A stretch of 64,000 nucleotides of DNA from Shewanella maritima (GTDB lineage Bacteria > Pseudomonadota > Gammaproteobacteria > Enterobacterales > Shewanellaceae). Location of the stretch: NCBI RefSeq assembly GCF_004295345.1, contig NZ_CP036200.1, positions 3,287,501-3,351,500 on the forward strand. Direction: 5' to 3'. The number at the start of each line of letters is the position of its first letter. Position 1 is the stretch's first letter. The notes under the pieces are model-generated. The model was not told the origin of the DNA, ran no database searches, and saw only the letters and a program-made list of their open reading frames with translations. A program made the translations under genes and the position numbers. Shown here one piece after another: positions 1 through 64,000 of this stretch.

Positions 1-30
1 CGGGATTAGCTTGTTGATTACAGTTTGCAT
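1..30 (-). CDS. Start of probable PstB (partial, runs off the window)
   Basis: Ten codons (MQTVINKLIP) begin at an ATG at 28-30 and run out of the window. The ATG lies 14 bases downstream of the PstA stop codon. A phosphate ABC ATPase is the expected next gene after pstS-pstC-pstA, so the assignment rests on position only; no motif is visible. Confidence 0.35.
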   Translation of the reverse strand, partial: MQTVINKLIP

Positions 31-43
31 TTTCTAAACCCTG

Positions 44-889
44 TTAACGACGTGCCATTGCACTGGCGCTTGAAAAAATAATTGTAGTGAAACACAGCAA
101 ACTCAAGGCTGCGCCAAAGGCCATATTAAGTTCAGTTTGGCTTTGATACTGAGAACTAAAATAGAAAATAGTAAACGGTAGGGCTTCATAACGTTCAAAT
201 ATACCGCCAGGCAAGCCTGCATTGGCTACTGCGCCTGTAAGCATGATAACGGCAGTATCTTCCGCTGCTCGCCCTATAGATAGCATCACGCCGCTGACGA
301 TACCTTTTTTTGCTTGAGGTAATAACACATAGCGCTGCTGTTGCCATGGTGTCATACCGAGTGCTGATGCGCAGATCGAAAGCGACTTGGGCAGTGCCTG
401 CAGTGCGGTGCGGGTAGTGACGCTAAGGTAAGGAATAATCAGCATCGCCAAGCATAGTGATGATAATAATAAGCTTGAATTGGCAGATGGGGCGATGGTA
501 TTTCTTAACAACACAATCAGGGTGAAGCCAAACAGCCCCATGAGAATTGATGGTACTCCAGCGAGGATTACCACGCTAAGCTCTAGCGCTTGTTTGAATA
601 TTGATGCTTTAGCGTAGGTCAGCCAAATACCTGTCGCAATACCTGGCACGATTGCTAAAGATATGGCCCCTAGCACGACTGAGATTGTGCCAATGCAGGC
701 AGGCCAAATACCATCCCAGATTGGTGCTAGCCCAAGTATTGCTTCTAGCATAGGTGTGTCACCAAAGTACAAGCTCAATCCTAGCGTTGGTGCGCCTTTA
801 ATCACTATGAAGCCGATAACTAAGCTCAGGCACAACAGCAAAATAGCGACAGACATTAAACACCAAAGCTGGAATAGTTTTGCGTTCAT
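44..889 (-). CDS. pstA: Phosphate ABC transporter permease PstA-like
   Basis: A 281-residue inner-membrane permease with about six hydrophobic segments. The cytoplasmic loop around residues 175-215 carries the MetI/PstA-type pattern (LPKSLSICASALGMTPWQQ followed by a conserved G-R-A-x-x-D/E-T-A segment), which couples the permease to the ATPase. Family knowledge: PstA and PstC form the channel of the high-affinity phosphate importer. Its start overlaps the pstC stop by four bases (ATGA), showing translational coupling. It is rather short and divergent for PstA, so a related anion substrate cannot be excluded. Confidence 0.8.
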   Translation of the reverse strand: MNAKLFQLWCLMSVAILLLCLSLVIGFIVIKGAPTLGLSLYFGDTPMLEAILGLAPIWDGIWPACIGTISVVLGAISLAIVPGIATGIWLTYAKASIFKQALELSVVILAGVPSILMGLFGFTLIVLLRNTIAPSANSSLLLSSLCLAMLIIPYLSVTTRTALQALPKSLSICASALGMTPWQQQRYVLLPQAKKGIVSGVMLSIGRAAEDTAVIMLTGAVANAGLPGGIFERYEALPFTIFYFSSQYQSQTELNMAFGAALSLLCFTTIIFSSASAMARR

Positions 890-1827
890 GTTGTTTGCCT
901 GTTGTCAGAGCAGCTTTGTGTATTTATCGAGGTGTTTACGTTTGTTACTTGAGTCGTGGCTAGAGCTAAATCTGAACGGACTTTTTTACCGGCGCCTTGT
1001 TGCTGGCTCTGCCCTAACTTTCTTACCGACAAAGTGATGAAGAGGTTGATACAGAGTAATAAGAAGCCTGCAGCGAATAATGAGTTGTATTCTGCGCTGC
1101 CGTGTTCAGTCGCGATAACTAAGCCAATATGCGCTGTGAGTGCACGCACAGAGTCAAACAGGCTGCTAGCTAGTTGAGGTGCATTACCTGCTAGCATTAA
1201 AGGCAGTAAGGTGTCGCCGATTGCTCGGCTAAAGCCAAGTAGCGCCGCGCTGCATATGGCGGGTTTTGCCGCTGGAAGGGTGACATGAAATAGTAATTGC
1301 GGCGATGTAAAGCCCATGGATGCAGCTGTCTGAGATAATCGAGCCGTCAAAGGTTGGCAGTAGGCATCGAGTACCATCACCATCACTGGCAAGATTAACA
1401 GCACTAACATCAAGCTTGCGGCTAATAAGCTAAAGCCTGAGCCTTGGTTAAAGGTTTCGCGAATAAAAGGTACCAGTAAGAAAACTGCAGCAATGCCGTA
1501 TACCACGGTTGGAATACCTGCCATGAAGCGGATGAGTCGTCGAATCCATACTGAGTACTTTTTATATTGTTCGAGTTGGCAAAAGCCGCACACTCCTAGC
1601 GCAACAGGCAGTGCAATAATGAGCGCAACAAGTCCTAGGAGACATGAGGCAGCAAGCATAGATAAGATGCCAAACTGACCTTGCTCTGGCTGCCATGCGA
1701 GGGAAAATGTCGAGCTATTGGGATTGATAAACACTGGCAGAGCAAACCAAAACAAAAAGCCGAATAGCGCCAGGATAAGTATTAATACTACCGCGCTGCA
1801 TATCTGTTGTAGTCGCTCTGCCATCAT
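886..1827 (-). CDS. pstC: Phosphate ABC transporter permease PstC-like
   Basis: A 313-residue membrane permease, first of the two channel subunits. An N-terminal membrane segment (about 10-32) is followed by five more. The permease signature loop (LSQTAASMGFTSPQLLFHV, then GFSRAIGDTLL) is in the second half. The tail after about residue 275 is polar, Ser/Thr/Asn rich and probably cytoplasmic. It sits between pstS and pstA with almost no spacing, so the three form one operon. Two tandem ATG codons are possible starts (1827 or 1824), and no strong ribosome site separates them. Confidence 0.82.
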   Translation of the reverse strand: MMAERLQQICSAVVLILILALFGFLFWFALPVFINPNSSTFSLAWQPEQGQFGILSMLAASCLLGLVALIIALPVALGVCGFCQLEQYKKYSVWIRRLIRFMAGIPTVVYGIAAVFLLVPFIRETFNQGSGFSLLAASLMLVLLILPVMVMVLDAYCQPLTARLSQTAASMGFTSPQLLFHVTLPAAKPAICSAALLGFSRAIGDTLLPLMLAGNAPQLASSLFDSVRALTAHIGLVIATEHGSAEYNSLFAAGFLLLCINLFITLSVRKLGQSQQQGAGKKVRSDLALATTQVTNVNTSINTQSCSDNRQTT

Positions 1828-1842
1828 GGTTAAGTTTATCGA

Positions 1843-2673
1843 TTAACTTTTTGACACCGGGATGTAGCCAGACTCTTGAATGAACTTGGCTCCATCTGCA
1901 CTGTAAATGTAATCGATAAACTTGCGGGTTAACCCTTGAGGCTCTCCTTTAGTGTTCATGTACAGCTTACGAACCACAGGATATTCACCCGATGCACAGG
2001 CTTCATTGGTCGGCTTGACCTTATCTAGCATTGGCGCTTTTACGGTATTGTCTATGTAGCCAACACTGCTGTAGCCAATCGCGCCAGGATCGCGAGCAAT
2101 GGCCGTTTTCATTGCGCCATTTGACGGAACAACATTCGCTGAGTTGATCACAGGTGATTTGTGCAGCAGCTTTTTCACAAATACAGAGCGGGTGCCACTG
2201 GCTTCATCACGGGTAAATAGGTTGATGTCACGGTTCTCGCCACCGACCTGTTGCCAGTTAGTGATAATGCCGGCATAAATGTCGCTAACTTGCTTTTGAG
2301 TCAGTCCTTGTACTGGATTGTGCGGGTTAACAATAATGGCTACACCGTCAATCGCAAACGGGAACGACACTAAACCATGTTTGGCTTCGCCAGGCTTTAG
2401 CGGGCGTCCTGTGTTACCAATATCCACCAAACCTTTGGCAACTTGTTTTGCCCCCACACCTGAGCCGCCACCTGCAATGGTGACGCGAACCTGATGGTTG
2501 GACTTCATGATCGACTTGGCCGCTTGCTTCATCACTGGGATATGAGCGGTGCCGCCAGCGATATTAATTGTGCCAGATTGGCCATTAAATACGTCGACAT
2601 CGGCTGCAAAAGCTGTAGGCAAAACACTGAGGCTACACGCAAGTAGCCCAGCTAAAGTTAATTTAGTGCGCAT
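1843..2673 (-). CDS. pstS: Periplasmic phosphate-binding protein PstS
   Basis: A 276-residue periplasmic binding protein with a cleavable signal peptide ending near AFA-AD (about residue 24). Family hallmarks are the N-terminal GAGGS-like phosphate loop (IAGGGSGVGAKQ), the DIGNTGRPL segment, and the central RDEASGTRSVF motif that contacts phosphate. I chose the ATG at 2673 because AGGA lies 8 bases before it; an ATG two codons upstream sits too close to that site. It is the first gene of the operon, as usual. No convincing Pho box was found upstream. The context gives no sign of a substrate other than phosphate. Confidence 0.88.
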   Translation of the reverse strand: MRTKLTLAGLLACSLSVLPTAFAADVDVFNGQSGTINIAGGTAHIPVMKQAAKSIMKSNHQVRVTIAGGGSGVGAKQVAKGLVDIGNTGRPLKPGEAKHGLVSFPFAIDGVAIIVNPHNPVQGLTQKQVSDIYAGIITNWQQVGGENRDINLFTRDEASGTRSVFVKKLLHKSPVINSANVVPSNGAMKTAIARDPGAIGYSSVGYIDNTVKAPMLDKVKPTNEACASGEYPVVRKLYMNTKGEPQGLTRKFIDYIYSADGAKFIQESGYIPVSKS

Positions 2674-2758
2674 AATCATTCCTAGGTATTTATAGATGGC
2701 ACGGGCAGGTGATAGTGATGACTATGGCTAGGGCCGTGCTAGTTGGTTTGTTTATTGA

Positions 2759-2794
2759 GCCTGAATACCCCTTGATATTACGGCGTATTCAGGC
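2759..2794 (-). terminator. Hairpin downstream of selD
   Basis: A perfect 10-bp inverted repeat (GCCTGAATAC at 2759-2768, GTATTCAGGC at 2785-2794) separated by 16 bases lies between the selD stop and the pst operon. There is no T-run after it on the minus strand, so it is at best a weak or Rho-assisted terminator or an RNA-stabilising stem. Confidence 0.3.
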
Positions 2795-2854
2795 GGGCGA
2801 GAGCCAGACCTGGATCTCAATCGTGTTTTGGGTTTAATCGTAAAACTTACAGCA

Positions 2855-3892
2855 CTAGAGTTGAATAATGCTGTTATCTGGTTGTGGTGTAACGAGTTCA
2901 CCGATGCACTGAGGCCGAATGCCTTGCTCACTGAGTAGTGCTTGTAAGCTCGCTTCGGCATCAGCCGAGACGCTAATTAATAAGCCGCCACTGGTTTGTG
3001 GATCGCACAGAATATTGCGCTGCTCGTCACTGAACTCAACTAGATGCTTGAGACTGTCGTAGTTACGCAAGGTGCCACCTGGAATCGAGTTCAGCGCCAA
3101 GAACTTATCAACATTATCCAGTAGTGGAATCGCATTAAAGTCGAGCTTAGCTTGTAGCTTCGCGCCCTGACATATCTCAATTAAGTGCCCTGCGAGACCA
3201 AAACCAGTAACATCAGTCAGTGCATTAACACCATCAATTTCAGCTATCAATTGGCCGATTTTATTGAGGGTGCACATGGCATTAATGGCGTTTTCAATGT
3301 CGGCAGTTTCAGCGAGCTTTTTCTTTTGGGCTGTAGATAGTACACCTATACCAAGCGGCTTGGTGAGATAGAGCTTATCTCCCACTTTAGCGGTGTCATT
3401 TTGCTTGAGCTGCTTAAGGTTGACCTGTCCGGTGACCGCTAAACCAAAGATTGGTTCTGGTGAATCAATACTATGGCCGCCAGCAAGCATGATGCCCGCT
3501 TCAGCGCATTTTTGTCGTCCGCCCTCGATAACCTTTTGCGCAACCTCTGGTGCAATTTTATTGACTGGCCAGCCTAAAATGGCAATGGCCATTATCGGTG
3601 TGCCGCCCATGGCGTAGATGTCGCTAATGGCATTGGTAGCCGCAATTTGACCAAAGGTAAATGGGTCATCAACAATCGGCATAAAGAAGTCGGTAGTGCT
3701 AATAATGCCTGTGTGTTCATCTAGCTTGTAAACTGCTGCGTCATCGCGGCTTGAATTCCCTACCAACAAGTTTGGGTCGTTAAACTCGGGTAGGGATGAA
3801 GCGAGAATAGTGCTGAGAACTTTCGGGGAGATTTTACATCCACATCCAGCGCCGTGACTGAATTCGGTAAGTTTAACTGTGTCTTGACTCAT
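2855..3892 (-). CDS. selD: Selenophosphate synthase SelD
   Basis: A 345-residue cytosolic enzyme that makes monoselenophosphate from selenide and ATP, the selenium donor for selenocysteine. The N-terminal motif HGAGCGCK (residues 13-20) holds the catalytic cysteine-lysine pair; it is a Cys, not a Sec, form. The DDAAV segment and the glycine-rich AIRS-type core follow ([27 protein letters not shown]). I start at 3892, where AAGGAG sits 8 bases upstream and the protein begins MSQDTVKL as in known SelD; an in-frame start 14 codons upstream lacks support. It lies in the same region as selA, selB, tRNA-Sec and a selenoprotein gene. Confidence 0.95.
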
Positions 3893-3966
3893 GGATTGAG
3901 CTCCTTGGCGTTGGTATGCGTTTGCTAACTGCAAAACTTAAGTGAGCGATATTGCCCTTGATGCGC

Positions 3967-4131
3967 CTAACCGCGCTTTTTAGCAAGCCAAAGACCTGCC
4001 ACGATAATCACTGCGCCAACAACTGGCAGTAAGTCATACATGTGATGGAATAGCCCAATGCCGCCGTGACCTTCATGGGCGAAGGCCGCGCATGGTACAA
4101 ACAAGCTGGCAGCGACTAATGACTTTTTCAT
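3967..4131 (-). CDS. Small His/Gly-rich exported membrane protein, 54 aa
   Basis: Starts at the ATG at 4131, with AGGAG six bases upstream. Residues 1-18 look like a signal peptide (MKKSLVAASLFVPCAAFA). After it comes a short histidine-rich stretch (HEGHGGIGLFHHMYD), then one membrane segment (about 34-50) and a basic KKRG end. I do not recognise a named family. It lies between the formate channel gene and selD, all on the minus strand and with about 75 bp to selD. The histidines suggest metal or heme contact at the periplasmic face, but that is inference. Confidence 0.7.
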   Translation of the reverse strand: MKKSLVAASLFVPCAAFAHEGHGGIGLFHHMYDLLPVVGAVIIVAGLWLAKKRG

Positions 4132-4312
4132 GATATCTCCTAAACAATTTTTGTGCATAAATATTCATTCATTGTTGGCGTTGTTATTGCCAAGATATAT
4201 GCAAATAAATAACATTTTTTATTTAAAGTATTTAGCAAATAACGTTATAGCAAAAAGTGGGTTAGTTTCTAATGATGCTGTTCACAATAACGTATTTGCT
4301 AATTTGGTTTTT

Positions 4313-4380
4313 AAGTAAGTTGCCTTTTCTATAGCTTGGTTAGAAAGCTTGTTTAGAAAAAATACTTTGGCAACTTACTT
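4313..4380. repeat. 12-bp inverted repeat in the focA to small-gene spacer
   Basis: AAGTAAGTTGCC at 4313-4324 is exactly mirrored by GGCAACTTACTT at 4369-4380, with 44 AT-rich bases between. On the plus strand the right arm is followed by ATTTTTT, but no plus-strand gene ends here. It may be a folded 3' end of the focA transcript. The rest of the 304-bp spacer (4132-4435) shows nothing else I can name. Confidence 0.4.
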
Positions 4381-4435
4381 ATTTTTTAGCGAGTTGATAG
4401 TTTTTAATAAAATTTATTTTTATATTTGGAAACTA

Positions 4436-5347
4436 CTAACGTGCTTTTTGTTTGGTTAGTTTTTCACTTTGCTGAGCGTTCTCTTTTAACTTTTCTAAAG
4501 CTAACTCAGGTCTTCTATGAACCGCCCAATAAGCAAAGCCAACTAACAAGCCACCGCCGATAATATTACCGATAGTTACCGGGATTAAATTAGCTAGGAA
4601 GAAGTTGCGAATAGTCAGATCTGCAAATTGTGCTGGGTCATAACCAGTCATTGACCAGAACTCAGGCGTTGCAAAGTTTTGAATTAGAATGCCGGTTGGG
4701 ATCATAAACATATTGGCGATACTATGCTCAAATCCACAAGCAACAAACATAGCCACAGGTAAGATCATCACCATTACTTTGTCTGTGTTAGTTCGGCAAG
4801 AGAACGTCATCCATACGGCCAAGCAAACAAGTAGGTTACACAAGGCGCCTAAGATTACGGCTTGCAAGAAGGTGTGATGCAACTTGTGCTGGGCAATTTT
4901 CATTGCATTAATGCCCCATTCACCGCCTTTACCCATGTAAAGTCCAGCGAGGAAGATAACTACTGCAAACAATACTGCGCCGATGAAGTTGCCAAGATAA
5001 ACCACGCTCCAGTTGCGGGCTATTTGGCCGTTGGTTAACCTGCCGCTGGCTCTAGCAACCACGGTAAGTACGGTGGAAGTAAATAGCTCACCACCACAAA
5101 TAACCACTAAGATTAATCCCAAACTAAAGGCGATAGCGCCAACAAATTTGGTCATGCCCCATGGCGCGTCCCCAGCGCCTGTGGTGACGGTCACGTAGAA
5201 TACGAAAGCGATTGAGATAAATACTCCAGCCGACATGGCTAAGAATAACGCTTGAAGTGGTTTCTTGGTTGCTTTACCAACACCTACATCTTCTGCTTTA
5301 CGGGTCATCGCCGGTGGCAGCAGTGCGTCAAAAGGATTGTTATCCAT
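4436..5347 (-). CDS. focA: Formate channel, FocA family
   Basis: A 303-residue inner-membrane protein of the formate/nitrite transporter family, which forms pentameric channels for formate. The N-terminal segment (NPFDALLPPAM) is typical of FocA, and six hydrophobic segments follow, with FNT-like loops (GGELFTS near 105-111; CGFEHSIANMFMIPTG near 203-218 with the conserved central histidine). Start ATG at 5347 with AGGAGG upstream. It stands alone between the small gene and the selenium transporter. A sigma-54 promoter (5485-5499) and an upstream inverted repeat (5585-5600) place it in the formate regulon, so formate is more likely than nitrite. Confidence 0.9.
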   Translation of the reverse strand: MDNNPFDALLPPAMTRKAEDVGVGKATKKPLQALFLAMSAGVFISIAFVFYVTVTTGAGDAPWGMTKFVGAIAFSLGLILVVICGGELFTSTVLTVVARASGRLTNGQIARNWSVVYLGNFIGAVLFAVVIFLAGLYMGKGGEWGINAMKIAQHKLHHTFLQAVILGALCNLLVCLAVWMTFSCRTNTDKVMVMILPVAMFVACGFEHSIANMFMIPTGILIQNFATPEFWSMTGYDPAQFADLTIRNFFLANLIPVTIGNIIGGGLLVGFAYWAVHRRPELALEKLKENAQQSEKLTKQKAR

Positions 5348-5484
5348 ATTGCACCCTCCTTAGGTTGCTTTTATGGCCTGGCACACTTTGACTGACCAGC
5401 CTTTGGTGCCGTTTTTATTGTGCGCCAGCAAACTGCTGGCATTATTTCTCAGGTCATACCAAATTAAGTTGGTAGCCCTTTAAA

Positions 5485-5499
5485 GCAACTGCCGCGCCA
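5485..5499 (-). promoter_or_regulatory. Sigma-54 promoter of focA
   Basis: On the minus strand the sequence is TGGCGCGGCAGTTGC, against the RpoN consensus TGGCACGNNNNTTGC: the GG and GC elements are intact with the exact 10-base gap and there is one mismatch. The predicted start lies near 5473, giving a leader of about 125 bases before the focA ATG. The activator-type palindrome is about 85 bases further upstream. Confidence 0.8.
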
Positions 5500-5584
5500 A
5501 GTGTTTTGTATATTTTTAATACATTGTTTTATATAGCTTTTGTGTTTGATGGTTTTACTGGTAAGTGCTGGTGGTTGCGAGGTG

Positions 5585-5600
5585 TCGACACTAATGTCGA
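5585..5600. promoter_or_regulatory. Activator-type palindrome upstream of focA
   Basis: TCGACACTAATGTCGA is a perfect TCGACA-N4-TGTCGA inverted repeat. The identical 16-mer occurs at 13672-13687 upstream of the hyf operon, and relatives lie at 26352-26395 upstream of hydN-fdhF. A half-site TCGACAT follows at 5619-5625. The distance to the sigma-54 promoter fits an upstream activating site for an FhlA-type protein. Confidence 0.75.
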
Positions 5601-5685
5601 GTGGTATCTAAAATGTGATCGACATGCAGAATGTTTAGGATACTTTTAACCCGGTCACAGCTTGAGGATGGTTACAATAACTGGG

Positions 5686-7215
5686 TTAGCAGCTTGCTTG
5701 GGTGTTTTTCGGCATGCTTAGCAAGCGTCTTGAGGTGGTATCAATCGCCAGGTTAAGTAATGCGGTGCAGGCGATTAACACAATCGCATCGCTGTAGCGG
5801 ATCTCACTGAAATTACTGTCGATGTAAAAACCTAGAGTCATGATGCCTAACATGCCAAAAACGGCGGTTTCTCTTACGATAATTTCAAATCGATAAAACA
5901 TCAGTGCCATTAAATTAGGGTAAATACTTGGCAGCATATGGTAGTGGAACAGGTTGAACTTACCTTGTGCGACTTGTTGCGGATTAAGTTGATCGCTTTG
6001 GCGCACTGCGAGATAGGCGATAACCGCGCCATTATGAATGGCTAAGGCGATAATCGCCGGCAACATGGATGGGCCAAACAAGATTAAGAATACAAATGCC
6101 AAAATGTACTCAGGCACCGAGCGACCGACTAACAACAGCAACTGACCTAAGCCTGCTACAGGCTTTGACCATAGGTGTCGACTGGCAACAGCATGGCCTT
6201 TGAGGGTAACAAAATGGCTAGCGGCTAAGGCGAGTACTGCAAGAATGACAGTGGTAACGGCGCCCGGCAGGGCTTGCTCGCTAATCAACCTGGTAATCCA
6301 GCTGCCAAGGGCAGACCAATCTATGCTCTGCATATCTTGTGCATTGGCGATAGCTGGCGGCAAAATATCTTCAGTGAAAAACCGTACCAATAAACTGCCA
6401 TCAATTGGCGGAATGTCGCTTAGGGTGACCAAGGCAATGACCAAGTAAATTGGCAGTAACTTGGGTTTGCACCAGTAGCGGATACAACCAATCAGGGTGA
6501 TAAAAATCATCAGCAATGCCGCACCTTCATGGTAGTTACCTTGCCTAAACGCGGTTTCAAGATAGAAACCGAGTGTTGGCATACCAATAAAGCCCAGCAC
6601 GGCGCTACTGCGTAGGGCACACTCAAATCGATAACGGGTGTATGCAATCATCTGTGGCAGCACTTGCGCTATCTTGCCGTAGCTATAGCGACTGATAATG
6701 TCGCTTTGCTTGGAGATGCTATCGATAGGAGCGTTAGATGATTGGGTGAGAATGTCACTAAACACCCTGGCAAATGTCGCGGCAAAGGGAATGGTGATCG
6801 CCAAGATGCCGGTTACCGGCGATAAACCAAAGATTTGCAAAAATAATAATGCCCAGAATATCTCATGTACCGCGCGAGCGAGTGAGCATAAGGTCGACAC
6901 CGCTTTATGGCGGTATATGAGTGACAAAGGCGCGCCAAATAGTAGGCCAAAGGTGATGCCTAACAGGGCAAAGTTGATGGTTTGCACAACTGCAGACATT
7001 AAATACTCTGTGGCAAAAAAGTCAGGTGCTAATATGCCTTGTGCCATTAGTCCAAGCTCATGCCAGGGATTAAAGCTCACTATTTCAATGTCAGCAAAAG
7101 GTAGTGCGAGCAGCGCGATTAGCCAGATCCCAAGGGTGACCTTTTGCCAGTACCCTAGGTGGTAGCGGGCTGAATTGTTAGCTGCATAGGCTTTGGTGTT
7201 TAGCGTGCGAGTCAT
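5686..7215 (-). CDS. PhnE-type ABC permease, two fused domains; putative selenium transporter
   Basis: A 509-residue inner-membrane protein with two homologous permease halves (about 60-250 and 320-505). Each half carries an EAA-type coupling loop: the first near residues 180-225 (MIAYTRYRFECALRSSAVLGFIG), the second near 430-465 (LMALMFYRFEIIVRETAVFG). PhnE permeases usually have one domain, so this is a fusion or duplication. It is the last gene of a three-gene minus-strand operon with a PhnC-like ATPase and a PhnD-like binding protein. No C-P lyase genes are present; the neighbours are selD, tRNA-Sec, selA and selB. Transport of selenate or another selenium compound is therefore the best inference. 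Confidence 0.75.
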   Translation of the reverse strand: MTRTLNTKAYAANNSARYHLGYWQKVTLGIWLIALLALPFADIEIVSFNPWHELGLMAQGILAPDFFATEYLMSAVVQTINFALLGITFGLLFGAPLSLIYRHKAVSTLCSLARAVHEIFWALLFLQIFGLSPVTGILAITIPFAATFARVFSDILTQSSNAPIDSISKQSDIISRYSYGKIAQVLPQMIAYTRYRFECALRSSAVLGFIGMPTLGFYLETAFRQGNYHEGAALLMIFITLIGCIRYWCKPKLLPIYLVIALVTLSDIPPIDGSLLVRFFTEDILPPAIANAQDMQSIDWSALGSWITRLISEQALPGAVTTVILAVLALAASHFVTLKGHAVASRHLWSKPVAGLGQLLLLVGRSVPEYILAFVFLILFGPSMLPAIIALAIHNGAVIAYLAVRQSDQLNPQQVAQGKFNLFHYHMLPSIYPNLMALMFYRFEIIVRETAVFGMLGIMTLGFYIDSNFSEIRYSDAIVLIACTALLNLAIDTTSRRLLSMPKNTQASC

Positions 7216-7217
7216 TG

Positions 7218-8015
7218 CTAACCTACGTCCTTAAGCTGCTCGTCAGAGTGCTTAATGTTTTCCGTATCAAGAGCTTTTGCTTGTGGATCAGTTACTTTTG
7301 TTTGTGGATCAGTGAATAGGGCTTGTTGGCTGGCAACCAGTGTTTTTTGATACAGCTCGGTAATCTTAGCTTGATTGACTGTCTCTTCGTGGCTATCAAG
7401 CGCCAACTGCCCCTGACACAGGGCGATGACTCTATCAAAATGACTTAAGGCCAGATCTCTGTCATGCACTACCATGATGACGGTTTCATGCAAATCGAAT
7501 AACTTGGTGATCAGCCGCCGCGCCATAAGCGGGTCGATGGCCGAGAAGGGCTCATCACCAATGAATACCGCTTGTTGTTGATACACCGCGCGTCCTAGCG
7601 CAACGCGCTGGCGCTGGCCGCCAGAGAGTTGATCGACTTTTTTATCAAGCGCTTGGTCTAACTCCAGCTGCTGGCAAATGCTTTGTACCTTATTCAAGTG
7701 GCTTTTAAAGGGCTTGATAAGGTTGACTAAGTTATAGCTCCAATGGTGACGCGCAAGCGCGCCCATATAAATGTTGTGATAAATACTTAAGTTATCTACT
7801 AAGCCCTGGGCTTGCGAGCAAAGCGCTGCCTGGTCTTGTAGTTGCTGATAAATATGATGCAGCAAGCTAGACTTGCCAGCGCCCGATGGTCCGATAATCG
7901 CGACCTTTTCCCCTTTACTGAAGTCGAGGTTGAGATTAAAGATCACCTGCGTTTGTTGTGTCTCTGAACCAGAGTCAGCGCCGTAAAATAGGTTAAGGTC
8001 GCGAAGTGTTAGCAT
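7218..8015 (-). CDS. PhnC-type ABC ATPase; putative selenium transporter
   Basis: A 265-residue cytoplasmic ATPase energising the adjacent permease. Walker A is GPSGAGKSS (about residues 42-50), the signature LSGGQRQRVALGRA (about 129-142), Walker B VFIGDEPF (about 150-157), and the H-loop VVHDRD (about 182-187). The last 40 residues are a polar extension that includes a short near-repeat (TDPQTK/TDPQAK). It abuts both neighbours, so it is cotranscribed. By family it resembles phosphonate/phosphite importers; its place among selenium genes argues for a selenium oxyanion. Confidence 0.8.
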   Translation of the reverse strand: MLTLRDLNLFYGADSGSETQQTQVIFNLNLDFSKGEKVAIIGPSGAGKSSLLHHIYQQLQDQAALCSQAQGLVDNLSIYHNIYMGALARHHWSYNLVNLIKPFKSHLNKVQSICQQLELDQALDKKVDQLSGGQRQRVALGRAVYQQQAVFIGDEPFSAIDPLMARRLITKLFDLHETVIMVVHDRDLALSHFDRVIALCQGQLALDSHEETVNQAKITELYQKTLVASQQALFTDPQTKVTDPQAKALDTENIKHSDEQLKDVG

Positions 8016-8893
8016 CAGTCAATTAATCCTATTTGTTTTGCCACATCTTCTACCGGTTGGTAGTCGGCATTGGTTGCTTCAACAAATGACGAACGTGGGA
8101 AGCTTTTGAGTAGATCTGGGTTATCCATTTCTAACAGGGTTGTTTTCACCTTCTGGATAAAGCCGTCACCGTATTTTGCATCCACATCGGAGCGAATAGT
8201 CCACTGATAGTCAGGGTAGGTGGGTGTTTCCCAAATCACGCTGACTTTGCTGGTGTCGATTTTGCCCTCAGAAAGTTCCTTCTCCCACACTTTGTAATTC
8301 ACCGCGCCGATTTGATAAGCACCTGACTGCACCTGGGCAATGGTGCGGCTGTGATCGCCAGAAAAACCTACGCGCTTAAAGGCTTGTTTTGGTGACTTAT
8401 GTAAGTGCTGCTCAATAAAGTATTGCGGCATTAAGCGGCCTGAAGTAGAGCCTTTAGAGCCAAAGGTAAAGGTGGTGCCATTAATGTTGGGGAAGTCTTT
8501 ACTCGCTGTTAGCCCAGTACTTTGGTGGGCAATGATGTAGCTTTTGAAGAATTGATCTTCATAACCCTGAGCGATGGCTTGTGAGTCCTTCACTAGCTTA
8601 CGCGCTTGCACGCCAGACAGACCGCCAAACCAGGCTAGCTGTACCTGATTGTTTCTAAAGGCAGTGACCGCTGCCGAGTAGGATTTTACTGGCACATAGT
8701 TAACATCCACCCCAAGCTGCTGCTCAAGGTAGGTTGCCACTTTTTCAAAGCGGGTTCTTAGTTGGCTTTCATCTGCATCAGGAATGGCGGTAAAGGTAAA
8801 GGTCGCCGCTTCTACGCAGAAGAAAGGAGCTAAAGTCAGGGTAGCGATGGCTGAGAATTTTGCGAACGCTTGGCTTGGTTTGCGATTTAACAT
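8015..8893 (-). CDS. PhnD-like binding protein, probable selenium (selenate) type
   Basis: A 292-residue periplasmic binding protein with a signal peptide (about 1-29, ending VEA-A). The fold markers are those of the PhnD family: FTAIPD near 35, a QLAWFGGLSGVQARK segment near 105-120, FGSKGSTSGRLMPQYF near 165-180 for oxyanion binding, and a GAVNYKVWE segment near 195-205. I recall that a PhnD-related subfamily found beside selD is annotated as putative selenate-binding protein, and this context fits it. It is the first gene of the operon and overlaps the ATPase start by one base. Phosphonate or phosphite binding remains possible. Confidence 0.75.
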   Translation of the reverse strand: MLNRKPSQAFAKFSAIATLTLAPFFCVEAATFTFTAIPDADESQLRTRFEKVATYLEQQLGVDVNYVPVKSYSAAVTAFRNNQVQLAWFGGLSGVQARKLVKDSQAIAQGYEDQFFKSYIIAHQSTGLTASKDFPNINGTTFTFGSKGSTSGRLMPQYFIEQHLHKSPKQAFKRVGFSGDHSRTIAQVQSGAYQIGAVNYKVWEKELSEGKIDTSKVSVIWETPTYPDYQWTIRSDVDAKYGDGFIQKVKTTLLEMDNPDLLKSFPRSSFVEATNADYQPVEDVAKQIGLID

Positions 8894-9034
8894 AGTTACT
8901 CCATAAATAGGTAAACGAGTGTTTACGAACTCATAAGCTTTTATCGTGATGATTCAAAGATAAAAGCTAATATCTGTAACCAGTCAATTCGGCATGACCT
9001 TTATTAAATAATATACAGGGCAATTTTATATTTG

Positions 9035-9050
9035 GGTGATGTTAATCACA
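9035..9050. promoter_or_regulatory. CRP/FNR-like palindrome
   Basis: GGTGATGTTAATCACA closely matches the CRP consensus TGTGA-N6-TCACA (one mismatch in the left half). It lies in the 324-bp divergent spacer, about 140 bp upstream of the binding-protein gene start and about 170 bp upstream of tRNA-Sec, so it could act on either. The rest of that spacer is AT rich and shows no gene. Confidence 0.4.
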
Positions 9051-9217
9051 TAGCACGGAAAATTATATTGAACGTTGTTCAAGTAAGTATTGGTGTTTTA
9101 AAATTATTTACATGTATCAAGTCTTTGCTGGTAATTAAAAAATTTGTCTTTGTTTTATATATTGAGACTTGGTTCAAATATTTATTTTTCTTAGTGGTTA
9201 TACTGAAAGCCAATTAA

Positions 9218-9309
9218 GGAAGTTGATGAGGTCTGGTGGCCTTCTCGGTCTTCAAAACCGATGTGAGCCTAATAGGCTTTGGCAGGTTCGATTCCTGCCT
9301 CTTCCGCCA
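9218..9309 (+). tRNA. selC: tRNA-Sec (anticodon TCA)
   Basis: A 92-base selenocysteine tRNA ending in an encoded CCA. A 6-bp D stem with a 4-base loop (GAGGTC-TGGT-GGCCTT) is specific to tRNA-Sec. The anticodon loop is CTTCAAA (TCA) on a TCGGT/ACCGA stem. There is a long variable arm (AGCCT-AAT-AGGCT) and a T arm GCAGG-TTCGATT-CCTGC. The acceptor end pairs GGAAG with CTTCC, but the next bases (TTG against CT) do not pair as in the 8-bp acceptor of E. coli tRNA-Sec. It is followed directly by selA and selB. Confidence 0.9.
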
Positions 9310-9415
9310 AATTTATACAATGCCAGTTGATAGTTTATTATTGATGTGACGTCTGCAGATGTTGTTAATTTCCGCTTTATTTAGATGGTTTCATCAATGA
9401 GTGGAGCAATAAGTA

Positions 9416-10915
9416 ATGACTACTTATAAAATTAGTGATGTCAGCGATGATAATAGTGAAACTGGTGATGTTTCTTCCTCTGATATGAATATTTATTCAA
9501 ATGGAAGGCTGCGCCTTCCCCAAGTTGAGCAAGTCCTGCAGCGCCCTTTTATTACCCCATTCATAGCTCAGTTGAGTCGGCCATTAGTGACTCAGGCTGT
9601 GCGAGAGTATTTCGCTAAAGTGCGCGCGAGCCAGCAGTCGCAAACCATTACCCATTTTGATTTAGAAGCGGGTATTACTCGTGAGTTGTCTAAATTGATG
9701 CTCGTGCGTCAGCAGCGAGTGATTAATGCAACTGGCACTATTATTCATACCAATTTAGGGCGCTCACCCATTAGCCCTGAGCTGTGGGATCAAGTTAAAG
9801 ACGTCAACACCCATTACAACAATCTTGAGTTGGCTTTGCATAAAGGCAAGCGTGGCCAGCGCAAGGGGCTAATCGCCGAGCTACTTCAGGCGCTAACTGG
9901 CGCTGACAATGCGCTGGTGGTTAATAACAATGCCTGCTCTGTGTACCTAATTTTGTTGGCGTTAGCCCAAGGTAAAGAAGTGATTGTTTCCCGCGGTGAG
10001 CAAATTCAAATCGGCGGCGGCTTTCGTATCCCTGATATTTTAGCTATGTCAGGTGCCAAGTTAGTTGAAGTGGGCACTACCAATGTCACCACCTGCGGTG
10101 ACTACATCAACGCCATTACCGAAAATACTGCCATGGTGCTGCTGGTACACCAGTCTAATTTTGCCATTCGCGGCTTTACCGAGTCGGTAGATATCAAGGC
10201 GCTGAAAGCCAGATTGCCTGAAGATGTGATTTTGGCGGTTGACCAAGGCTCAGGCGTATCCACTGAAGATTTTTGCCCAGAAGAAAAAGACATAGGCCGC
10301 TACATCAAGCAAGGGGCAGATCTTGTGTGTTTTTCTGGCGATAAGATTATTGGCGGCCCACAAGCCGGCATCGTGTGTGGCCGTGATGATTTAGTTCAGA
10401 TACTTGAAAAAAGCCCGATGATGCGCGCCTTTAGGCCGGGACGAATTATCTTGTCGCTGCTAGAAGCCTTGCTAGTTGAAAAGCTTAATCGCAGCGACAT
10501 GGGCAAGGGTATTTCTCAGGCGCAAATCGAGCGCTTACCACTGACTAAGCGTTACGCTGAAAAGCTTGCCTGCTACTTTGGCGATAAGGTTGAAGTGCAG
10601 CCGATGACCGCGGTAGTTGGCGGTGGCACGCTACCTGATTGTGATTACCCCTGTTATGGCGTCGCCATAGTGGGTGAGGCGAAATTGCTTAGTGAGCAGC
10701 TGCGCGCATGTCCTATACCTGTTATTGGGGTGATAAATCGCGACCGCTTTGTGCTCAACTTAGCCAGCGTGACCGAAGATGATTTTGAAGTGTTATTTGA
10801 GCAACTTTGCGCGCTGTTTGCACCTGAGCAACAGCCTGTTAGTCAAAAGGCGCTTAGTCAAGAGCGAGTTAGTCAAGAGCTTGGGCAAGGGAAACAACAA
10901 GAGGGTAATAGCTAA
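9416..10915 (+). CDS. selA: Selenocysteine synthase SelA
   Basis: A 499-residue PLP enzyme that converts Ser-tRNA-Sec to Sec-tRNA-Sec using selenophosphate. The family core is intact: GTIIHTNLGRSPIS near 105-118, the substrate region around NNNACSVYL near 170-178, and the PLP lysine in FSGDKIIGGPQAG near 303-315. SelA is usually about 460 residues; this one has extra polar residues at both ends, notably a repeated Ser-Gln-Glu tail (SQKALSQERVSQELGQ). The start ATG has GGAG ten bases upstream. The stop overlaps the selB start by one base, so the two are cotranslated. Confidence 0.95.
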   Translation: MTTYKISDVSDDNSETGDVSSSDMNIYSNGRLRLPQVEQVLQRPFITPFIAQLSRPLVTQAVREYFAKVRASQQSQTITHFDLEAGITRELSKLMLVRQQRVINATGTIIHTNLGRSPISPELWDQVKDVNTHYNNLELALHKGKRGQRKGLIAELLQALTGADNALVVNNNACSVYLILLALAQGKEVIVSRGEQIQIGGGFRIPDILAMSGAKLVEVGTTNVTTCGDYINAITENTAMVLLVHQSNFAIRGFTESVDIKALKARLPEDVILAVDQGSGVSTEDFCPEEKDIGRYIKQGADLVCFSGDKIIGGPQAGIVCGRDDLVQILEKSPMMRAFRPGRIILSLLEALLVEKLNRSDMGKGISQAQIERLPLTKRYAEKLACYFGDKVEVQPMTAVVGGGTLPDCDYPCYGVAIVGEAKLLSEQLRACPIPVIGVINRDRFVLNLASVTEDDFEVLFEQLCALFAPEQQPVSQKALSQERVSQELGQGKQQEGNS

Positions 10916-12840
10916 TGACATTGCAAACAGACTCTCACGCAACTCATCACTCCCATGGGCAAGCTAACGCGCTAACTCAAGCTGAGCAAAACTCAAGCCT
11001 GTCGTCAGTGGTGGCGTTAGCAGGGCATGTTGACCATGGTAAAACTGCGCTTATCTATGCCATGACTGGCATTATGACCGCGCGTAAGGCCGAGCAAGAG
11101 TGCGGCATGACACAAAACCTTGGCTTCGCGCATTTTAAAGATGCTAAAGATCATCAAATAGGCATTATTGATGTGCCGGGGCATGAGCGCTATATCCGCA
11201 ATATGGTGGCAGGTCTGTGGAGTATTGATCTAGTGCTGTTGGTTGTTGCCGCCAACGAAGGCTGGATGCCAATGACTCAAGCTCACCTTGAAGTGGTCAA
11301 CGCCATGAGTCATGCCAAGGTGTTGGTATGTATTACTAAATCGGACTTGGTTGATAAGCGCCGTTTGAGCGAGCTTGAAGATGAATGTTTGCAACGGGTG
11401 ATGGACACCTGTGAGCAGATCCCTAATGTCATCTGTGTCAGCGCCCATAGTGGTGACAATATTAATGAGCTAAAGCAGCTGATAAGCGATGAGCTAAACG
11501 ATGATTCAATTGTTAGCGCAGCTCAAGAAGCGGGGGCTGAATCTGCAGCGGAGCAGGCGTTATCTGCCACGGGCATACAATCTTGTCATTTGTATGTGGA
11601 TCGCAGTTTTAGCATTAGTGGTATCGGCACTGTGGTCACAGGCTCTTTGGTCGGCGGTGAGTTGAGTGTTGGCGACAAGCTGCACTTAATGCCAAGCAAT
11701 CAAGTGGTTAAGGTGCGTAACCTACAAGCCTACAATAAAAGTGTTGAGCATGTTGCTGGCACCAGCCGCGTCGCAGTGGGGATTAAAGGGGTTAACTTTA
11801 AGCTAATTCACCGCGGCGATTGCTTAACTAATGAGCCGCAAGTGCATCAAGGCACCCAAGAGATCATTTTGCGGTTGAATAAACGCACCGACAAGCTGCG
11901 CAATTGTCAGCTGGAAGTCGCCATTGGCAGCTGGAATGGTATCGCGCAGATGATCAAAATTACCGACACTCAGCTGGTACGTCTTAAGCTAAAAGCGCCA
12001 GTAACCTGTTATTTCGGTCAGTCGGTGGCGCTTATTCAGCAAGGTGGCAGTCGCTTAATTGCTGGTGGTCGCATCGCCTGGCTGACACCGATTATGCGCT
12101 GGCAACGTCGTCAGCTGTATCATCTGCTAAACCAACTACCGCAAGAGTTTAGCTCGCCTTATCAAACCAAGGTGCAGCTGCAGCTTAATGGCGTACTTGA
12201 AAAGCAGCAATTTGCCTGTGTTAAAGGCTCTGATGTTGTCAGTGATTTAAAGTTGATTGAAACCGATAAACATTATTTACTCACCAGCCTTGTTGAAGAG
12301 GCTGAGCAGAAAATATTAATGCTACTGGCTGAACCTGCAGCAGCAATTACCAGTGCCGAGTTTGTCTCACGCTTGAAACTATCGCCAGTGACGATTGATT
12401 TGGTGTTGCAGCGCCTAAAAGCGCAGGAAAAAGTACATCTAAGTTTTGATACCTGGGTAGCAGAGCAGGGCATGAGTGAAGATGACTTATGCCCTGCCAG
12501 TCAGAGCCTACTGGCCAAAGTGCGCGATGCCGAGCGTGCCGGCATTGCTGCTGACAAACAGCTAGTGGGCAATGATAAAAAGCTGATTAAAAACCTAGCG
12601 CGGCTTAAATACGTCACCCTGTTGGATGACCATATTTATTACGACACCCAGCTTTATAATCAACTGGTTGAAGATGTACTCAGCGGTTGTGAAAAGCTCG
12701 ACTTATTGTCGATGGCGCAGATTAAAGACCGCAGTCATTTGAGTCGTAAATATGCTATTCCGTTAGCTAACCGTATGGAACGAGATGGTTGGGTGAGACG
12801 ACAAGAGAATGATCGTTTGGTGTTAAAGTTGGTTTCATAA
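10915..12840 (+). CDS. selB: Selenocysteine-specific elongation factor SelB
   Basis: A 641-residue GTPase that carries Sec-tRNA-Sec to the ribosome and binds the SECIS hairpin. G1 is AGHVDHGKT (about 36-44), G3 DVPGHE (about 85-90), and G4 TKSD (about 141-144). Domains II and III follow (GIGTVVTGSLVGG near 236). The C-terminal 260 residues form the winged-helix SECIS-binding region, ending SRKYAIPLANRMERDGWVRR. There is a histidine-rich N-terminal extension (SHATHHSHGQ) of about 30 residues before the GTPase, which is uncommon. It is the last gene of the selA-selB unit and is followed by a terminator. Confidence 0.95.
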   Translation: MTLQTDSHATHHSHGQANALTQAEQNSSLSSVVALAGHVDHGKTALIYAMTGIMTARKAEQECGMTQNLGFAHFKDAKDHQIGIIDVPGHERYIRNMVAGLWSIDLVLLVVAANEGWMPMTQAHLEVVNAMSHAKVLVCITKSDLVDKRRLSELEDECLQRVMDTCEQIPNVICVSAHSGDNINELKQLISDELNDDSIVSAAQEAGAESAAEQALSATGIQSCHLYVDRSFSISGIGTVVTGSLVGGELSVGDKLHLMPSNQVVKVRNLQAYNKSVEHVAGTSRVAVGIKGVNFKLIHRGDCLTNEPQVHQGTQEIILRLNKRTDKLRNCQLEVAIGSWNGIAQMIKITDTQLVRLKLKAPVTCYFGQSVALIQQGGSRLIAGGRIAWLTPIMRWQRRQLYHLLNQLPQEFSSPYQTKVQLQLNGVLEKQQFACVKGSDVVSDLKLIETDKHYLLTSLVEEAEQKILMLLAEPAAAITSAEFVSRLKLSPVTIDLVLQRLKAQEKVHLSFDTWVAEQGMSEDDLCPASQSLLAKVRDAERAGIAADKQLVGNDKKLIKNLARLKYVTLLDDHIYYDTQLYNQLVEDVLSGCEKLDLLSMAQIKDRSHLSRKYAIPLANRMERDGWVRRQENDRLVLKLVS

Positions 12841-12864
12841 AACCTTTGAATAAAGGTTTTTTGG
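12841..12864 (+). terminator. Intrinsic terminator of selAB
   Basis: AACCTTT-GAAT-AAAGGTT forms a 7-bp stem immediately after the selB stop and runs into TTTTTT. Confidence 0.8.
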
Positions 12865-12887
12865 GATTCCAAATTACTTATCTTGTT

Positions 12888-13255
12888 CCAAACTTCCTTT
12901 GGATTGCCACTTAATGACTTCGTCATTTGCAACCAAGGGGCGTTGAAAGAGTACCAAGCTGCGCTTGGTGTAAAGTCGTGGGATTTCATCCCACACCCGA
13001 GCAAGAAGGGGATCAACAGCAATCCCCTCTTGCATCTCCCCGTGCCGCCCCAACGAAATTGTTTTTCCTCATTGCTTATTCGAAAATACCTAACGCTTTC
13101 GATAGGCCATCCATGGCCAAACGAAAGCTAGCCTGACGTCCTGTCAGGCTTACGCTATTTTCTTCAACGCACTTCGGCAATTCCGAAGGGGGTTGTTGTA
13201 ATCTGCAACCACATTGGTATTAAAAACCGCTTTTGGATTTTATTGCTTTCTTAGG
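12888..13255 (+). repeat. Composite hairpin repeat, copy 1
   Basis: A chain of short hairpins in fixed order: CCAAACTTCCTTTGG, AATGACTTCGTCATT, ACCAAGC-TGC-GCTTGGT, GTGGGATTTCATCCCAC, then GGGGAT...ATCCCC, GGCCATCCATGGCC and AGCCTGACGTCCTGTCAGGCT. The same chain recurs at 13261, 25484, 25920 and 33741. Short open frames here are by-products of the repeat. No transposase is present. Confidence 0.8.
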
Positions 13256-13260
13256 AGCCT

Positions 13261-13622
13261 TCATATCACCAGAGTGAAATGAAAAAACGCCGTGAGCTCG
13301 GCCATGGATGGCCGACTAGCTTTCGAGGGGAAGGGACGCCCCATCGGAAGCGTTAGGTGTTTTTTAATGGAGCGAAGCAGGTTCCAAGCGAAGTCAGACG
13401 CTAAATAATACTCCGTTGGAAATTTTCGCTTTTCAAAAATTTCGTCGGAGCGGCAAGGGAGTTCCTGTTGACTCCCTCTTGGTCGGGTGTGGGATGAAAT
13501 CCCACGACTTTCACCAAGCGCAGCTTGGTCATCCTCTCGCAACCGCAGGTTGCAAATGACGCAGTCATTAATTGTTAATCCAAACGAAGTTTGGAAAATC
13601 CACATTCCAAACTTGGTTTGGA
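13261..13622 (-). repeat. Composite hairpin repeat, copy 2 (inverted)
   Basis: Read on the minus strand this repeats copy 1 in the same order: CCAAACTTCGTTTGG, AATGACTGCGTCATT, GCAACC-TGC-GGTTGC, ACCAAGCTGCGCTTGGT, GTGGGATTTCATCCCAC, GGGAGT...ACTCCC and CGGCCATCCATGGCCG. Together with copy 1 it forms a large inverted pair between selB and the hyf operon. A 131-residue open frame across it has no protein-like features and is not called. Confidence 0.8.
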
Positions 13623-13671
13623 TCAACCTCCCAGCTGTGATCCCCATCACTGTCACCCCAGAATCTCGCCA

Positions 13672-13687
13672 TCGACACTAATGTCGA
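13672..13687. promoter_or_regulatory. Activator-type palindrome upstream of hyf operon
   Basis: TCGACACTAATGTCGA is identical over all 16 bases to the site upstream of focA (5585-5600). It lies about 140 bases before the candidate sigma-54 element and about 195 bases before hyfA, a normal distance for a sigma-54 upstream activating site. Confidence 0.75.
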
Positions 13688-13825
13688 CAGCATTAAACAA
13701 AGTTTAATTTTTAAACCAAATCTAACGCTTTCATTAGCACCATCTTATTTTTGCTTGATTAAAAATCTTAATAAAAACATTGATTTAAAACTGCTTTTTC
13801 CAAACTGAGAGGTGCGTTTAAAACT

Positions 13826-13840
13826 TGGTGTGGAACTTGT
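13826..13840 (+). promoter_or_regulatory. Candidate sigma-54 promoter of hyf operon
   Basis: TGGTGTGGAACTTGT has the -24 GG and TTG of the -12 element at the correct spacing, but the last C of the near-invariant GC is T. A second possibility, AGGCCAAGTACTGC at 13844-13857, has an intact GC but a gap one base too short. The upstream palindrome supports sigma-54 control; the exact element is uncertain. Confidence 0.4.
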
Positions 13841-13881
13841 AATAACAGGCCAAGTACTGCAATAAAAACAAAAGGCTGATT

Positions 13882-14562
13882 ATGAATAGTTTTCTTATTG
13901 CAGATCCGACGCAATGTATTGGTTGCGGGACATGTATGGCAGCATGTTCCACAGTGCATAAGGCGAAAGGACTGCAAGCAAAACCAAGATTGACGGTAAT
14001 GCGGCACAAGAGCGCAACAGCGCCTGTGATGTGTCGTCATTGCGAAGACGCTCCATGTGCCACTGTTTGCCCAGTAAAAGCTATCACTCAGAAGGACGGG
14101 AAGGTGCTTCTGAATGAAACCGAATGCGTCGGTTGTACATTATGTGCAATTGCCTGCCCATTCGGGGCGATTTCACTCGATGGTAGCCGCCCCATCGCGA
14201 TGGCAAATTCTTACGACATTCATATCCCATCAGATATTCATTCAAGTAACCCGTCGACATCAACGCCGAGCTGCTTTGGTAATGACCTATTGGCCTGGGA
14301 GCCTGGGGTAAAAAGTATCGCGATTAAGTGCGATCTTTGCCACAGCAATCCTGAAGGCCCTGCGTGCGTCGCGGCTTGTCCTACTCGAGCGATTTTCTTT
14401 GCTAACGAGGGCAACCTAGCTGGCGCATCTGATCATAAGCGTGAGCAAGCTGCTTGCACTGGTGCCAACATCACTTTAGGTGTTGATGCGCCAAAACAAC
14501 CTGTGCTGGTGGCAAGTAACCCAGCCAACGTTGCGGAGGGTGACAGTCATGACATCGCTTGA
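13882..14562 (+). CDS. hyfA: Formate hydrogenlyase electron-transfer subunit HyfA/HycB-like
   Basis: A 226-residue cytoplasmic ferredoxin-type protein with cysteine groups for four [4Fe-4S] clusters: CIGCGTCMAAC (about 12-22), CRHCEDAPCATVCP (about 52-65), CVGCTLCAIACP (about 84-95) and CDLCHSNPEGPACVAACP (about 151-168). In the formate hydrogenlyase complex this subunit passes electrons from FdhF to the hydrogenase arm. It is the first gene of the operon, and its end overlaps hyfB by 14 bases. The family is shared by hycB and hyfA; the gene order (a hyfD-, hyfE- and hyfF-containing operon) favours hyfA. Confidence 0.88.
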   Translation: MNSFLIADPTQCIGCGTCMAACSTVHKAKGLQAKPRLTVMRHKSATAPVMCRHCEDAPCATVCPVKAITQKDGKVLLNETECVGCTLCAIACPFGAISLDGSRPIAMANSYDIHIPSDIHSSNPSTSTPSCFGNDLLAWEPGVKSIAIKCDLCHSNPEGPACVAACPTRAIFFANEGNLAGASDHKREQAACTGANITLGVDAPKQPVLVASNPANVAEGDSHDIA

Positions 14563-16576
14563 TTTTTTACTCTTATCTATCATTTTGTATGTGGCGGCTG
14601 CGTGCGGCTCTTTGCTGTTTTATAAGCAAGAGGCATTAGCGAGCAAGCTGTCTGGCGTGCTGGGTACCTGCGCAGGTATTGCCGGTATCGCAGCCAGTAT
14701 TCCAACCCTGTTATCGGGTGAGGTAATCGTTAAGGCGATTTACAGCCCGTTCTATTTCTCTGACTTTGTTATTCGCCTTGATGGCTTGTCGGCCTTCATG
14801 CTGATGGTGATTTCACTATTGGTGGTGGCGACCTCGGTTTACTCTATCTCTTACATGAAGGAGTACTTTGGTAAAGGTGCCTATGCAATGGGCTTCTTTA
14901 TGTACAGCTTCATCGCCTCTATGGTTGCCTTGGTGGTTTGTGACAATGCTTTCTACTTCATCGTGTTCTTCGAGATGATGTCGCTAGCGTCTTACTTCCT
15001 GGTTATCGCTGAGCAAAACGAGAAGAGTGTTAAAGCAGGTCTGCAATACTTCTTGATTGCTCACGCAGGCTCTGTACTTATCATGATTGCCTTCTACATC
15101 CTGTACCGCGAAACAGGCAGCTTGAACTTTGCTGAGTTCGCTAAAGCTGAGCTAACAGACATGCAGGCATCTGCAGTGTTCTTATTAGCATTTTTCGGTT
15201 TCGGCGCGAAAGCGGGCATCATCACGCTGCACGGCTGGCTACCTCAAGCTCACCCGGCGGCGCCTTCTCATGCATCGGCAATGATGTCAGGTGTGATGGT
15301 TAAGATTGGTGTGTTCGGTATCATCAAGGTAAGCATCGACTTCCTAGGTGCTGAAACTGCCTGGTGGGGTTATGTGGTATTAGCTTTTGGCTGCGTATCG
15401 TCAGTGCTAGGTGTACTTTACGCCCTTGCTGAGCATGATATTAAACGTCTACTTGCTTATCACACTGTTGAGAACGTCGGCATCATCTTAATTGGTGTGG
15501 GTATCGGTATGATTGGTATCGCTCACGATATGCCAATTCTTGCCACATTAGGTTTATTAGGTGGTCTATACCACTTACTTAACCACGCTGTGTTTAAAGG
15601 CCTACTTTTCTTAGGTGCTGGCTCGGTTATCTACCGCGTACACACCAAAGACATGGAAAAGATGGGCGGTCTTGCCAAGCTAATGCCGTTAACTGCAATT
15701 GCTTTCTTAATCGGTACTATGGCGATTTCTGCTCTGCCTCCACTTAACGGTTTTGTCAGTGAGTGGTTTATCTATCAATCACTATTAACCATGAGTAAAG
15801 AAGGCACACTTGCAATGCAAAGCGCTGCGCCAATCGCTGTAGTCATGCTTGCGATTACTGGCGCGTTAGCTTGTATGTGTTTCGTTAAGGTATTTGGTAT
15901 CTGCTTTAGCGGCGGCGCGCGCAGTCCACAAGCTGCCAAAGCCACTGAAGTGCCTATGACCATGGTATTTGGTACCGGCAGCTTAGCCGTGCTTTGTATC
16001 ATCCTAGGTGTAGGTTCTCCTTGGATTGCGCCCGTTATCTCAACGGTTGCGAGCACCTTGGTGGATACTCAAGCTGTTACGGTTACTCAAGGCTTTGCGC
16101 TTATCCCAAGCGATGCAAGCCAAGCAATTCTGTCTACTCCAGTCATTGTTATCACGTTAACTGCACTATTCATCGTACCGATTGCGCTTGTGGCCATGTT
16201 TAAAGGTCCAAAAATGGCGAGTCGCAATGCCGGTGACCCATGGGCGTGTGGTTATGGTTATGAAGACAAGATGTCAGTGTCTGCAGGTGGTGTGACTCAG
16301 CCTGTACGCTCGATGTTCAAGCCGCTTTATACCTTACGTAAACGCATCGACCCAGCACCATTAATGGCTAAAACCTTAGCCGGTACAACTAACGGTGCAG
16401 GCTCACTTGAGCCGCAATTCGATAACAAGATGATTCTGCCTGTTGTTGCCCTAGTGCAGCGAGTTGGCCGAGTGGTGCAAAACCTACAGTACGGTGACTT
16501 CCGCGCTTACTGTCTGTACATCATTGTGGCACTGCTGGTGTTGCTATTCGTCCCACTTAACTTAGGAGTAAACTAA
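14549..16576 (+). CDS. hyfB: Hydrogenase-4 membrane subunit HyfB
   Basis: A 675-residue multi-spanning protein of the NuoL/MrpA-like antiporter family (HycC/HyfB group). The core has the buried lysine- and histidine-bearing helices: FGFGAKAGIITLHGWLPQAH near 217-236 and LAYHTVENVGIILIG near 312-326. I start at ATG 14549 (GGAGGG eight bases upstream), overlapping hyfA; a longer in-frame start 23 codons upstream would begin inside hyfA coding and is unlikely. In the complex it forms part of the proton-translocating membrane arm. Confidence 0.9.
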   Translation: MTSLDFLLLSIILYVAAACGSLLFYKQEALASKLSGVLGTCAGIAGIAASIPTLLSGEVIVKAIYSPFYFSDFVIRLDGLSAFMLMVISLLVVATSVYSISYMKEYFGKGAYAMGFFMYSFIASMVALVVCDNAFYFIVFFEMMSLASYFLVIAEQNEKSVKAGLQYFLIAHAGSVLIMIAFYILYRETGSLNFAEFAKAELTDMQASAVFLLAFFGFGAKAGIITLHGWLPQAHPAAPSHASAMMSGVMVKIGVFGIIKVSIDFLGAETAWWGYVVLAFGCVSSVLGVLYALAEHDIKRLLAYHTVENVGIILIGVGIGMIGIAHDMPILATLGLLGGLYHLLNHAVFKGLLFLGAGSVIYRVHTKDMEKMGGLAKLMPLTAIAFLIGTMAISALPPLNGFVSEWFIYQSLLTMSKEGTLAMQSAAPIAVVMLAITGALACMCFVKVFGICFSGGARSPQAAKATEVPMTMVFGTGSLAVLCIILGVGSPWIAPVISTVASTLVDTQAVTVTQGFALIPSDASQAILSTPVIVITLTALFIVPIALVAMFKGPKMASRNAGDPWACGYGYEDKMSVSAGGVTQPVRSMFKPLYTLRKRIDPAPLMAKTLAGTTNGAGSLEPQFDNKMILPVVALVQRVGRVVQNLQYGDFRAYCLYIIVALLVLLFVPLNLGVN

Positions 16577-17529
16577 TGCAAGGGCTTGAAATGCCAAGTC
16601 CTGATTGGATTGCTTTAGCAGTCTTTCAGGCATTATTCATGATTGGTCTTGCTCCACTGGCCACAGGTTTTACTCGTGTGCTTCGCGCTAAGATGCACTC
16701 TCGTAAAGGTCCTGGCGTGCTGCAAGACTACCGCGATATCGCTAAGCTGCTTCGTCGTCAAGAAGTTGCTCCAAATCCATCTGGGTTAGTCTTTAAGGTA
16801 ATGCCAATGGTGCTGATCGCAACTATGTTGCTTGTCGGCATGGCGCTACCAACAGTGACCAATAGCTCACCGTTCCCGATTGCCGGTGACGTGATTACCG
16901 ATATCTACTTATTCGCAATTTTCCGCTTCTTCTTCTCTCTATCGGGTCTGGACTCAGGCAGTGTTTACGCTGGTGTGGGTTCAAGCCGTGAGTTGACCTT
17001 AGGCGTGTTAGTCGAGCCAATTTTAATGCTGTCTATCTTCACTATGGCGTTATCTGCAGGCACCTTCGACTTAGGTTACATCAGTACTTATATGGCAACC
17101 GAAACCTGGCAAGTGCCTGGGGCGGTGTTGCTAGCCGGTGCTGCATGTGCGTTCGCTGTGTTCATTGAAATGGGTAAGCTGCCATTCGATAGCGCTGAAG
17201 CTGAGCAAGAGCTACAAGAAGGTCCGGTAACTGAGTACTCAGGTTCTGGCTTTGCTTTAGTCAAACTGGCTCTTGGCCTTAAGCAGCTGGTGGTTGCACA
17301 ACTCTTCCTTGCCTTGTTCATCCCATTTGGTAAAGCCGCTGAGCTGACCTTTAGCGGTGTGCTCATGGCGACGCCTATCTTACTTGCCAAGTTATTCGTG
17401 GTGTTCTTAATCGCCGGTGTTATCGAGAACAGTGTTGCTCGTACCCGCTTCTTAAAAACATATCACCTGACTTGGGTAGGATTTGGCATCGCTGTACTTG
17501 GCTTCATCTTCTACTTAATCGGTCTATAG
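16576..17529 (+). CDS. hyfC: Hydrogenase-4 membrane subunit HyfC
   Basis: A 317-residue membrane protein of the NuoH/HycD family, the anchor that couples the hydrogenase arm to the antiporter-like subunits. The cytoplasmic loop R-x-K-M-H-S-R-K-G-P-G-V-L-Q-D-Y-R-D (about residues 38-55) and the acidic loop FDSAEAEQELQEGPVTEYSG (about 202-221) are hallmarks. It overlaps the hyfB stop by one base, and AGGAG lies just before the ATG. Confidence 0.92.
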   Translation: MQGLEMPSPDWIALAVFQALFMIGLAPLATGFTRVLRAKMHSRKGPGVLQDYRDIAKLLRRQEVAPNPSGLVFKVMPMVLIATMLLVGMALPTVTNSSPFPIAGDVITDIYLFAIFRFFFSLSGLDSGSVYAGVGSSRELTLGVLVEPILMLSIFTMALSAGTFDLGYISTYMATETWQVPGAVLLAGAACAFAVFIEMGKLPFDSAEAEQELQEGPVTEYSGSGFALVKLALGLKQLVVAQLFLALFIPFGKAAELTFSGVLMATPILLAKLFVVFLIAGVIENSVARTRFLKTYHLTWVGFGIAVLGFIFYLIGL

Positions 17530-17541
17530 GGAGCAAATAAG

Positions 17542-18987
17542 ATGACGTTAGAAACTCTTGCTCTACTCACCATTTTGTCACCGTTTATCGGGGCAATCCT
17601 AACGGTATTAGTGCCGAAAGACACCGCCAAGTGGGTTTGTCAGTGCTTTGCAGGTATAGCATCTGCAGGTGCGATTGGTATCGCCATCACGCTACTAAGT
17701 GGCGGCGAATCCAGTGTGAGTTATTCATTATTGTCGATTGGCCAAGTTGAATTATTTGGCATCACCATCGATAAAGTTAGTTCGTTAATTACCGTTGCCG
17801 TTGTGGTGCTTGGTTTACTGGTGAGTTTGTACTCACTTGGCTATATGTCAGAGGGTAACCGCGAGCATCCACATGAGGGAATGCCACGTTACTACGCCTT
17901 CTTGCTTATCTTCATCGGTGCAATGGCGGGCTTAGTATTATCATCGACCATTTTAGGTCAGCTGTTCTTCTTCGAAGTAACAGGTGCCTGTTCTTGGTCG
18001 CTAATTGGTTACTACCAGTCGCCTAAATCGCTTAAAGCTGCGCTTAAAGCATTGTTGGTGACCCATGTGGGCTCAATTGGTTTATTTGTGGCAGCAGCCT
18101 TTGTATTCAATGCAACTGGCACGTTCGCAATTAGCGCATTAGCCACACTGGATGAAAGCACTAAGACCATCGTATTTATGGGTATCTTGTTTGCAGCTTG
18201 GGCGAAATCAGCTCAGTTACCACTGCATGTATGGCTACCAGATGCGATGAACGCGCCAACGCCTGTGAGTGCTTACTTACACGCAGCTTCTATGGTTAAA
18301 GTGGGCGTGTACATCTTTGCTCGCGCTATCATGGAAGGCGGCGAAATTCCTGAAATCATCGGTGTTATCGGTGTTGTCAGTGCCATCATCACGCTAATTT
18401 ACGGCTTCATCATGTACCTGCCACAAAAGGACATGAAGCGCCTATTAGCTTACTCAACCATCACTCAACTTTCATACATCTTCTTAGCGCTATCCCTGTC
18501 GATCTTCGGCTCTAAGCTAGCACTAGAAGGCGGTATTACTTACATCTTCAACCACGCGTTTGCTAAGAGCTTGTTCTTCTTAGTTGCCGGTGCATTCAGT
18601 TACACCATGGGTACGCGCATGTTGCCACAACTTAAAGGTGTGGTGAAAAAGTCGCCGCTACTGGCTGTCGGCTTCTGTGTTGCGACCTTGGCAATTACCG
18701 GTGTGCCTCCATTTAACGGCTTCTTCAGTAAGTTCCCACTGTTTGCAGCAGGTTTTGAATTGTCTGCCGAGCACAGCTGGTTAATGCCAATCATGATTTT
18801 GGCATTGATTGAGTCGGTCGCGAGCTTCGGTTGGATCTTGTACTGGTTCGGTAAGTCAGTTGTCGGCGAGCCTTCAGAGGCGGTTGCCAACGCTAAACCA
18901 TTACCAGCGTCAATGAAAGTGGTGATTGTCTTCTTGATTGTGATGTCACTGTGTTCAAGCGTTATCGCTGCTAACTGGCTTGTATAG
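17542..18987 (+). CDS. hyfD: Hydrogenase-4 membrane subunit HyfD
   Basis: A 481-residue NuoN/NuoL-type antiporter-like membrane protein. Conserved parts are AAWAKSAQLPLHVWLPDAMNAPTPVSAYLHAASMVKVGVYI (starting near 212) and the lysine helix QKDMKRLLAYSTITQLSYI near 295-313. Presence of hyfD, hyfE and hyfF in addition to hyfB separates this hydrogenase-4 type complex from the smaller Hyc complex. Twelve bases separate it from hyfC. Confidence 0.9.
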   Translation: MTLETLALLTILSPFIGAILTVLVPKDTAKWVCQCFAGIASAGAIGIAITLLSGGESSVSYSLLSIGQVELFGITIDKVSSLITVAVVVLGLLVSLYSLGYMSEGNREHPHEGMPRYYAFLLIFIGAMAGLVLSSTILGQLFFFEVTGACSWSLIGYYQSPKSLKAALKALLVTHVGSIGLFVAAAFVFNATGTFAISALATLDESTKTIVFMGILFAAWAKSAQLPLHVWLPDAMNAPTPVSAYLHAASMVKVGVYIFARAIMEGGEIPEIIGVIGVVSAIITLIYGFIMYLPQKDMKRLLAYSTITQLSYIFLALSLSIFGSKLALEGGITYIFNHAFAKSLFFLVAGAFSYTMGTRMLPQLKGVVKKSPLLAVGFCVATLAITGVPPFNGFFSKFPLFAAGFELSAEHSWLMPIMILALIESVASFGWILYWFGKSVVGEPSEAVANAKPLPASMKVVIVFLIVMSLCSSVIAANWLV

Positions 18988-19008
18988 CACTGAGAAAAGG
19001 AAGGATTT

Positions 19009-19659
19009 ATGAATCCAGATATTGTAATTAACAACCTTGCCGGCTTGCTGATCATCACCAGCGTGATGCTCATTGGCTCAAGTAAGGCGAAATCTGCCGC
19101 GATTCTCTACTCGGTGCAGTCGCTGGTTTTAGTGTTGACCTTCTTGGCGATCGCCAAGTCGGTTGACGCCACCGAGTTATACCATTGGTCGATAACCGCA
19201 TTCATCACCAAGGTGATTGCATTACCTGCGCTGCTTTACTACGCGCTTAGCAAAATGAGTGACCCAAGTGCAGATAAGCCAGCACTGAGCATGAGCTGGA
19301 TAATCCCAATTGCGGGCATCATCTGTATCGCCAGCTTTCAGGCGGTTGAGTCAGTTGCTTTGCCGATTGTTGAGCACCTAAAACCAGCACTTGCTGTGTC
19401 GGTAGGTCACTTCTTCTTAGGTCTGCTGTGCATCGTCAGTCAGCGCAACATTCTTAAACAGCTTTTTGGCTACTGCTTAATGGAAAACGGCTCGTCGTTA
19501 ACCTTAGCGCTATTAGCTAACAAAGCACCAGGCATTGTCGAGATTGGTATCACTACCGACGCTGTTTTTGCAGTGATCTTCATGGTGATCCTTGCCCGTC
19601 AAATCTTCAACAAGTTGAACACCTTAGACGTGAATCAACTGAATCAACTTAAGGGGTAA
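19009..19659 (+). CDS. hyfE: Hydrogenase-4 membrane subunit HyfE
   Basis: A 216-residue protein with several membrane segments, matching the HyfE family, which is related to NuoK-like subunits. The end (QLFGYCLMENGSSLTLALLANKAPGIVEIGITTDAVFAVIF, from about residue 152) is typical: the glutamate in MENG and the acidic ITTDAVFAV helix are conserved in the NuoK/MrpC-like fold. It lies between hyfD and hyfF with short gaps. Its assignment rests on this helix pattern and strict gene order. Confidence 0.88.
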   Translation: MNPDIVINNLAGLLIITSVMLIGSSKAKSAAILYSVQSLVLVLTFLAIAKSVDATELYHWSITAFITKVIALPALLYYALSKMSDPSADKPALSMSWIIPIAGIICIASFQAVESVALPIVEHLKPALAVSVGHFFLGLLCIVSQRNILKQLFGYCLMENGSSLTLALLANKAPGIVEIGITTDAVFAVIFMVILARQIFNKLNTLDVNQLNQLKG

Positions 19660-19664
19660 TCAAG

Positions 19665-21260
19665 ATGTCTCCAACTGATATGTTGCTATTACTTATGGTG
19701 ATCCCTTTAGTGGCAGCGGGTATCTCATTCGCTAGCATTAAAGGCGGCGAGGGTGGCCGCAAGATAGCTATAGGCTGTCACGCCCTGTCGATGATTGCCA
19801 TTTTAGTGTTGTCATTTACCTTGGCTGGCACAGTGTTCTTTGATGGACCTGTGATATCTGAGGGGCGCTGGTTGTATCTAGATGGGCTATCTGGCCTGTT
19901 CTTAGGGGTACTGGGTCTAGTCTCGATTCTTACCGGTATGTACTCAATTGGCTACATTGGCCATGAGTATAAACACGGTGAAATCTCTGGCACTAAGGTG
20001 TCGCTGTACTACGGCCTGTTTAACTTGTTTATCGTTTCTATGTTAGTGGCGGTAACAGCAAACAACGTGATTATGATGTGGGTCGCCATTGAGGCAACCA
20101 CCATCTGCTCAGTGTTCTTGGTTGGTCTTTACGGTCAGCGCTCGTCACTGGAAGCCGCGTGGAAGTACATTGTGATTTGTACGGTTGGTCTTGCATTTGG
20201 TTTGTTCGGTTCAATCCTAACTTACTCAAACGCAGCAGCTGTGTTTGCTGACCCTGCTAACGCCATTTTCTGGACTGACATTCATCAAAATGCTCAGGCA
20301 TTGGATACAACGCTAGTACATCTTGCGTTCATCTTCGTGCTGATTGGCTTTGGTACTAAGGTGGGCTTGTTCCCAATGCACGCTTGGTTACCCGACGCTC
20401 ACTCCGAGGCGCCAAGTCCTGTGAGTGCACTGCTTTCAGCAGGGCTTTTGAATTGTGCTTTGTTAGTAATTCTACGTTACTACATCATCACGGTTAAAGC
20501 GATTGGTCCAGCTTTGCCGCAGAACCTGTTATTGATTTTTGGTTTCCTTTCGGTAGCGACTGCGGCATTTTTTATTATCACCCAACGCGACATCAAACGT
20601 CTGCTGGCGTACTCAAGTGTTGAGAATATGGGTTTAATTACTCTAGCTATCGCACTTGGACCACTAGGTGTGATTGCCGCACTACTGCACGTTATCAACC
20701 ACAGCTTAGCTAAAACCCTCATGTTCTGCGGTGCTGGCAATATCTTGCTGAAATACGGCACCCGCGACATTGGTATTGTGAAAGGCATTTTGCGTGTTGC
20801 GCCTATCACAGGTGTGTTAGTGGTGATTGGTGCATTAGCTCTAGGCGGCGTGCCTCCATTTAGCATCTTTGTCAGTGAATTCACCTTAGTGACAGCCGCC
20901 ATTGGCGACGACAGAGTGCTATTTACCATCGTATTACTACTGATCTTAACCATTGTTCTTGGCGGTTTAGCTTATATGGCAGCCCAATGCGTGATGGGCG
21001 AGCAACCTAAAGAAGTGGAAAAAGGTGAGCTTGGCTTTATGACCTTAGCGCCAATGGCTGCGATTGTAGTAATGCTAGTTGTAATGGGGACAGCCATTCC
21101 AACATCTGTACTAAAAGGGATTGATAGTGCAGCGCTTGTCATCCTTGATAGCGAAGAAAGTAGCGTGATGAATACTTTGAATCTTCCTCTCAAGTCTCTT
21201 CATCAAACTCAGCAGCAGGCCAATGCCGATCTGACTGAAATCCCACTAGCGCAGCAATAA
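19665..21260 (+). CDS. hyfF: Hydrogenase-4 membrane subunit HyfF
   Basis: A 531-residue antiporter-like membrane protein, the third of the NuoL/M/N-type subunits in this operon. Key helices are FGTKVGLFPMHAWLPDAHSEAPSPVSALLSAGLLN (from about 229) and RDIKRLLAYSSVENMGLITLAIALG (from about 308). It has a polar C-terminal tail of about 50 residues with QQQ-type composition. Five bases separate it from hyfE, and it is followed 13 bases later by the GTG start of hyfG. Confidence 0.9.
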   Translation: MSPTDMLLLLMVIPLVAAGISFASIKGGEGGRKIAIGCHALSMIAILVLSFTLAGTVFFDGPVISEGRWLYLDGLSGLFLGVLGLVSILTGMYSIGYIGHEYKHGEISGTKVSLYYGLFNLFIVSMLVAVTANNVIMMWVAIEATTICSVFLVGLYGQRSSLEAAWKYIVICTVGLAFGLFGSILTYSNAAAVFADPANAIFWTDIHQNAQALDTTLVHLAFIFVLIGFGTKVGLFPMHAWLPDAHSEAPSPVSALLSAGLLNCALLVILRYYIITVKAIGPALPQNLLLIFGFLSVATAAFFIITQRDIKRLLAYSSVENMGLITLAIALGPLGVIAALLHVINHSLAKTLMFCGAGNILLKYGTRDIGIVKGILRVAPITGVLVVIGALALGGVPPFSIFVSEFTLVTAAIGDDRVLFTIVLLLILTIVLGGLAYMAAQCVMGEQPKEVEKGELGFMTLAPMAAIVVMLVVMGTAIPTSVLKGIDSAALVILDSEESSVMNTLNLPLKSLHQTQQQANADLTEIPLAQQ

Positions 21261-21273
21261 GCGAGGAGTTCCT

Positions 21274-23070
21274 GTGGATTTTAATACTAATTATCAAAGC
21301 AGCGAAGACGCCCCAGTTGGGGGCGCGAAACAAGCATTTAGCCATGCCAACCATAAAAGAGATAATAAAATCGGTTACGGCTATGTTGCAGGGGTTCATC
21401 AATTCTTTCCTTCGGCAATTATTGAAGAAGAGTGGCAAACCGAAAACCAGGTCACTATCACTGTGAAACCAACCTCCTTAATTGAGGTGATGAAGTGGTT
21501 GTACTACGAGCAAGGCGGCTGGTTAGCTGTGTCATGGGGTAATGACGAACGTAGCATTAATGGTCACTTCGCCCTGTACCACGCGCTTTCGATGGAAGGT
21601 GAAGTGAAAAGTTGGGTAACGGTGAAAATCTTAATTGATGAGAAAACCCAGGAGTTTCCATCAATCACGCCGCACATTCCAGCAGCGGTGTGGGGCGAGC
21701 GTGAAGCCCGTGACATGTATGGTCTGCGTCCTGTTGGTCTACCGGATGAGCGCCGCTTAGTGCTACCGGATGACTGGCCAGAAGACTTACACCCACTGCG
21801 TAAAGATGCAATGGACTACCGTCAGCGCCCAATGCCAACTACTGAAGATGAGACTTACCCATTTGATAACCAATTAGGTGACGACTCAAACCGCATTGTG
21901 CCAGTGGGGCCGCTGCACATTACCTCAGATGAGCCTGGACACTTCCGCTTATTCGTAGACGGTGAGGACATTGTTGATGCCGATTACCGCATGTTCTATG
22001 TGCACCGCGGCATGGAAAAACTCGCTGAAACCCGCATGGGTTATCACGAAGTGGCGTTCCTGACTGACCGTGTGTGCGGTATTTGCGGCTTTACCCACAG
22101 CGTGGGTTACTCAAACAGTGTGGAAAATGCCCTTGGCATTCAGGTGCCAGAGCGCGCCAAGATGATCCGTACCGTGCTGCTTGAGGTTGAGCGTTTGCAC
22201 TCGCACTTACTCAACATTGGTCTTTCAAGTCACTTTGTGGGCTTCGATACCGGTTTCATGCAGTTCTTCCGCGTACGTGAAAAAACCATGGAGCTGGCTG
22301 AGCTGCTAACTGGCGCGCGTAAAACTTACGGCCTGAACCTGATTGGTGGTGTGCGCCGCGATATTCTCGCCGCGCATCGTTCACAAGGTATCAAGATGGT
22401 GCGTGAAGTGCGTGATGAGTTTAACGAGCTGGTGGACTTCTTAATGGCGACGCCAAACCTAGATAGTCGTATTAGTGGCGTAGGTATTTTAGACCGCCAA
22501 GTTGCTCGTGATTTTAGCCCTGTAGGCCCTGCTATACGTGGTACTGGCTGGCAACGTGACGCGCGTATTGTGCATGGCGGCACGCTGGAATCTTACGGCA
22601 AGATGCCAATGGAGCTGCAGCACGAAAACACGGGTGACGTGCGTGCCCGTGTGTTAGTTCGTGTACGCGAAGTGTATGACTCACTCAACATGGTTGAGTG
22701 GGGCTTGGACAATTTAGCACCAGGTAAGTTGCTAATCGAAGGCTTTGATTATCAACCAAATAAATTTGCGCTTGGCTTCACAGAAGCACCTCGTGGAGAG
22801 AACGTACACTGGAGCATGACAGGGGATAACCAGAAGCTATTCCGCTGGCGTTGCCGCGCGGCGACCTATGCTAACTGGCCAGTACTGCGCTACATGCTAC
22901 GTGGTAATACGGTGTCAGATGCGCCGCTGATTATTGGCTCACTTGACCCATGTTACTCGTGTACTGACCGCGTCACCATTGTCGATAAGCGTAAGAGTAA
23001 GTCTAAAACTCTGTCTTACAAAGAGTTTGAACGCTACGGCATGGAACGTAAGCATTCACCGCTTAAGTAG
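21274..23070 (+). CDS. hyfG: Hydrogenase-4 catalytic large subunit HyfG (NuoCD-like)
   Basis: A 598-residue fusion of an N-terminal NuoC-like domain (about 30-190) and a NuoD-like [NiFe] large subunit. The nickel-binding cysteine pairs are present: RVCGICGFTHS near 265-275 and DPCYSCTDR near 556-564. A C-terminal extension of about 34 residues after the second pair is the peptide expected to be removed by the HycI-type protease after nickel insertion. GTG start with GAGGAG upstream. It reduces protons to hydrogen with electrons from FdhF. E. coli homologues are about 570 residues; the extra length is at the N-terminus. Confidence 0.93.
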   Translation: MDFNTNYQSSEDAPVGGAKQAFSHANHKRDNKIGYGYVAGVHQFFPSAIIEEEWQTENQVTITVKPTSLIEVMKWLYYEQGGWLAVSWGNDERSINGHFALYHALSMEGEVKSWVTVKILIDEKTQEFPSITPHIPAAVWGEREARDMYGLRPVGLPDERRLVLPDDWPEDLHPLRKDAMDYRQRPMPTTEDETYPFDNQLGDDSNRIVPVGPLHITSDEPGHFRLFVDGEDIVDADYRMFYVHRGMEKLAETRMGYHEVAFLTDRVCGICGFTHSVGYSNSVENALGIQVPERAKMIRTVLLEVERLHSHLLNIGLSSHFVGFDTGFMQFFRVREKTMELAELLTGARKTYGLNLIGGVRRDILAAHRSQGIKMVREVRDEFNELVDFLMATPNLDSRISGVGILDRQVARDFSPVGPAIRGTGWQRDARIVHGGTLESYGKMPMELQHENTGDVRARVLVRVREVYDSLNMVEWGLDNLAPGKLLIEGFDYQPNKFALGFTEAPRGENVHWSMTGDNQKLFRWRCRAATYANWPVLRYMLRGNTVSDAPLIIGSLDPCYSCTDRVTIVDKRKSKSKTLSYKEFERYGMERKHSPLK

Positions 23071-23079
23071 GGAGACACC

Positions 23080-23643
23080 ATGTTTAAATTATTTAAAACG
23101 ATTGCTAAAGCGGGTGAGTCGACCACTAAATACCCCTTTGCTCCTTATGAAACCAGTGACGACTTTCGTGGTCGTCCTGAGTACGAGCCAGAGCAGTGCA
23201 TTGCCTGCGCGGCTTGTACTCGCGCCTGCCCAGCCAATGCGCTGATTATGGAAACCAAAGAAGCCGACGACTCACGTCGTTGGCAACTCAACCTCGCGCG
23301 CTGCATCTACTGCGGCCGCTGTGAGGAGGTTTGTCCAACTGGTGCAATTAAACTGTCGCAAGACTTTGAACTGGCGGTAGCCAACAAAGCCGATTTATAC
23401 GAGCAAGCCGTATTTAAATTAGCCCATTGCCAAGAGTGCGAAACGCCATTTGCGCCAAAAAAAGCGGTGCAATATGCCCTTGATTTGCTAATTCAATCCG
23501 GTCTCGACCAAGAGCAAATTGATATTCGCGCTAAACAACTTAACACCTGCCCAGATTGTCGTCGTAAAGCCAATATGCTTGAAGGTGACGGACTGATGCA
23601 GGGCAATGCCTTGAAACAGGAGGTCGTCAATGAAGGGTATTAA
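23080..23643 (+). CDS. hyfH: Hydrogenase-4 iron-sulfur subunit HyfH
   Basis: A 187-residue NuoI/HycF-type protein with two [4Fe-4S] motifs, [12 protein letters not shown] (about 46-57) and [12 protein letters not shown] (about 76-87). After these come two further cysteine pairs, CQECETPF (about 117-124) and CPDCRRK (about 156-162), which in the HycF/HyfH family may bind a metal such as zinc or iron. It links HyfA to the small subunit HyfI. Nine bases follow hyfG, and its 3' end overlaps hyfI by 14 bases. Confidence 0.92.
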
Positions 23644-24454
23644 GAAAATCGTTGGCAATGACCACACCCAAGCGGTACCAGTCGAGATTGATGAACAAGC
23701 TGCAAAACTAAAAGGCACCTTGCTTAAAGACATTAAACGCTCAGCGTATGTATACCGAGTTGACTGCGGTGGTTGTAACGCCTGTGAAATTGAAATCTTT
23801 GCTGCCATCACGCCAGTGTTTGATGCTGAGCGCTTTGGTATCAAGGTTGTGGCATCACCGCGTCATGCCGACATCTTGCTATACACAGGGGCGGTAACGC
23901 GCTCAATGCGTATGCCTGCACTGCGCGCTTATGAAGCGGCGCCAGATCCTAAAATTGTGGTGTCCTACGGCGCCTGTGGTAATGACGGCGGTATCTTCCA
24001 TGACCTTTACTGCGTATGGGGCGGCACTGACAAGATCATTCCTGTGGATGTGTACATTCCAGGTTGTCCACCAACGCCAGCGGCAACCATTTATGGCTTT
24101 GCAGTGGCGCTTGGTTTGTTAGACCAAAAACTTAAAGCAAAACACCATGATGAGCGTGAAGGCGAAGTCGTGACCTTGAAGCACACAGGCATTCCACTTG
24201 AGATCAAAACCTTGATTGAACGTGAAGCCCGCCGCTTTGCTGGTTACCGTTATGGTGCCCAAATTGCTGATGAGTTTATGACTGTACTTGCCAGTGCAGA
24301 TCCATCCAATGTCGATGCCAAAATCAAGGCTTATCTCGACGAAAAAGAAGACCCACGTTTAACCGAGATTATCACTAGCATTAATCGCGCTGTGTTAAAT
24401 CGTATGGGGCAACCTGCATCAATGGGCGAAGCTGTCGCCGTAAATCAAGGGTAA
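23630..24454 (+). CDS. hyfI: Hydrogenase-4 small subunit HyfI (NuoB-like)
   Basis: A 274-residue NuoB/HycG-type subunit carrying the [4Fe-4S] cluster next to the nickel-iron site. Cluster ligands are visible in [14 protein letters not shown] (about 44-57), in [10 protein letters not shown] (about 107-116) and in [10 protein letters not shown] (about 143-152). The start ATG has AGGAGG seven bases before it, inside the end of hyfH. The C-terminal 90 residues ([18 protein letters not shown] onward) resemble HyfI more than the shorter NuoB. Confidence 0.92.
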
Positions 24455-24460
24455 TTGCCT

Positions 24461-24863
24461 ATGTCAGACAAGGTGCTGTTTTACGCTTTAAGTCGCAAGT
24501 TTGTCGACGAACAAACAGATGTGCCGGAAGAAGCCAAATCGGTGATTTATTATGGCCTAGCCATTGGTCACCACTTAGGGTCGTAGATTGCTTAAAAGCA
24601 GTGGTTACTTGCTCACGCAGTCAATATCAAACTTGGCTTGAATATTTGCCAGAGGCAGTACGGCAAGGCGTAAGATGGAAGGTTTTTTCACCTTTGGCGA
24701 AATTACCATCTTTCCAGAGCATATTCATATATTGGCTAATGCGTTTGAAGCTGCCATAGAGCAGCAAACAGACGAGTATCAAACATTGAGCCGTGATTTT
24801 ATTAAGGCGCTAGGTGCGATATACCGCGAGCCTGATATGTACATGATGATTAGGGAGAGATAG
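24461..24863 (+). pseudogene. hycH: HycH-like assembly protein, disrupted by two frameshifts
   Basis: The first segment (ATG 24461) reads MSDKVLFYALSRKFVDEQ...AIGHHLG, close to E. coli HycH, then stops at TAG 24584. Moving one frame at about 24580 restores VVDCLKAVVTCSRSQYQTWLEYLPEA. A second shift near 24660 restores STARRKMEGFFTFGEI...HILANAFEAA to the stop at 24863. Both shifts are consistent with a missing single base, one in a G run (GGG where GGGG is needed). HycH helps mature the hydrogenase large subunit. Neighbours are intact, so either this gene is decaying or the sequence has two errors. Confidence 0.85.
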
Positions 24864-24865
24864 TG

Positions 24866-25354
24866 ATGACTGACATTAATCAAGATGCGCCAGCGAAAGT
24901 CAAAAACGTGTTGTTAGCAGTAGGTAACAGCATGATGGGCGACGATGGCGCAGGCCCTTTACTGGCAGAGCTGATGCTCAAAAATCCAATCGAAGATTGG
25001 GCGGTAATTGACGGCGGCAGCGCACCTGAAAATTGCGTGTACAAGGTTCGTCAACTTGCCCCTGAACGGGTGATTGTATTTGATGCGGCAGAAATTGGTG
25101 AGCAAGCAGGTGAGGTGAGGGTGATTGACCCAGATGCCATTGCCGATATGTTTATTATGTCGACACACAGTTTGCCGCTGAACTTCTTAATTGAAGATTT
25201 AAAAACCTTTGTACCTGAAGTGTTATTTGTGGGCGTACAACCAGCGATTGTTGCGTTCTCGTTCCCAATGACAGAGATGGTAGAAGACGCCGTTGGCGAC
25301 CTATACCAACGTTTGCCTAATTGGCAAGGTAATGGTGGCTACGCGGTGATTTAG
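24866..25354 (+). CDS. hycI: Hydrogenase maturation protease HycI
   Basis: A 162-residue endopeptidase of the HycI/HyaD family that removes the C-terminal extension of the hydrogenase large subunit. The N-terminal GNSMMGDDGAGPLL motif (about 19-32) holds the nickel-sensing aspartate. The DGGSAPENC segment (about 50-58), VFDAAEIG (about 71-78) and STHSLPL (about 99-105) are also conserved. Start taken as ATG 24866 with GGGAG upstream; GTG three bases earlier is possible. It is the last gene of the operon and its substrate is HyfG. Confidence 0.92.
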   Translation: MTDINQDAPAKVKNVLLAVGNSMMGDDGAGPLLAELMLKNPIEDWAVIDGGSAPENCVYKVRQLAPERVIVFDAAEIGEQAGEVRVIDPDAIADMFIMSTHSLPLNFLIEDLKTFVPEVLFVGVQPAIVAFSFPMTEMVEDAVGDLYQRLPNWQGNGGYAVI

Positions 25355-25418
25355 TGGTTCTTTGCTACCACTAGTTCGCTAGAGCTCGCTTACTTTAGCG
25401 AGCAATAGTTTGAGGTTT

Positions 25419-25455
25419 GTGACGGGTTCTTTCGCGAGGGCTCGTCACTTTTTTT
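25419..25455 (+). terminator. Intrinsic terminator of hyf operon
   Basis: GTGACG at 25419-25424 pairs with CGTCAC at 25443-25448 around a GC-containing loop, followed by seven T. A second perfect hairpin (GCTCGCT...AGCGAGC, 25384-25403) precedes it. Confidence 0.8.
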
Positions 25456-25483
25456 GGTAACTTGCCAGTTGGTTGAGAGTGTC

Positions 25484-25915
25484 GCCAAACTTAGTTTGGA
25501 TTGGTATTTTAATGATTGCGTCATTTGCAACCTGCGGTTGCTCAACGTCGTGGGACTTCATCCCACACCCGAGCTTGATAGTAAGTTAAAACTTCATTTT
25601 GGCTTCATAGATTTAAATGACTTTGTCATTTTGCAACGTGCCGTTGCTCAAAGTCGTGGGTTTTCCACCCACACCCGACCAAAGGGGAAAAGCGTTTGTT
25701 CCCCTTTGGAAACCCGCAACGCTCCGGCGAAGTGCTAATCCTCATGCCAAAAGAGCGAATTGACTACCGCCTCATATTCGCCATCCATGGCTCACCTGAG
25801 GCTATGTCGGCGTCCTGCCTCCATCACGTCAATTAGCTCTAGGCATTCGGGCACTTCCAACGGAGACCCATGTATCCTGCAGCGACACTTGTACAAAAAT
25901 TTCTAATCAAGGGTC
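25484..25915 (+). repeat. Composite hairpin repeat, copy 3 (with internal duplication)
   Basis: Same hairpin chain as copy 1: CCAAACTTAGTTTGG, AATGATTGCGTCATT, GCAACCTGCGGTTGC and a GTGGGACTTCATCCCAC stem. After a spacer, part of the chain appears again (AATGACTTTGTCATT, a GTGGGTTTTCCACCCAC stem), followed by CAAAGGGG...CCCCTTTG. A GCCATCCATGGC stem lies further on. The short open frames across it look like repeat shadows. Confidence 0.75.
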
Positions 25916-25919
25916 ATTG

Positions 25920-26268
25920 CTTTCTTAGGAGTCTTCATACCACCAGAGTGGAATTAAAAAATACCGTGAGTTCAGCCATGGATGGCTGACTAGCTTTCGA
26001 GGGAAGGGACGCCCCATCGGAAGCGTTAGGTGTTTTTTAATGGAGCGAAGCAGGCTACAAGCGAAGTCAGACGCTCGATAATACTCCGTTGGAAATTTTC
26101 GCTTTTCAAAAATTTCGCCGGAGCGGCAAGGGAGTTGCTGTTGACTCCCTCTTGGTCGGGTGTGGGATGAAATCCCACGACTTTTCACCAAGCGCAGCTT
26201 GGTACTCTTTCAACGCCCCTTGGTTGCAAATGACAAAGTCATCAAACGCAAACTAAAACGAAGATTGG
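25920..26268 (-). repeat. Composite hairpin repeat, copy 4 (inverted)
   Basis: Long near-identity with copy 2, including the GTTAGGTGTTTTTTAATGGA stretch, the AATACTCCGTTGGAAATTTT stretch and the GTGTGGGATGAAATCCCACG stem. It faces copy 3, so the hyf operon is flanked on each side by one forward and one reversed copy. Confidence 0.8.
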
Positions 26269-26351
26269 TAGGTCTAGCGAAACCGCTGCAATCAAACCCA
26301 ATCAAAAATTCAATCATGGGAATTCCCCATGAACCCAAAAATGTGATCTGA

Positions 26352-26395
26352 CGACACTGGTGTCGACGCCAATGTCGAAGCTGGGTGTCGACACC
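26352..26395. promoter_or_regulatory. Cluster of activator-type palindromes upstream of hydN-fdhF
   Basis: Three adjacent palindromes: CGACACTGGTGTCG (26352-26365), TCGACGCCAATGTCGA (26363-26378; the TCGACA-N4-TGTCGA pattern with one change) and GGTGTCGACACC (26384-26395). They lie 100-145 bases upstream of a good sigma-54 promoter, as expected for multiple activator hexamer sites. Confidence 0.75.
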
Positions 26396-26495
26396 GACAA
26401 AACTGCCTGTAAATTAGTAACCTCTTACTAATTACGTGCGTTTAAGTGTTTGAAATTAATCATCTAAATCGAAATTTAATCGATTTCATTCCAAC

Positions 26496-26510
26496 TGGTA
26501 TACATCCTGC
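26496..26510 (+). promoter_or_regulatory. Sigma-54 promoter of hydN-fdhF
   Basis: TGGTATACATCCTGC followed by TTT keeps the GG and GC with the exact 10-base gap of the RpoN consensus. The predicted start near 26522 leaves a leader of about 150 bases before hydN. Between 26400 and 26496 the DNA is AT rich with nothing else notable. Confidence 0.75.
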
Positions 26511-26675
26511 TTTATACCAGTATCTGAAATTAAAACAGCAGATATATACAACAACTATAACTTCGGCTTGCCGTGTTTAGTGACAAGCTGAACTGTCAAA
26601 TTGTCGTGTTAGTGGTTAGGTCTACTTAAGCCATAGATTTAACTTTAGGTTGATCGATTGAAGAAGGAATCACTT

Positions 26676-27224
26676 ATGAATCGATTTGTGTTTGCAGACC
26701 CCAATCAGTGTATCGGATGCCGAACCTGTGAGGTGGCCTGCGTTTTATCTCATCAAGAGGTAAGCAAGATAGAGTCGCTTGATCCAAGCAAATTCTATCC
26801 AAGGCTTAACTTGGTGAGAAATGGTGACGTGACGACACCCATCATGTGCCGTCAATGTGAAGATGCACCCTGTGAGCAGGTTTGTCCAAACAATGCTATT
26901 TACCGTGAAAATGGTCAAGTACATGTTATTCAGTCGCGCTGTATTGGCTGCAAAACATGTTCTGTTGCTTGCCCATATGGTGCGATGAATGTCGTGGCAT
27001 TCCCGGTTGAGCAACAAGGACCTTCAGAGCTATTTAAGATGAATACCATCAAGGCTCAAGCACTGAAGTGTGACCTTTGTGGCACGCGTGATAAAGGCCC
27101 TGCTTGTGTTGAAGTTTGTCCAACTAACGCGATTCGTCTTATCGAGCCGCAAGACATGGACCAAATCAAACAAGATAAACGTAAGCAAGCAGCAGTCGCT
27201 GCCTTAGCTGGCGTACCAGCGTGA
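26676..27224 (+). CDS. hydN: Formate dehydrogenase-associated ferredoxin HydN
   Basis: A 182-residue protein with four cysteine motifs for [4Fe-4S] clusters: CIGCRTCEVAC (about 12-22), CRQCEDAPCEQVCP (about 55-68), CIGCKTCSVACP (about 87-98) and CDLCGTRDKGPACVEVCP (about 126-143). The N-terminus MNRFVFADPNQCIGCRTC is close to E. coli HydN. I start at ATG 26676 (AAGGAA seven bases upstream) rather than an in-frame start six codons earlier. It lies 52 bases upstream of fdhF and very likely shuttles electrons for it. It is related to hyfA here but is a distinct gene. Confidence 0.9.
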   Translation: MNRFVFADPNQCIGCRTCEVACVLSHQEVSKIESLDPSKFYPRLNLVRNGDVTTPIMCRQCEDAPCEQVCPNNAIYRENGQVHVIQSRCIGCKTCSVACPYGAMNVVAFPVEQQGPSELFKMNTIKAQALKCDLCGTRDKGPACVEVCPTNAIRLIEPQDMDQIKQDKRKQAAVAALAGVPA

Positions 27225-27276
27225 TGACTGGAGTGATTTCTAAAACTTTCTTGTTTTGAAATAACGGAGTGTAGAG

Positions 27277-29436
27277 ATGAAGAAAACCCTGACGGTGTGC
27301 CCGTATTGTGGTACCGGGTGTAAATTAAACCTCATTACCGAAAACGGTAAGCTAGTAGGTGCCGAGCCAGCTGATGGCCGGACTAACCAAGGTGAGCTTT
27401 GCTTAAAAGGTTACTATGGTTGGGACTTCTTAAATGATACTAATTTACTGACCCCACGCCTAAAAAGCCCAATGATCCGCCGCACTAAAGATGCAGACTT
27501 AGAAGCGGTTTCTTGGGATGAAGCTATCAAGTTTGCTAGTGACAAGCTAAGCAAAATCAAAAAGCAATATGGTCCAGATGCGATCATGACTACCGGCTCT
27601 GCTCGCGGACCTGGTAATGAAGCTAACTTTGTAATGCAGAAGTTTGCTCGTGCCGTTATCGGTACGAACAATGTCGACCACTGTGCTAGGGTGTGACACG
27701 CCCCTTCAGTTGCCGGTCTGGTAACAACAGTTGGTAACGGTGCTATGAGTAATGCCATCACCGAGATTGAAAAAACAAAATGCTTACTAATTTTTGGTTA
27801 CAACGCTGCGGACTCACATCCAATCGTTGCTAAACATATCCTTAAAGCGAAAGCCAATGGCGCTAAGATCATTGTATGTGACCCGCGTAAGATTGAAACC
27901 GCGCGTATCGCAGACCAATGGATCCAGCTTAAAAATGGTTCGAACATGGCTATCATCAATGCGTTTGCTAACGTGTTGATTGAAGAAGGCCTATACAAAC
28001 CTGAATTCGTGGCTGAAAACACTGACAACTTCGAGCAGTACTGCGAAACCGTGAAGAAATATACCCCAGAGTATGTTGAATCAATCACAGGTGTCACAGC
28101 TGACGAAATCCGCAAAGCGATCCGCACTTATGCTGAAGCATCAGAGTCTATGATCCTATGGGGTATGGGGGTCACTCAGTTCGGTCAAGCGGTTGACGTA
28201 GTTAAAGGTATTGCTTCAATTGCAGCAATTACCGGTAACTTTGGTCGCCCGGGTGTAGGTTGCGGTCCAGTGCGTGGTCAAAACAACGTACAAGGTACCT
28301 GTGACATGGGTATGCTACCTAACGTTTACCCAGGCTATCAGGCTGTGAACGATGACGCCGTACGTGAGAAGTTCGAGCAAGCTTGGGGCGTACAGCTATC
28401 GCCAAACCCAGGATATACGCTCACTACCCTTGGCCATCGTGTGAAAGACGGCAGCTGCCGTGCTTATTACATCTTTGGTGAAGACCCAGCGCAAACAGAA
28501 GCAGATTTAGCCCACTTACGTGAAACAATCCGCGGCATGGAGCTGGTGATTGTTCAAGATATCTTCATGACGCAAACCGCTGAAATGGCTGATGTAATCT
28601 TCCCATCAACCAGTTGGGGTGAGCACGAGTGTGTCTACTCAAGTGCTGACCGTGGCTTCCAACGCAGCTTTGCCGCAGTTAATCCGCCTGAAGGTGTATT
28701 ACACGACTGGGAAATCTTCTGTCGCATGGCGACCGCAATGGGTTACCCAATGAAGTACAACAATACCAAAGAAATTTGGGATGAAATTCGTAGTCTAGCG
28801 CCACTGTTTGCCGGTGCAACCTACGAGAAAATGGAAGGCTTGAAGTCGGTGCAATGGCCTTGCCCAACTGAAGACCATCCTGGTACTTCTTACCTGTTTG
28901 AAGGTGGTAAGTTCACCACGCCAAATGGCAAAGCACAGCTATTCGCCACTGAATGGCGCGCGCCACTTGAGCAACCAGATCATGAGTATCCGCTAGTACT
29001 ATCGACAGTACGTGAAGTGGGCCACTACTCTTGTCGCTCAATGACAGGTAACTGTAGCGCACTACAAACCCTTGCTGATGAACCAGGCTATGTGCAAATT
29101 CATCCAGATGATGCCCGTGCGCTGGGATTGCGTGACCAGCAGTTGGTTTGGATTTCATCTCGCCGCGGTAAAGTTATTACCCGTGTTGCCATTAACGATC
29201 GCGTTAACATGGGCGCAGTGTATATGACTTACCAATGGTGGATTGGTGCATGCAACGAGCTAACCATTGAGCACCTTGACCCCGTGTCGTTTACTCCTGA
29301 GTACAAGTACTGTGCGGTGAAGATTGAAGGCATTGAGGATCAAGCATGGGCTGAAAACTATGTGAAGTCTGAATACAGCGCACTGAAGTCTAAGCTCAAA
29401 AAAGCAGCTCAAGGTACGGCTGAGGCTGTGAGCTAG
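27277..29436 (+). CDS. fdhF: Formate dehydrogenase H, selenocysteine-containing
   Basis: One gene of 719 residues read through an in-frame TGA at 27694-27696 (residue 140). The sequence around it is NVDHCARV-U-HAPSVAGL, matching E. coli FdhF, where Sec140 is followed by His141. The N-terminal CPYCGTGC and ELCLKG segments (cysteines near 8, 11, 15 and 42) bind one [4Fe-4S] cluster. The rest is a molybdopterin oxidoreductase: GVTQFGQAVDVVKGI near 293-307, GCGPVRGQNNVQG near 329-341, and a C-terminal dinucleotide-binding domain (STVREVGHYSCRSMTGN). A SECIS-type hairpin follows the TGA. It oxidises formate to CO2 and feeds the hydrogenase. GGAG lies nine bases before the ATG. Confidence 0.96.
27697..27727 (+). 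other. SECIS element of fdhF
   Basis: Twelve bases after the TGA, GTTGCC (27709-27714) and GGTAAC (27720-27725) form a stem capped by GGTCT. The apical GGTCTG and its distance from the TGA match the E. coli fdhF SECIS that SelB recognises. It lies within coding sequence. Confidence 0.88.
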
Positions 29437-29455
29437 TCACTAACAGTTTGCCATA

Positions 29456-29592
29456 ATGACGAGCTAAAACTTGGCCTAGTTGGGTGACAAACCAATACCT
29501 AACTAGGCCAAACATTCAGGTCATTATTTAGCTCGAAAATCGGCTGACTTTGTTACGCATTAGCTTGCCTGACAGCGTAAAACCTGTCAGGC
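29456..29592 (+). terminator. Hairpins downstream of fdhF
   Basis: In the 334-bp gap before the regulator, TTGGCCTAGTTGGG pairs with CCTAACTAGGCCAA, nested inside GAGCTAAA...TTTAGCTC. A second perfect stem, GCCTGACAG/CTGTCAGGC, follows at 29567-29592. Neither is followed by a strong T-run, so termination is possible but not certain. The remaining 29593-29770 is AT rich with no other feature seen. Confidence 0.45.
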
Positions 29593-29770
29593 ATAACCTG
29601 ACTATTAAATAGATGAAATAATATTTTTTAGTCCAAGTTAGAAAGTGAGGAATATTACTATTACAGCTGCTTAAAAGTTAGCAATGTTCGATCTCTATCA
29701 CTGAGAATTTTTAACGTCTAAATATAATCATATTAGATAATTATAAAGATAAAACTCGAGAGATGAGCAC

Positions 29771-31912
29771 ATGCTGAAAATGACACCTTTGATGGATGAA
29801 ATTTCCACTAAGTGGGAGCCGATATTTATTGATGTTGCCCAAGAAGTATTACTGGCGACAGATGTGCAACAGTTAGTTTCGATTGTTAATAAATATCAAT
29901 TCAAATTTGTCAATGTAAGCCGAATTCACGTAGTGCTGCGCACGCTCAATGAGATTAATAGCGATTGCTACAGTGAATATAACTACATCAACGGCGAAGT
30001 CTGTACCCATAAAAACTACGAAATACTCGACTTCGACGATGAACCAGGCTTAGCCATTATGAGCGCTGAGCAATTTGAACACAGTTATCCCTTGCTAGCG
30101 GGAGAGAGGAAATACTTAAATTTTTCAAGTTATTGTCGTATTCCCTTGCTTGTTGATAGGCGAGTGGTTGGTTGGGCTGAGTTCCAAAGCAATCAGGTTG
30201 ATGAGTTTAATAGTCTAGTTGTTAGTAAATTAAGGCAGCTAGCCAACATTATCAGTATTGGTATTGGTAATGTGCTTAATAAAGAAAAATCTAAAACAAA
30301 AGAAAAGCAATTAAGAGAAGAAAAAAAGAGCTGCGAAGTATTAGTTGATATTACCAATGCGGTATTAAGCCAAGACAGCTTACAAGGTCTAGCAAAAACG
30401 CTGCAGTCGCATATGAAAAAGCATTTTGGTATCGAGCACTTGAGTTTGATGTCCATTGATCATGAGCAGCAAGAGTTAGTTTGTCACGATGTATATAAAG
30501 TAAATAGCTTACAGGCACTGACCAGTAAATCTAACTCACTTGGTACTGACCTTAATATTCGTAGAATAAAAATTTTTGAAACACCGGCTGAAATTGTATT
30601 TAACACAAAAAAGCCGCTGCTTATATGTAAAGAGCAATTACAAAGTTATCAGCTTAAATACAAGTTTTGCGAGCATATCATTGCTCATAATTTGAATTCG
30701 GCCTGCGTAATTCCTCTGCTATTTAGAGGTCATATTTGGGGTGCACTAAAGTTTTGCCATAAGGACAAAGATTACTTTAAGCACTGTGATTTGGACCTGC
30801 TGCAACAGGTTGGAGCGCGGGCAGCCATGGGGTTGAACAACTTCCATTTGAATGCTGAATTTGCGCAAACGGCTCAACTAAATGAGCCTGTTGTGTCTGA
30901 AGACATTGGCGAGCAGAGTGAGTTTAGCGACATTGTTTGTCAGTCTCAGGCCATGGCTGAAGTGCTAGCAAAAGTAAAAATGGTGGCGCAAAGCGATTGT
31001 ACCGTGCTGATTTTAGGTGAAACCGGTACAGGTAAAGAGTTAATTGCCAGGGCTGTACATCAACTCAGTGCACGCAAAGCGAAACCTATGGTGAAGATGA
31101 ACTGTGCATCGGTACCAGCAGGCCTGTTTGAAAGTGATTTATTTGGTCATGAAAAGGGTGCATTTACCGGGGCATTAACTCAGCGGATCGGTCGCTTTGA
31201 AATGGCTGACCAGGGCACTTTCTTTTTAGATGAAGTTGGCGATATGCCACTTGATTTGCAGCCAAAGCTGCTGCGGGTATTACAAGAAGGCGAGTTTGAG
31301 CGGGTTGGTAAACATCAGTTAATTCCGGTTGACGCTCGTTTAATCGCCGCCACTAACTGTGACTTGTTAGAGATGGTTAACAACAAGGAGTTCCGTTCCG
31401 ATCTTTATTATCGCTTGAACGTGTTCCCAATTGTGCTGCCTCCGCTGCGAGAGCGTCGTGATGACATCGGCTTACTTGCAAAGCACTTTGTGAACGAAAT
31501 TGCTACCAAGATGAATAAGACGATTACGTCTATTCCGGCTGAAACCCTGAGGCTACTAGCTCTGCTGCCCTGGTACGGCAATATTCGGGAGCTGAGAAAT
31601 GTGATTGAGCGAGCGGTGATTACCACCCAAGGCAAGGTGCTGAGCATACCAATCAGTGAACTAAAAGCACTATTGCCCAGTGGCCATGAGCAGGTACTTA
31701 AACCAAAAGCTGATGCATCTATGGAGCAGGATGAAAAAGCTGCTCAAGAAGAACAAGATTTAGAGCGCGAGCAAATTATCGCAATCTTGAAAGAGACAAA
31801 TGGCATTGTAGCCGGCCCTAAGGGCGCAGCTATTAAGCTTGGGCTTAAACGCACCACCTTACTGTCGCGCATGCAGCGTCTAGGGATCTCTTCCAAGAGT
31901 TTTGCCAGCTGA
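29771..31912 (+). CDS. fhlA: Sigma-54-dependent formate-sensing activator, FhlA-like
   Basis: A 713-residue regulator. The N-terminal 380 residues contain two GAF-like sensor regions (about 20-160 and 190-350), as in E. coli FhlA, where formate is sensed. The AAA+ domain (about 390-630) has Walker A GETGTGKE near 417, the sigma-54 contact loop GAFTGA near 463, and FLDEVGDMP for Walker B. The C-terminal helix-turn-helix is GPKGAAIKLGLKRTTLLSRMQRLGI (about 683-707). It lies directly after fdhF. I infer it binds the TCGACA-N4-TGTCGA sites before focA, hyfA and hydN. No such site is seen in front of the gene itself. Confidence 0.9.
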   Translation: MLKMTPLMDEISTKWEPIFIDVAQEVLLATDVQQLVSIVNKYQFKFVNVSRIHVVLRTLNEINSDCYSEYNYINGEVCTHKNYEILDFDDEPGLAIMSAEQFEHSYPLLAGERKYLNFSSYCRIPLLVDRRVVGWAEFQSNQVDEFNSLVVSKLRQLANIISIGIGNVLNKEKSKTKEKQLREEKKSCEVLVDITNAVLSQDSLQGLAKTLQSHMKKHFGIEHLSLMSIDHEQQELVCHDVYKVNSLQALTSKSNSLGTDLNIRRIKIFETPAEIVFNTKKPLLICKEQLQSYQLKYKFCEHIIAHNLNSACVIPLLFRGHIWGALKFCHKDKDYFKHCDLDLLQQVGARAAMGLNNFHLNAEFAQTAQLNEPVVSEDIGEQSEFSDIVCQSQAMAEVLAKVKMVAQSDCTVLILGETGTGKELIARAVHQLSARKAKPMVKMNCASVPAGLFESDLFGHEKGAFTGALTQRIGRFEMADQGTFFLDEVGDMPLDLQPKLLRVLQEGEFERVGKHQLIPVDARLIAATNCDLLEMVNNKEFRSDLYYRLNVFPIVLPPLRERRDDIGLLAKHFVNEIATKMNKTITSIPAETLRLLALLPWYGNIRELRNVIERAVITTQGKVLSIPISELKALLPSGHEQVLKPKADASMEQDEKAAQEEQDLEREQIIAILKETNGIVAGPKGAAIKLGLKRTTLLSRMQRLGISSKSFAS

Positions 31913-32003
31913 CGAGCTTCAACTGACTGGCCTATTGATTGCGAAACTGCCGCCAACCCTGACTCAAGAATTGACACAAGTTTCGATATAAATAGGCAAC
32001 ACT

Positions 32004-32900
32004 ATGCAAATGAATGAAGTCGTTGAACGAAGTGCCAGCCCCAAGGTTAAGGCGGTAAATGCCAAGCAACACAATCACGCCGCAGATAATTGCTGCGATG
32101 TCGCCCAGCGCAGTCAAGTCCACCAATATCGCGACTGTCACTGCCAACAAGCCCAAGACATGCTGGTGGTCGAAACCCCTGTCGCACTGATTTATAACGG
32201 CGTATCCCACGTGGTGCTTATGTGCACCAATAACGACTTAGAAGAGCTTGCTGTTGGTTTTTCGCTTACCGAAGGGATTATCGATAGTTATCAAGATATT
32301 CACGATATTGAGGTGGTGCCAAGTTGCAACGGCATTGAGCTGCATGTTGAACTTGCCAATCGCTGCTTGCACAAACTGAAAGATTTAAAACGCAATATGA
32401 CAGGCCGCACTGGCTGCGGCATTTGCGGTACAGAAAGTCTTGACCGCTTTGCTAAACCCGTCACCCCACTGGGTTTTAACCTCACTTTAAATGTCGCCAA
32501 GATTGATGGCGCCCTAGAGCAATTGCGTGAGCATCAAGCGCTCAATCAGCTTACAGGCGCAACCCACGCCGCCGCGTATTTATCGCCAGAAGGCGAATTG
32601 GTGGCGATTTATGAGGATGTTGGCCGTCATATCGCGTTAGATAAATTGATTGGCTATATCTGCAAGCATCAGTTAAGCGGCGGCGCAATATTGGTGACTA
32701 GCCGCGCCAGTTACGAGATGGTGCAAAAGACCTTACTTGCTGGCATTGAGGTGTTAATGGCGATTTCCGCCGCCACCGAAATGGCAGTGAAATTGGCCGA
32801 GGCGAATAACCTCACCCTTGCAGGATTTTGCCGCCCAGGTAGGGCGTGTGTATACAGTCATGTGAGCCGGATTGAGCAAGAAGAGGTTGAGGTGCTTTAG
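32004..32900 (+). CDS. fdhD: Formate dehydrogenase sulfurtransferase FdhD
   Basis: A 298-residue protein needed for formate dehydrogenase activity; it passes sulfur from a cysteine desulfurase to the molybdenum cofactor. Family motifs are VPSCNGIELHV near 105, GRTGCGICGTESLD near 133-146 with the catalytic CxxC, THAAAYL near 188, EDVGRHIALDKL near 204-215 and TSRASYEMVQK near 233-243. The N-terminal 50 residues are unusually rich in His and Cys (HNH, CC, CHC), which is not typical and could bind metal. It lies 90 bases after fhlA on the same strand. Confidence 0.93.
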   Translation: MQMNEVVERSASPKVKAVNAKQHNHAADNCCDVAQRSQVHQYRDCHCQQAQDMLVVETPVALIYNGVSHVVLMCTNNDLEELAVGFSLTEGIIDSYQDIHDIEVVPSCNGIELHVELANRCLHKLKDLKRNMTGRTGCGICGTESLDRFAKPVTPLGFNLTLNVAKIDGALEQLREHQALNQLTGATHAAAYLSPEGELVAIYEDVGRHIALDKLIGYICKHQLSGGAILVTSRASYEMVQKTLLAGIEVLMAISAATEMAVKLAEANNLTLAGFCRPGRACVYSHVSRIEQEEVEVL

Positions 32901-32963
32901 CCATAAGGAGTCGGTTTTAAGTTTAAATTCATTCATGCATGGCCGAGTTTTTTGGTTAGTGCT

Positions 32964-32996
32964 GATTAATAAATAGAGGTAACTCTATTTATTACT
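32964..32996. repeat. Perfect hairpin between fdhD and the DUF3127 gene
   Basis: AATAAATAGAG and CTCTATTTATT form an 11-bp stem with a GTAA loop. It is AT rich without a clear T-run on either strand, so a terminator role is weak. Confidence 0.4.
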
Positions 32997-33125
32997 TTTA
33001 TTGATTTTTGCTCTCAGCATATTGACGTTAGCGTGTTAAGATCTGTTGCTAGTTTATTTGCGCCACCATGCATAAAATGCAGTGGCGAGAAGTCTCATTA
33101 GTTGATTACACAAGAGCAAAGCAAT

Positions 33126-33608
33126 ATGTCAAAAAGTTATGAAATGACTGGTATTATCCATAGCATGGGGGAGACCACTACCTATGGTAACAACGGTTTT
33201 ACTAAGCGCGAATTTGTATTAAAAGCCACGGGCCCAGATGAAAATAGTGCTTACCCTAACTATATTGCCTTAGAGCTCATTAAGGATAACTGTAGCTTGC
33301 TTGACCAATTTAATATTGGTGATGAATTACAAGTGATGTTCAACTTAACTGGGCGCTTGTGGCAACCAGCTGGTAAGCCTGAGCGGTGTTTTAATGCATT
33401 ACAGGTGTGGAAGCTTTCAGCGGCACAACCATCTCAAACTGCTCAGTCTCAGCCAAGCGAGCCTGATTACAACTATAATCAGGCAACAAGCGTAAACCAG
33501 CCAACAAATTTTAATCAAACAAGTTCTGCAGCAGCCTCTGTGCCTGCGAATCAAGGGCAAGAGTCAAAGTTTTCAAGTGATGTTTGGGATGACGATATTC
33601 CGTTCTAA
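33126..33608 (+). CDS. DUF3127-type OB-fold protein with SSB-like acidic tail
   Basis: A 160-residue cytosolic protein. Residues 1-95 (MTGIIHSMGETTTYGNNGFTKREFVL...PNYIALELIKD...RLWQPAGKPERCFNALQVWKL) look like the DUF3127 family, predicted to have an OB fold. Residues 100-150 are a low-complexity Gln/Asn/Ser/Pro linker, and the end DDDIPF is the tip by which single-stranded DNA-binding proteins recruit partners. I start at ATG 33126 since the upstream in-frame start is TTG with no clear ribosome site. A single-stranded nucleic acid-binding role is inference. It is not obviously linked to hydrogen metabolism. Confidence 0.75.
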   Translation: MSKSYEMTGIIHSMGETTTYGNNGFTKREFVLKATGPDENSAYPNYIALELIKDNCSLLDQFNIGDELQVMFNLTGRLWQPAGKPERCFNALQVWKLSAAQPSQTAQSQPSEPDYNYNQATSVNQPTNFNQTSSAAASVPANQGQESKFSSDVWDDDIPF

Positions 33609-33740
33609 TTCCCTGTTTGTAGTGTTTGTAGTGTTGTCGCGTTAATTCTATTAATACCCTTTGAAGCCTTATCTGATAGATATCTATATCTTTGTAGCGG
33701 TCAAGTTAAATTGGCCACTACACAGAAACTTATAGGCTTT

Positions 33741-33890
33741 AATGACGAAGTCATTATAATTTGTGAATCTGCAATGAAATTGCTACTAACAACCAAACTT
33801 GGGTGTGGGATGAAATCCCACGACTTTAATCCAAACGAAGTTTGGAAAACAATATAACTTGGGGCTAAGGGGGGAAAAGTTATTCCCCAA
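33741..33890 (-). repeat. Composite hairpin repeat, copy 5 (short)
   Basis: Minus-strand order: GGGGAATAACTTTTCCCC, CCAAACTTCGTTTGG, GTGGGATTTCATCCCAC and AATGACTTCGTCATT. These are the same modules as copies 1-4, but reordered and shortened. It fills most of the gap between the DUF3127 gene and hypA. Confidence 0.7.
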
Positions 33891-33893
33891 AAG

Positions 33894-34256
33894 CTAAAGT
33901 CGCTCTGCGACTTTTGGTCCAACTTCCAACTGCATCAAATACATATCCTCGCCATCCAACACCCGGGTATTGCTACTTTGGCATTTAGGGCAAATGATAT
34001 TGTACTCACCGATCTCTTGCTTACTATCGCAATCCTGACAATGCAGCACTAGCGGTTGGATATGCATTTCTAACTCGGCGCCTTTGCAAATACCCTCTTC
34101 TTTAAAGGTATCAAAAGCGGTTTTAAGCAAGTCTGGCTCGACGCCGCTAAGGACGCCGACCTTGATACTTACTCGTTTAATGCTATCCGCTTGATGCTGA
34201 GCCGCGTGCTGTTCACATTGCTCAATCAGGGCTAATACAATTGAGTATTCATGCAT
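33894..34256 (-). CDS. hypA: Hydrogenase nickel insertion protein HypA
   Basis: A 120-residue nickel chaperone that works with HypB to load nickel into the hydrogenase large subunit. The N-terminal MHEYSI carries the His2 nickel ligand. The zinc site is formed by CQDC (about 73-76) and CPKC (about 90-93). It is the last gene of the minus-strand hypBCDEA operon, two bases after hypE. The length is normal for the family. Confidence 0.95.
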
Positions 34257-34258
34257 AA

Positions 34259-35275
34259 CTAGCAGATCCTTGGTAGTAACTCACCTTGTGGTAAGTCGAT
34301 GTAACGGCTGCTGCCCCATGGGGTTTTAAGAATAACTTTGCCGTTGTGCGCCTCGGTAACTTCACCCACGATAGCGGCATTTTTGCCATCTTCATGGGCT
34401 TGAATAAGGTTCAATGCTTGCTCAGCGTGCTCTTTAGGTAGCGCGATGATAAAGGTACCTTCGTTGGCTAAATCAAAGGCTTCAAAGCCATATAGCTCAC
34501 ATAGGCCTTTTACTTCATCGGCAATCGGTAGCTGTGACTCTTGCACAGTAATGCCAACATCAGATGCGTTTGCCCACTCGTTAAGCACGGCCGCTAAACC
34601 GCCGCGGGTAGCATCGCGCATAGCGTGAACTGGAATATCTGCGTTAAGTAGAGACTCAACCATAGGCCAGAGGGTTGCGCAGTCGCTGGTAAGCTCTGAG
34701 TCTAGGGTTAAGCCTTCACGTGCCATCAAAATGGTAGCACCGTGACGGCCGATATCGCGCGAGACAATAATCGCATCGCCTGGCTGGATGTTTTTAACTG
34801 AAATGCCTTGTTTTTGGATTTCGCCAACACCTGAGGTGTTGATGAAAATGCCGTCTGCGCAGCCTCTTGGTACCACCTTGGTATCGCCGCACACGACTTT
34901 GGCGCCGCTTTTGGCAAGCTCGCTGGCCATTGACTCAACGATGGTTTTTAAATCGTCAATGGCGAAGCCTTCTTCAATGATAAAACTGCAGCTTAAATAC
35001 TCAGGTTTAGCCGCCATCATGGCGAGATCGTTTACTGTGCCAGCTACGGCTAGCTTGCCGATATTGCCGCCTGAGAAGAATAACGGCGCGACGGTGAAAG
35101 AGTCGGTGGTGAATGCAGTCGGGCCGTTTAAATTTAGTGCAGCAGCGTCTTCTTCGCTGGATAAAATTTCATTGTCGAAAGCTTTGAAAAACAGCTTGTG
35201 GATCAGGGCATTCATTTCCTTGCCACCACCACCATGGCTTAGCTGGACTTGTTTTTTTGGGTTATTGCTCATCAT
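34259..35275 (-). CDS. hypE: Carbamoyl dehydratase HypE
   Basis: A 338-residue enzyme that turns the carbamoyl group on its C-terminal cysteine into thiocyanate for the CN ligands of the [NiFe] site. The N-terminal [14 protein letters not shown] (about 12-25) is characteristic. The AIR synthase-like core includes [13 protein letters not shown] and [14 protein letters not shown]. The protein ends in PRIC, the acceptor cysteine. It shares a fold with SelD, but the C-terminal PRIC settles the assignment. It starts 24 bases after hypD. Confidence 0.95.
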
Positions 35276-35299
35276 ATTTCCTTCATTGGCTCAGCTACG

Positions 35300-36442
35300 T
35301 TAGGCGTTTTCGGTAACGCCGCTGTAACGGTAGTAGGCGTTACATGCGCCCTCTGAGCTGACCATACAGCTACCCATTGGCGAGTCTGGGGTACAGCCTC
35401 GAGCAAAGACTTTACAGTCTTTTGGCTTGCATAGACCACGGAGAATATCGCCACATTGACAAGCTTTATGATCTTCAATTGGTTCGTGTTGTAAGATGTC
35501 TGCAAACTTGATTTCGGCGTCGCGGTGCTGATATTCATCGCGAAGGCGCAGTGCCGACTCAGGGATTGGCCCAAGGCCGCGCCAGCGGAAGTCTTCGCGC
35601 ACACACAAGTAAGTGTTTACTAACTCTTGCGCCTTAGTATTACCTTCGGGCGTAACTGCACGGGTGTATTGATTGTCTAGCTCGGCTTCGCCTTTGGCGC
35701 GCTGAGTGGTAATACGTAAAATCGACTCCATCACATCCACTGGCTCAAAACCACTTACGACTACTGGTGTGTTGTAGTTATCGACGGCAAAGCGGTAGAT
35801 TTCGCTACCTTGAATAACGCTCACGTGAGATGGGCCAATAAAGGCGTTAACACGCACGGCTGGGTCGGCCATTACTGCGCTAATCGCTGGTGGCACCAAT
35901 ACGTGGTTGATGTGGAAGTAAAGGTTAGTAATCGCTAACTTCTCGGCCTGTTCAAGCAGCACCACAGTCATTGGCGTTGAAGTTTCAAAACCAATGGCAA
36001 AAAACACCACTTTTTTATCTGGGTTATCCTTGGCGATTTGTAGGGTATCGAGCGGGTCATAAATTGGGCGCACGTCGTGACCATTTGCGCGACATTGTGC
36101 CAGAGAGCCTTTTGAGCCTGGTACGCGGATCATATCGCCTAAGGTCACCAAAATAATATCTGGTTGTGAGGCGAGGGTGATGGCGTGATCAATACGCTCT
36201 TTTGGCATGATACACACAGGACAACCTGGGCCGTGGATAAACTCAATATTGTCTGGCAATAGCTGGTTTAGGCCGTACTTCATGATGGTGTGAGTATGAC
36301 CACCACACACTTCCATGATGTTGATTTTCTCAGCAGGATCGCGCTGCTTCACTAACTCCGCCTGCTGCTTAATTTGCTCTGCGAGTCTGGCGATGGTTTC
36401 TGGCTCACGAAAGCCCTGATAAAGTTGTTTTAACTCAAGCAT
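35300..36442 (-). CDS. hypD: Hydrogenase maturation scaffold HypD
   Basis: A 380-residue iron-sulfur protein on which, with HypC, the Fe(CN)2CO group is assembled. CGGHTHTIMKYG (about 46-57) and HGPGCPVC (about 71-78) are the conserved catalytic segments. The [4Fe-4S] ligands lie in the C-terminal part (CQCGDILRGLCKPKDC near 328-343, then GSCMVSSEGAC). It sits between hypC and hypE with three-base and 24-base gaps. Length is close to E. coli HypD (373). Confidence 0.95.
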   Translation of the reverse strand: MLELKQLYQGFREPETIARLAEQIKQQAELVKQRDPAEKINIMEVCGGHTHTIMKYGLNQLLPDNIEFIHGPGCPVCIMPKERIDHAITLASQPDIILVTLGDMIRVPGSKGSLAQCRANGHDVRPIYDPLDTLQIAKDNPDKKVVFFAIGFETSTPMTVVLLEQAEKLAITNLYFHINHVLVPPAISAVMADPAVRVNAFIGPSHVSVIQGSEIYRFAVDNYNTPVVVSGFEPVDVMESILRITTQRAKGEAELDNQYTRAVTPEGNTKAQELVNTYLCVREDFRWRGLGPIPESALRLRDEYQHRDAEIKFADILQHEPIEDHKACQCGDILRGLCKPKDCKVFARGCTPDSPMGSCMVSSEGACNAYYRYSGVTENA

Positions 36443-36445
36443 GGC

Positions 36446-36748
36446 TTAGACCTCGCTTTTTGTATCTAGTGACGCCATAGCCTCTTGTTGTAGCGATTCT
36501 CTTTGTGCTGCGATCTCTGGCTCCATTTTTTGCGCCATTTCGTCATATAGAGCAAGCGTTTCCAGCGCTTCGGCTTTGTCTATTTTGTTCATGGCAAAGC
36601 CGATGTGGATCAATACATAATCATCAATGGCCAGTGGCTCATCAATCAGGTGATAGCTCACTTTGCGCTTAACGCCCATAGTGTCAACGGTAATGCTGGT
36701 TTCTTCTGGATGCAGCTCAACAATTTTTGATGGAATAGATAAACACAT
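36446..36748 (-). CDS. hypC: Hydrogenase chaperone HypC
   Basis: A 100-residue chaperone that carries the iron-ligand unit from HypD to the large subunit. It begins MCLSIPSKI with the essential Cys2. The conserved YVLIHIGFAMNKID segment is at about 44-57. The tail after about residue 75 is acidic and glutamine rich. Only one HypC/HybG-type protein is in the window, in keeping with one hydrogenase here. Confidence 0.94.
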   Translation of the reverse strand: MCLSIPSKIVELHPEETSITVDTMGVKRKVSYHLIDEPLAIDDYVLIHIGFAMNKIDKAEALETLALYDEMAQKMEPEIAAQRESLQQEAMASLDTKSEV

Positions 36749-36758
36749 AGCGGCCTCG

Positions 36759-37520
36759 TTACGCAGTTTCAGCGTTGGCGCTGATGATGTCTTGATGGTT
36801 TTGCTCTAGCCATTGGTTAACAGCTTTTAGGGTTTCAGGCTCTTTAGTCGAAACCTCTAATACCGTCGCATCAGGATTGAGTTTATGGATATGGGCTTTG
36901 GCGTCTGCTACATCAAAGTCAAAGTAAGGCAGCAGGTCGCATTTGCTGATGATCACTAAATCGGCGCGGCGGAACATGACAGGGTACTTTTCAACTTTGT
37001 CATCACCTTCTGGCACTGACAGTAAAACGATATTCTTGTGCGCACCTAAATCATAACTTGCTGGGCAAACTAGGTTTCCGACGTTTTCTACAAAGCAGAT
37101 GTCAGCTTTTTCAAGAGAAACATTGTGCAGGGCATCGTGCACCATAAAGGCATCGAGGTGACATGCTGAGCCTGTTTGAATTTGGAAGGCTTCAATGCCT
37201 TTGGCTTTTAGGCGGTCTGCGTCGCGAGAGGTTTCTAAATCGCCTTCAACAACGGCGTAATTAAGCTTGCAGTGATCAACCAAATGTTCAAGTAAAGTGG
37301 TTTTACCGCTACCAGGGCTACTCATCAAGTTGTAGGCACTGATATTGTGTTTTTGGAAATGCTCGCGGTTGTGATTAGCTTGAACGTCGTTTTTATCGAG
37401 GATCTTGTGGATCACTGATAAGGTTTTCTCGTCATTGAGTTGCGGGTTGCTGCTGATGTCATCGTGATGGTGATGATGTTTGTCAGAGCGTGTAATGGAA
37501 CAGCCACAGTCGGTACACAT
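36759..37520 (-). CDS. hypB: Hydrogenase nickel GTPase HypB
   Basis: A 253-residue GTPase of the SIMIBI class that drives nickel delivery with HypA. The N-terminal CTDCGC (residues 2-7) is the high-affinity nickel site and is followed by a run of five histidines (about 15-19). Walker A is SSPGSGKTT (about 67-75), and the metal/GTPase region includes CHLDAFMVHDAL near 119 and ENVGNLVCPASYDLG near 143-157. It is the first gene of the hyp operon. No sigma-54 element with correct spacing was found in the 247 bp upstream. Confidence 0.95.
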   Translation of the reverse strand: MCTDCGCSITRSDKHHHHHDDISSNPQLNDEKTLSVIHKILDKNDVQANHNREHFQKHNISAYNLMSSPGSGKTTLLEHLVDHCKLNYAVVEGDLETSRDADRLKAKGIEAFQIQTGSACHLDAFMVHDALHNVSLEKADICFVENVGNLVCPASYDLGAHKNIVLLSVPEGDDKVEKYPVMFRRADLVIISKCDLLPYFDFDVADAKAHIHKLNPDATVLEVSTKEPETLKAVNQWLEQNHQDIISANAETA

Positions 37521-37767
37521 ATCGTATTCTATCCTGTCATATAATCCTTACTTGATTGTTATCTAATTAACATCTGAGTTGTTTGATCTAGGTCGGGTTT
37601 TAGCCGTTGTTCTTGAGCTATTGATAAAAGCTTGATGTGAATCAGTTTATGGCTAAAGTTGCGATGGATTCGTTATTTCGTTTTTGCTGAAATAACATTT
37701 AAAATCAGTCGGATAGAGTACTGTAAATTTCGATAATACTGCTGTCTTGTAGTGATAAGTACCTAGC

Positions 37768-38448
37768 TTAATTTTTACAAGGAACGCTAAAGTCAACATG
37801 GTAGTGCTCATCATGGCGCACCCATGAACGCTTTTTTGAGAATGTGATATGTTGCTTTAAGTAATTTGCGTATCGAGTTTTAAAGAGGTGAGGTTGTAAT
37901 TGTGGGTCGAAAATCACCCGCCAAATTTCGATTTCGTTCGCTAGTGCGGCTTTGTGTAAAGATACGATATGAGCAGCCATTGCGTCGTAATCAATCATTA
38001 AACCGTCATATTGATCGTTAGCATCGAATTCAATGTTATAACCTAATTTATTAAAGACGTTTGTGGGTAAATGTACTGAGTTCCCCTTGTTATCGATTAC
38101 CGGGGTCATAAAGTCTACAGATAGGCCATTCCGATGGGTTTTATGTGGTCTGAAACGACCACCGGATTCAAAGCCTGTTTCTGCGTATTTAAATATTTTG
38201 TTCGGTTGCTGCTGATATAAGTGCGCATAGGAGGACACGATTACGTCACGCACTTTTGAATGAACATACGTTCGCCCAGCTAATCTTGCTGCGTAGCTGT
38301 AGGTAACATAGTTGTCGCCTTTAGCTGGAAGCTCAACACCATTTTCTAAGCGTCCATTTGAGGTTGTGCCATAGCAAACACTTTCCTTTGCATTTGCGTT
38401 TACGTTGAAACAAACAATAGACAGCAAGACCAAAAGTGTTCTCGTCAT
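37768..38448 (-). CDS. Penicillin-insensitive murein endopeptidase-like protein (LAS metallopeptidase)
   Basis: A 226-residue protein with a signal peptide (about 1-20, NANA-KE). Zinc ligands of the LAS type are visible: HRNGLSVD (H-x6-D, about 112-119) and HDEHYHVDF (HxH, about 213-221). The pattern ESGGRFRPHKTHRNG resembles MepA (peptidase family M74), which cuts D-Ala-meso-DAP cross-links in the periplasm. E. coli MepA is about 274 residues; this one is shorter. It stands alone between the hyp operon and the chelatase cluster, so its context adds nothing. Confidence 0.7.
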   Translation of the reverse strand: MTRTLLVLLSIVCFNVNANAKESVCYGTTSNGRLENGVELPAKGDNYVTYSYAARLAGRTYVHSKVRDVIVSSYAHLYQQQPNKIFKYAETGFESGGRFRPHKTHRNGLSVDFMTPVIDNKGNSVHLPTNVFNKLGYNIEFDANDQYDGLMIDYDAMAAHIVSLHKAALANEIEIWRVIFDPQLQPHLFKTRYANYLKQHITFSKKRSWVRHDEHYHVDFSVPCKN

Positions 38449-38608
38449 AAAGTAATAATCCTTTTACTTGATAGAGCAAATCGCTTTAACTTCAAGCAAC
38501 AAAATGTAGCAAAGAGTAGATATATTAGTAAGTTAATAATGGTTTACGTTGCATCAAACTTGCCATAAATCGCGCCGATAAGTTATTTGCCGCGCCATTT
38601 AAGTAGGT

Positions 38609-38680
38609 CTTTGCCGCAGGGATGCGGCGGTGAAGCCATCAGGGATGATTTAACTGCGTCCTGCGCAGATGGTCGGCAAA
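38609..38680. repeat. Second intergenic repeat family, copy A
   Basis: GCCGCAGGGATGCGGC forms a hairpin, followed by CAGGGATGATTTAACTGCG and TCCTGCGCAG. The same arrangement (hairpin around CAGGGATG, then GGGATGATT, then CGTCTTGCGCA) occurs at 54985-55070. The rest of the 390-bp gap 38449-38838 has only the terminator at 38741. Confidence 0.55.
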
Positions 38681-38740
38681 TGGGCTGTGCCAGAATCCTA
38701 AACCAGATAACAGCTATTATTTAAGGCTTGTCTAGCGATT

Positions 38741-38775
38741 AAAAAGCCCCAATACACGAGTGTATTGGGGCTTTA
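38741..38775 (-). terminator. Intrinsic terminator of chelatase operon
   Basis: AAAGCCCCAATACAC and GTGTATTGGGGCTTT form a 15-bp perfect stem. On the minus strand it is followed by TTTTT, so it ends the cobN-like transcript. It could also work in the other direction. Confidence 0.85.
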
Positions 38776-38838
38776 ACTTTGCTGATTTAGCTAAACCTAG
38801 CTAGATCAAAGTCTGTCCTATTTAAGCAAAAGTTCGAT

Positions 38839-41800
38839 CTATTTCAGTAATTTACGGGCACTTTGTGCATGACTAATAAAGCCCAGAGCGAATACTAATA
38901 GCATGAGGTAAGCCAGTTTGTAGTCAGCCTCAACAGGCTCTGCTTTCGCTTGCTCTTCAAGCTTTTGACCACTTACTTGCTCCATTTGTGGCTGAGCAGC
39001 TTGTGCGTTGGCTGGTGGTTGTAGCGCCTGTGCTAAAGCTTGAGACAGCGGCATTAAACCAAACCCTGCGGCTGTGGTATCCATATACTCATTGAACTTT
39101 TCGTTGTTGGTGGCAACGTCAAACTCAGTGGCCAGCTCAGTGTAGGTTTCGACCATTTTCTTAATCGTCGCTTCATCTGCCTGCCAGTAACCTTTGCGCA
39201 CGGCTTCCAGCATACGTTCAAGAATTTGCGCCAGTGATTCCGCGTTGTGCTCTTCAAAGAACTCACGCATATCCATGTCGTATTTATCTTCAACATAAAC
39301 TTCGAAGAACTCTTGCCATTGATCGTCGCGAATCGCCTCTGGCGTCATCACTTCCCAGCCCCACATATTGTTCATGCGATCTAGAATGGCTGTCGCGCCT
39401 GCATAACCTGAGTCTTGCATCGCTTTAATCCAACGAGGGTGGAAGTAGCGGCTACGCATTTCGTGGTTAACAAATTCTTCCAGCGTTTGGGTTTTAAGCT
39501 TGTCTTTTTTACGCAAGTTTGACACGTACATTTCAGGTGTTTTGCCATCTAGGTTACGCACCGCAAGGCCAATACCGCCAAAGTACTGGAATGGGTCGTC
39601 ATTGGTCATTAACGCATACAGGTTGGTTGAGCGCGAAAAGATAACCCCTTCGGTGCCTGATAACACCTTGCCATACAAGGTTTGCCCTTCGCCAAAGGTG
39701 TCAGCAACATGCTCACTCCAGCGTTTCTCGTCATGACCATAGGCGTAACCCATACGTTTTAAGTACAAGTTTGCTAGCTTGTCGTCGGTCTCCCAGGTAT
39801 CTGACGCCAGTGAAGTATCAGCTAGGCCAGTACCATAGTTGCCGGTCTCGTTGGAGAAGATACGAATAGACGACAGATAATCTGCATCTTCTTCGCTCTT
39901 ACCACTGTCTAGCAGCTCTTGCTTTAAGGCGTTAGCGTTACGGAATACGAAGTTATTTTCTTCCTTCATTTTGGCGACTTTATCAATCGCTTTTGCTAGC
40001 CATAACATCACGTTAGGGAAGGCATCACGGTACAGACCCGTCGCTGAAATCACCACATCAATACGTGGGCGTTTTAGCTCGCTGTATTCGATTATTTCGG
40101 TATCAGTGATATTGCCTTGCTCGTCCCACACAGGTTTTAAGCCCAGCGCGTGCAGAATTTGCGCCTCCAGTGCGCCTTGATGACGCATGGTTTCCAAAGA
40201 CCATAACGAGAAGGCTAGCTTTTGCGGGTACTTACCATGCTTAGCAACATAAGCATCAATGGTTTGATTCATCAGTTCTACACCTGCATCGTAAGCCTCT
40301 TTTGAAGGGACTTTTGCTGGGTTAAAACCAATTAAGTTTCTACCAGTAGGCGCTGCTTGCGGGTTACGGATTGGGTCGCCGCCATAGCTAATTGGAATGT
40401 AAGTCGCATCAAGCGCGAGCAATAAGTTTTCAAGCTCGGCAATGTTTTGGAAGTTGTGCCAATACTCGGTTGCTTGCGCTAAATCTGCCGCCAGTTGCAC
40501 ATTCACGCCGGTGATTTTCTCAGGAGTGTTAATGTGAGCTTTGAGTAGTTGAAAACCTTCAAGGGCTTGCAGGTTACGCACGTTGCGTTCATCAAATTGC
40601 TCGGCTTCTGGCAAGCTTAAGTTGTGTTTTTGCTCATACTCAGCTGCGCGCTTTGTGAACTTGCTACCGAGCATTTGCAGCATGGTTGAGTACAGGTGAT
40701 CTTCAACGGGGAGTTCACCATAAGTATGCACGCCAAGAGGCTGTGCTAGTTGCGCTAGGTTATTAAGGTGATCTTGAATTTTCACCACACTGACATCAAA
40801 GTTGGCCTCAACATCGGCTTTCTCAAGACTTAGGTCTTTGAGCATGTTGAGCTTTTCTGCCATGCGGATGATTTCGTTTTTAGTGTTGAGCTGAGTTTGC
40901 CCCTCTGACAGCACCATGTAGTTGTTGATTTTCTCAGACAGCTCCGCCACTTCGGTATACAGGCCTGCTTTGGCAAAACCTGGAGTTAAGTGGCTGAGCA
41001 AAGTTGCGCGGCCGCGGCGTTTTGCCTGCATGCCTTCACCGACATTATCAATAATGTATGGGTAAAACACTGGCAGGTTGCCAATAGCCAGGCTTGGCGC
41101 ATCGTACACAGAAAGCCCACGCTCTTTACCGCTTAACCACTCCTGACTGCCGTGGGTACCAAGGTGAATATAAGCATCAGTACCAAATACTTCGCGGGCA
41201 TATAAATAGATTGCAAGATAACTGTGGTTAATGGCCTGCTTAGTATCGTGATACAGGTTAGCGTGCTCTTGTTCATCTTCGCCGCGCACACCTTGTGGCA
41301 TAACAATCATATTGCCTAGTTTCATTCGCGGGATCACAAAGGCTTTTACTTGCTCACCATCGATCGAAGCATCGCGTAACATGCCACTGTCTTGTGGCTT
41401 ACCCCAGCGATCGATGATCGGTTGGCGTACGTTTTCTGGCAGTTGATCAAACCAGTTTAAGTAAGTGCTGAGCGGTAAATATTCAGCTAAATCTTGACTG
41501 ATTAAACCTTCGGCATCTTCACCTCGATAATAAGGTCTAAGTAGCTTACCCGCCGATTCTATAAGCCATTTGTTTGATTTTACATCTATGCTGTAGCCCT
41601 TGCTGTGCATAGCTTGAGCAATGTTTTCTATTGATGACGGGACATCTAAAAACGCTGCGCCAATATTCTTTTCACCCGGTGGGTAATTCCAGATGAAAGT
41701 TGCGACTTTTTTGTCCTGTGGTTTGATGTGACCAAGGCGAGCATGATTGAAGGCGCGATCGACTAGAGCGTCTAATTGGTAATCGATCACGGTTTTTACA

Positions 41801-42834
41801 CCATCGTTATTGGCGGCAATGATCGTAGGATCGGTGCTACCTGTATCTTCTGGCATCACCAAGAAAAACGGTGTTAACGATGGAGAAACACCCGCGTTGT
41901 CGTCTTCAAACTCTTGCTGCGATCCTTCGGTGTAGTTAAGGGCATGCAATACTGGCACACCGAGTTTTTCAAACTCCTGACGGCGCTTAGCAGCATAATG
42001 CAGTGAACGGTAGTTAATGAGTAAATCAACTCTGGAGATGGTTTCGCCCTCAACCTCGGTTGATAGTAAGTCAGTGTAATTTAGGTCTTTGTCTTCACCT
42101 TCAAAGAAGAAACCAAAGGCTTTAGCGCCTTTTGCTTCAAGGCGTTTAAGCAGCTCATCAACAATTTGTGCTTGTTCATAGTCAACAATGCTGCGATGAA
42201 TACCTACTGCGATTACAACTTGATCCGTTTTGGGTGCTAGGTAATCAAAAAATGCCTGCTCATCGTCAGTGACTAAACCTTTGAAACCATAGTGGTATAA
42301 ACCAATGTTAGGCACTTTAACTGGCTCGTCGGCCGCTTTACTGCTGAGTTTAAACTGGGCTCTGGCAAGGTAATCCATCATATTGCGGTAGTTTAGGCTG
42401 CCACCGTTTTTGTAGTATGTGGCTACTTGCGCGCTGATTTTGGCATCAACGCCTTGGTTCATGGTTTTGTTAGCCAAATCGCCCAGTGAAATGCTCGCCA
42501 CTCTATGCTTGTCGGCTATCGGCTCATATTTGGCAAACATGTACTTTGATAGCGCAGGGTTGATGCCATCTAACATGACCAAATCTGCCTTGGCCCAAGC
42601 GGCTTCAACTTCTTCGTCAGATTTGTTTTTAAGGGAGTAGACTTCAAGCTCAAAAGGCTGGCCTTGTGCCACTTTAGTGAGTAAATCGCCTTTAGGTTTC
42701 GATGCGTGGGATGACATCATTAGTAAGACTTTGGGCTTGTCGCTAGCAGTTGGGTTACCGCTAGCCTGTGCTGGCACAACAAGTGCCAACTGGCTTGCGA
42801 GCAGGACAAGCAATGCAAATGCATATTTCAACAT
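38839..42834 (-). CDS. CobN-like chelatase, exported; HmuS-like
   Basis: A 1331-residue protein of the CobN/magnesium-chelatase large-subunit family. Unlike cytosolic CobN it has a signal peptide (about 1-24) and a C-terminal membrane segment (about 1306-1324), so the body should be periplasmic. Family stretches include HLGTHGSQEWLSGKERGLS near 558-576 and FSRSTNLYALMTNDDPFQYFGG near 1070-1091. It follows DUF2149 and MotA/TolQ/ExbB genes and is divergent from a TonB receptor. This set mirrors the hmuRSUV heme genes of Bacteroidetes, where HmuS is thought to remove iron from heme. I infer tetrapyrrole processing rather than cobalamin synthesis, since no cob genes are nearby. Confidence 0.8.
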   Translation of the reverse strand: MLKYAFALLVLLASQLALVVPAQASGNPTASDKPKVLLMMSSHASKPKGDLLTKVAQGQPFELEVYSLKNKSDEEVEAAWAKADLVMLDGINPALSKYMFAKYEPIADKHRVASISLGDLANKTMNQGVDAKISAQVATYYKNGGSLNYRNMMDYLARAQFKLSSKAADEPVKVPNIGLYHYGFKGLVTDDEQAFFDYLAPKTDQVVIAVGIHRSIVDYEQAQIVDELLKRLEAKGAKAFGFFFEGEDKDLNYTDLLSTEVEGETISRVDLLINYRSLHYAAKRRQEFEKLGVPVLHALNYTEGSQQEFEDDNAGVSPSLTPFFLVMPEDTGSTDPTIIAANNDGVKTVIDYQLDALVDRAFNHARLGHIKPQDKKVATFIWNYPPGEKNIGAAFLDVPSSIENIAQAMHSKGYSIDVKSNKWLIESAGKLLRPYYRGEDAEGLISQDLAEYLPLSTYLNWFDQLPENVRQPIIDRWGKPQDSGMLRDASIDGEQVKAFVIPRMKLGNMIVMPQGVRGEDEQEHANLYHDTKQAINHSYLAIYLYAREVFGTDAYIHLGTHGSQEWLSGKERGLSVYDAPSLAIGNLPVFYPYIIDNVGEGMQAKRRGRATLLSHLTPGFAKAGLYTEVAELSEKINNYMVLSEGQTQLNTKNEIIRMAEKLNMLKDLSLEKADVEANFDVSVVKIQDHLNNLAQLAQPLGVHTYGELPVEDHLYSTMLQMLGSKFTKRAAEYEQKHNLSLPEAEQFDERNVRNLQALEGFQLLKAHINTPEKITGVNVQLAADLAQATEYWHNFQNIAELENLLLALDATYIPISYGGDPIRNPQAAPTGRNLIGFNPAKVPSKEAYDAGVELMNQTIDAYVAKHGKYPQKLAFSLWSLETMRHQGALEAQILHALGLKPVWDEQGNITDTEIIEYSELKRPRIDVVISATGLYRDAFPNVMLWLAKAIDKVAKMKEENNFVFRNANALKQELLDSGKSEEDADYLSSIRIFSNETGNYGTGLADTSLASDTWETDDKLANLYLKRMGYAYGHDEKRWSEHVADTFGEGQTLYGKVLSGTEGVIFSRSTNLYALMTNDDPFQYFGGIGLAVRNLDGKTPEMYVSNLRKKDKLKTQTLEEFVNHEMRSRYFHPRWIKAMQDSGYAGATAILDRMNNMWGWEVMTPEAIRDDQWQEFFEVYVEDKYDMDMREFFEEHNAESLAQILERMLEAVRKGYWQADEATIKKMVETYTELATEFDVATNNEKFNEYMDTTAAGFGLMPLSQALAQALQPPANAQAAQPQMEQVSGQKLEEQAKAEPVEADYKLAYLMLLVFALGFISHAQSARKLLK

Positions 42835-42846
42835 GATTGGTTTCGC

Positions 42847-43227
42847 TTATTTTAATTGTTGTGACTGAGGTTGCGGCTGTGGTTGTTGTTGGGTTGCAGA
42901 TTGTGCGTTAGTTTCACCACCGCCTTCTGGTACGTATACAAAACTGCCATCCGCCATCTTGTAGGCAACACCTGCACGCATACCTTCGCCAGACCCAATG
43001 TCACCAGTGGACTTGTACTGCTTAATTTCTTTGCCTTCTTTAACAATCACTTCCATGTTTGGCTTGCCGGCATTTTTCACCACGGTGACATCATCGGCTG
43101 AAAACACGCTAAGTGGGTTTTGCGCCAGAGCAATGAGCAAGGCGGCAATGATCACCAAAAACACATCCACAAGATTCACCGCACTGACGATTGGGTTTAG
43201 CTCTTCATCTTCATCTAAAAAGCGCAT
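42847..43227 (-). CDS. DUF2149 membrane protein, HmuV-like
   Basis: A 126-residue protein with one membrane segment (about 20-40, VDVFLVIIAALLIAL). The N-terminal FLDEDEELNPIVSAVNLVD is typical of the DUF2149 family and resembles the start of ExbD/TolR proteins, where an aspartate sits at the membrane edge. The tail is a Gln/Pro repeat (QQPQPQPQSQQ). It lies between the MotA/TolQ/ExbB gene and the chelatase with 2- and 12-base gaps. It probably pairs with the upstream protein as a proton-driven energiser. Confidence 0.8.
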   Translation of the reverse strand: MRFLDEDEELNPIVSAVNLVDVFLVIIAALLIALAQNPLSVFSADDVTVVKNAGKPNMEVIVKEGKEIKQYKSTGDIGSGEGMRAGVAYKMADGSFVYVPEGGGETNAQSATQQQPQPQPQSQQLK

Positions 43228-43229
43228 GA

Positions 43230-43766
43230 CTATTGACCTTTCAGTTTGCGGATATTGATTAACTCGTTAGCACACCAGCGCTTTTTCACTGATGCTGGCC
43301 AAAAGGTGATAGAAGAAATCACCAGGCCCCAAATTACCGCAGCAAAGGCGATGATCAGGTTTTCACTAATCCCTTGAATGTTGCCATCGGCAAGGGCTTG
43401 CAGAGCTGGGCCCATCGGGATCATGGTGGCGATAAGTCCAAGCATTGGGGCGATACGGGTAACTACGCGTAAGTTCTCTAGCTCTTTCAGTGCCACGACT
43501 TCAAGCTCATCTTCGCTGGCATTGGGATTCGCAACAAAGTAATTATGGATTGGGTAACCCGGCTGGGCGCTAGCATTGTTCACATCAGCTGCTGCGATTT
43601 GTTTGGTGTAGGCAAGACGCGCTTTTTTGCGCAGCAGATACTGCGAGCTAAAGCGGCCAAACATAAACAACGCGTATACGACAAGGGCGCAAATAATAAC
43701 GATAACAGGTGCCATCAGCAGCTCAGCTGCTTCAGCCATAGTGATTTCTAATAGTTGTATGCTCAC
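43230..43766 (-). CDS. MotA/TolQ/ExbB-family proton channel protein
   Basis: A 178-residue inner-membrane protein with three membrane segments. The last two flank the family's conserved glycine/proline region (RIAPMLGLIATMIPMGPALQALADGN, about 100-125). I start at GTG 43766 because AGGAAG is eight bases upstream; an ATG 14 codons earlier reads through that site. It is the first gene of the DUF2149-chelatase operon and would use the proton gradient to power transport or the periplasmic chelatase. HmuU of Bacteroidetes is the closest type by context. Confidence 0.82.
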   Translation of the reverse strand: MSIQLLEITMAEAAELLMAPVIVIICALVVYALFMFGRFSSQYLLRKKARLAYTKQIAAADVNNASAQPGYPIHNYFVANPNASEDELEVVALKELENLRVVTRIAPMLGLIATMIPMGPALQALADGNIQGISENLIIAFAAVIWGLVISSITFWPASVKKRWCANELINIRKLKGQ

Positions 43767-43825
43767 GAAAAATACTTCCTCAGGAAAAAAGACTCGCGGA
43801 TCATACATTGAATAATTTGGTTAAT

Positions 43826-43844
43826 GCAAATGATATTAATTCTT
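43826..43844. promoter_or_regulatory. Fur-like box
   Basis: GCAAATGATATTAATTCTT matches the 19-bp Fur consensus GATAATGATAATCATTATC at 13 positions, with the AATGATA core intact. It lies between the divergent chelatase operon and TonB receptor, just upstream of the promoter at 43852-43880, and could control both. Confidence 0.5.
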
Positions 43845-43851
43845 ATTTGTG

Positions 43852-43880
43852 TTTACAGGGTTGTTTGGAGTGTGTAATCT
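43852..43880 (+). promoter_or_regulatory. Sigma-70 promoter of receptor leader
   Basis: TTTACA, 17 bases, TAATCT. The predicted start near 43887 opens a leader of about 175 bases before the receptor ATG, including a terminator hairpin at 43986. Confidence 0.5.
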
Positions 43881-43886
43881 AAAAAA

Positions 43887-44017
43887 GCAATCTAGCTAAT
43901 CGAGTTGTTAACAATGTGATCGTAGAAGTTAAAGCGTTCACTCACTCGATGAAGAACTTTAACTAGCTAGGAAAAATTTTTATGGCTCGAGAGCAATGCT
44001 CTCGAGTTTTGCTTTTT
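43887..44017 (+). ncRNA. Structured leader or small RNA ending in an intrinsic terminator
   Basis: CTAGCTA (43892-43898) can pair with TAGCTAG (43964-43970), enclosing AGTTAAAG/CTTTAACT (43927-43934 and 43957-43964). A 9-bp perfect hairpin CTCGAGAGC-AAT-GCTCTCGAG (43986-44006) follows and runs into TTTTGCTTTTT. The whole lies between a promoter and the receptor ATG at 44061, so it is either an attenuating leader or a free small RNA. No cobalamin riboswitch motifs were seen. Confidence 0.55.
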
Positions 44018-44060
44018 AAAAATCAGTTAAAAATAAAAACGTTAATTAGGGATTGAAAAC

Positions 44061-46244
44061 ATGAGTAAATTTACGCGCACCGTACTTGCTAGCGCAGTTG
44101 CTGCCCAATTTGTAATGGCGCCTAATGTCATCGCGCAGGAGTCAGCTTCAGCAGATGTTGCGAATGAATTTGAAGTGATTGTCGTCAGTGGCTCACGAAC
44201 TGAAAAACCGCTGAAAGACGTTGCGGGCAGTATCTCAGTAGTTACCGCTGATGAGATTGAAAATCAGGTAGTTGATGACATGAGTCAGCTGTTTAAGTAC
44301 GACCCAAGCGTGCAGGTGTCAGGTACAGCTGGTCAGGCGCAAAACATTATTGTTCGTGGTATGGGTGGTGATCGCGTGCTGATGATTAAAGATGGCATGC
44401 GCATGAACGAAGGTTATGGTGCGGACGGACTCAACGATATTGTTGGCCGTGGTTTTATTGAAACAGACACTTTAAAACAAGTCGAGGTAGCCAAAGGCGC
44501 AGCATCATCACTTTATGGTTCAGACGCGCTAGGTGGCATTGTAGTTTTCACCACTAAAGATGCATCTGACTACCTAGAAGAAGGCGAAACCTTTGCAGGT
44601 AAGGTCAAAGCTGGCCATAGCTCAAATACCAAGCAAAATAACTTGGGTACGACTTTAGCGCTGAAAACTGGTGATTTCGAGCATTTACTGAGCGCGACTG
44701 TGCGTAAAGGTGAAGAGCAGCAAAACTATAAAGAAACTAAAGCGCCGCTGGATATCGACTCTACGAGTATTCTTTACAAAGCCAAATACAACATTAACGA
44801 AAAGCAAAACCTGAGCTTGATTGTCGATAGCTGGAAGCAAGACGTAAAAGGCGATACCGCCTATGGCTTGTTAAGTTACTTCCGTACCTTAGATGGCTAT
44901 GACGTGCTTGAAGAAAACAGTCTTGGCGAGAAAGATAACCTGTCAATGCAGCTGCGTTACCAAAGTACAGATGCTACAGCGATTTACGATCAATTAAATG
45001 TGTCGGTTTATCGTAATAGCACAGAGCAAACGGATACCGAATACGGCAAGCTAGATATCGATGCAAATTTTGGTTACCCAGTCGTTGAAATTCGCGATAT
45101 GTGGAAAACTGCAGTTTACGAGCAAGACACAGTTGGCTTTTTATCTAATGCCAGCCTTGAATTAAACGATACTCACACCCTAGGTTATGGGTTAGATGTA
45201 GAGCAGTCTGAGTCGAAGCGCCATGAGAGTAAGCTGTACTCAGTTGAAGGCACACCAAAACCTGGTTATCCGCAAGAAGAAGATAAGTTCCCGACTACTG
45301 AAGTATTCCGCGCAGGTGTATTTGTAAATGATGAAATGCGCTTTTTAGACGGTGCATTAACCGTGACACCAGGCGTGCGTTTTGACATGTACAAAATGGA
45401 CCCTAAAGGTGCGGTTAAAGAAGATGGCACTGAGTACAAAAAGTTTGACGAAAATAATGTGTCGTTCAACCTAGGTGCGCTATATCGTATTGCGCCTACC
45501 ATGAACTTATTTGCTCAGTATGGTCAAGGGTTCAAGGTACCGGCTTACGATCTTGCGTATCTTGATCATGATAACTCTTTATACGGCTACAAAATTAAGC
45601 CAAGTGATGACTTGTCGCCAGAAAAGAGTGACACCTTTGAGCTAGGTTTACGTGGTCACGTAGAAGATTTTTACTTCACGGCTGCGGCGTTTTACACCAA
45701 GTATGATGACTTCTTGTCAACGGCTTTGATTGATATTGAAGAGGGCACTAACCCATACACGGGGCAGCCGATGAATATCAATATTTATCAGTACCAAAAT
45801 ATTGATTCAGTCACTATTAAAGGCTTAGAGTTTGCGGGCCAATACTACTTAAACGACAACGTGTCTATGTACGCTAACGCTGCATATACCGATGGCCGTG
45901 ATGATCAAACTGATGATTATATTACCAGCATCTCACCGCTATCAGGTGTCGCAGGCGTTAGGTTTGAAAATGACGACTTTACCTCAGAGCTATTAGTTAA
46001 CTGGGCTGCGCGCATGACTAAAGTGCCAGAAGAAAGCGTAGAAATTCCTGGCTATGCAACTATGGATTTCTTGGTCAACTACAATGTTACTGAAGACTTT
46101 AAAGTTAATCTGGCGATCACCAACCTGCTAGATAAAGAGTACGTTAAGTACATAAATGGTGCAGGTCATAAAACCAATGATACCTTGCAAGATATTACTG
46201 AAGCAGGTCGCACCTTTAGCGCCAGCGTTTCGTACAATTTTTAA
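44061..46244 (+). CDS. TonB-dependent receptor, heme/hemoglobin type
   Basis: A 727-residue outer-membrane receptor with a signal peptide (about 1-26). A TonB box-like FEVIVVSG follows near 35-42. The plug domain has the heme-receptor pattern DRVLMIKDGMRMNEG near 106-120 and VEVAKGAASSLYGSDALGGIV near 143-163. The barrel has GQGFKVPAYDLAYLDHDN and SPEKSDTFELGLRG, as in hemoglobin/heme receptors, and ends in SYNF with the terminal aromatic. It is divergent from the MotA-DUF2149-chelatase operon, suggesting uptake of heme or another tetrapyrrole. A long folded leader precedes it. Confidence 0.85.
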   Translation: MSKFTRTVLASAVAAQFVMAPNVIAQESASADVANEFEVIVVSGSRTEKPLKDVAGSISVVTADEIENQVVDDMSQLFKYDPSVQVSGTAGQAQNIIVRGMGGDRVLMIKDGMRMNEGYGADGLNDIVGRGFIETDTLKQVEVAKGAASSLYGSDALGGIVVFTTKDASDYLEEGETFAGKVKAGHSSNTKQNNLGTTLALKTGDFEHLLSATVRKGEEQQNYKETKAPLDIDSTSILYKAKYNINEKQNLSLIVDSWKQDVKGDTAYGLLSYFRTLDGYDVLEENSLGEKDNLSMQLRYQSTDATAIYDQLNVSVYRNSTEQTDTEYGKLDIDANFGYPVVEIRDMWKTAVYEQDTVGFLSNASLELNDTHTLGYGLDVEQSESKRHESKLYSVEGTPKPGYPQEEDKFPTTEVFRAGVFVNDEMRFLDGALTVTPGVRFDMYKMDPKGAVKEDGTEYKKFDENNVSFNLGALYRIAPTMNLFAQYGQGFKVPAYDLAYLDHDNSLYGYKIKPSDDLSPEKSDTFELGLRGHVEDFYFTAAAFYTKYDDFLSTALIDIEEGTNPYTGQPMNINIYQYQNIDSVTIKGLEFAGQYYLNDNVSMYANAAYTDGRDDQTDDYITSISPLSGVAGVRFENDDFTSELLVNWAARMTKVPEESVEIPGYATMDFLVNYNVTEDFKVNLAITNLLDKEYVKYINGAGHKTNDTLQDITEAGRTFSASVSYNF

Positions 46245-46283
46245 CATTTGTTAAATTTCGCTCAGTTTAGCTGATGCAAACAA

Positions 46284-46316
46284 AGGGTACCTGATATCAG
46301 GTACCCTTTTTATTTT
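46284..46316 (+). terminator. Intrinsic terminator of TonB receptor gene
   Basis: GGGTACCTGATATCAGGTACCC is a perfect palindromic stem followed by TTTTTATTTT. The rest of the gap to 46642 is AT rich; I saw only a weak ACACATG...CATGTGT inverted repeat at 46322-46350. Confidence 0.88.
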
Positions 46317-46641
46317 GTAAAACACATGAAAAACAGAGTGTTACATGTGTAGATTGATTGACCGTGAGTGTTTACGCTTTATCTTGAATTGACATGAAAT
46401 TTATATGAACGCGGTGATGTCAATTTGTTGTTAATTCTATGTGAGTTTACTTGTTGGTTTTGTTGGTTTTATCGTCTAGTATGCGAAAAAAAGCAGGCAT
46501 TGTTTAAACACGTATAAACCTATAACTATTAGAAGCTTGCGGTAAGTTTTGTTGATCACAAGGACAGTTGATTACATGGCTATTACTCAGTTATTTGGCT
46601 GAGTTAACTCAGATTAATTGCTGTTAGAGTGGTACTTTTTA

Positions 46642-49600
46642 ATGTGGTCGAGTTTTACTAGAGTCATCCTTTTTATGGGGGTGATGATTTGGTTTCCCGC
46701 TTTGCTTGGTGCGGGTCAATTCATCAGCCAAGCTCAGGCTCATACCAGTCAAAGGGTCAGTTATAACGATGAGCAAATTGTTCACCTTGCTCAATCTAAT
46801 CGCGAAATTCTCTACCAAACTGAACTGCTAAATCGCATGATGGCCATGTATGCCTATACAGGTAACGAGTTGTGGTACGACAAACATCGTATTGCCCTCA
46901 AGCAGTTTCAGCAAACCATTGCTCAAACTAAAGTTGACTATATTCATATTGCCCCCACCACTCTAGATGCTTTATTAAAGCATGCAAAACAACTATTGGA
47001 AGCTGATAGTTACGTATTTGAGCTTGTTGACCAAGGTCAGTTTGCTAAAGCGCGAATGTATCTTGAGTCAGCCGAGTTTAAAGACAAAAAGCTTAGGCTA
47101 ATTGAATCAACCCAGCAGCTTAGCAGTGAGCTTGAGCAGTACGTTAAAGTGCAGCGCAAGCAGCAACAAAACCGTTTACATCTAATTGAATTAACCGAGT
47201 CAGAAAAGCAATGGATAGCCAATAACCCAAGTGTGGTGATTGGTAATGAGATTAGCTGGCCGCCGTTTATGTACCAAGATAGGCATGGGCAGGTTTCAGG
47301 TATTAGCCATGATTTTTTACAACTCATTGAAGATAAAACAGGTCTCAAATTCACGTTATCTGAGCCCGGTAGCTATGCAGATGTACAGCGTTTGTTTCAC
47401 CAAGGGCGGGTTGATTTAATTGCTGCGGCTTATTATTCCCAAGAGCGCCATAACTTAGCGATTCATACCCCAAGCTACCTGATATTAAGTGACCATATTT
47501 ATGTGCGCGCCAACAGCACACTGCAACACTATGATGAGCTAAGCGATATAACGCTTGCGATCCCAGCAGGCTATGAAAATATCGCCAAAATTAAAGAGTT
47601 ACTGCCTAATGTCATTGTCATTGAAACGCGCGATTTGCAAGACAGTATGGAGCGATTACAGCGCGGTGAAGTTGATGCCTTGATGGACTCGCAAAGTGTT
47701 GTGGACTTTTTGATCCGCGAGAATCAAATTACCGGTGTGAGATCGTTTGCTAGCCCGCTAGATCACAATAGCTTGCGCATGTTTGTGCACAGAGAACAGC
47801 AAATATTACACGGCATTATCGCCAAAGCCATTAACAGCATTACCCGCTATGAACGGCAAGCGATTTTATCAAAATGGTTTAACCCTGAAACCGTGGCGCA
47901 AAAGCAGCTGCAAAATACCATGTTGACAGCTGCAGAGCTGGAGTGGCTGCGCCAGCACCCAACCATTCGCTTTGCATCAGACCCTGCCTGGCGGCCGTTT
48001 GAGTACATTGATGAACAAGGTCAGCATCAAGGCATGATGTCGGATTATCTAGCGTTAATTAGTGAAAAACTAAACGTTAATTTTAAGCTTGAACCCACTG
48101 ACACCTGGAACGAGTCGCTTACTGCTGTAGAGAAGCGCGAAATTGATATTTTGACTTCAGCAACCGCAACAGAGATGCGCAAGCAACATATGTCATTTAC
48201 TCAGCCGCATATGACAGTACCTGCTGTGGTCATTACCCGTAGAAAAGAACCTAACTACCTAAATCTTGAGCAGTTTGGCGATCGCACCTTAGCTGTTATT
48301 GAAGGCTACTCAAGTACAGACTGGGTTACTAAGCAGTATCCACAACAAACATATCGGTACGTCGACACCATTAATGACGGCTTACGTTTAGTCTCCGAAG
48401 GTAAAGTTGATGGCTTGTTGGCGAACAAACTGTCTACGTTAGACAGTATTCATGAGATGGCGTTAGATAATCTCAAGATGAACTTTGTGACCAACTACAA
48501 CTATCAATTGTCTTTTGCCGTGCGTAAAGACTGGCCGCAGTTAGTTTCGATTCTGAACAAGGTATTAGCCGATATTACGCCTGCTCAGCGCAATACAATT
48601 CGCAACAAATGGATTGGGATTGAGCTTGAAGGGGTTAGCAATAGCCTTGATATGAAGCGCGTTGACAGTGTGCCGGTCGAGCGGATGATACTCATTGCCC
48701 TTGTGGTGGTGTTGTCATTCTCAATAGTCGCTTGGTTTATGAGCCGCACTCGCGGTGATGCAATGGCGATTTATAGTTCTGGTCGTATGCGTTTTCTTGG
48801 CGTCATTAGCATCGGTTGTACCATTATTGTGGTGCAGTCTCTCACTTGGGTGTCGCTAAATAAAGAAGAGCAAATTGCACGTTTGCAGGCAGGAAAGTCG
48901 ATTGATGCCACCTTGCATGCCACCAAGACCGCGCTGGATGCCTGGATTAATGCACGCATCCAATTGATTGATTTAGTCTCTCACGACCAAGATTTGAGCT
49001 ATCTTGCAGATACTATCAGCAAGACTAAATCATCTCAGCAGCATCAACCACTTTTGGAGCAACTTAACGAAAAATATCACCTGCAACAAGAAGAATGGAA
49101 GCTGGTGGTGGTGAATAAAGATGGCAAAGCTCTGGTAGGTAACAGTACCGACTTACCGGCTCTAGCCCCCATGATCAAGCAACAAATGTCTGACGGTAGT
49201 GCCACTTTTGTGCCGCCACTGCGCAATGTCAATAACGACAAGGTGCAGATGTACTTTATTGCGCCGCTAGAAAATGATGTGGGTGAACCCGTCGCAGCCA
49301 TTGTGGCAAAGGCCGAGCCGTTTAAAACTTTCGACCATATTTTGTCGGAGACGCAAATCGGTCATACAGGTGAAACATACGCCGTTAATCAGCGGGGGAT
49401 GATGATTTCTGAAAGCCGTTATACCGAAGACATTATCAAGGCCAACTTACTGCAAAGAGGTGAGTCGAGCATTCTTAATCTTCGTCTTGCCGTGCCGCGC
49501 CAACCCCTTGATAAAGGTTGGCGATATTCTGATGGCGAGCCTCTGCCATTAACTAAAGTGGCCCAGCGTATTGTACTGGGCGAAAACGGTATCAATGTGG

Positions 49601-49746
49601 ATGGTGCGTTTGATTACCGAGGTTATCGCACGATTTCAGCCTGGCTGTGGGATGATAAATTCAAATTTGGTCTGGTGGTTGAGATTGATGAAGATGAGGC
49701 TTTAGAGGCTATTATCTATCACGCAACACACTCTATGGCGTGTTAG
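46642..49746 (+). CDS. Giant hybrid sensor kinase, N-terminal sensor half (frameshifted)
   Basis: About 1,034 residues from ATG 46642. A signal anchor comes first, then a helical region, then two periplasmic solute-binding domains of the SBP_bac_3 type (about 185-420, starting WIANNPSVVIGNEISWPPF; about 425-660, starting LRQHPTIRFASDPAWRPF), as in BvgS/EvgS. Two membrane segments lie near 675-695 and 715-735. A Cache-type sensor domain follows (about 760-1010). The frame then ends at 49746, exactly where a membrane segment is needed to reach the cytoplasm; that segment begins the next frame. I read the two frames as one gene broken by a single shift near 49722. The annotated TTG eight codons upstream is less likely. 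Confidence 0.75.
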   Translation: MWSSFTRVILFMGVMIWFPALLGAGQFISQAQAHTSQRVSYNDEQIVHLAQSNREILYQTELLNRMMAMYAYTGNELWYDKHRIALKQFQQTIAQTKVDYIHIAPTTLDALLKHAKQLLEADSYVFELVDQGQFAKARMYLESAEFKDKKLRLIESTQQLSSELEQYVKVQRKQQQNRLHLIELTESEKQWIANNPSVVIGNEISWPPFMYQDRHGQVSGISHDFLQLIEDKTGLKFTLSEPGSYADVQRLFHQGRVDLIAAAYYSQERHNLAIHTPSYLILSDHIYVRANSTLQHYDELSDITLAIPAGYENIAKIKELLPNVIVIETRDLQDSMERLQRGEVDALMDSQSVVDFLIRENQITGVRSFASPLDHNSLRMFVHREQQILHGIIAKAINSITRYERQAILSKWFNPETVAQKQLQNTMLTAAELEWLRQHPTIRFASDPAWRPFEYIDEQGQHQGMMSDYLALISEKLNVNFKLEPTDTWNESLTAVEKREIDILTSATATEMRKQHMSFTQPHMTVPAVVITRRKEPNYLNLEQFGDRTLAVIEGYSSTDWVTKQYPQQTYRYVDTINDGLRLVSEGKVDGLLANKLSTLDSIHEMALDNLKMNFVTNYNYQLSFAVRKDWPQLVSILNKVLADITPAQRNTIRNKWIGIELEGVSNSLDMKRVDSVPVERMILIALVVVLSFSIVAWFMSRTRGDAMAIYSSGRMRFLGVISIGCTIIVVQSLTWVSLNKEEQIARLQAGKSIDATLHATKTALDAWINARIQLIDLVSHDQDLSYLADTISKTKSSQQHQPLLEQLNEKYHLQQEEWKLVVVNKDGKALVGNSTDLPALAPMIKQQMSDGSATFVPPLRNVNNDKVQMYFIAPLENDVGEPVAAIVAKAEPFKTFDHILSETQIGHTGETYAVNQRGMMISESRYTEDIIKANLLQRGESSILNLRLAVPRQPLDKGWRYSDGEPLPLTKVAQRIVLGENGINVDGAFDYRGYRTISAWLWDDKFKFGLVVEIDEDEALEAIIYHATHSMAC

Positions 49747-52700
49747 GCATTTCACTGCTAGTGATGTTGATTTTAACCGCATTTACTAATTGGATTGGTG
49801 CAAGGGCAAATGGCGTATTGCTTAATGCCCGTGATGAGTTAGAAACCCGAGTAGAGCGCCGAACGCTTGAATTGAAAAGATCTCAGGCGCAGCTGCATAG
49901 CCTGATTGAGTCGGCGCCAGATGGCATGATTGTATCTGACGAGCAAGGGCGCGTAACTATGGTAAACCGTCAGGCTTGCGATATTTTAGGCTTTAGTAAA
50001 CAAGAGCTGCATGGCTTAAGAGTCGATCATCTGTTCGCCACTCATTTACGCGATATTTACTTTAATCGTCACCGCACCATTACCATTCGCGGTAATCAAT
50101 ATGACAGTGATAAAACCTTGAGTTTGTTTGCCCTGAACAAACTGGGTGAGCAGGTGCCGGTTGATGTTAAGCTGAGCTTGATTGAAACCGAAGATGAACT
50201 GCGCGTTATTAGCTCACTGCGCGATACCAGTGAGCGCGTCGCCGCTGAAAAAGCCTTAGCTGAAAGCCGAAATTTGCTACAAACCGTTTTGGATAACTCG
50301 CCTGCATTGGTTTTTTTAAAAGACACTGAGAGTCGCTATTTATTGGTGAATGAAAAGTGGAATCAGCTGATTGGCAAAGAGGGTATAGATGCCGTTGGTC
50401 ATGACGATTATGAATTTTTTACCCAAGAAGAGTCTGACGCTTTGCGGCAAAACGATCGTGAAGTGATTGAAAGCGGTGAAACGGTTACCTTTGAAGAGCG
50501 GATGAAGCAAGACGGTGTCGAGTGGGTGTATTTATCCCACAAGTTCCCCATTATGGATGAGCGCGGCGAAATCATTGCTGTGGGCGGTATTTCCACCAAT
50601 ATGACTGAATTGGTGCGTGCTCGCGAAGCGGCAGATGAAGCCAAAGAGGCAGCGGATAGCGCCCGTCATATGGCAGATAAGGCAAATCGAGCGAAAAGCG
50701 ACTTCCTTGCCAATATGTCTCACGAAATTCGCACGCCAATGAACGCGATTATCGGCATGTCGTATTTAGCCCTGCAGACTGAGCTTGACCGCAAGCAGCA
50801 AAACCTTGTCAATAAAGTGCACCTATCAGCTAAGTCTTTGTTGGGAATTATCAATGACATTCTCGACTTTTCGAAAATTGAAGCCGGTAAGCTTGAGCTA
50901 GAACAGGTGAGTTTTGAGCTTAATGATGTACTAGTAAACTTAAGTAATCTCGTTGGCTTAAAAGCTGAAGAAAAAGGCCTTGAGCTACTCATTGATGCGC
51001 CACTATCAATCCCCAATAACCTAATTGGTGACCCACTTCGCCTTGGGCAAGTACTGATTAACTTGTGTAATAACGCAGTAAAATTTACTCACAGTGGTCA
51101 GGTGATGATTAAGGTGCGAGTTGAGCAGCAGCGCGCTGGGCATGTATGTCTTCGCTTTGAAATCCAAGATACGGGCATTGGCTTAAGTGAAGAGCAACAA
51201 CAAAACCTGTTTAACTCCTTTACCCAGGCCGACTCATCAACCACGCGCCAATATGGTGGTACAGGACTCGGATTGGCGATTAGTAAATCTCTGGTCGAAA
51301 AGATGTCTGGCACTATTGGGGTTGAAAGTGCGGTAAATTGCGGCAGTCGTTTCCACTTCACAGCTAGTTTCGCCACACAAACTCATAGACCTTTATTACC
51401 AGAAGTGCCAGCGAAACTGGCAGGACTGAGAGTGATAACTATCGATAATAGTGCAAGCGCTCGGGCAGTACTTGATAGCCAGCTGCAGTCATTTGGGTGT
51501 GAGGTGAGCAGTCAACCTTCGCTGGCTTCGGCCAAGGTATTATTGACTACAGGCAGTGTCGCTAACGCTGACTTGATTGTGCTTGACGCTCACTCCTTAA
51601 CGGATGCACCGCTTGAAATACGCGAAGAAGTATTACACAAACAGAGTCTAGAAGCGGTACCAGTGATTGTTACCGTGGGTGGCAGTGAGCAAGCGCTAGC
51701 AGATTGTGTAATAGATAAGTTATCACCCGATTGTTTGCTTAATAAGCCGGTGCTTGCTCCAAGCTTAATGAGTTCTGTCATTAATAAGCTAAATGGTATT
51801 AAGGCCAATGCAGTGACAGGTTTAGGGGCGATTGATTCTTTTAATAACGATACCCGCAAACTTAAAGGTTCGCGCATTTTACTGGTAGAAGATAACGACA
51901 TTAATCAGGAGCTAGCCTACGAGCTATTGACGGGCAATGGGCTTAAAGTTGAAGTGGCCAACGATGGTTTAGAGGCACTTGAAATCATGCGTCAACACAG
52001 TTTTGATGCCGTTCTCATGGACTGCCAAATGCCTGTCATGGATGGTTATGAAGCCGCCAAGGCCATACGAACTAATGCTGACGGGCAGCAAATACCTATC
52101 ATTGCCATGACAGCAAATGCCATGGTGGGTGATAAAGACAAGGTATTGGATGCTGGTATGAATGACCATATTGCTAAACCTATTAGCGTGAAGGACATGT
52201 TCCGCACCATTGCCAAGTGGGTTGAACGGACAAGTGCTGCGCCTGATGAAGCAGTATTGCAAGCCTGTGATATTAAGAGTAATGACACTATTGAGAAGCC
52301 TGCTGAACAATCAATAATGTTACCAACAGTGCAACCTGCAACTGAGCAAGCACTCTTGGATGCATGTGAAAAGCAAGCCGCTCAAATCACTATTGTAGGT
52401 CTAGATACAAGGCTTGGTCTGAGCATTTGCCAGCATGACAGTAAGTTGTATTGCAGATTGTTGGCTAAGTTTGTTCGTGCAAATACTGAGTTTGAGCTGC
52501 AATTTACTGATGTTTTAGCGCGCTCTATTGTTGAGGCTGAGCGCTACGCGCATACGCTAAAAGGTGTTGCGGGCAATATCGGGGCGCTGCGTATTCAAGC
52601 GATGGCGAAAGCGCTAGAGGCTGCCTGTGAATCTCAAGCTGATAGTGCTGAAATCAAGCGGCAAGCTAAGCAAATTGGTGTCGAAGTTGACGCGCTTATT

Positions 52701-53186
52701 GCCGATATAAAAGTGCATTTAGATGTGGATACTTGCAAAGGTTTGGGCACTGATGATACTGAGCAACAAGCGGAATCAATCACCCAAAACCTGAATAATA
52801 AATCCATAGCAGATCAGCAGCTACAGTCGCTAATTACTGAGTTATATCGCTTATTACTTGATGATGACACTGACAGTAGTGATGTGATGGAGCAAGTTTT
52901 ACCTTGGATAGTCAATGATGAAGCTACATTTAACCAAGATGTGCTTGCTAGGTTTAATGCACTGTCTGCGTTAATTGGAGGTTATGATTACTACGCCGCC
53001 AGTGAGTTACTTGAGACTATTGCGACCGAGGATTTGGCGATGTCGCTGAAAAGTACCGATGAGCAAATTAACATCAGCGAGCCAATTAACACCAGTGAGC
53101 CAATTGGCCCCAGCGAACTAGTTGATCACAGCGAGCAAGCTAAAAACAGTGTGCAAACTACAGATGCTGGGCTGGTTGATGCATGA
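49740..53186 (+). CDS. Giant hybrid sensor kinase, cytoplasmic half (frameshifted)
   Basis: About 1,148 residues in the second frame. It opens with a membrane segment (LGISLLVMLILTAF). Then come PAS 1 (about 52-170), PAS 2 (about 180-300), HisKA with NMSHEIRTPMNAIIGM near 326-341, and HATPase with NLCNNAVKFTHSG and GGTGLGLAI. Next are a first receiver that lacks the usual acidic pair (VITIDNSASARAV), a full receiver (ILLVEDNDINQE; VLMDCQMPVMDGYEA), and an Hpt domain with AHTLKGVAGNIGALR near 936. A tail with repeated SEPI/SEL motifs ends it. The GTG at 49740 has no ribosome site, supporting a frameshift rather than a real start. Its stop overlaps the next gene by four bases. Confidence 0.78.
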   Translation: MLGISLLVMLILTAFTNWIGARANGVLLNARDELETRVERRTLELKRSQAQLHSLIESAPDGMIVSDEQGRVTMVNRQACDILGFSKQELHGLRVDHLFATHLRDIYFNRHRTITIRGNQYDSDKTLSLFALNKLGEQVPVDVKLSLIETEDELRVISSLRDTSERVAAEKALAESRNLLQTVLDNSPALVFLKDTESRYLLVNEKWNQLIGKEGIDAVGHDDYEFFTQEESDALRQNDREVIESGETVTFEERMKQDGVEWVYLSHKFPIMDERGEIIAVGGISTNMTELVRAREAADEAKEAADSARHMADKANRAKSDFLANMSHEIRTPMNAIIGMSYLALQTELDRKQQNLVNKVHLSAKSLLGIINDILDFSKIEAGKLELEQVSFELNDVLVNLSNLVGLKAEEKGLELLIDAPLSIPNNLIGDPLRLGQVLINLCNNAVKFTHSGQVMIKVRVEQQRAGHVCLRFEIQDTGIGLSEEQQQNLFNSFTQADSSTTRQYGGTGLGLAISKSLVEKMSGTIGVESAVNCGSRFHFTASFATQTHRPLLPEVPAKLAGLRVITIDNSASARAVLDSQLQSFGCEVSSQPSLASAKVLLTTGSVANADLIVLDAHSLTDAPLEIREEVLHKQSLEAVPVIVTVGGSEQALADCVIDKLSPDCLLNKPVLAPSLMSSVINKLNGIKANAVTGLGAIDSFNNDTRKLKGSRILLVEDNDINQELAYELLTGNGLKVEVANDGLEALEIMRQHSFDAVLMDCQMPVMDGYEAAKAIRTNADGQQIPIIAMTANAMVGDKDKVLDAGMNDHIAKPISVKDMFRTIAKWVERTSAAPDEAVLQACDIKSNDTIEKPAEQSIMLPTVQPATEQALLDACEKQAAQITIVGLDTRLGLSICQHDSKLYCRLLAKFVRANTEFELQFTDVLARSIVEAERYAHTLKGVAGNIGALRIQAMAKALEAACESQADSAEIKRQAKQIGVEVDALIADIKVHLDVDTCKGLGTDDTEQQAESITQNLNNKSIADQQLQSLITELYRLLLDDDTDSSDVMEQVLPWIVNDEATFNQDVLARFNALSALIGGYDYYAASELLETIATEDLAMSLKSTDEQINISEPINTSEPIGPSELVDHSEQAKNSVQTTDAGLVDA

Positions 53187-53563
53187 GTAAGTCAGTTATT
53201 TTAGTCGTTGATGATACGCCGGAAAATATCGATGTGATTAGCGGCGTCCTCAAACCCGAATATAAAGTCAAAGCGGCGATTAGCGGTGAGGCAGCGTTGA
53301 AGATAGCAGCGCGTAAACCTCAGCCGGATTTAGTTCTGCTCGATATTATGATGCCAGGTATGGATGGTTTTGAGGTGTGCCAGTACCTTAAAGCCGACCC
53401 GAAAACAGCGCACATTAAAGTGTTATTTGTGTCTGCCAAAACCGAAATCAGTGATGCGCAGCGGGCATTAAATCTTGGCGCGGAAGACTACATCACTAAA
53501 CCCATCAATCCTCAGGAAGTGAGGCTTATTGTTAGAAAACAATTGCTTAATAAGTCTGCTTAA
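53183..53563 (+). CDS. Single-domain response regulator
   Basis: A 126-residue receiver domain with no output domain. The acidic pair is VVDDTPENID (Asp10-Asp11), the phospho-acceptor is in LLDIMMPGMDGFE (Asp about 54), and the conserved lysine is in DYITKPI (about 107-113). Its ATG overlaps the kinase stop (ATGA), so it is translated with the kinase and is its probable phosphorelay partner. The output must lie in another protein. Receivers with this ENIDVISGVL style often occur fused to HD-GYP or GGDEF domains, but none is here. Confidence 0.88.
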   Translation: MSKSVILVVDDTPENIDVISGVLKPEYKVKAAISGEAALKIAARKPQPDLVLLDIMMPGMDGFEVCQYLKADPKTAHIKVLFVSAKTEISDAQRALNLGAEDYITKPINPQEVRLIVRKQLLNKSA

Positions 53564-53685
53564 TTTGAACTATCAATTTGAGCCTGATACCGATGAGCAG
53601 CAAATCAGACTGCTATACGCTTTTTATGTCATGCATTTTAGATTAGTATTTTGTCTTTAGTTTGATTGCCCACAAGGACAAGGTA

Positions 53686-54879
53686 ATGAATAGCAAGGCC
53701 AAACAAGCCACAGTGATCGGCGCGCAAATGAACCTGCAAGGGGAGATGGATATTCAAGGTCCAGCGACGATTGCAGGGCATACCAATGGTGTGATCCGTT
53801 CTAGCGCCGATATTGTGATTGAGCAAGGCGGCCTTGTTGAAGGTGAGCTTTATTGCCAAAGCGTTAAAGTCTGTGGTCAGTTCAAAGGTAAATTGTTTTG
53901 CAACAAGCTGATTATTGTTAGCTCAGGTGTGGTTGATGGTGAGGTTTCCAGCCATCAGATGGAAATCTATGACGGCGGACAGTTTATTGGTAAGCGCACC
54001 AAAGGGCCTGATGCCGATACCTTGCCAGATTTTACGGTCAACTCTGAGGCTAATGACACTGCTGATGACGAAACCACAGTGCAAGCTAAGCAAACCGTCA
54101 AGGCCGCAAAATCTAGTAAACCTGCGCCTAAGATTGAATCAGCCGCTGAGAGTAGCGATAGCTTAGGCGCCAGATTTGAAGCGCAAACTGCTGGCGCAAG
54201 TATCGATGCCGCTAGCGTCTCCTCTAGCACTGCTAAATCACCAACAAATGCAGCAGATGAACTAGCTACAGAGTCAAGTTCAAGCAATAAGTTACCTACC
54301 AAGTACCTAGTGGCCGTTATCGCTATGCTGGCTGTGGTGGTGTACATCATTGGCGGGCCAATGCTGCAATCGACTAGCTCGACTAATTCAACTTCAGCTT
54401 CGCCGTTAACCTCACCGTCAACGATTACGTCCCAAACAGCAAAACCTTTGCCGGTAGCTAAGCCAGCAGTCGAGTCTCAAGCGAAGCCAGAAGTTGAGTC
54501 AGAACCGACTTCAAATGCCAACGATGCTGTAAGCGATGAAAACACAAGCGCGGCTTCAGATGATTTAGAGGCTGCAGAGCCAACAGTTTCTGCTGTTCAA
54601 AAAGCCAGTGAGCCGAAATTGTTTGCCGCGCCTGATGCCAACGCGCAAACCGAGAAGAAACGAGCGCCGATTTCGGTTACTCAAGCATCTCAAACTGCAA
54701 GTGCGGTAGTTAAGAGCGCAGACAGCGTGCAAAATGAGTTAGCAGACGGTATTGAAAACAAGGCTGAACAAGCGACAGAGGCGCTGGAAAAAGTGGCTGA
54801 GCCTAAATTGTTTAATGAAGAAAAAGATAGCTCGGATAACCCACAACCTGCAGTGCAAGATGATACTGCAGGTCAGTAG
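53686..54879 (+). CDS. Bactofilin with long membrane-linked C-terminal extension
   Basis: A 397-residue protein. Residues 1-105 form the bactofilin right-handed beta-helix (GAQMNLQGEMDIQGPATIAGHTNGVIRSSADIVIEQGGLVEGELYCQ). A Ser/Ala/Glu-rich linker follows, one membrane segment (about 206-226, YLVAVIAMLAVVVYIIGG), then a 170-residue low-complexity tail with two EPKLF motifs (about 311 and 370). Bactofilins polymerise without nucleotide and scaffold envelope enzymes; most are 100-200 residues, so the tail is unusual. I start at ATG 53686 with AAGGAC upstream; an in-frame TTG eight codons earlier is less likely. It is not obviously linked to the kinase upstream. Confidence 0.82.
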   Translation: MNSKAKQATVIGAQMNLQGEMDIQGPATIAGHTNGVIRSSADIVIEQGGLVEGELYCQSVKVCGQFKGKLFCNKLIIVSSGVVDGEVSSHQMEIYDGGQFIGKRTKGPDADTLPDFTVNSEANDTADDETTVQAKQTVKAAKSSKPAPKIESAAESSDSLGARFEAQTAGASIDAASVSSSTAKSPTNAADELATESSSSNKLPTKYLVAVIAMLAVVVYIIGGPMLQSTSSTNSTSASPLTSPSTITSQTAKPLPVAKPAVESQAKPEVESEPTSNANDAVSDENTSAASDDLEAAEPTVSAVQKASEPKLFAAPDANAQTEKKRAPISVTQASQTASAVVKSADSVQNELADGIENKAEQATEALEKVAEPKLFNEEKDSSDNPQPAVQDDTAGQ

Positions 54880-54984
54880 TCATAATGGTTGAAGCTTAGC
54901 CTCACTTGTAAGGATAAATAGCGCCAGGGCAAGATCATGAGCATTTCTCGTGCGTTTTCTTATGGGATTAATGAGCTTTGAGTA

Positions 54985-55070
54985 AGCAAGCCTCTTTAGC
55001 AGGGATGCTAAAGCGGAGCCCTTAACGTAACCTTAGGGGATGATTATACGGCGTCTTGCGCAATCAAAGT
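54985..55070. repeat. Second intergenic repeat family, copy B
   Basis: TTTAGCAGGGATGCTAAA hairpin, then GGGGATGATTATACGGCG and TCTTGCGCA. The layout matches copy A at 38609-38680. It fills most of the gap between the bactofilin and the M16 protein gene. Confidence 0.55.
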
Positions 55071-55136
55071 TCTTTAACCCTTAGTGTATGGCTAATAATT
55101 AATTACTCATGCGTTCGCCCTGTAAATAGCGCCCGT

Positions 55137-56816
55137 TTAGGGCTTTATTTCTTCAATTTTCCAGTTATTTCTTTCTACTTCCAGCACTTTGTCTGCCGAC
55201 AATTTATTGTCCAACACGCCACTGTTAGCCAATGCCTCTAGGCCTTTAACCAGCGGCTTGGCAATGTCATCTTTATCGCCTCTAAGTACGATGACGGGGT
55301 TGGTTAGGTATAGCTGAGCAAAGCGAGACAATTCATCTGCACTAAGTTGCTCAAGTGCATCATAAAAAGCTTGATCGCGATCTTGCAGCTCAGTTCCTTG
55401 TGCAACTTGCCCCATAATCCATGGGGTTAAAAAGCTATTTTCAACCGCGCGCTGACTATCATGTCTCAGTTGTTGTTTACCAAGCAAATAGTCTTTTAGC
55501 GCTTTGAGCTCAGCATCTTGAGGTGATTGGCGTTGCAGCAAGGCAACGTGCTGCAGTATGCCGCTAACGAACTGTGTGGTATCAGCTTTGTCTGTACTGC
55601 CATATATGGTGAGGTATTGCCCAAGTGGCGCATCGACACAATAGGCGTAGACGCCATAAGTTAGCCCGCGCGTTTCACGTAAATCATAAAACAAGCGTCC
55701 TGAGTATGAGCGGCCAAGTAGTGCGGCCAATGACTCACATGCTAGGCGGTTGTAGCGCGCATCAGTGACCGAGTTTGCAAACAAATAGCCAATGCGCAGC
55801 TGAGTCTGGACTGTGCCTGGCTTGTCGATAATGGCAATGGGTTTTAAGGTCAAGTTTTGCGTATCTGCAGAACGGTTAGCCTGCTTTTTAGTTTGAGCAT
55901 GCCTTACTACAGATTGCGTATTTAGAAATTGAACGTCGCGTGTTGGCTCCTTTAAACCTGCTGTGCTAAACACGTGCCACTGCAGGCTTTGATAGGTACT
56001 GGCGAACAACTCAGTGAGTGATTCTATCGTTAGGCTGTCGATGGCTTGCTGGTTATTCACCTCGCTTGCGTAAGGATGACTAATGCCTAACAGGCGCTTA
56101 CGATAAGCTAAGTTTATCTCACTCCCAGTAAAGGCGCCAATATGACTATCTAGCTTGAGTTTGCGCTTAAGCAAATCAAGGTTGATCCCGGTTATCTTAT
56201 CCCCAGCTTTTGTCTTGGTCTGCAAGTTAGCTAGCTGCTGCCACAACTGCTTAGCGAGCTTTAGCTTGGTCTCATAACTCGCCTCACAATGCATGCTAAT
56301 GACAATGCGGTGCAAAGTTGCTGAAAAACTGATGCTATTTAGGCAGCGTGTAATTTGCTCTGGTTTAGCATTGACTACTGCCAACTCCCTAAGAGCTGCT
56401 TGTTCGATGAGCGCCAATTGCTGCGCATACAGCTCAAAGGCTTTAAGCAAAATATCAGGGTTGGCAATGGCTCGCGTCTGGCTGATGCCAACTAGCGAAA
56501 AACGATGCGTTGAGAGGGGAAACTGGCTCAGAGACCACAAATGCTGATAGCTAGCATCATTAAGCTTATGGCTGAGTGGCGCGGGCGGGCTTTGATAGCT
56601 TAGCTTTGCTGCAAGGGGCGGTAAGTTTGTTGCTTGTGAGTCAAATTGCGGCAAGGTTGGGGTTATTGTAGCGGCGCTATCACTTGTTGAGTTGGCAGCG
56701 ACTTGGACCGAGCTTTCACCATTAGTCTGTTTGTGCTGGCAGGCAACTAGCATTAGCAGCAAAAAGGTGGCAGCGAGTTTATTTATCAAGGGGATTAGAG
56801 AGCCAATTCGCATCAT
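55137..56816 (-). CDS. M16-family lipoprotein, non-catalytic partner
   Basis: About 559 residues with a lipoprotein signal (LLLMLVAC, lipid on the Cys near residue 26). The fold is that of M16 zinc peptidases, but the HxxEH zinc motif is missing. The C-terminal half keeps family features: LRIGYLFANSVTD and a SGRLFYDLRETRGLTYGVYAY segment with the conserved R-x-x-G-L-x-Y. I start at 56816, where the ATG overlaps the upstream stop (ATGA). M16 peptidases often work as an active/inactive pair, so I infer this is the inactive partner of the next protein, anchored in the envelope. Confidence 0.8.
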   Translation of the reverse strand: MMRIGSLIPLINKLAATFLLLMLVACQHKQTNGESSVQVAANSTSDSAATITPTLPQFDSQATNLPPLAAKLSYQSPPAPLSHKLNDASYQHLWSLSQFPLSTHRFSLVGISQTRAIANPDILLKAFELYAQQLALIEQAALRELAVVNAKPEQITRCLNSISFSATLHRIVISMHCEASYETKLKLAKQLWQQLANLQTKTKAGDKITGINLDLLKRKLKLDSHIGAFTGSEINLAYRKRLLGISHPYASEVNNQQAIDSLTIESLTELFASTYQSLQWHVFSTAGLKEPTRDVQFLNTQSVVRHAQTKKQANRSADTQNLTLKPIAIIDKPGTVQTQLRIGYLFANSVTDARYNRLACESLAALLGRSYSGRLFYDLRETRGLTYGVYAYCVDAPLGQYLTIYGSTDKADTTQFVSGILQHVALLQRQSPQDAELKALKDYLLGKQQLRHDSQRAVENSFLTPWIMGQVAQGTELQDRDQAFYDALEQLSADELSRFAQLYLTNPVIVLRGDKDDIAKPLVKGLEALANSGVLDNKLSADKVLEVERNNWKIEEIKP

Positions 56817-58345
56817 AAGGCTTGCTCCTCTAACCATTGAGACCAGGATTTAGGTAGCCACTCAAGCAAGGTTTTTCCACTGCGAATGTACCAAGCAGGG
56901 AGCATGTCTAATCTAACGGCTTTGTGTTGGTAATACTTGGCAGCAACTCGGGCCATGTCGTCACTGGTAACCTGATTGGTTCTTTGCCAGGGTGAAGTCA
57001 GTGGCGTGCGTTTGTCCCGTAACTGACTGTTAGAAAGCATATTTGCTAGGGTTAATGGTGATGCAAGTTTAGCGAGCTTAGTTTCTAAATAGGCGGCTTT
57101 GACGTTGCACAGTTGCGGTTCACTAATGCCATTTTTTACCACATCATCAATAAGTGTCTCGACAATGGTTGCTAACTCATCTAGAGATTCGTTGGCTCTA
57201 GGTACTAGGACGATATTGGCGACGCCATGATGCTCAAGGGCTAAGGGATAAGATAAATGCAGCATGGTTTGCTGCGCTCTCGTTGTGCGCCTTGCCAGTA
57301 AACTGTCTCTTTGTTGAAACAGGTATTGGTTGAGCAGGGCGATAGCTTCTGCGTCTTGATGATTGCGCCCTACTGTATGCCAAGCCATTAGTACCGCTGG
57401 CCATGGGCCGCGCTCGTCCACAATACTGCCATGACTGGCTTTAGCATCTATCTGTAAATCATTAAATCTACTGGGCGCTGCAGTCGATTTTTGCCAATCG
57501 GCAAACTCATGCTCGATGAGTTCAAGCGTGTTGTCAGGTAGGGCGCCGATCAAGGTCATTTGCGCATAGTCAGGGCGATAATAATGCTGATGGAATGCCA
57601 TTAAGCTAGCTTTGTCCGCCTGCATTAAATCTGCCTTGGAGCCAATGACTGCGTGGCCATAGGGCGTCCCTTTTACTTGCTCGAGTAAATACTCCATGGC
57701 TTGACGTACATAAGGTTGGTTATCAATCGCGCCAGCCATTTCTTGTAGCACAGCGCCTTGCTGGTTGGCTATTGTGTCCTCGGTGATAACTGGTCGCCTT
57801 AACCTGTCAGCCTCAAGGTATAAGCCTAGCGCTAAAGCCTGTTTTGGCAGCTGAGCATAATAGCGAGTGAAGTCAAAAAAGGTGCTGGCATTAAAGCGGG
57901 CGCCAATGCGGTTCATTTGCTGGGCATAACCATCGCCAGGCAAGTTTTCACTGCCTTTGAATAGTAGATGTTCAAACAGGTGCGCGTAGCCTGTTTGCCC
58001 TTGAGGCTCGTTGCGAGACCCCACATTAAACAAGGTTGAAATATTTACGGTTTGCTGTTGTGGTTGCGGCAATAAACGTACGCGAAGGCCGTTTTCTAAC
58101 TGGTGATACTCGATGTTTTGTTCAAGTTCGAATAGCGGTTTGGCAAAACTATCGAGCTGGCACTGCTGGGCACTTTTTGCATTAGGGGCATGGTTTGTAT
58201 TAGGTACATGGCTAGTATTAGCTGCATAGCCGCTCGCAGAGATAAGCGTGCTGGCCGCAAAGATGCTCGATAATAGTAACGACTTGACGAGCACTGACAA
58301 AGGGCTGGCAATATTGGGGAGTTTGTCACGACTTAACACAGGCAA
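56813..58345 (-). CDS. M16-family zinc peptidase, catalytic
   Basis: About 510 residues. A signal or anchor segment lies near 20-42. The inverted zinc motif HLFEH (in GYAHLFEHLLFKGSENL, about 122-138) is intact, and the downstream glutamates of the family are plausible in EADRLRRP. The C-terminal half is the second M16 domain. The start is uncertain: the longest frame begins with TTG at 58345, and later GTG or TTG codons near residues 17-19 would leave a better signal peptide. It is translated just before the inactive partner with a four-base overlap. Likely a periplasmic peptidase; substrate unknown. Confidence 0.82.
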   Translation of the reverse strand: MPVLSRDKLPNIASPLSVLVKSLLLSSIFAASTLISASGYAANTSHVPNTNHAPNAKSAQQCQLDSFAKPLFELEQNIEYHQLENGLRVRLLPQPQQQTVNISTLFNVGSRNEPQGQTGYAHLFEHLLFKGSENLPGDGYAQQMNRIGARFNASTFFDFTRYYAQLPKQALALGLYLEADRLRRPVITEDTIANQQGAVLQEMAGAIDNQPYVRQAMEYLLEQVKGTPYGHAVIGSKADLMQADKASLMAFHQHYYRPDYAQMTLIGALPDNTLELIEHEFADWQKSTAAPSRFNDLQIDAKASHGSIVDERGPWPAVLMAWHTVGRNHQDAEAIALLNQYLFQQRDSLLARRTTRAQQTMLHLSYPLALEHHGVANIVLVPRANESLDELATIVETLIDDVVKNGISEPQLCNVKAAYLETKLAKLASPLTLANMLSNSQLRDKRTPLTSPWQRTNQVTSDDMARVAAKYYQHKAVRLDMLPAWYIRSGKTLLEWLPKSWSQWLEEQAL

Positions 58346-58396
58346 TCCATTAGCAATCTAAGGCGTTTACTTAACTTAATGGATTTAGGTTAACCA

Positions 58397-58427
58397 TAAA
58401 AAAAGGCTTTCTCAACAAAGCCTTTTA
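58397..58427 (-). terminator. Intrinsic terminator of the L,D-transpeptidase gene
   Basis: AAAAGGCTTT and AAAGCCTTTT form the stem around a CTCAAC loop; on the minus strand a run of T follows. Confidence 0.85.
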
Positions 58428-58457
58428 ACTTTCGTCATGACACTAACATTATAGGTA

Positions 58458-59405
58458 TCATGGATTAATACGCGTTGGCATGCCTGTACGTTGCTCAAGT
58501 AAACGCTTGATCACAAATGAGTCAGTTTCAGCATGGGCGATAAAGCGGGTGACTTTGCGGTCCAGTTCCAGCATTACTGGCTCATTAGACTCAAACTCTT
58601 CCTGGGTGCGAGATAGTGGCTCGTGCACCTCAACGTAGCGGCCTCCGTTAGACTCTTCTGCGACTTTAACTGGCTGGTTGATAAACTCAACTCGAGTGCC
58701 AACTGGCACGCTATTAAATAGATGCTCGATATCATCATCTCGCAGACGTACGCAACCCTGACTTACACGCAGGCCAATACCAAAGTCGGCATTGGTGCCA
58801 TGCAGCGCAAATAAGTTTCCTACATATAAAGCAAATAAGCCCATTGGGTTGTCAGGCCCTGCAGGCCATACATCCGGCAGGGTGACACCTTTTGCTGCGT
58901 AAATTTCACGGGTGTTTTTTGTTGGTGTCCAGGTAGGGTTCGCGCGCTTGCGATAGACCTTAGTTACCCAGTTTTCCGGTGTGTCGCGACCCACTTGACC
59001 AATACCAATTGGCAGCACGGTAACGCTGTTGCTGTTCTTGGGATAGTAGTAAAGACGCATTTCAGCAATGTTAACGACAATCCCTTCACGCTTAGTATTG
59101 GGCAGGATCAGTTGATGCGGAATAATCAGGGTGCTACCTGGAGTAGGCAGGTAAGGGTCTACACCCGGATTAGCTTGCATCATGTTGGTCAAACCTAGCT
59201 GGAATTTAGCAGCAATTGCTTCGAGTGTGGTTTTGCCCTCAGGTACTACATAGTACTGGTTTTCACCTACCACGCTATTGCCATTAGTTGGTAGTCGATA
59301 CTCAACGGCGTGAGCTGCAATGCTTAACAGAGCATAGCTCGCAATCATAGCTGGTTTAATGGTTGATTTTACTAACTTTGCACAGCGTGAAAACAGGGTG
59401 TTCAT
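58458..59405 (-). CDS. L,D-transpeptidase with LysM domain (ErfK/YbiS family)
   Basis: A 315-residue periplasmic enzyme that cross-links peptidoglycan or ties lipoprotein to it. It has a signal peptide (about 1-33), a LysM region near 50-96 (VPEGKTTLEAIAAKF...NPGVDPYLPTPGSTLIIP), then a YkuD catalytic domain. The catalytic cysteine is in SQGCVRLRDDDIEHLF (about 215-230), with the HGTN histidine just before. The length matches E. coli YbiS/ErfK. It is a single gene with its own terminator. Confidence 0.92.
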   Translation of the reverse strand: MNTLFSRCAKLVKSTIKPAMIASYALLSIAAHAVEYRLPTNGNSVVGENQYYVVPEGKTTLEAIAAKFQLGLTNMMQANPGVDPYLPTPGSTLIIPHQLILPNTKREGIVVNIAEMRLYYYPKNSNSVTVLPIGIGQVGRDTPENWVTKVYRKRANPTWTPTKNTREIYAAKGVTLPDVWPAGPDNPMGLFALYVGNLFALHGTNADFGIGLRVSQGCVRLRDDDIEHLFNSVPVGTRVEFINQPVKVAEESNGGRYVEVHEPLSRTQEEFESNEPVMLELDRKVTRFIAHAETDSFVIKRLLEQRTGMPTRINP

Positions 59406-59524
59406 GTATCAGTCTGGATCCTGAGTGAGAGGGCAATACTACTTAACGCGCATCGTCACTTATTTACTGCCAAAATTCAATAGTTTTGACGACTCGCTTT
59501 GGTTGCTCTTGTAATTCTTGCCCA

Positions 59525-59562
59525 TAAAAAATGCCCCAGATGTGAGTATCAGGGGCATTGTT
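59525..59562 (-). terminator. Intrinsic terminator of the acyltransferase gene
   Basis: AATGCCCC and GGGGCATT enclose a 14-base loop. On the minus strand TTTTTT follows directly. Confidence 0.85.
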
Positions 59563-59595
59563 GTTTATGTTTCTCTTGTTCAGATTAGCCAAGCA

Positions 59596-60522
59596 TTAAT
59601 CGTACAACGAAGCTGGCGCTTCTGGCGGGCGGGTTTTGAAGCGACGGTGCAGCCACATATATTGGCTTGGATTCTTATCGATAATCTGTTCGATAATTTT
59701 ATTGCCGCGAATGGCATCGCTCACTTCATCTTCACCTGGGAAGTTATCTAATGCAGGCATAATCTCAATGTTGTAACCAGTATCATCTTGATTACGCTCA
59801 ACAAAAAATGGCAACACTTTAGCGCGTCCCAGTTTAGCGAGGGTGGTTGCGCCAGTAATAGTGGCAGCTTGATCTACAGCATAAAATGGGATGAACACTG
59901 CGCTTGAGGGGCCAAAATCCTGATCTGCGGTGTACCAAATGACGTCAGGCTTGCGAAGTGACTTTACCATTTGCCTTAAGTCACGTTTAGGGACTAAGCC
60001 CTTGTTTGAGCGCAGACGACCTTTGACCTGTAGGTATTCCATAACCGGGTTGTCGTGGGGGCGATAAACGCCAATACCAGGTTGGAACTGACCAAAAATA
60101 CGTGCGCCCATCTCCAATGGTAAGCAGTGCACTGCAAACAAGATCACTCCCGTGCCATTGTCGATATTGTTGGTGACATGCTCTTTGCCTTTAATGGTCA
60201 TGTGGCGCTGGATTTTCGCATCAGACCACCACCAAGCATTGATGGTATCAAATACTGCTTTACCGGTTTCTTCAAAGTTTGCATCGAGCAACTGTTGTTG
60301 TTGCTCTGTCGTCATATTTGGGAAGCAAAGCTCTAAATTGCGCCGAGCCGTTTTTGAGCGGCCTTTGACTAGCTTTTGCACTGCGCGACCAAGCGCAGCG
60401 CCCATTTTCATTTGCCAGCGCAATGGTAACAATAAGGTAAGACGCATCATGCCTACTGCAAACCACATTAGCCAATATTTTGGGTGGCATAACTTTGCCG
60501 AAAATTGAGCTTGCTCGACCAC
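59596..60522 (-). CDS. Lipid A acyltransferase, LpxL/LpxM family
   Basis: A 308-residue inner-membrane enzyme that adds a secondary acyl chain to lipid A. An N-terminal hydrophobic segment (about 15-33) is followed by the catalytic HCLPLE (H-x4-E, about 127-132). Other family pieces are YRPHDNPVMEYLQVKGR near 148-164 and WYTADQDFGP near 195-204, with RFKTRPPE near the end. I cannot tell lauroyl (LpxL) from myristoyl (LpxM) type from sequence alone. The start at 60522 is the longest ATG and is plausible, but no strong ribosome site is evident. Confidence 0.88.
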   Translation of the reverse strand: MVEQAQFSAKLCHPKYWLMWFAVGMMRLTLLLPLRWQMKMGAALGRAVQKLVKGRSKTARRNLELCFPNMTTEQQQQLLDANFEETGKAVFDTINAWWWSDAKIQRHMTIKGKEHVTNNIDNGTGVILFAVHCLPLEMGARIFGQFQPGIGVYRPHDNPVMEYLQVKGRLRSNKGLVPKRDLRQMVKSLRKPDVIWYTADQDFGPSSAVFIPFYAVDQAATITGATTLAKLGRAKVLPFFVERNQDDTGYNIEIMPALDNFPGEDEVSDAIRGNKIIEQIIDKNPSQYMWLHRRFKTRPPEAPASLYD

Positions 60523-60623
60523 AAATCACTCATCTAACAATTAAAAATTATGCTTATTCTAACTCATTTCTAGGGCAATATTGGTTACAATCATGGTTAA
60601 TTTCTAAGATACGTGAATTGAAA

Positions 60624-60689
60624 ATGCCCTTAACACTCGTCACTGCTGAAAACTTAGCCCAATGGATTTGGCTCGATGATCAAGATTAA
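60624..60689 (+). CDS. Possible 21-residue leader peptide
   Basis: ATG 60624 encodes MPLTLVTAENLAQWIWLDDQD and stops at 60689, overlapping the start of the next gene by 14 bases (its ATG is at 60676). Two tryptophans lie near the end. Such an overlap could couple translation of the next gene. There is no ribosome site stronger than GAATTGAAA. Speculative. Confidence 0.3.
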   Translation: MPLTLVTAENLAQWIWLDDQD

Positions 60690-61788
60690 GTCTCGTTTAG
60701 CGAGCGTTAACTTATTGGCGACTGGCTTATTCAGTCTAAGTGCACGTTTGTGGTTTTGTCTCATGTTGGTTTTATCAAATCTAATGCTTGCGCCAAATAC
60801 AGTGGGACAGAGTATCAGCGTCGAAGCTAGGTCAACCTCTATGAGTCAGGAGTTCAGTAACCAGGAAGTCAGTAGCCAGGACATGAGTGACACGGTTTCA
60901 AGTGGTCAAATAGCAACACGTTACAGCCACAAAGATATTATCGCTAAGATTGACCATCACTTAGCGCACCAGCTGTCTCACTCCTGGCTTGATATAGATG
61001 CTCACAAGGTGTTGCTATGTTCTGCCCTGACGCTAACCGAGTGTTTCGCTCAGTCGCCAGCTTTAAGTCAAAGCGCTTTGTTTAGCTCAGCATCGGTAAA
61101 GCGTCAGCTTGGGCTCAAGCATGCTATGGTGCTGCATCTAGGGCAGAGTGATTTACTTGGTGTGATTATCTATAACTTACAAGCCCCTCAGTTAAGCGCC
61201 ATTGGTGTGGTTGATCTCATTCCTTATCACATCCCACTTGAGCAGCAGACAAAGCTATCGATTATTCATGAGTTAGGGCACCTGCAGAATATCCTGCTGC
61301 AAGATACCTTGTTTTCCGAGCGGCTTTCCCGCTATCAGCATGAGTGGCTGGCCGATATGTACTTGTTTTGGCACATGGCGCGAGATCAAGCTGGGCGTGA
61401 TTTAATTTGGCAGCAATTGCATAGACGTAATTTGGCGATGATGAGTGATAGTAGTCGTATTAGCCATTGGAGTGCGCCGCAGTTGCAGTATTTGTTACAG
61501 ACATATTCGCCGCAGATACTGCAAAGTTTTACGGGGTATGCGAGTTTTGCAACTGATGCGTTGGCACAAATCCCAAACTGGAATGATGATGAGCTTGCCG
61601 AGTTTACAAGCTTAGTGCAGCGCACTTTTGGTAATGATGTCATACAAATTCTTCCCCGCTATATGTTTTGGCGTCAAGAGCAGTTGATCCATACCTTAAC
61701 GCCAACCCTCGTTAAATTAATGGGTAAGCACAAAACTCAGCTTTGGCTTAGCCGTCAGTTTGTAATGGCTGAAAATTTATCGCTATAA
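60676..61788 (+). CDS. Exported protein with HExxH zinc-protease motif
   Basis: A 370-residue protein I cannot assign to a named family. An N-terminal hydrophobic region (about 20-45) looks like a signal peptide or anchor. The motif HELGH is at about residues 199-203 (in KLSIIHELGHLQNILLQD), and HEWLADMYLFWHMA about 23 residues later offers the third, acidic ligand. That pattern fits a gluzincin-type metallopeptidase. The C-terminal part (about 260-370) has no feature I recognise. It is divergent from the acyltransferase gene, and a peptidase role is inference from the motif. Confidence 0.65.
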   Translation: MIKIKSRLASVNLLATGLFSLSARLWFCLMLVLSNLMLAPNTVGQSISVEARSTSMSQEFSNQEVSSQDMSDTVSSGQIATRYSHKDIIAKIDHHLAHQLSHSWLDIDAHKVLLCSALTLTECFAQSPALSQSALFSSASVKRQLGLKHAMVLHLGQSDLLGVIIYNLQAPQLSAIGVVDLIPYHIPLEQQTKLSIIHELGHLQNILLQDTLFSERLSRYQHEWLADMYLFWHMARDQAGRDLIWQQLHRRNLAMMSDSSRISHWSAPQLQYLLQTYSPQILQSFTGYASFATDALAQIPNWNDDELAEFTSLVQRTFGNDVIQILPRYMFWRQEQLIHTLTPTLVKLMGKHKTQLWLSRQFVMAENLSL

Positions 61789-62094
61789 ATCATAGATTAA
61801 CAAGCTATACATGTGTGTATTTTGGTGGCTATTCTGTAAGCTTTTTGTGAAATATTAGATCTTTGAAACATTTATTTACGATTACAATTTTGTGTATTTA
61901 CTGAACATATTGTGAAAGTGATAGTCTTTGATTTTTAAAGCAAAAAAATTATTTACAAGCCTATTGTTCGGTAAAGTGTTATGTGCTGGTATGTTATGCG
62001 GTTAAAAATGTTGTTAAATCGAAATTAGTTAGCAGATATTTCTAATGCCGTCTGGTAAGCTCATTTTGAAATTAGATGAGAGAGACCTAGTTGT

Positions 62095-62574
62095 ATGGCA
62101 AAACGTTCACGCGTAGAAACTGAACGCACAGTTAACTACATTTTAGATGAAGCCTTAAACCAAATTTTGACGATCGGATTTGAAGCCATGTCTTACACGA
62201 CGCTTTCAGATGCGACAGGGATAAGTCGAACCGGGATCAGTCATCATTTTCCTCGTAAAACCGAGTTTCTAGCTAAGCTGGACATGCGTATCGGTCAGTT
62301 GTTTGTTGATGAGTTAAATTTCACATCACTGGAACTGCTTGAATCGTCATGGAATGCTGCTATGAAACAGCCACGACACCTTGCTGTGTTAAAGCTGTAC
62401 TTTAGCTTGTGTGGTGCGAGTCAAAAAGGCATTAGTTTCTTCACTGCAATTGAGCATGCTAAAGAACAAGCTGGTGAGTTATTAGGCGCAGAAGGTGAGC
62501 GCTGTATCGATAACTTGATCGGCCGTAGCTCAGTGATGTTACTAACTAACAATGTAGAAGAACTTGCTGCGTAG
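62095..62574 (+). CDS. TetR-family transcriptional regulator
   Basis: A 159-residue protein. The N-terminal helix-turn-helix (about 10-57) reads YTTLSDATGISRTGISHHFPRKTEFL, a clear TetR pattern. The remaining 100 residues are helical and would bind an unknown ligand or partner. It is shorter than most TetR proteins (about 190-220). It is preceded by 306 bp (61789-62094) of AT-rich DNA where I see no gene and no clear operator, and it is monocistronic. Confidence 0.85.
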   Translation: MAKRSRVETERTVNYILDEALNQILTIGFEAMSYTTLSDATGISRTGISHHFPRKTEFLAKLDMRIGQLFVDELNFTSLELLESSWNAAMKQPRHLAVLKLYFSLCGASQKGISFFTAIEHAKEQAGELLGAEGERCIDNLIGRSSVMLLTNNVEELAA

Positions 62575-62645
62575 TAATGATTGATGACCTGAGCATTAGA
62601 TATCAGGCATTAGACATTCGAATTCAAGTCAGTTACCTACTGATA

Positions 62646-62678
62646 AAAAGCGCTCGCTGGAAACAGCAAGCGCTTTTT
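62646..62678 (+). terminator. Intrinsic terminator of the TetR gene
   Basis: AAAAGCGCTCGCTG and CAGCAAGCGCTTTT form a stem with a GAAA loop and a TTTTTT tail, after the stop at 62574. A-rich on the other side, so it may also serve the converging esterase gene. Confidence 0.88.
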
Positions 62679-62771
62679 TAATGCCTATAACTCAGTCACT
62701 CAGCCTGCTAGCAAACGAAGCGGTGAAGATAGTTTCAACCCGCTTGAAGTATCTCTAGTTGGTAAATGCGT

Positions 62772-64000
62772 TTAGTCGGTAAAAGCATCTGGCGCCAACT
62801 CCCAATAACCCCATGACTCATATTGATATTGCTTGGCGAGCTTAACAGCTTGTTGATGGTGTTGTTTGGCAAGCCTACTGTTATCAAGGGCTTCATATGT
62901 TTTACTCATTTGTTGATGCCAGTTCGGGTGATGCTCACCTTGAGCGCTAACTTGCTTTAAGATTTGCAGTGACTTTTGTGGATCTTTGGTGGCGACAAAG
63001 CCCTTTGAAAATGCGATGACAACTTCTAAATACGACTCTGGAAAGTCCTGTTTGATAGCTGCTAATACTTGGTCAACTTTGGTGTGCTGTTTAGAGCGAA
63101 ATAGGTATTTTGCTAGGTGATAGGCTTGTAGCCAATCAAAGCGAAACCCTGCCCATTGCGACTGCTTTCGCTTAAAGTGCGCCAACAGTGCCTGATAGTC
63201 AGCAAACTCCAGCATTGGGTCTAAATCAACGTAATAGTTGGGCGCAAGAAACTCCAATCCCGCAACAATGGATGGCATAGCTGTCGAATAATGGGTTTCA
63301 TCAGCAAACACCTGATAGCCGTAGCGCAAGTTTTGATCTGTATGCGCACTAAAAAGTTTATCCAACTCGGCAACGCCCATCCCTTTCTCGTTAGCGAGTG
63401 TCATAAACAGCTCGGTTTTTGGTTTAGTTTTCAAAAAGCGCTGTAGTTGCTGCTCTATATTGTTGCCGTCGTACCACGCGCTTGGGCTAAAAGCCAAAAA
63501 TGCGTTAAAAGGTGTGCTTTCTTGTATCATGCTATACAAGGTGAATAGCCCTCCCAATGAATAGCCTGACAGGGCTTTAGCGTCAGTGGTGCGATACTCG
63601 CTATCGATTAATGGGATTAATTCCTGGCTTAAATAGGCTTGCAGTTTATCTGAGCCGCCAAATTCGCTGCCTTCTTTTTCAGACTCCCAGGTATTGGCGT
63701 ACAGATAATCTTTTTGCCCCTGCATAGCGATGCCCACAACGATTAGCGGTGGGATTTTGCCCATGCGCGCAAGGGTGTGGGCTGCGGCAGAAACGTGGCG
63801 AAACTGGAAGTCGCCATCAATAACATACAGCACGCTGTAGTGTCTTTGGGTGCCCGGAATTTGCATGTGATAACGCTCAGGCAATGCAACCATATAGCGG
63901 CGTTTAGCGGCAAATATTTGAGATTGATGTTCAAACACCTGACCGTAGCTAAGACTTTGTGAAACAGGGGTTTGTGAAGCAAGGCTATGTGAAACAGGGT
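62772..64000 (-). CDS. Putative esterase with TPR-like C-terminus (5' end beyond window)
   Basis: At least 409 codons; the frame stays open to the window edge. The N-terminal part is an alpha/beta hydrolase of the Fes/IroE-type esterase family: VLYVIDGDFQFRH near the start, LSGYSLGGLFTLY as the nucleophile elbow (serine in GYSLGG), a FSPSAWY segment, and a DETHYSTAMPSIVAGLEFL segment with the catalytic His. The C-terminal 150 residues are helical with a TPR look. A GTG at 63938 is an internal codon: the frame continues upstream (residues SQSLSYGQV), so the true start, probably with a signal peptide, lies outside. Confidence 0.82.
   Translation of the reverse strand, partial: PVSHSLASQTPVSQSLSYGQVFEHQSQIFAAKRRYMVALPERYHMQIPGTQRHYSVLYVIDGDFQFRHVSAAAHTLARMGKIPPLIVVGIAMQGQKDYLYANTWESEKEGSEFGGSDKLQAYLSQELIPLIDSEYRTTDAKALSGYSLGGLFTLYSMIQESTPFNAFLAFSPSAWYDGNNIEQQLQRFLKTKPKTELFMTLANEKGMGVAELDKLFSAHTDQNLRYGYQVFADETHYSTAMPSIVAGLEFLAPNYYVDLDPMLEFADYQALLAHFKRKQSQWAGFRFDWLQAYHLAKYLFRSKQHTKVDQVLAAIKQDFPESYLEVVIAFSKGFVATKDPQKSLQILKQVSAQGEHHPNWHQQMSKTYEALDNSRLAKQHHQQAVKLAKQYQYESWGYWELAPDAFTD

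Follow-up and report, generated by a model that had tools for sequence, protein, structure and literature searches.

Three transcription units of formate metabolism in Shewanella maritima, focA, hyf and hydN-fdhF, are preceded by a common type of palindrome, TCGACA-N4-TGTCGA, and share one genomic neighbourhood with a gene for an FhlA-like activator. Which protein reads this palindrome, and does it place the formate channel in one regulon with the hydrogenase and the formate dehydrogenase? We have examined this question in the window (the whole 64-kb stretch of DNA analysed), in the genome that contains it, in 20 relatives and in E. coli.

The palindrome and its three loci

The focA gene (4436-5347, minus strand) encodes an FHL-linked formate channel paralogue of 303 aa with the Pfam Form_Nir_trans domain. 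The hydrogenase-4 type FHL operon (13882-25354, plus strand) was delimited from its ORFs and has the same gene order in relatives, as checked by tblastn; we take its genes to be hyfABCDEFGHI and a hycI-like gene, following the earlier note. These are followed on the plus strand by hydN (26676-27224), coding for an iron-sulphur protein with 4Fe-4S Pfam domains on ORF 26658-27224, fdhF (27277-29436) and fhlA (29771-31912). The fdhF gene is one frame whose single in-frame stop, a TGA at 27694-27696, is read as selenocysteine; both halves of the translation are conserved in relatives, and selC, selA and selB are located in the same window.

An identical 16-mer, TCGACACTAATGTCGA, had been noticed upstream of focA and of hyf, and it was indeed found at 5585-5600 and 13672-13687, the only two places in the 4.72-Mb genome with an exact TCGACA-N4-TGTCGA. 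The related palindromes described 5' of hydN-fdhF are also present, as two overlapping copies with one mismatch each (ACGACACTGGTGTCGA, 26351-26366, and TCGACGCCAATGTCGA, 26363-26378), after which a further half-site pair, GGTGTCGACACC, can be read from the sequence near 26384-26395. The two 16-mers and the two hydN copies are our predicted FhlA-type operators.

When up to two mismatches are allowed, the palindrome occurs at eight places in the window, as compared with a mean of 1.33 and a maximum of 4 in 100 shuffles. Over the whole genome, the form with up to one mismatch occurs at 23 places versus 29 for a reversed control pattern, and this loose form is therefore background; information resides only in the exact copies and their placement. 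The degenerate form TCGWCA-N4-TGWCGA (the W form), again with up to one mismatch, is found at 55 places in the same genome versus 95 for its control. Fifty of these were examined, the other five being the second hydN copy, one place in the hyfG frame and three that were never listed. Open frames of at least 150 aa contain 43 of the 50, and among the seven outside such frames a sigma-54 site of at least 9 bits within about 220 bp is present only at focA and hydN. The four examined places outside both the cluster and long frames, none with a sigma-54 site of at least 9 bits, yielded no further regulon member, and the palindrome is thus largely not a common element of unrelated intergenic regions, a possibility that the earlier note had raised against itself. 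Places L009, L013, L177 and L202, with sigma-54 scores of 9.0-11.7 bits, lie inside long frames and were set aside as coding, and an exact W-form match at 3991765 of the window's genome (G000) falls in a frame that encodes SurA_N and rotamase domains.

Sigma-54-like promoters and conservation in relatives

Sigma-54-like promoters are located downstream of the palindrome at all three loci. That of focA (TGGCGCGGCAGTTGCT, 5484-5499, minus strand) scores 18.9 bits, the best value in the window. That of hydN-fdhF (TGGTATACATCCTGCT, 26496-26511, plus strand) scores 12.3 bits, which by itself is not telling since 61 places in the window reach at least 9 bits; similar sites are also found 5' of hydN in G016, G035, G049 and G106. 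These two promoters had been recognised before, while the weaker one of hyf (TGGTGTGGAACTTGTA, 13826-13841, plus strand, with GT at -12, 7.2 bits) had been missed; it has counterparts, TGGTGCGCAACTTGTA or TGGTGTGAAAATTGTA, in four relatives. The -24/-12 promoters typical of FhlA-regulon target operons are hence found here, with a weak site at hyf.

In the 20 relatives, the W form with at most one mismatch is present 5' of 38 of the 43 hyfA, hydN and focA genes and is perfect in 29. Motif enumeration without any preset pattern ranked the palindrome first (28/43, against two at most in 20 shuffles). A sigma-54 site of at least 9 bits lies between palindrome and gene on the gene strand in 24 of the 43 cases, on the opposite strand in none, and in none after one shuffle of each region. 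The proposal that the palindrome marks a formate regulon is supported by this conservation and by the sigma-54-like sites downstream. All 18 hydN loci retrieved with E. coli HydN (E <= 1e-70), 14 of them from genomes outside the earlier set, carry a perfect site no more than 214 bp from the start, and the palindrome co-occurs with fhlA in several families. The mere pattern count over the 20 genomes is hardly above the control (79 versus 72).

The fit in individual relatives is uneven. In the four nearest, the expected palindrome is present 5' of both focA and hyfA, and the hydN palindrome is perfect in G016 and weak in G035, G049 and G106 (2, 2 and 3 mismatches, respectively); the palindromes of G076 hydN and G007 hyfA have two mismatches each. 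The best match 5' of hyfA in G046, G051, G074, G148 and G399 is 52-57 bp from the gene start, and the intervening DNA contains no sigma-54 site. The hydN sigma-54 score is weak in G046, G051, G074 and G148 (3.3-6.7 bits), and amounts to 5.2-8.1 bits in the five f25 genomes.

Several matches outside the cluster were rejected, namely the recurrent ones in G046 and G051, which fall inside a 628-aa frame for which Pfam, applied to the G046 copy, gives DNA gyrase B domains, and one at 148598 in G074, inside an aldehyde dehydrogenase frame. The phnD match in G035 is a fragment only. A conserved intergenic element, TCGTCATTTATGTCGA, was also seen in G049 and G106, flanked by a gene for the small subunit of a [NiFe] hydrogenase and one for a CBS-domain protein, with no convincing conserved sigma-54 site in these two genomes (highest scores 8.9 and 9.6 bits, in different positions).

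The inclusion of focA had been suggested by the earlier note, and the comparison among focA genes supports it. All six FHL-linked focA genes carry the site (five perfect, one with one mismatch) together with a sigma-54 promoter of at least 15 bits, versus none of the 24 next-best focA loci with a site within one mismatch. The distance from the -12 element to the palindrome centre is 107 bp in the window, 106-107 bp in four relatives and nearly fixed overall, at 106-109 bp, and the five closest relatives of the window focA (about 70-81% identical) are all from fhlA+ genomes. The putative FhlA/sigma-54 formate regulon marked by the palindrome would accordingly in Shewanella and its relatives bring a formate channel copy under formate-hydrogenlyase control. 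In G390 and G499 a palindrome lies 3' of focA, outside its promoter, and was excluded as a focA operator.

FhlA as the probable reader of the palindrome

The fhlA product, of 713 aa, contains Pfam GAF and Sigma54_activat domains with a GAFTGA motif, confirming the FhlA-like activator beside fdhF that had been described, and shows 44% identity with E. coli FhlA across 624 aa. Its C-terminal HTH, seen by alignment with E. coli FhlA and giving no Pfam HTH match, has the segment LKRTTLLSRM in common with that protein (KRTTLLSRM in HyfR). GAFTGA is present in the window FhlA, E. coli FhlA, HyfR and 18 of 20 relatives; the pattern search did not find it in the FhlA of G390 and G499. In E. coli K-12 the W form is matched with no mismatch at hydN and with one each at hyfA and fdhF, while shuffling of the four E. 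coli regions gave 0.004 such regions on average. At E. coli hyc/hyp the W form is absent (best 3 mismatches), and there are only TGTCGA half-sites in other arrangements.

At focA, hyf and hydN-fdhF the palindrome very probably serves FhlA, a sigma-54 activator that responds to formate, as its operator (enhancer site). The presence and conservation of the palindrome, its placement relative to the sigma-54-like sites, its occurrence at three E. coli promoters and the identical HTH segment were all computed; FhlA binding, the formate response and DNA looping are what we infer. FhlA would bind TCGWCA-N4-TGWCGA at a position about 80-175 bp 5' to the -12 element, and its GAFTGA-containing ATPase domain would, as formate builds up, open sigma-54 RNA polymerase at the three operons, such that formate channel, hydrogenase and formate dehydrogenase would be made together. 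Use of this operator would extend to further families of the order, and to E. coli.

The palindrome could also be bound by a different regulator, such as a local repressor, that controls the same operons beside FhlA, a reading that draws on the fact that we only infer FhlA contact and on the difference between the palindrome and the published FhlA consensus. We regard it as improbable, however, as the palindrome is placed like an enhancer relative to the sigma-54-like promoters, accompanies fhlA in several families, and occurs in E. coli promoters described in published work as FhlA-controlled. The earlier note had supposed instead that the FhlA proteins of this group and of E. coli differ in the sequence they recognise, and CATTTCGTACGAAATG, given as the consensus of Salmonella FhlA targets (PMC4987338 table, citing Leonhartsberger 2000), would agree with this. 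Yet CATTTCGTACGAAATG fits the E. coli regions, the only ones scored with it, poorly (best 6-7 of 16 mismatches), whereas hydN, hyfA and fdhF fit the W form with 0-1. Since these promoters carry the palindrome and the HTH segment, the presumed recognition helix, is identical, a different recognition sequence was rejected, and we consider it very unlikely.

The least likely explanation, to which we give hardly any weight, is that the palindrome is an RNA hairpin or part of a dispersed repeat preceding hyf and hydN. Its symmetric form could fold in RNA, and a repeat copy does lie just upstream of each site, 78 bp from that of hyf and 83 bp from that of hydN. The 89% similarity of the two repeat copies nevertheless stops at 13594 and 26268, short of the palindromes, and focA has no repeat match. 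Each predicted sigma-54-like promoter has the palindrome on its upstream side, which would leave the palindrome outside the mRNA, and the A/T position is unable to pair in RNA in 19 of 41 pooled sites, as in TCGTCA-N4-TGTCGA.

Relation to known FhlA sites and regulons

Scored with the FhlA matrix TGWC-RAWRAT-GWCA, as given in PMC7658346, the hyc/hyp region of E. coli reaches 16.2 of 17.2 bits, its fdhF, hydN and hyfA regions 7.1-10.0 bits, and the focA, hyf and hydN regions of the window 7.1-8.4 bits. The matrix was rejected as a scanner, with 77 matches of at least 9 bits in the window and 10.1 bits at the non-target phn-sel gap. The published consensus and matrix resemble the W form in being palindromic, and the matrix also shares the TGWC/GWCA half-site letters, but both differ from it in spacing and extent. 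The GlrR enhancer TGTC-N10-GACA, listed in the PMC4987338 table, is likewise a sigma-54 activator site built from TGTC/GACA; its half-sites face the opposite way with another spacing, and its targets there are glmY/glmZ. TCGWCA-N4-TGWCGA was not recognised as an FhlA site among the literature matches listed, and Leonhartsberger 2000 and Skibinski 2002 may describe it.

Taken together, the locus appears to represent the known FhlA regulon, with a better-defined predicted operator and one additional putative member. On balance we favour the view that the FhlA operator, quoted since 2000 as CATTTCGTACGAAATG, is in fact TCGWCA-YWWR-TGWCGA, nearly fixed together with the recognition helix across several families of the order while the target operons were rearranged, and that the Shewanellaceae added a second, dedicated focA beside the core focA, from which it is separate, and equipped it with an operator and a sigma-54 promoter at the nearly fixed distance of 106-109 bp. 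If so, formate traffic in the Shewanellaceae would be induced together with formate hydrogenlyase. The W form could replace a quoted operator that matches its own promoters badly; it lends itself to a direct test in E. coli and would let FhlA targets be predicted across the order.

Published work reports that E. coli FhlA controls fdhF, hyc, hydN-hypF and hyf. The two systems have in common the activator family, GAFTGA, the HTH segment, sigma-54-like promoters and the types of operon targeted, as well as the palindrome, which E. coli has at hydN, hyfA and fdhF. Unlike the Shewanella targets, the classical E. coli target hyc/hyp is without the palindrome. The Shewanella genes, in contrast to those of E. 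coli, are gathered in a single compact cluster whose hydrogenase is of the hyf type and in which fhlA adjoins fdhF. In E. coli the hyf operon ends with focB, whereas the focA paralogue of Shewanella stands alone, with a predicted operator and a sigma-54-like promoter to itself.

The palindrome in the S. maritima genome

The palindrome TCGACA-N4-TGTCGA, a putative operator of the formate-responsive sigma-54 activator FhlA, was found where the earlier note had placed it, as two identical 16-mers upstream of focA (window 4436..5347, minus strand) and of the hyf operon (13882..25354, plus strand), and as a palindrome cluster upstream of hydN (26676..27224). In the whole genome (4.72 Mb, a single contig) the exact form occurs at only two places, both in this gene cluster. 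Allowing one mismatch gives 23 places, and the reversed control pattern gives 29; the loose pattern is thus background, and the evidence consists of the exact copies together with where they are placed and how they are conserved. The degenerate W-form, TCGWCA-N4-TGWCGA, with at most one mismatch, is found at 55 places against 95 for its control. Of the 50 places checked, 43 are within open frames of at least 150 aa and seven outside them, namely the focA, hyf and hydN sites and four others, none of which has a sigma-54 score of at least 9 bits. Among the places checked, the palindrome is thus not common in unrelated intergenic regions; had it been common there, this would have spoken against the earlier note. 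On this evidence the regulon in the host genome is confined to the cluster.

Copies of a dispersed repeat, 89% alike, precede both hyf (13242-13594) and hydN (25916-26268). Since their similarity ends 78 bp (hyf) and 83 bp (hydN) ahead of the palindromes, the palindromes do not belong to the repeat. A 265-base piece of the repeat has 10 matches in the genome, six within the window and some inverted.

Of 152 family genomes, only 11, counting the window's genome, have an FhlA match (E <= 1e-100), so the fhlA cluster is patchy in the family. We have surveyed the exact palindrome in ten fhlA-positive relatives and ten family genomes without a match at this threshold: 13 of 19 places in the former are within 35 kb of fhlA, the latter hold 12 places, and for both sets together the reversed control has 20 places. 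The W-form total is barely raised (79 places in 20 genomes versus 72 for the control); among the matches listed (75 of 79, those of genome G148 being the four missing), 39 share a contig with fhlA and lie no more than 40 kb from it. Some of these 39 are outside promoters, such as 1856623 in G285 and, in G390 and G499, one palindrome each that is 3′ of focA.

Conservation and promoter architecture

We have collected up to 400 bp upstream of 43 genes from 20 relatives (hyfA and hydN, with focA in four genomes), leaving out G453 hyfA, the second G416 hydN copy, G007 focA, the extra hydN/fdhF copies of G148 and what appear to be such copies in G046 and G051. The W-form is perfect in 29 of the 43 regions and present with at most one mismatch in 38, so most of these regions carry it. 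The five misses are hydN of G035, G049 and G076 and hyfA of G007 (two mismatches each), and G106 hydN (three). A motif-free enumeration of all gapped palindromes (6-base arms with one A/T wobble allowed, spacers of 0-10) within the 300 bp nearest the gene in each of the relatives' regions, window and E. coli excluded, ranked TCGWCA-N4 first, in 28 of 43 regions; the best palindrome over 20 base shuffles reached two. The consensus, TCGWCA-YWWR-TGWCGA, holds scant information beyond its 16 bases and derives from 41 sites with at most one mismatch, of which 38 are distinct and three come from E. coli; the window contributed none.

The order Enterobacterales, in the GTDB sense, takes in E. coli. 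A further search, of 345 genomes of the order with E. coli HydN (E <= 1e-70, a cut-off that the window's own hydN does not reach), gave 18 loci in 17 genomes; four of the loci are from genomes seen earlier (G148 twice, G074, G399). At all 18 the palindrome is perfect and no more than 214 bp from the start of hydN.

Operator pairs at a 12-bp offset, sharing the half-site TGTCGA, occur at window 26351-26378, twice in G076 and, more weakly, in G049, which suggests tandem FhlA arrays. In G416 (contig C3, loci L105-L106), hydN, the fdhF start and hycI are tandemly duplicated, with the same operator at each hydN copy.

Using the RpoN matrix of PMC7658346 (Table 2), a sigma-54 site of at least 9 bits was found between palindrome and gene in 24 of the 43 regions, with none on the opposite strand or after shuffling. 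In these 24 regions the palindrome is centred 106-173 bp from −12, and at E. coli fdhF, hydN and hyfA 82-116 bp from it. The focA site scores highest among 61 places of at least 9 bits in the 64-kb window, and the window hyf site is weak, with GT at −12 and counterparts in four relatives. In G046, G051, G074, G148 and G399 the hyfA palindrome is 52-57 bp upstream of the start, and the matrix detected no sigma-54 site after it. Scores at hydN are weak in G046, G051, G074, G148 and five genomes of one group of relatives (f25).

The cluster-linked focA and its neighbours

Window focA matched genes in 136 of 152 family genomes, of which only six, all from fhlA-positive genomes (the window's own, G016, G035, G049, G106 and G007), are about 70% or more identical to it. 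The palindrome precedes each of the six, perfect in five and with one mismatch in G007; the sigma-54 sites score 15-19 bits, at centre-to-−12 distances of 106-107 bp, or 109 bp in G007. In contrast, the palindrome with at most one mismatch occurs at none of the 24 next matches (52-57% identical; the window genome's second focA, at 4259634, is outside this set); one has it with two mismatches, and one scores above 9 bits (12.4). Window focA is therefore a cluster-linked paralogue, and its membership of the FhlA regulon, as the earlier note had proposed, is well supported. The focA search did not find this close paralogue in five fhlA-positive genomes (G046, G051, G074, G076, G148).

A phnDCE-like ABC transporter (5686-8893; PF12974 binding protein, ATPase and permease) separates focA from selC-selA-selB, and phosphite/hypophosphite or a selenium oxyanion are candidate substrates. 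All three genes are beside focA in G016, phnD is present in G049 and G106, and G035 keeps a 39-residue phnD piece. With selC (tRNA-Sec, 9218-9309), selA and selB (9416-12840) and fdhF with its in-frame TGA (27277-29436), the formate hydrogenlyase (FHL) cluster carries a nearly self-contained selenocysteine kit.

In loci from two relatives (L125:2847-3273, L126:2852-3272), a [NiFe] hydrogenase operon and a CBS-domain gene (Pfam calls from L125) flank the palindrome TCGTCATTTATGTCGA, more half-sites and TTGACATGCATCAA, by our own reading FNR-like; sigma-54 scoring gave no clear site in this stretch.

FhlA and the probable E. coli operator

The earlier view that E. coli uses another site is contradicted by E. 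coli K-12 MG1655 itself, in which the W-form is present with 0, 1 and 1 mismatches at hydN, hyfA and fdhF (three at hyc/hyp); shuffles of these four regions gave a mean of 0.004 regions with at most one mismatch. Against the FhlA consensus CATTTCGTACGAAATG, which PMC4987338 lists citing Leonhartsberger 2000, these four regions show 6-7 mismatches. Because the FhlA-type site in the Shewanella relatives G046 and G051 reads CATTTCGACAAAACTGTCGAAA, we would guess that the published consensus, with its CATTTCG/CGAAATG ends, may retain the outer arms of this element, the middle having been lost. At hyc/hyp, the half-sites may be arranged in a second way that FhlA accepts, since the FhlA matrix of PMC7658346 fits there at 16.2 bits.

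Over 624 aa, window FhlA (29771..31912) and E. coli FhlA share 44% identity. The segment LKRTTLLSRM, which we take to be the recognition helix of a Fis-type HTH, is identical in both and reads KRTTLLSRM in HyfR, and from this identity one would expect the DNA preference to be the same or very similar. LKRTTLLSRM is found in 13 of the 20 relatives, G416 has LVSRM and the five f25 genomes have MKRTTLLSKM; the stretch fetched from G016 ends before the segment. A simple pattern search did not find a GAFTGA-type loop in the FhlA homologues of G390 and G499.

Taken together, the sequence comparisons point to the Shewanella cluster as an FhlA formate regulon of a known kind, to which the FHL-linked focA would be an added member. 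The predicted operator appears common to Shewanella and E. coli, and the present comparisons define this putative element better than the literature consulted does.
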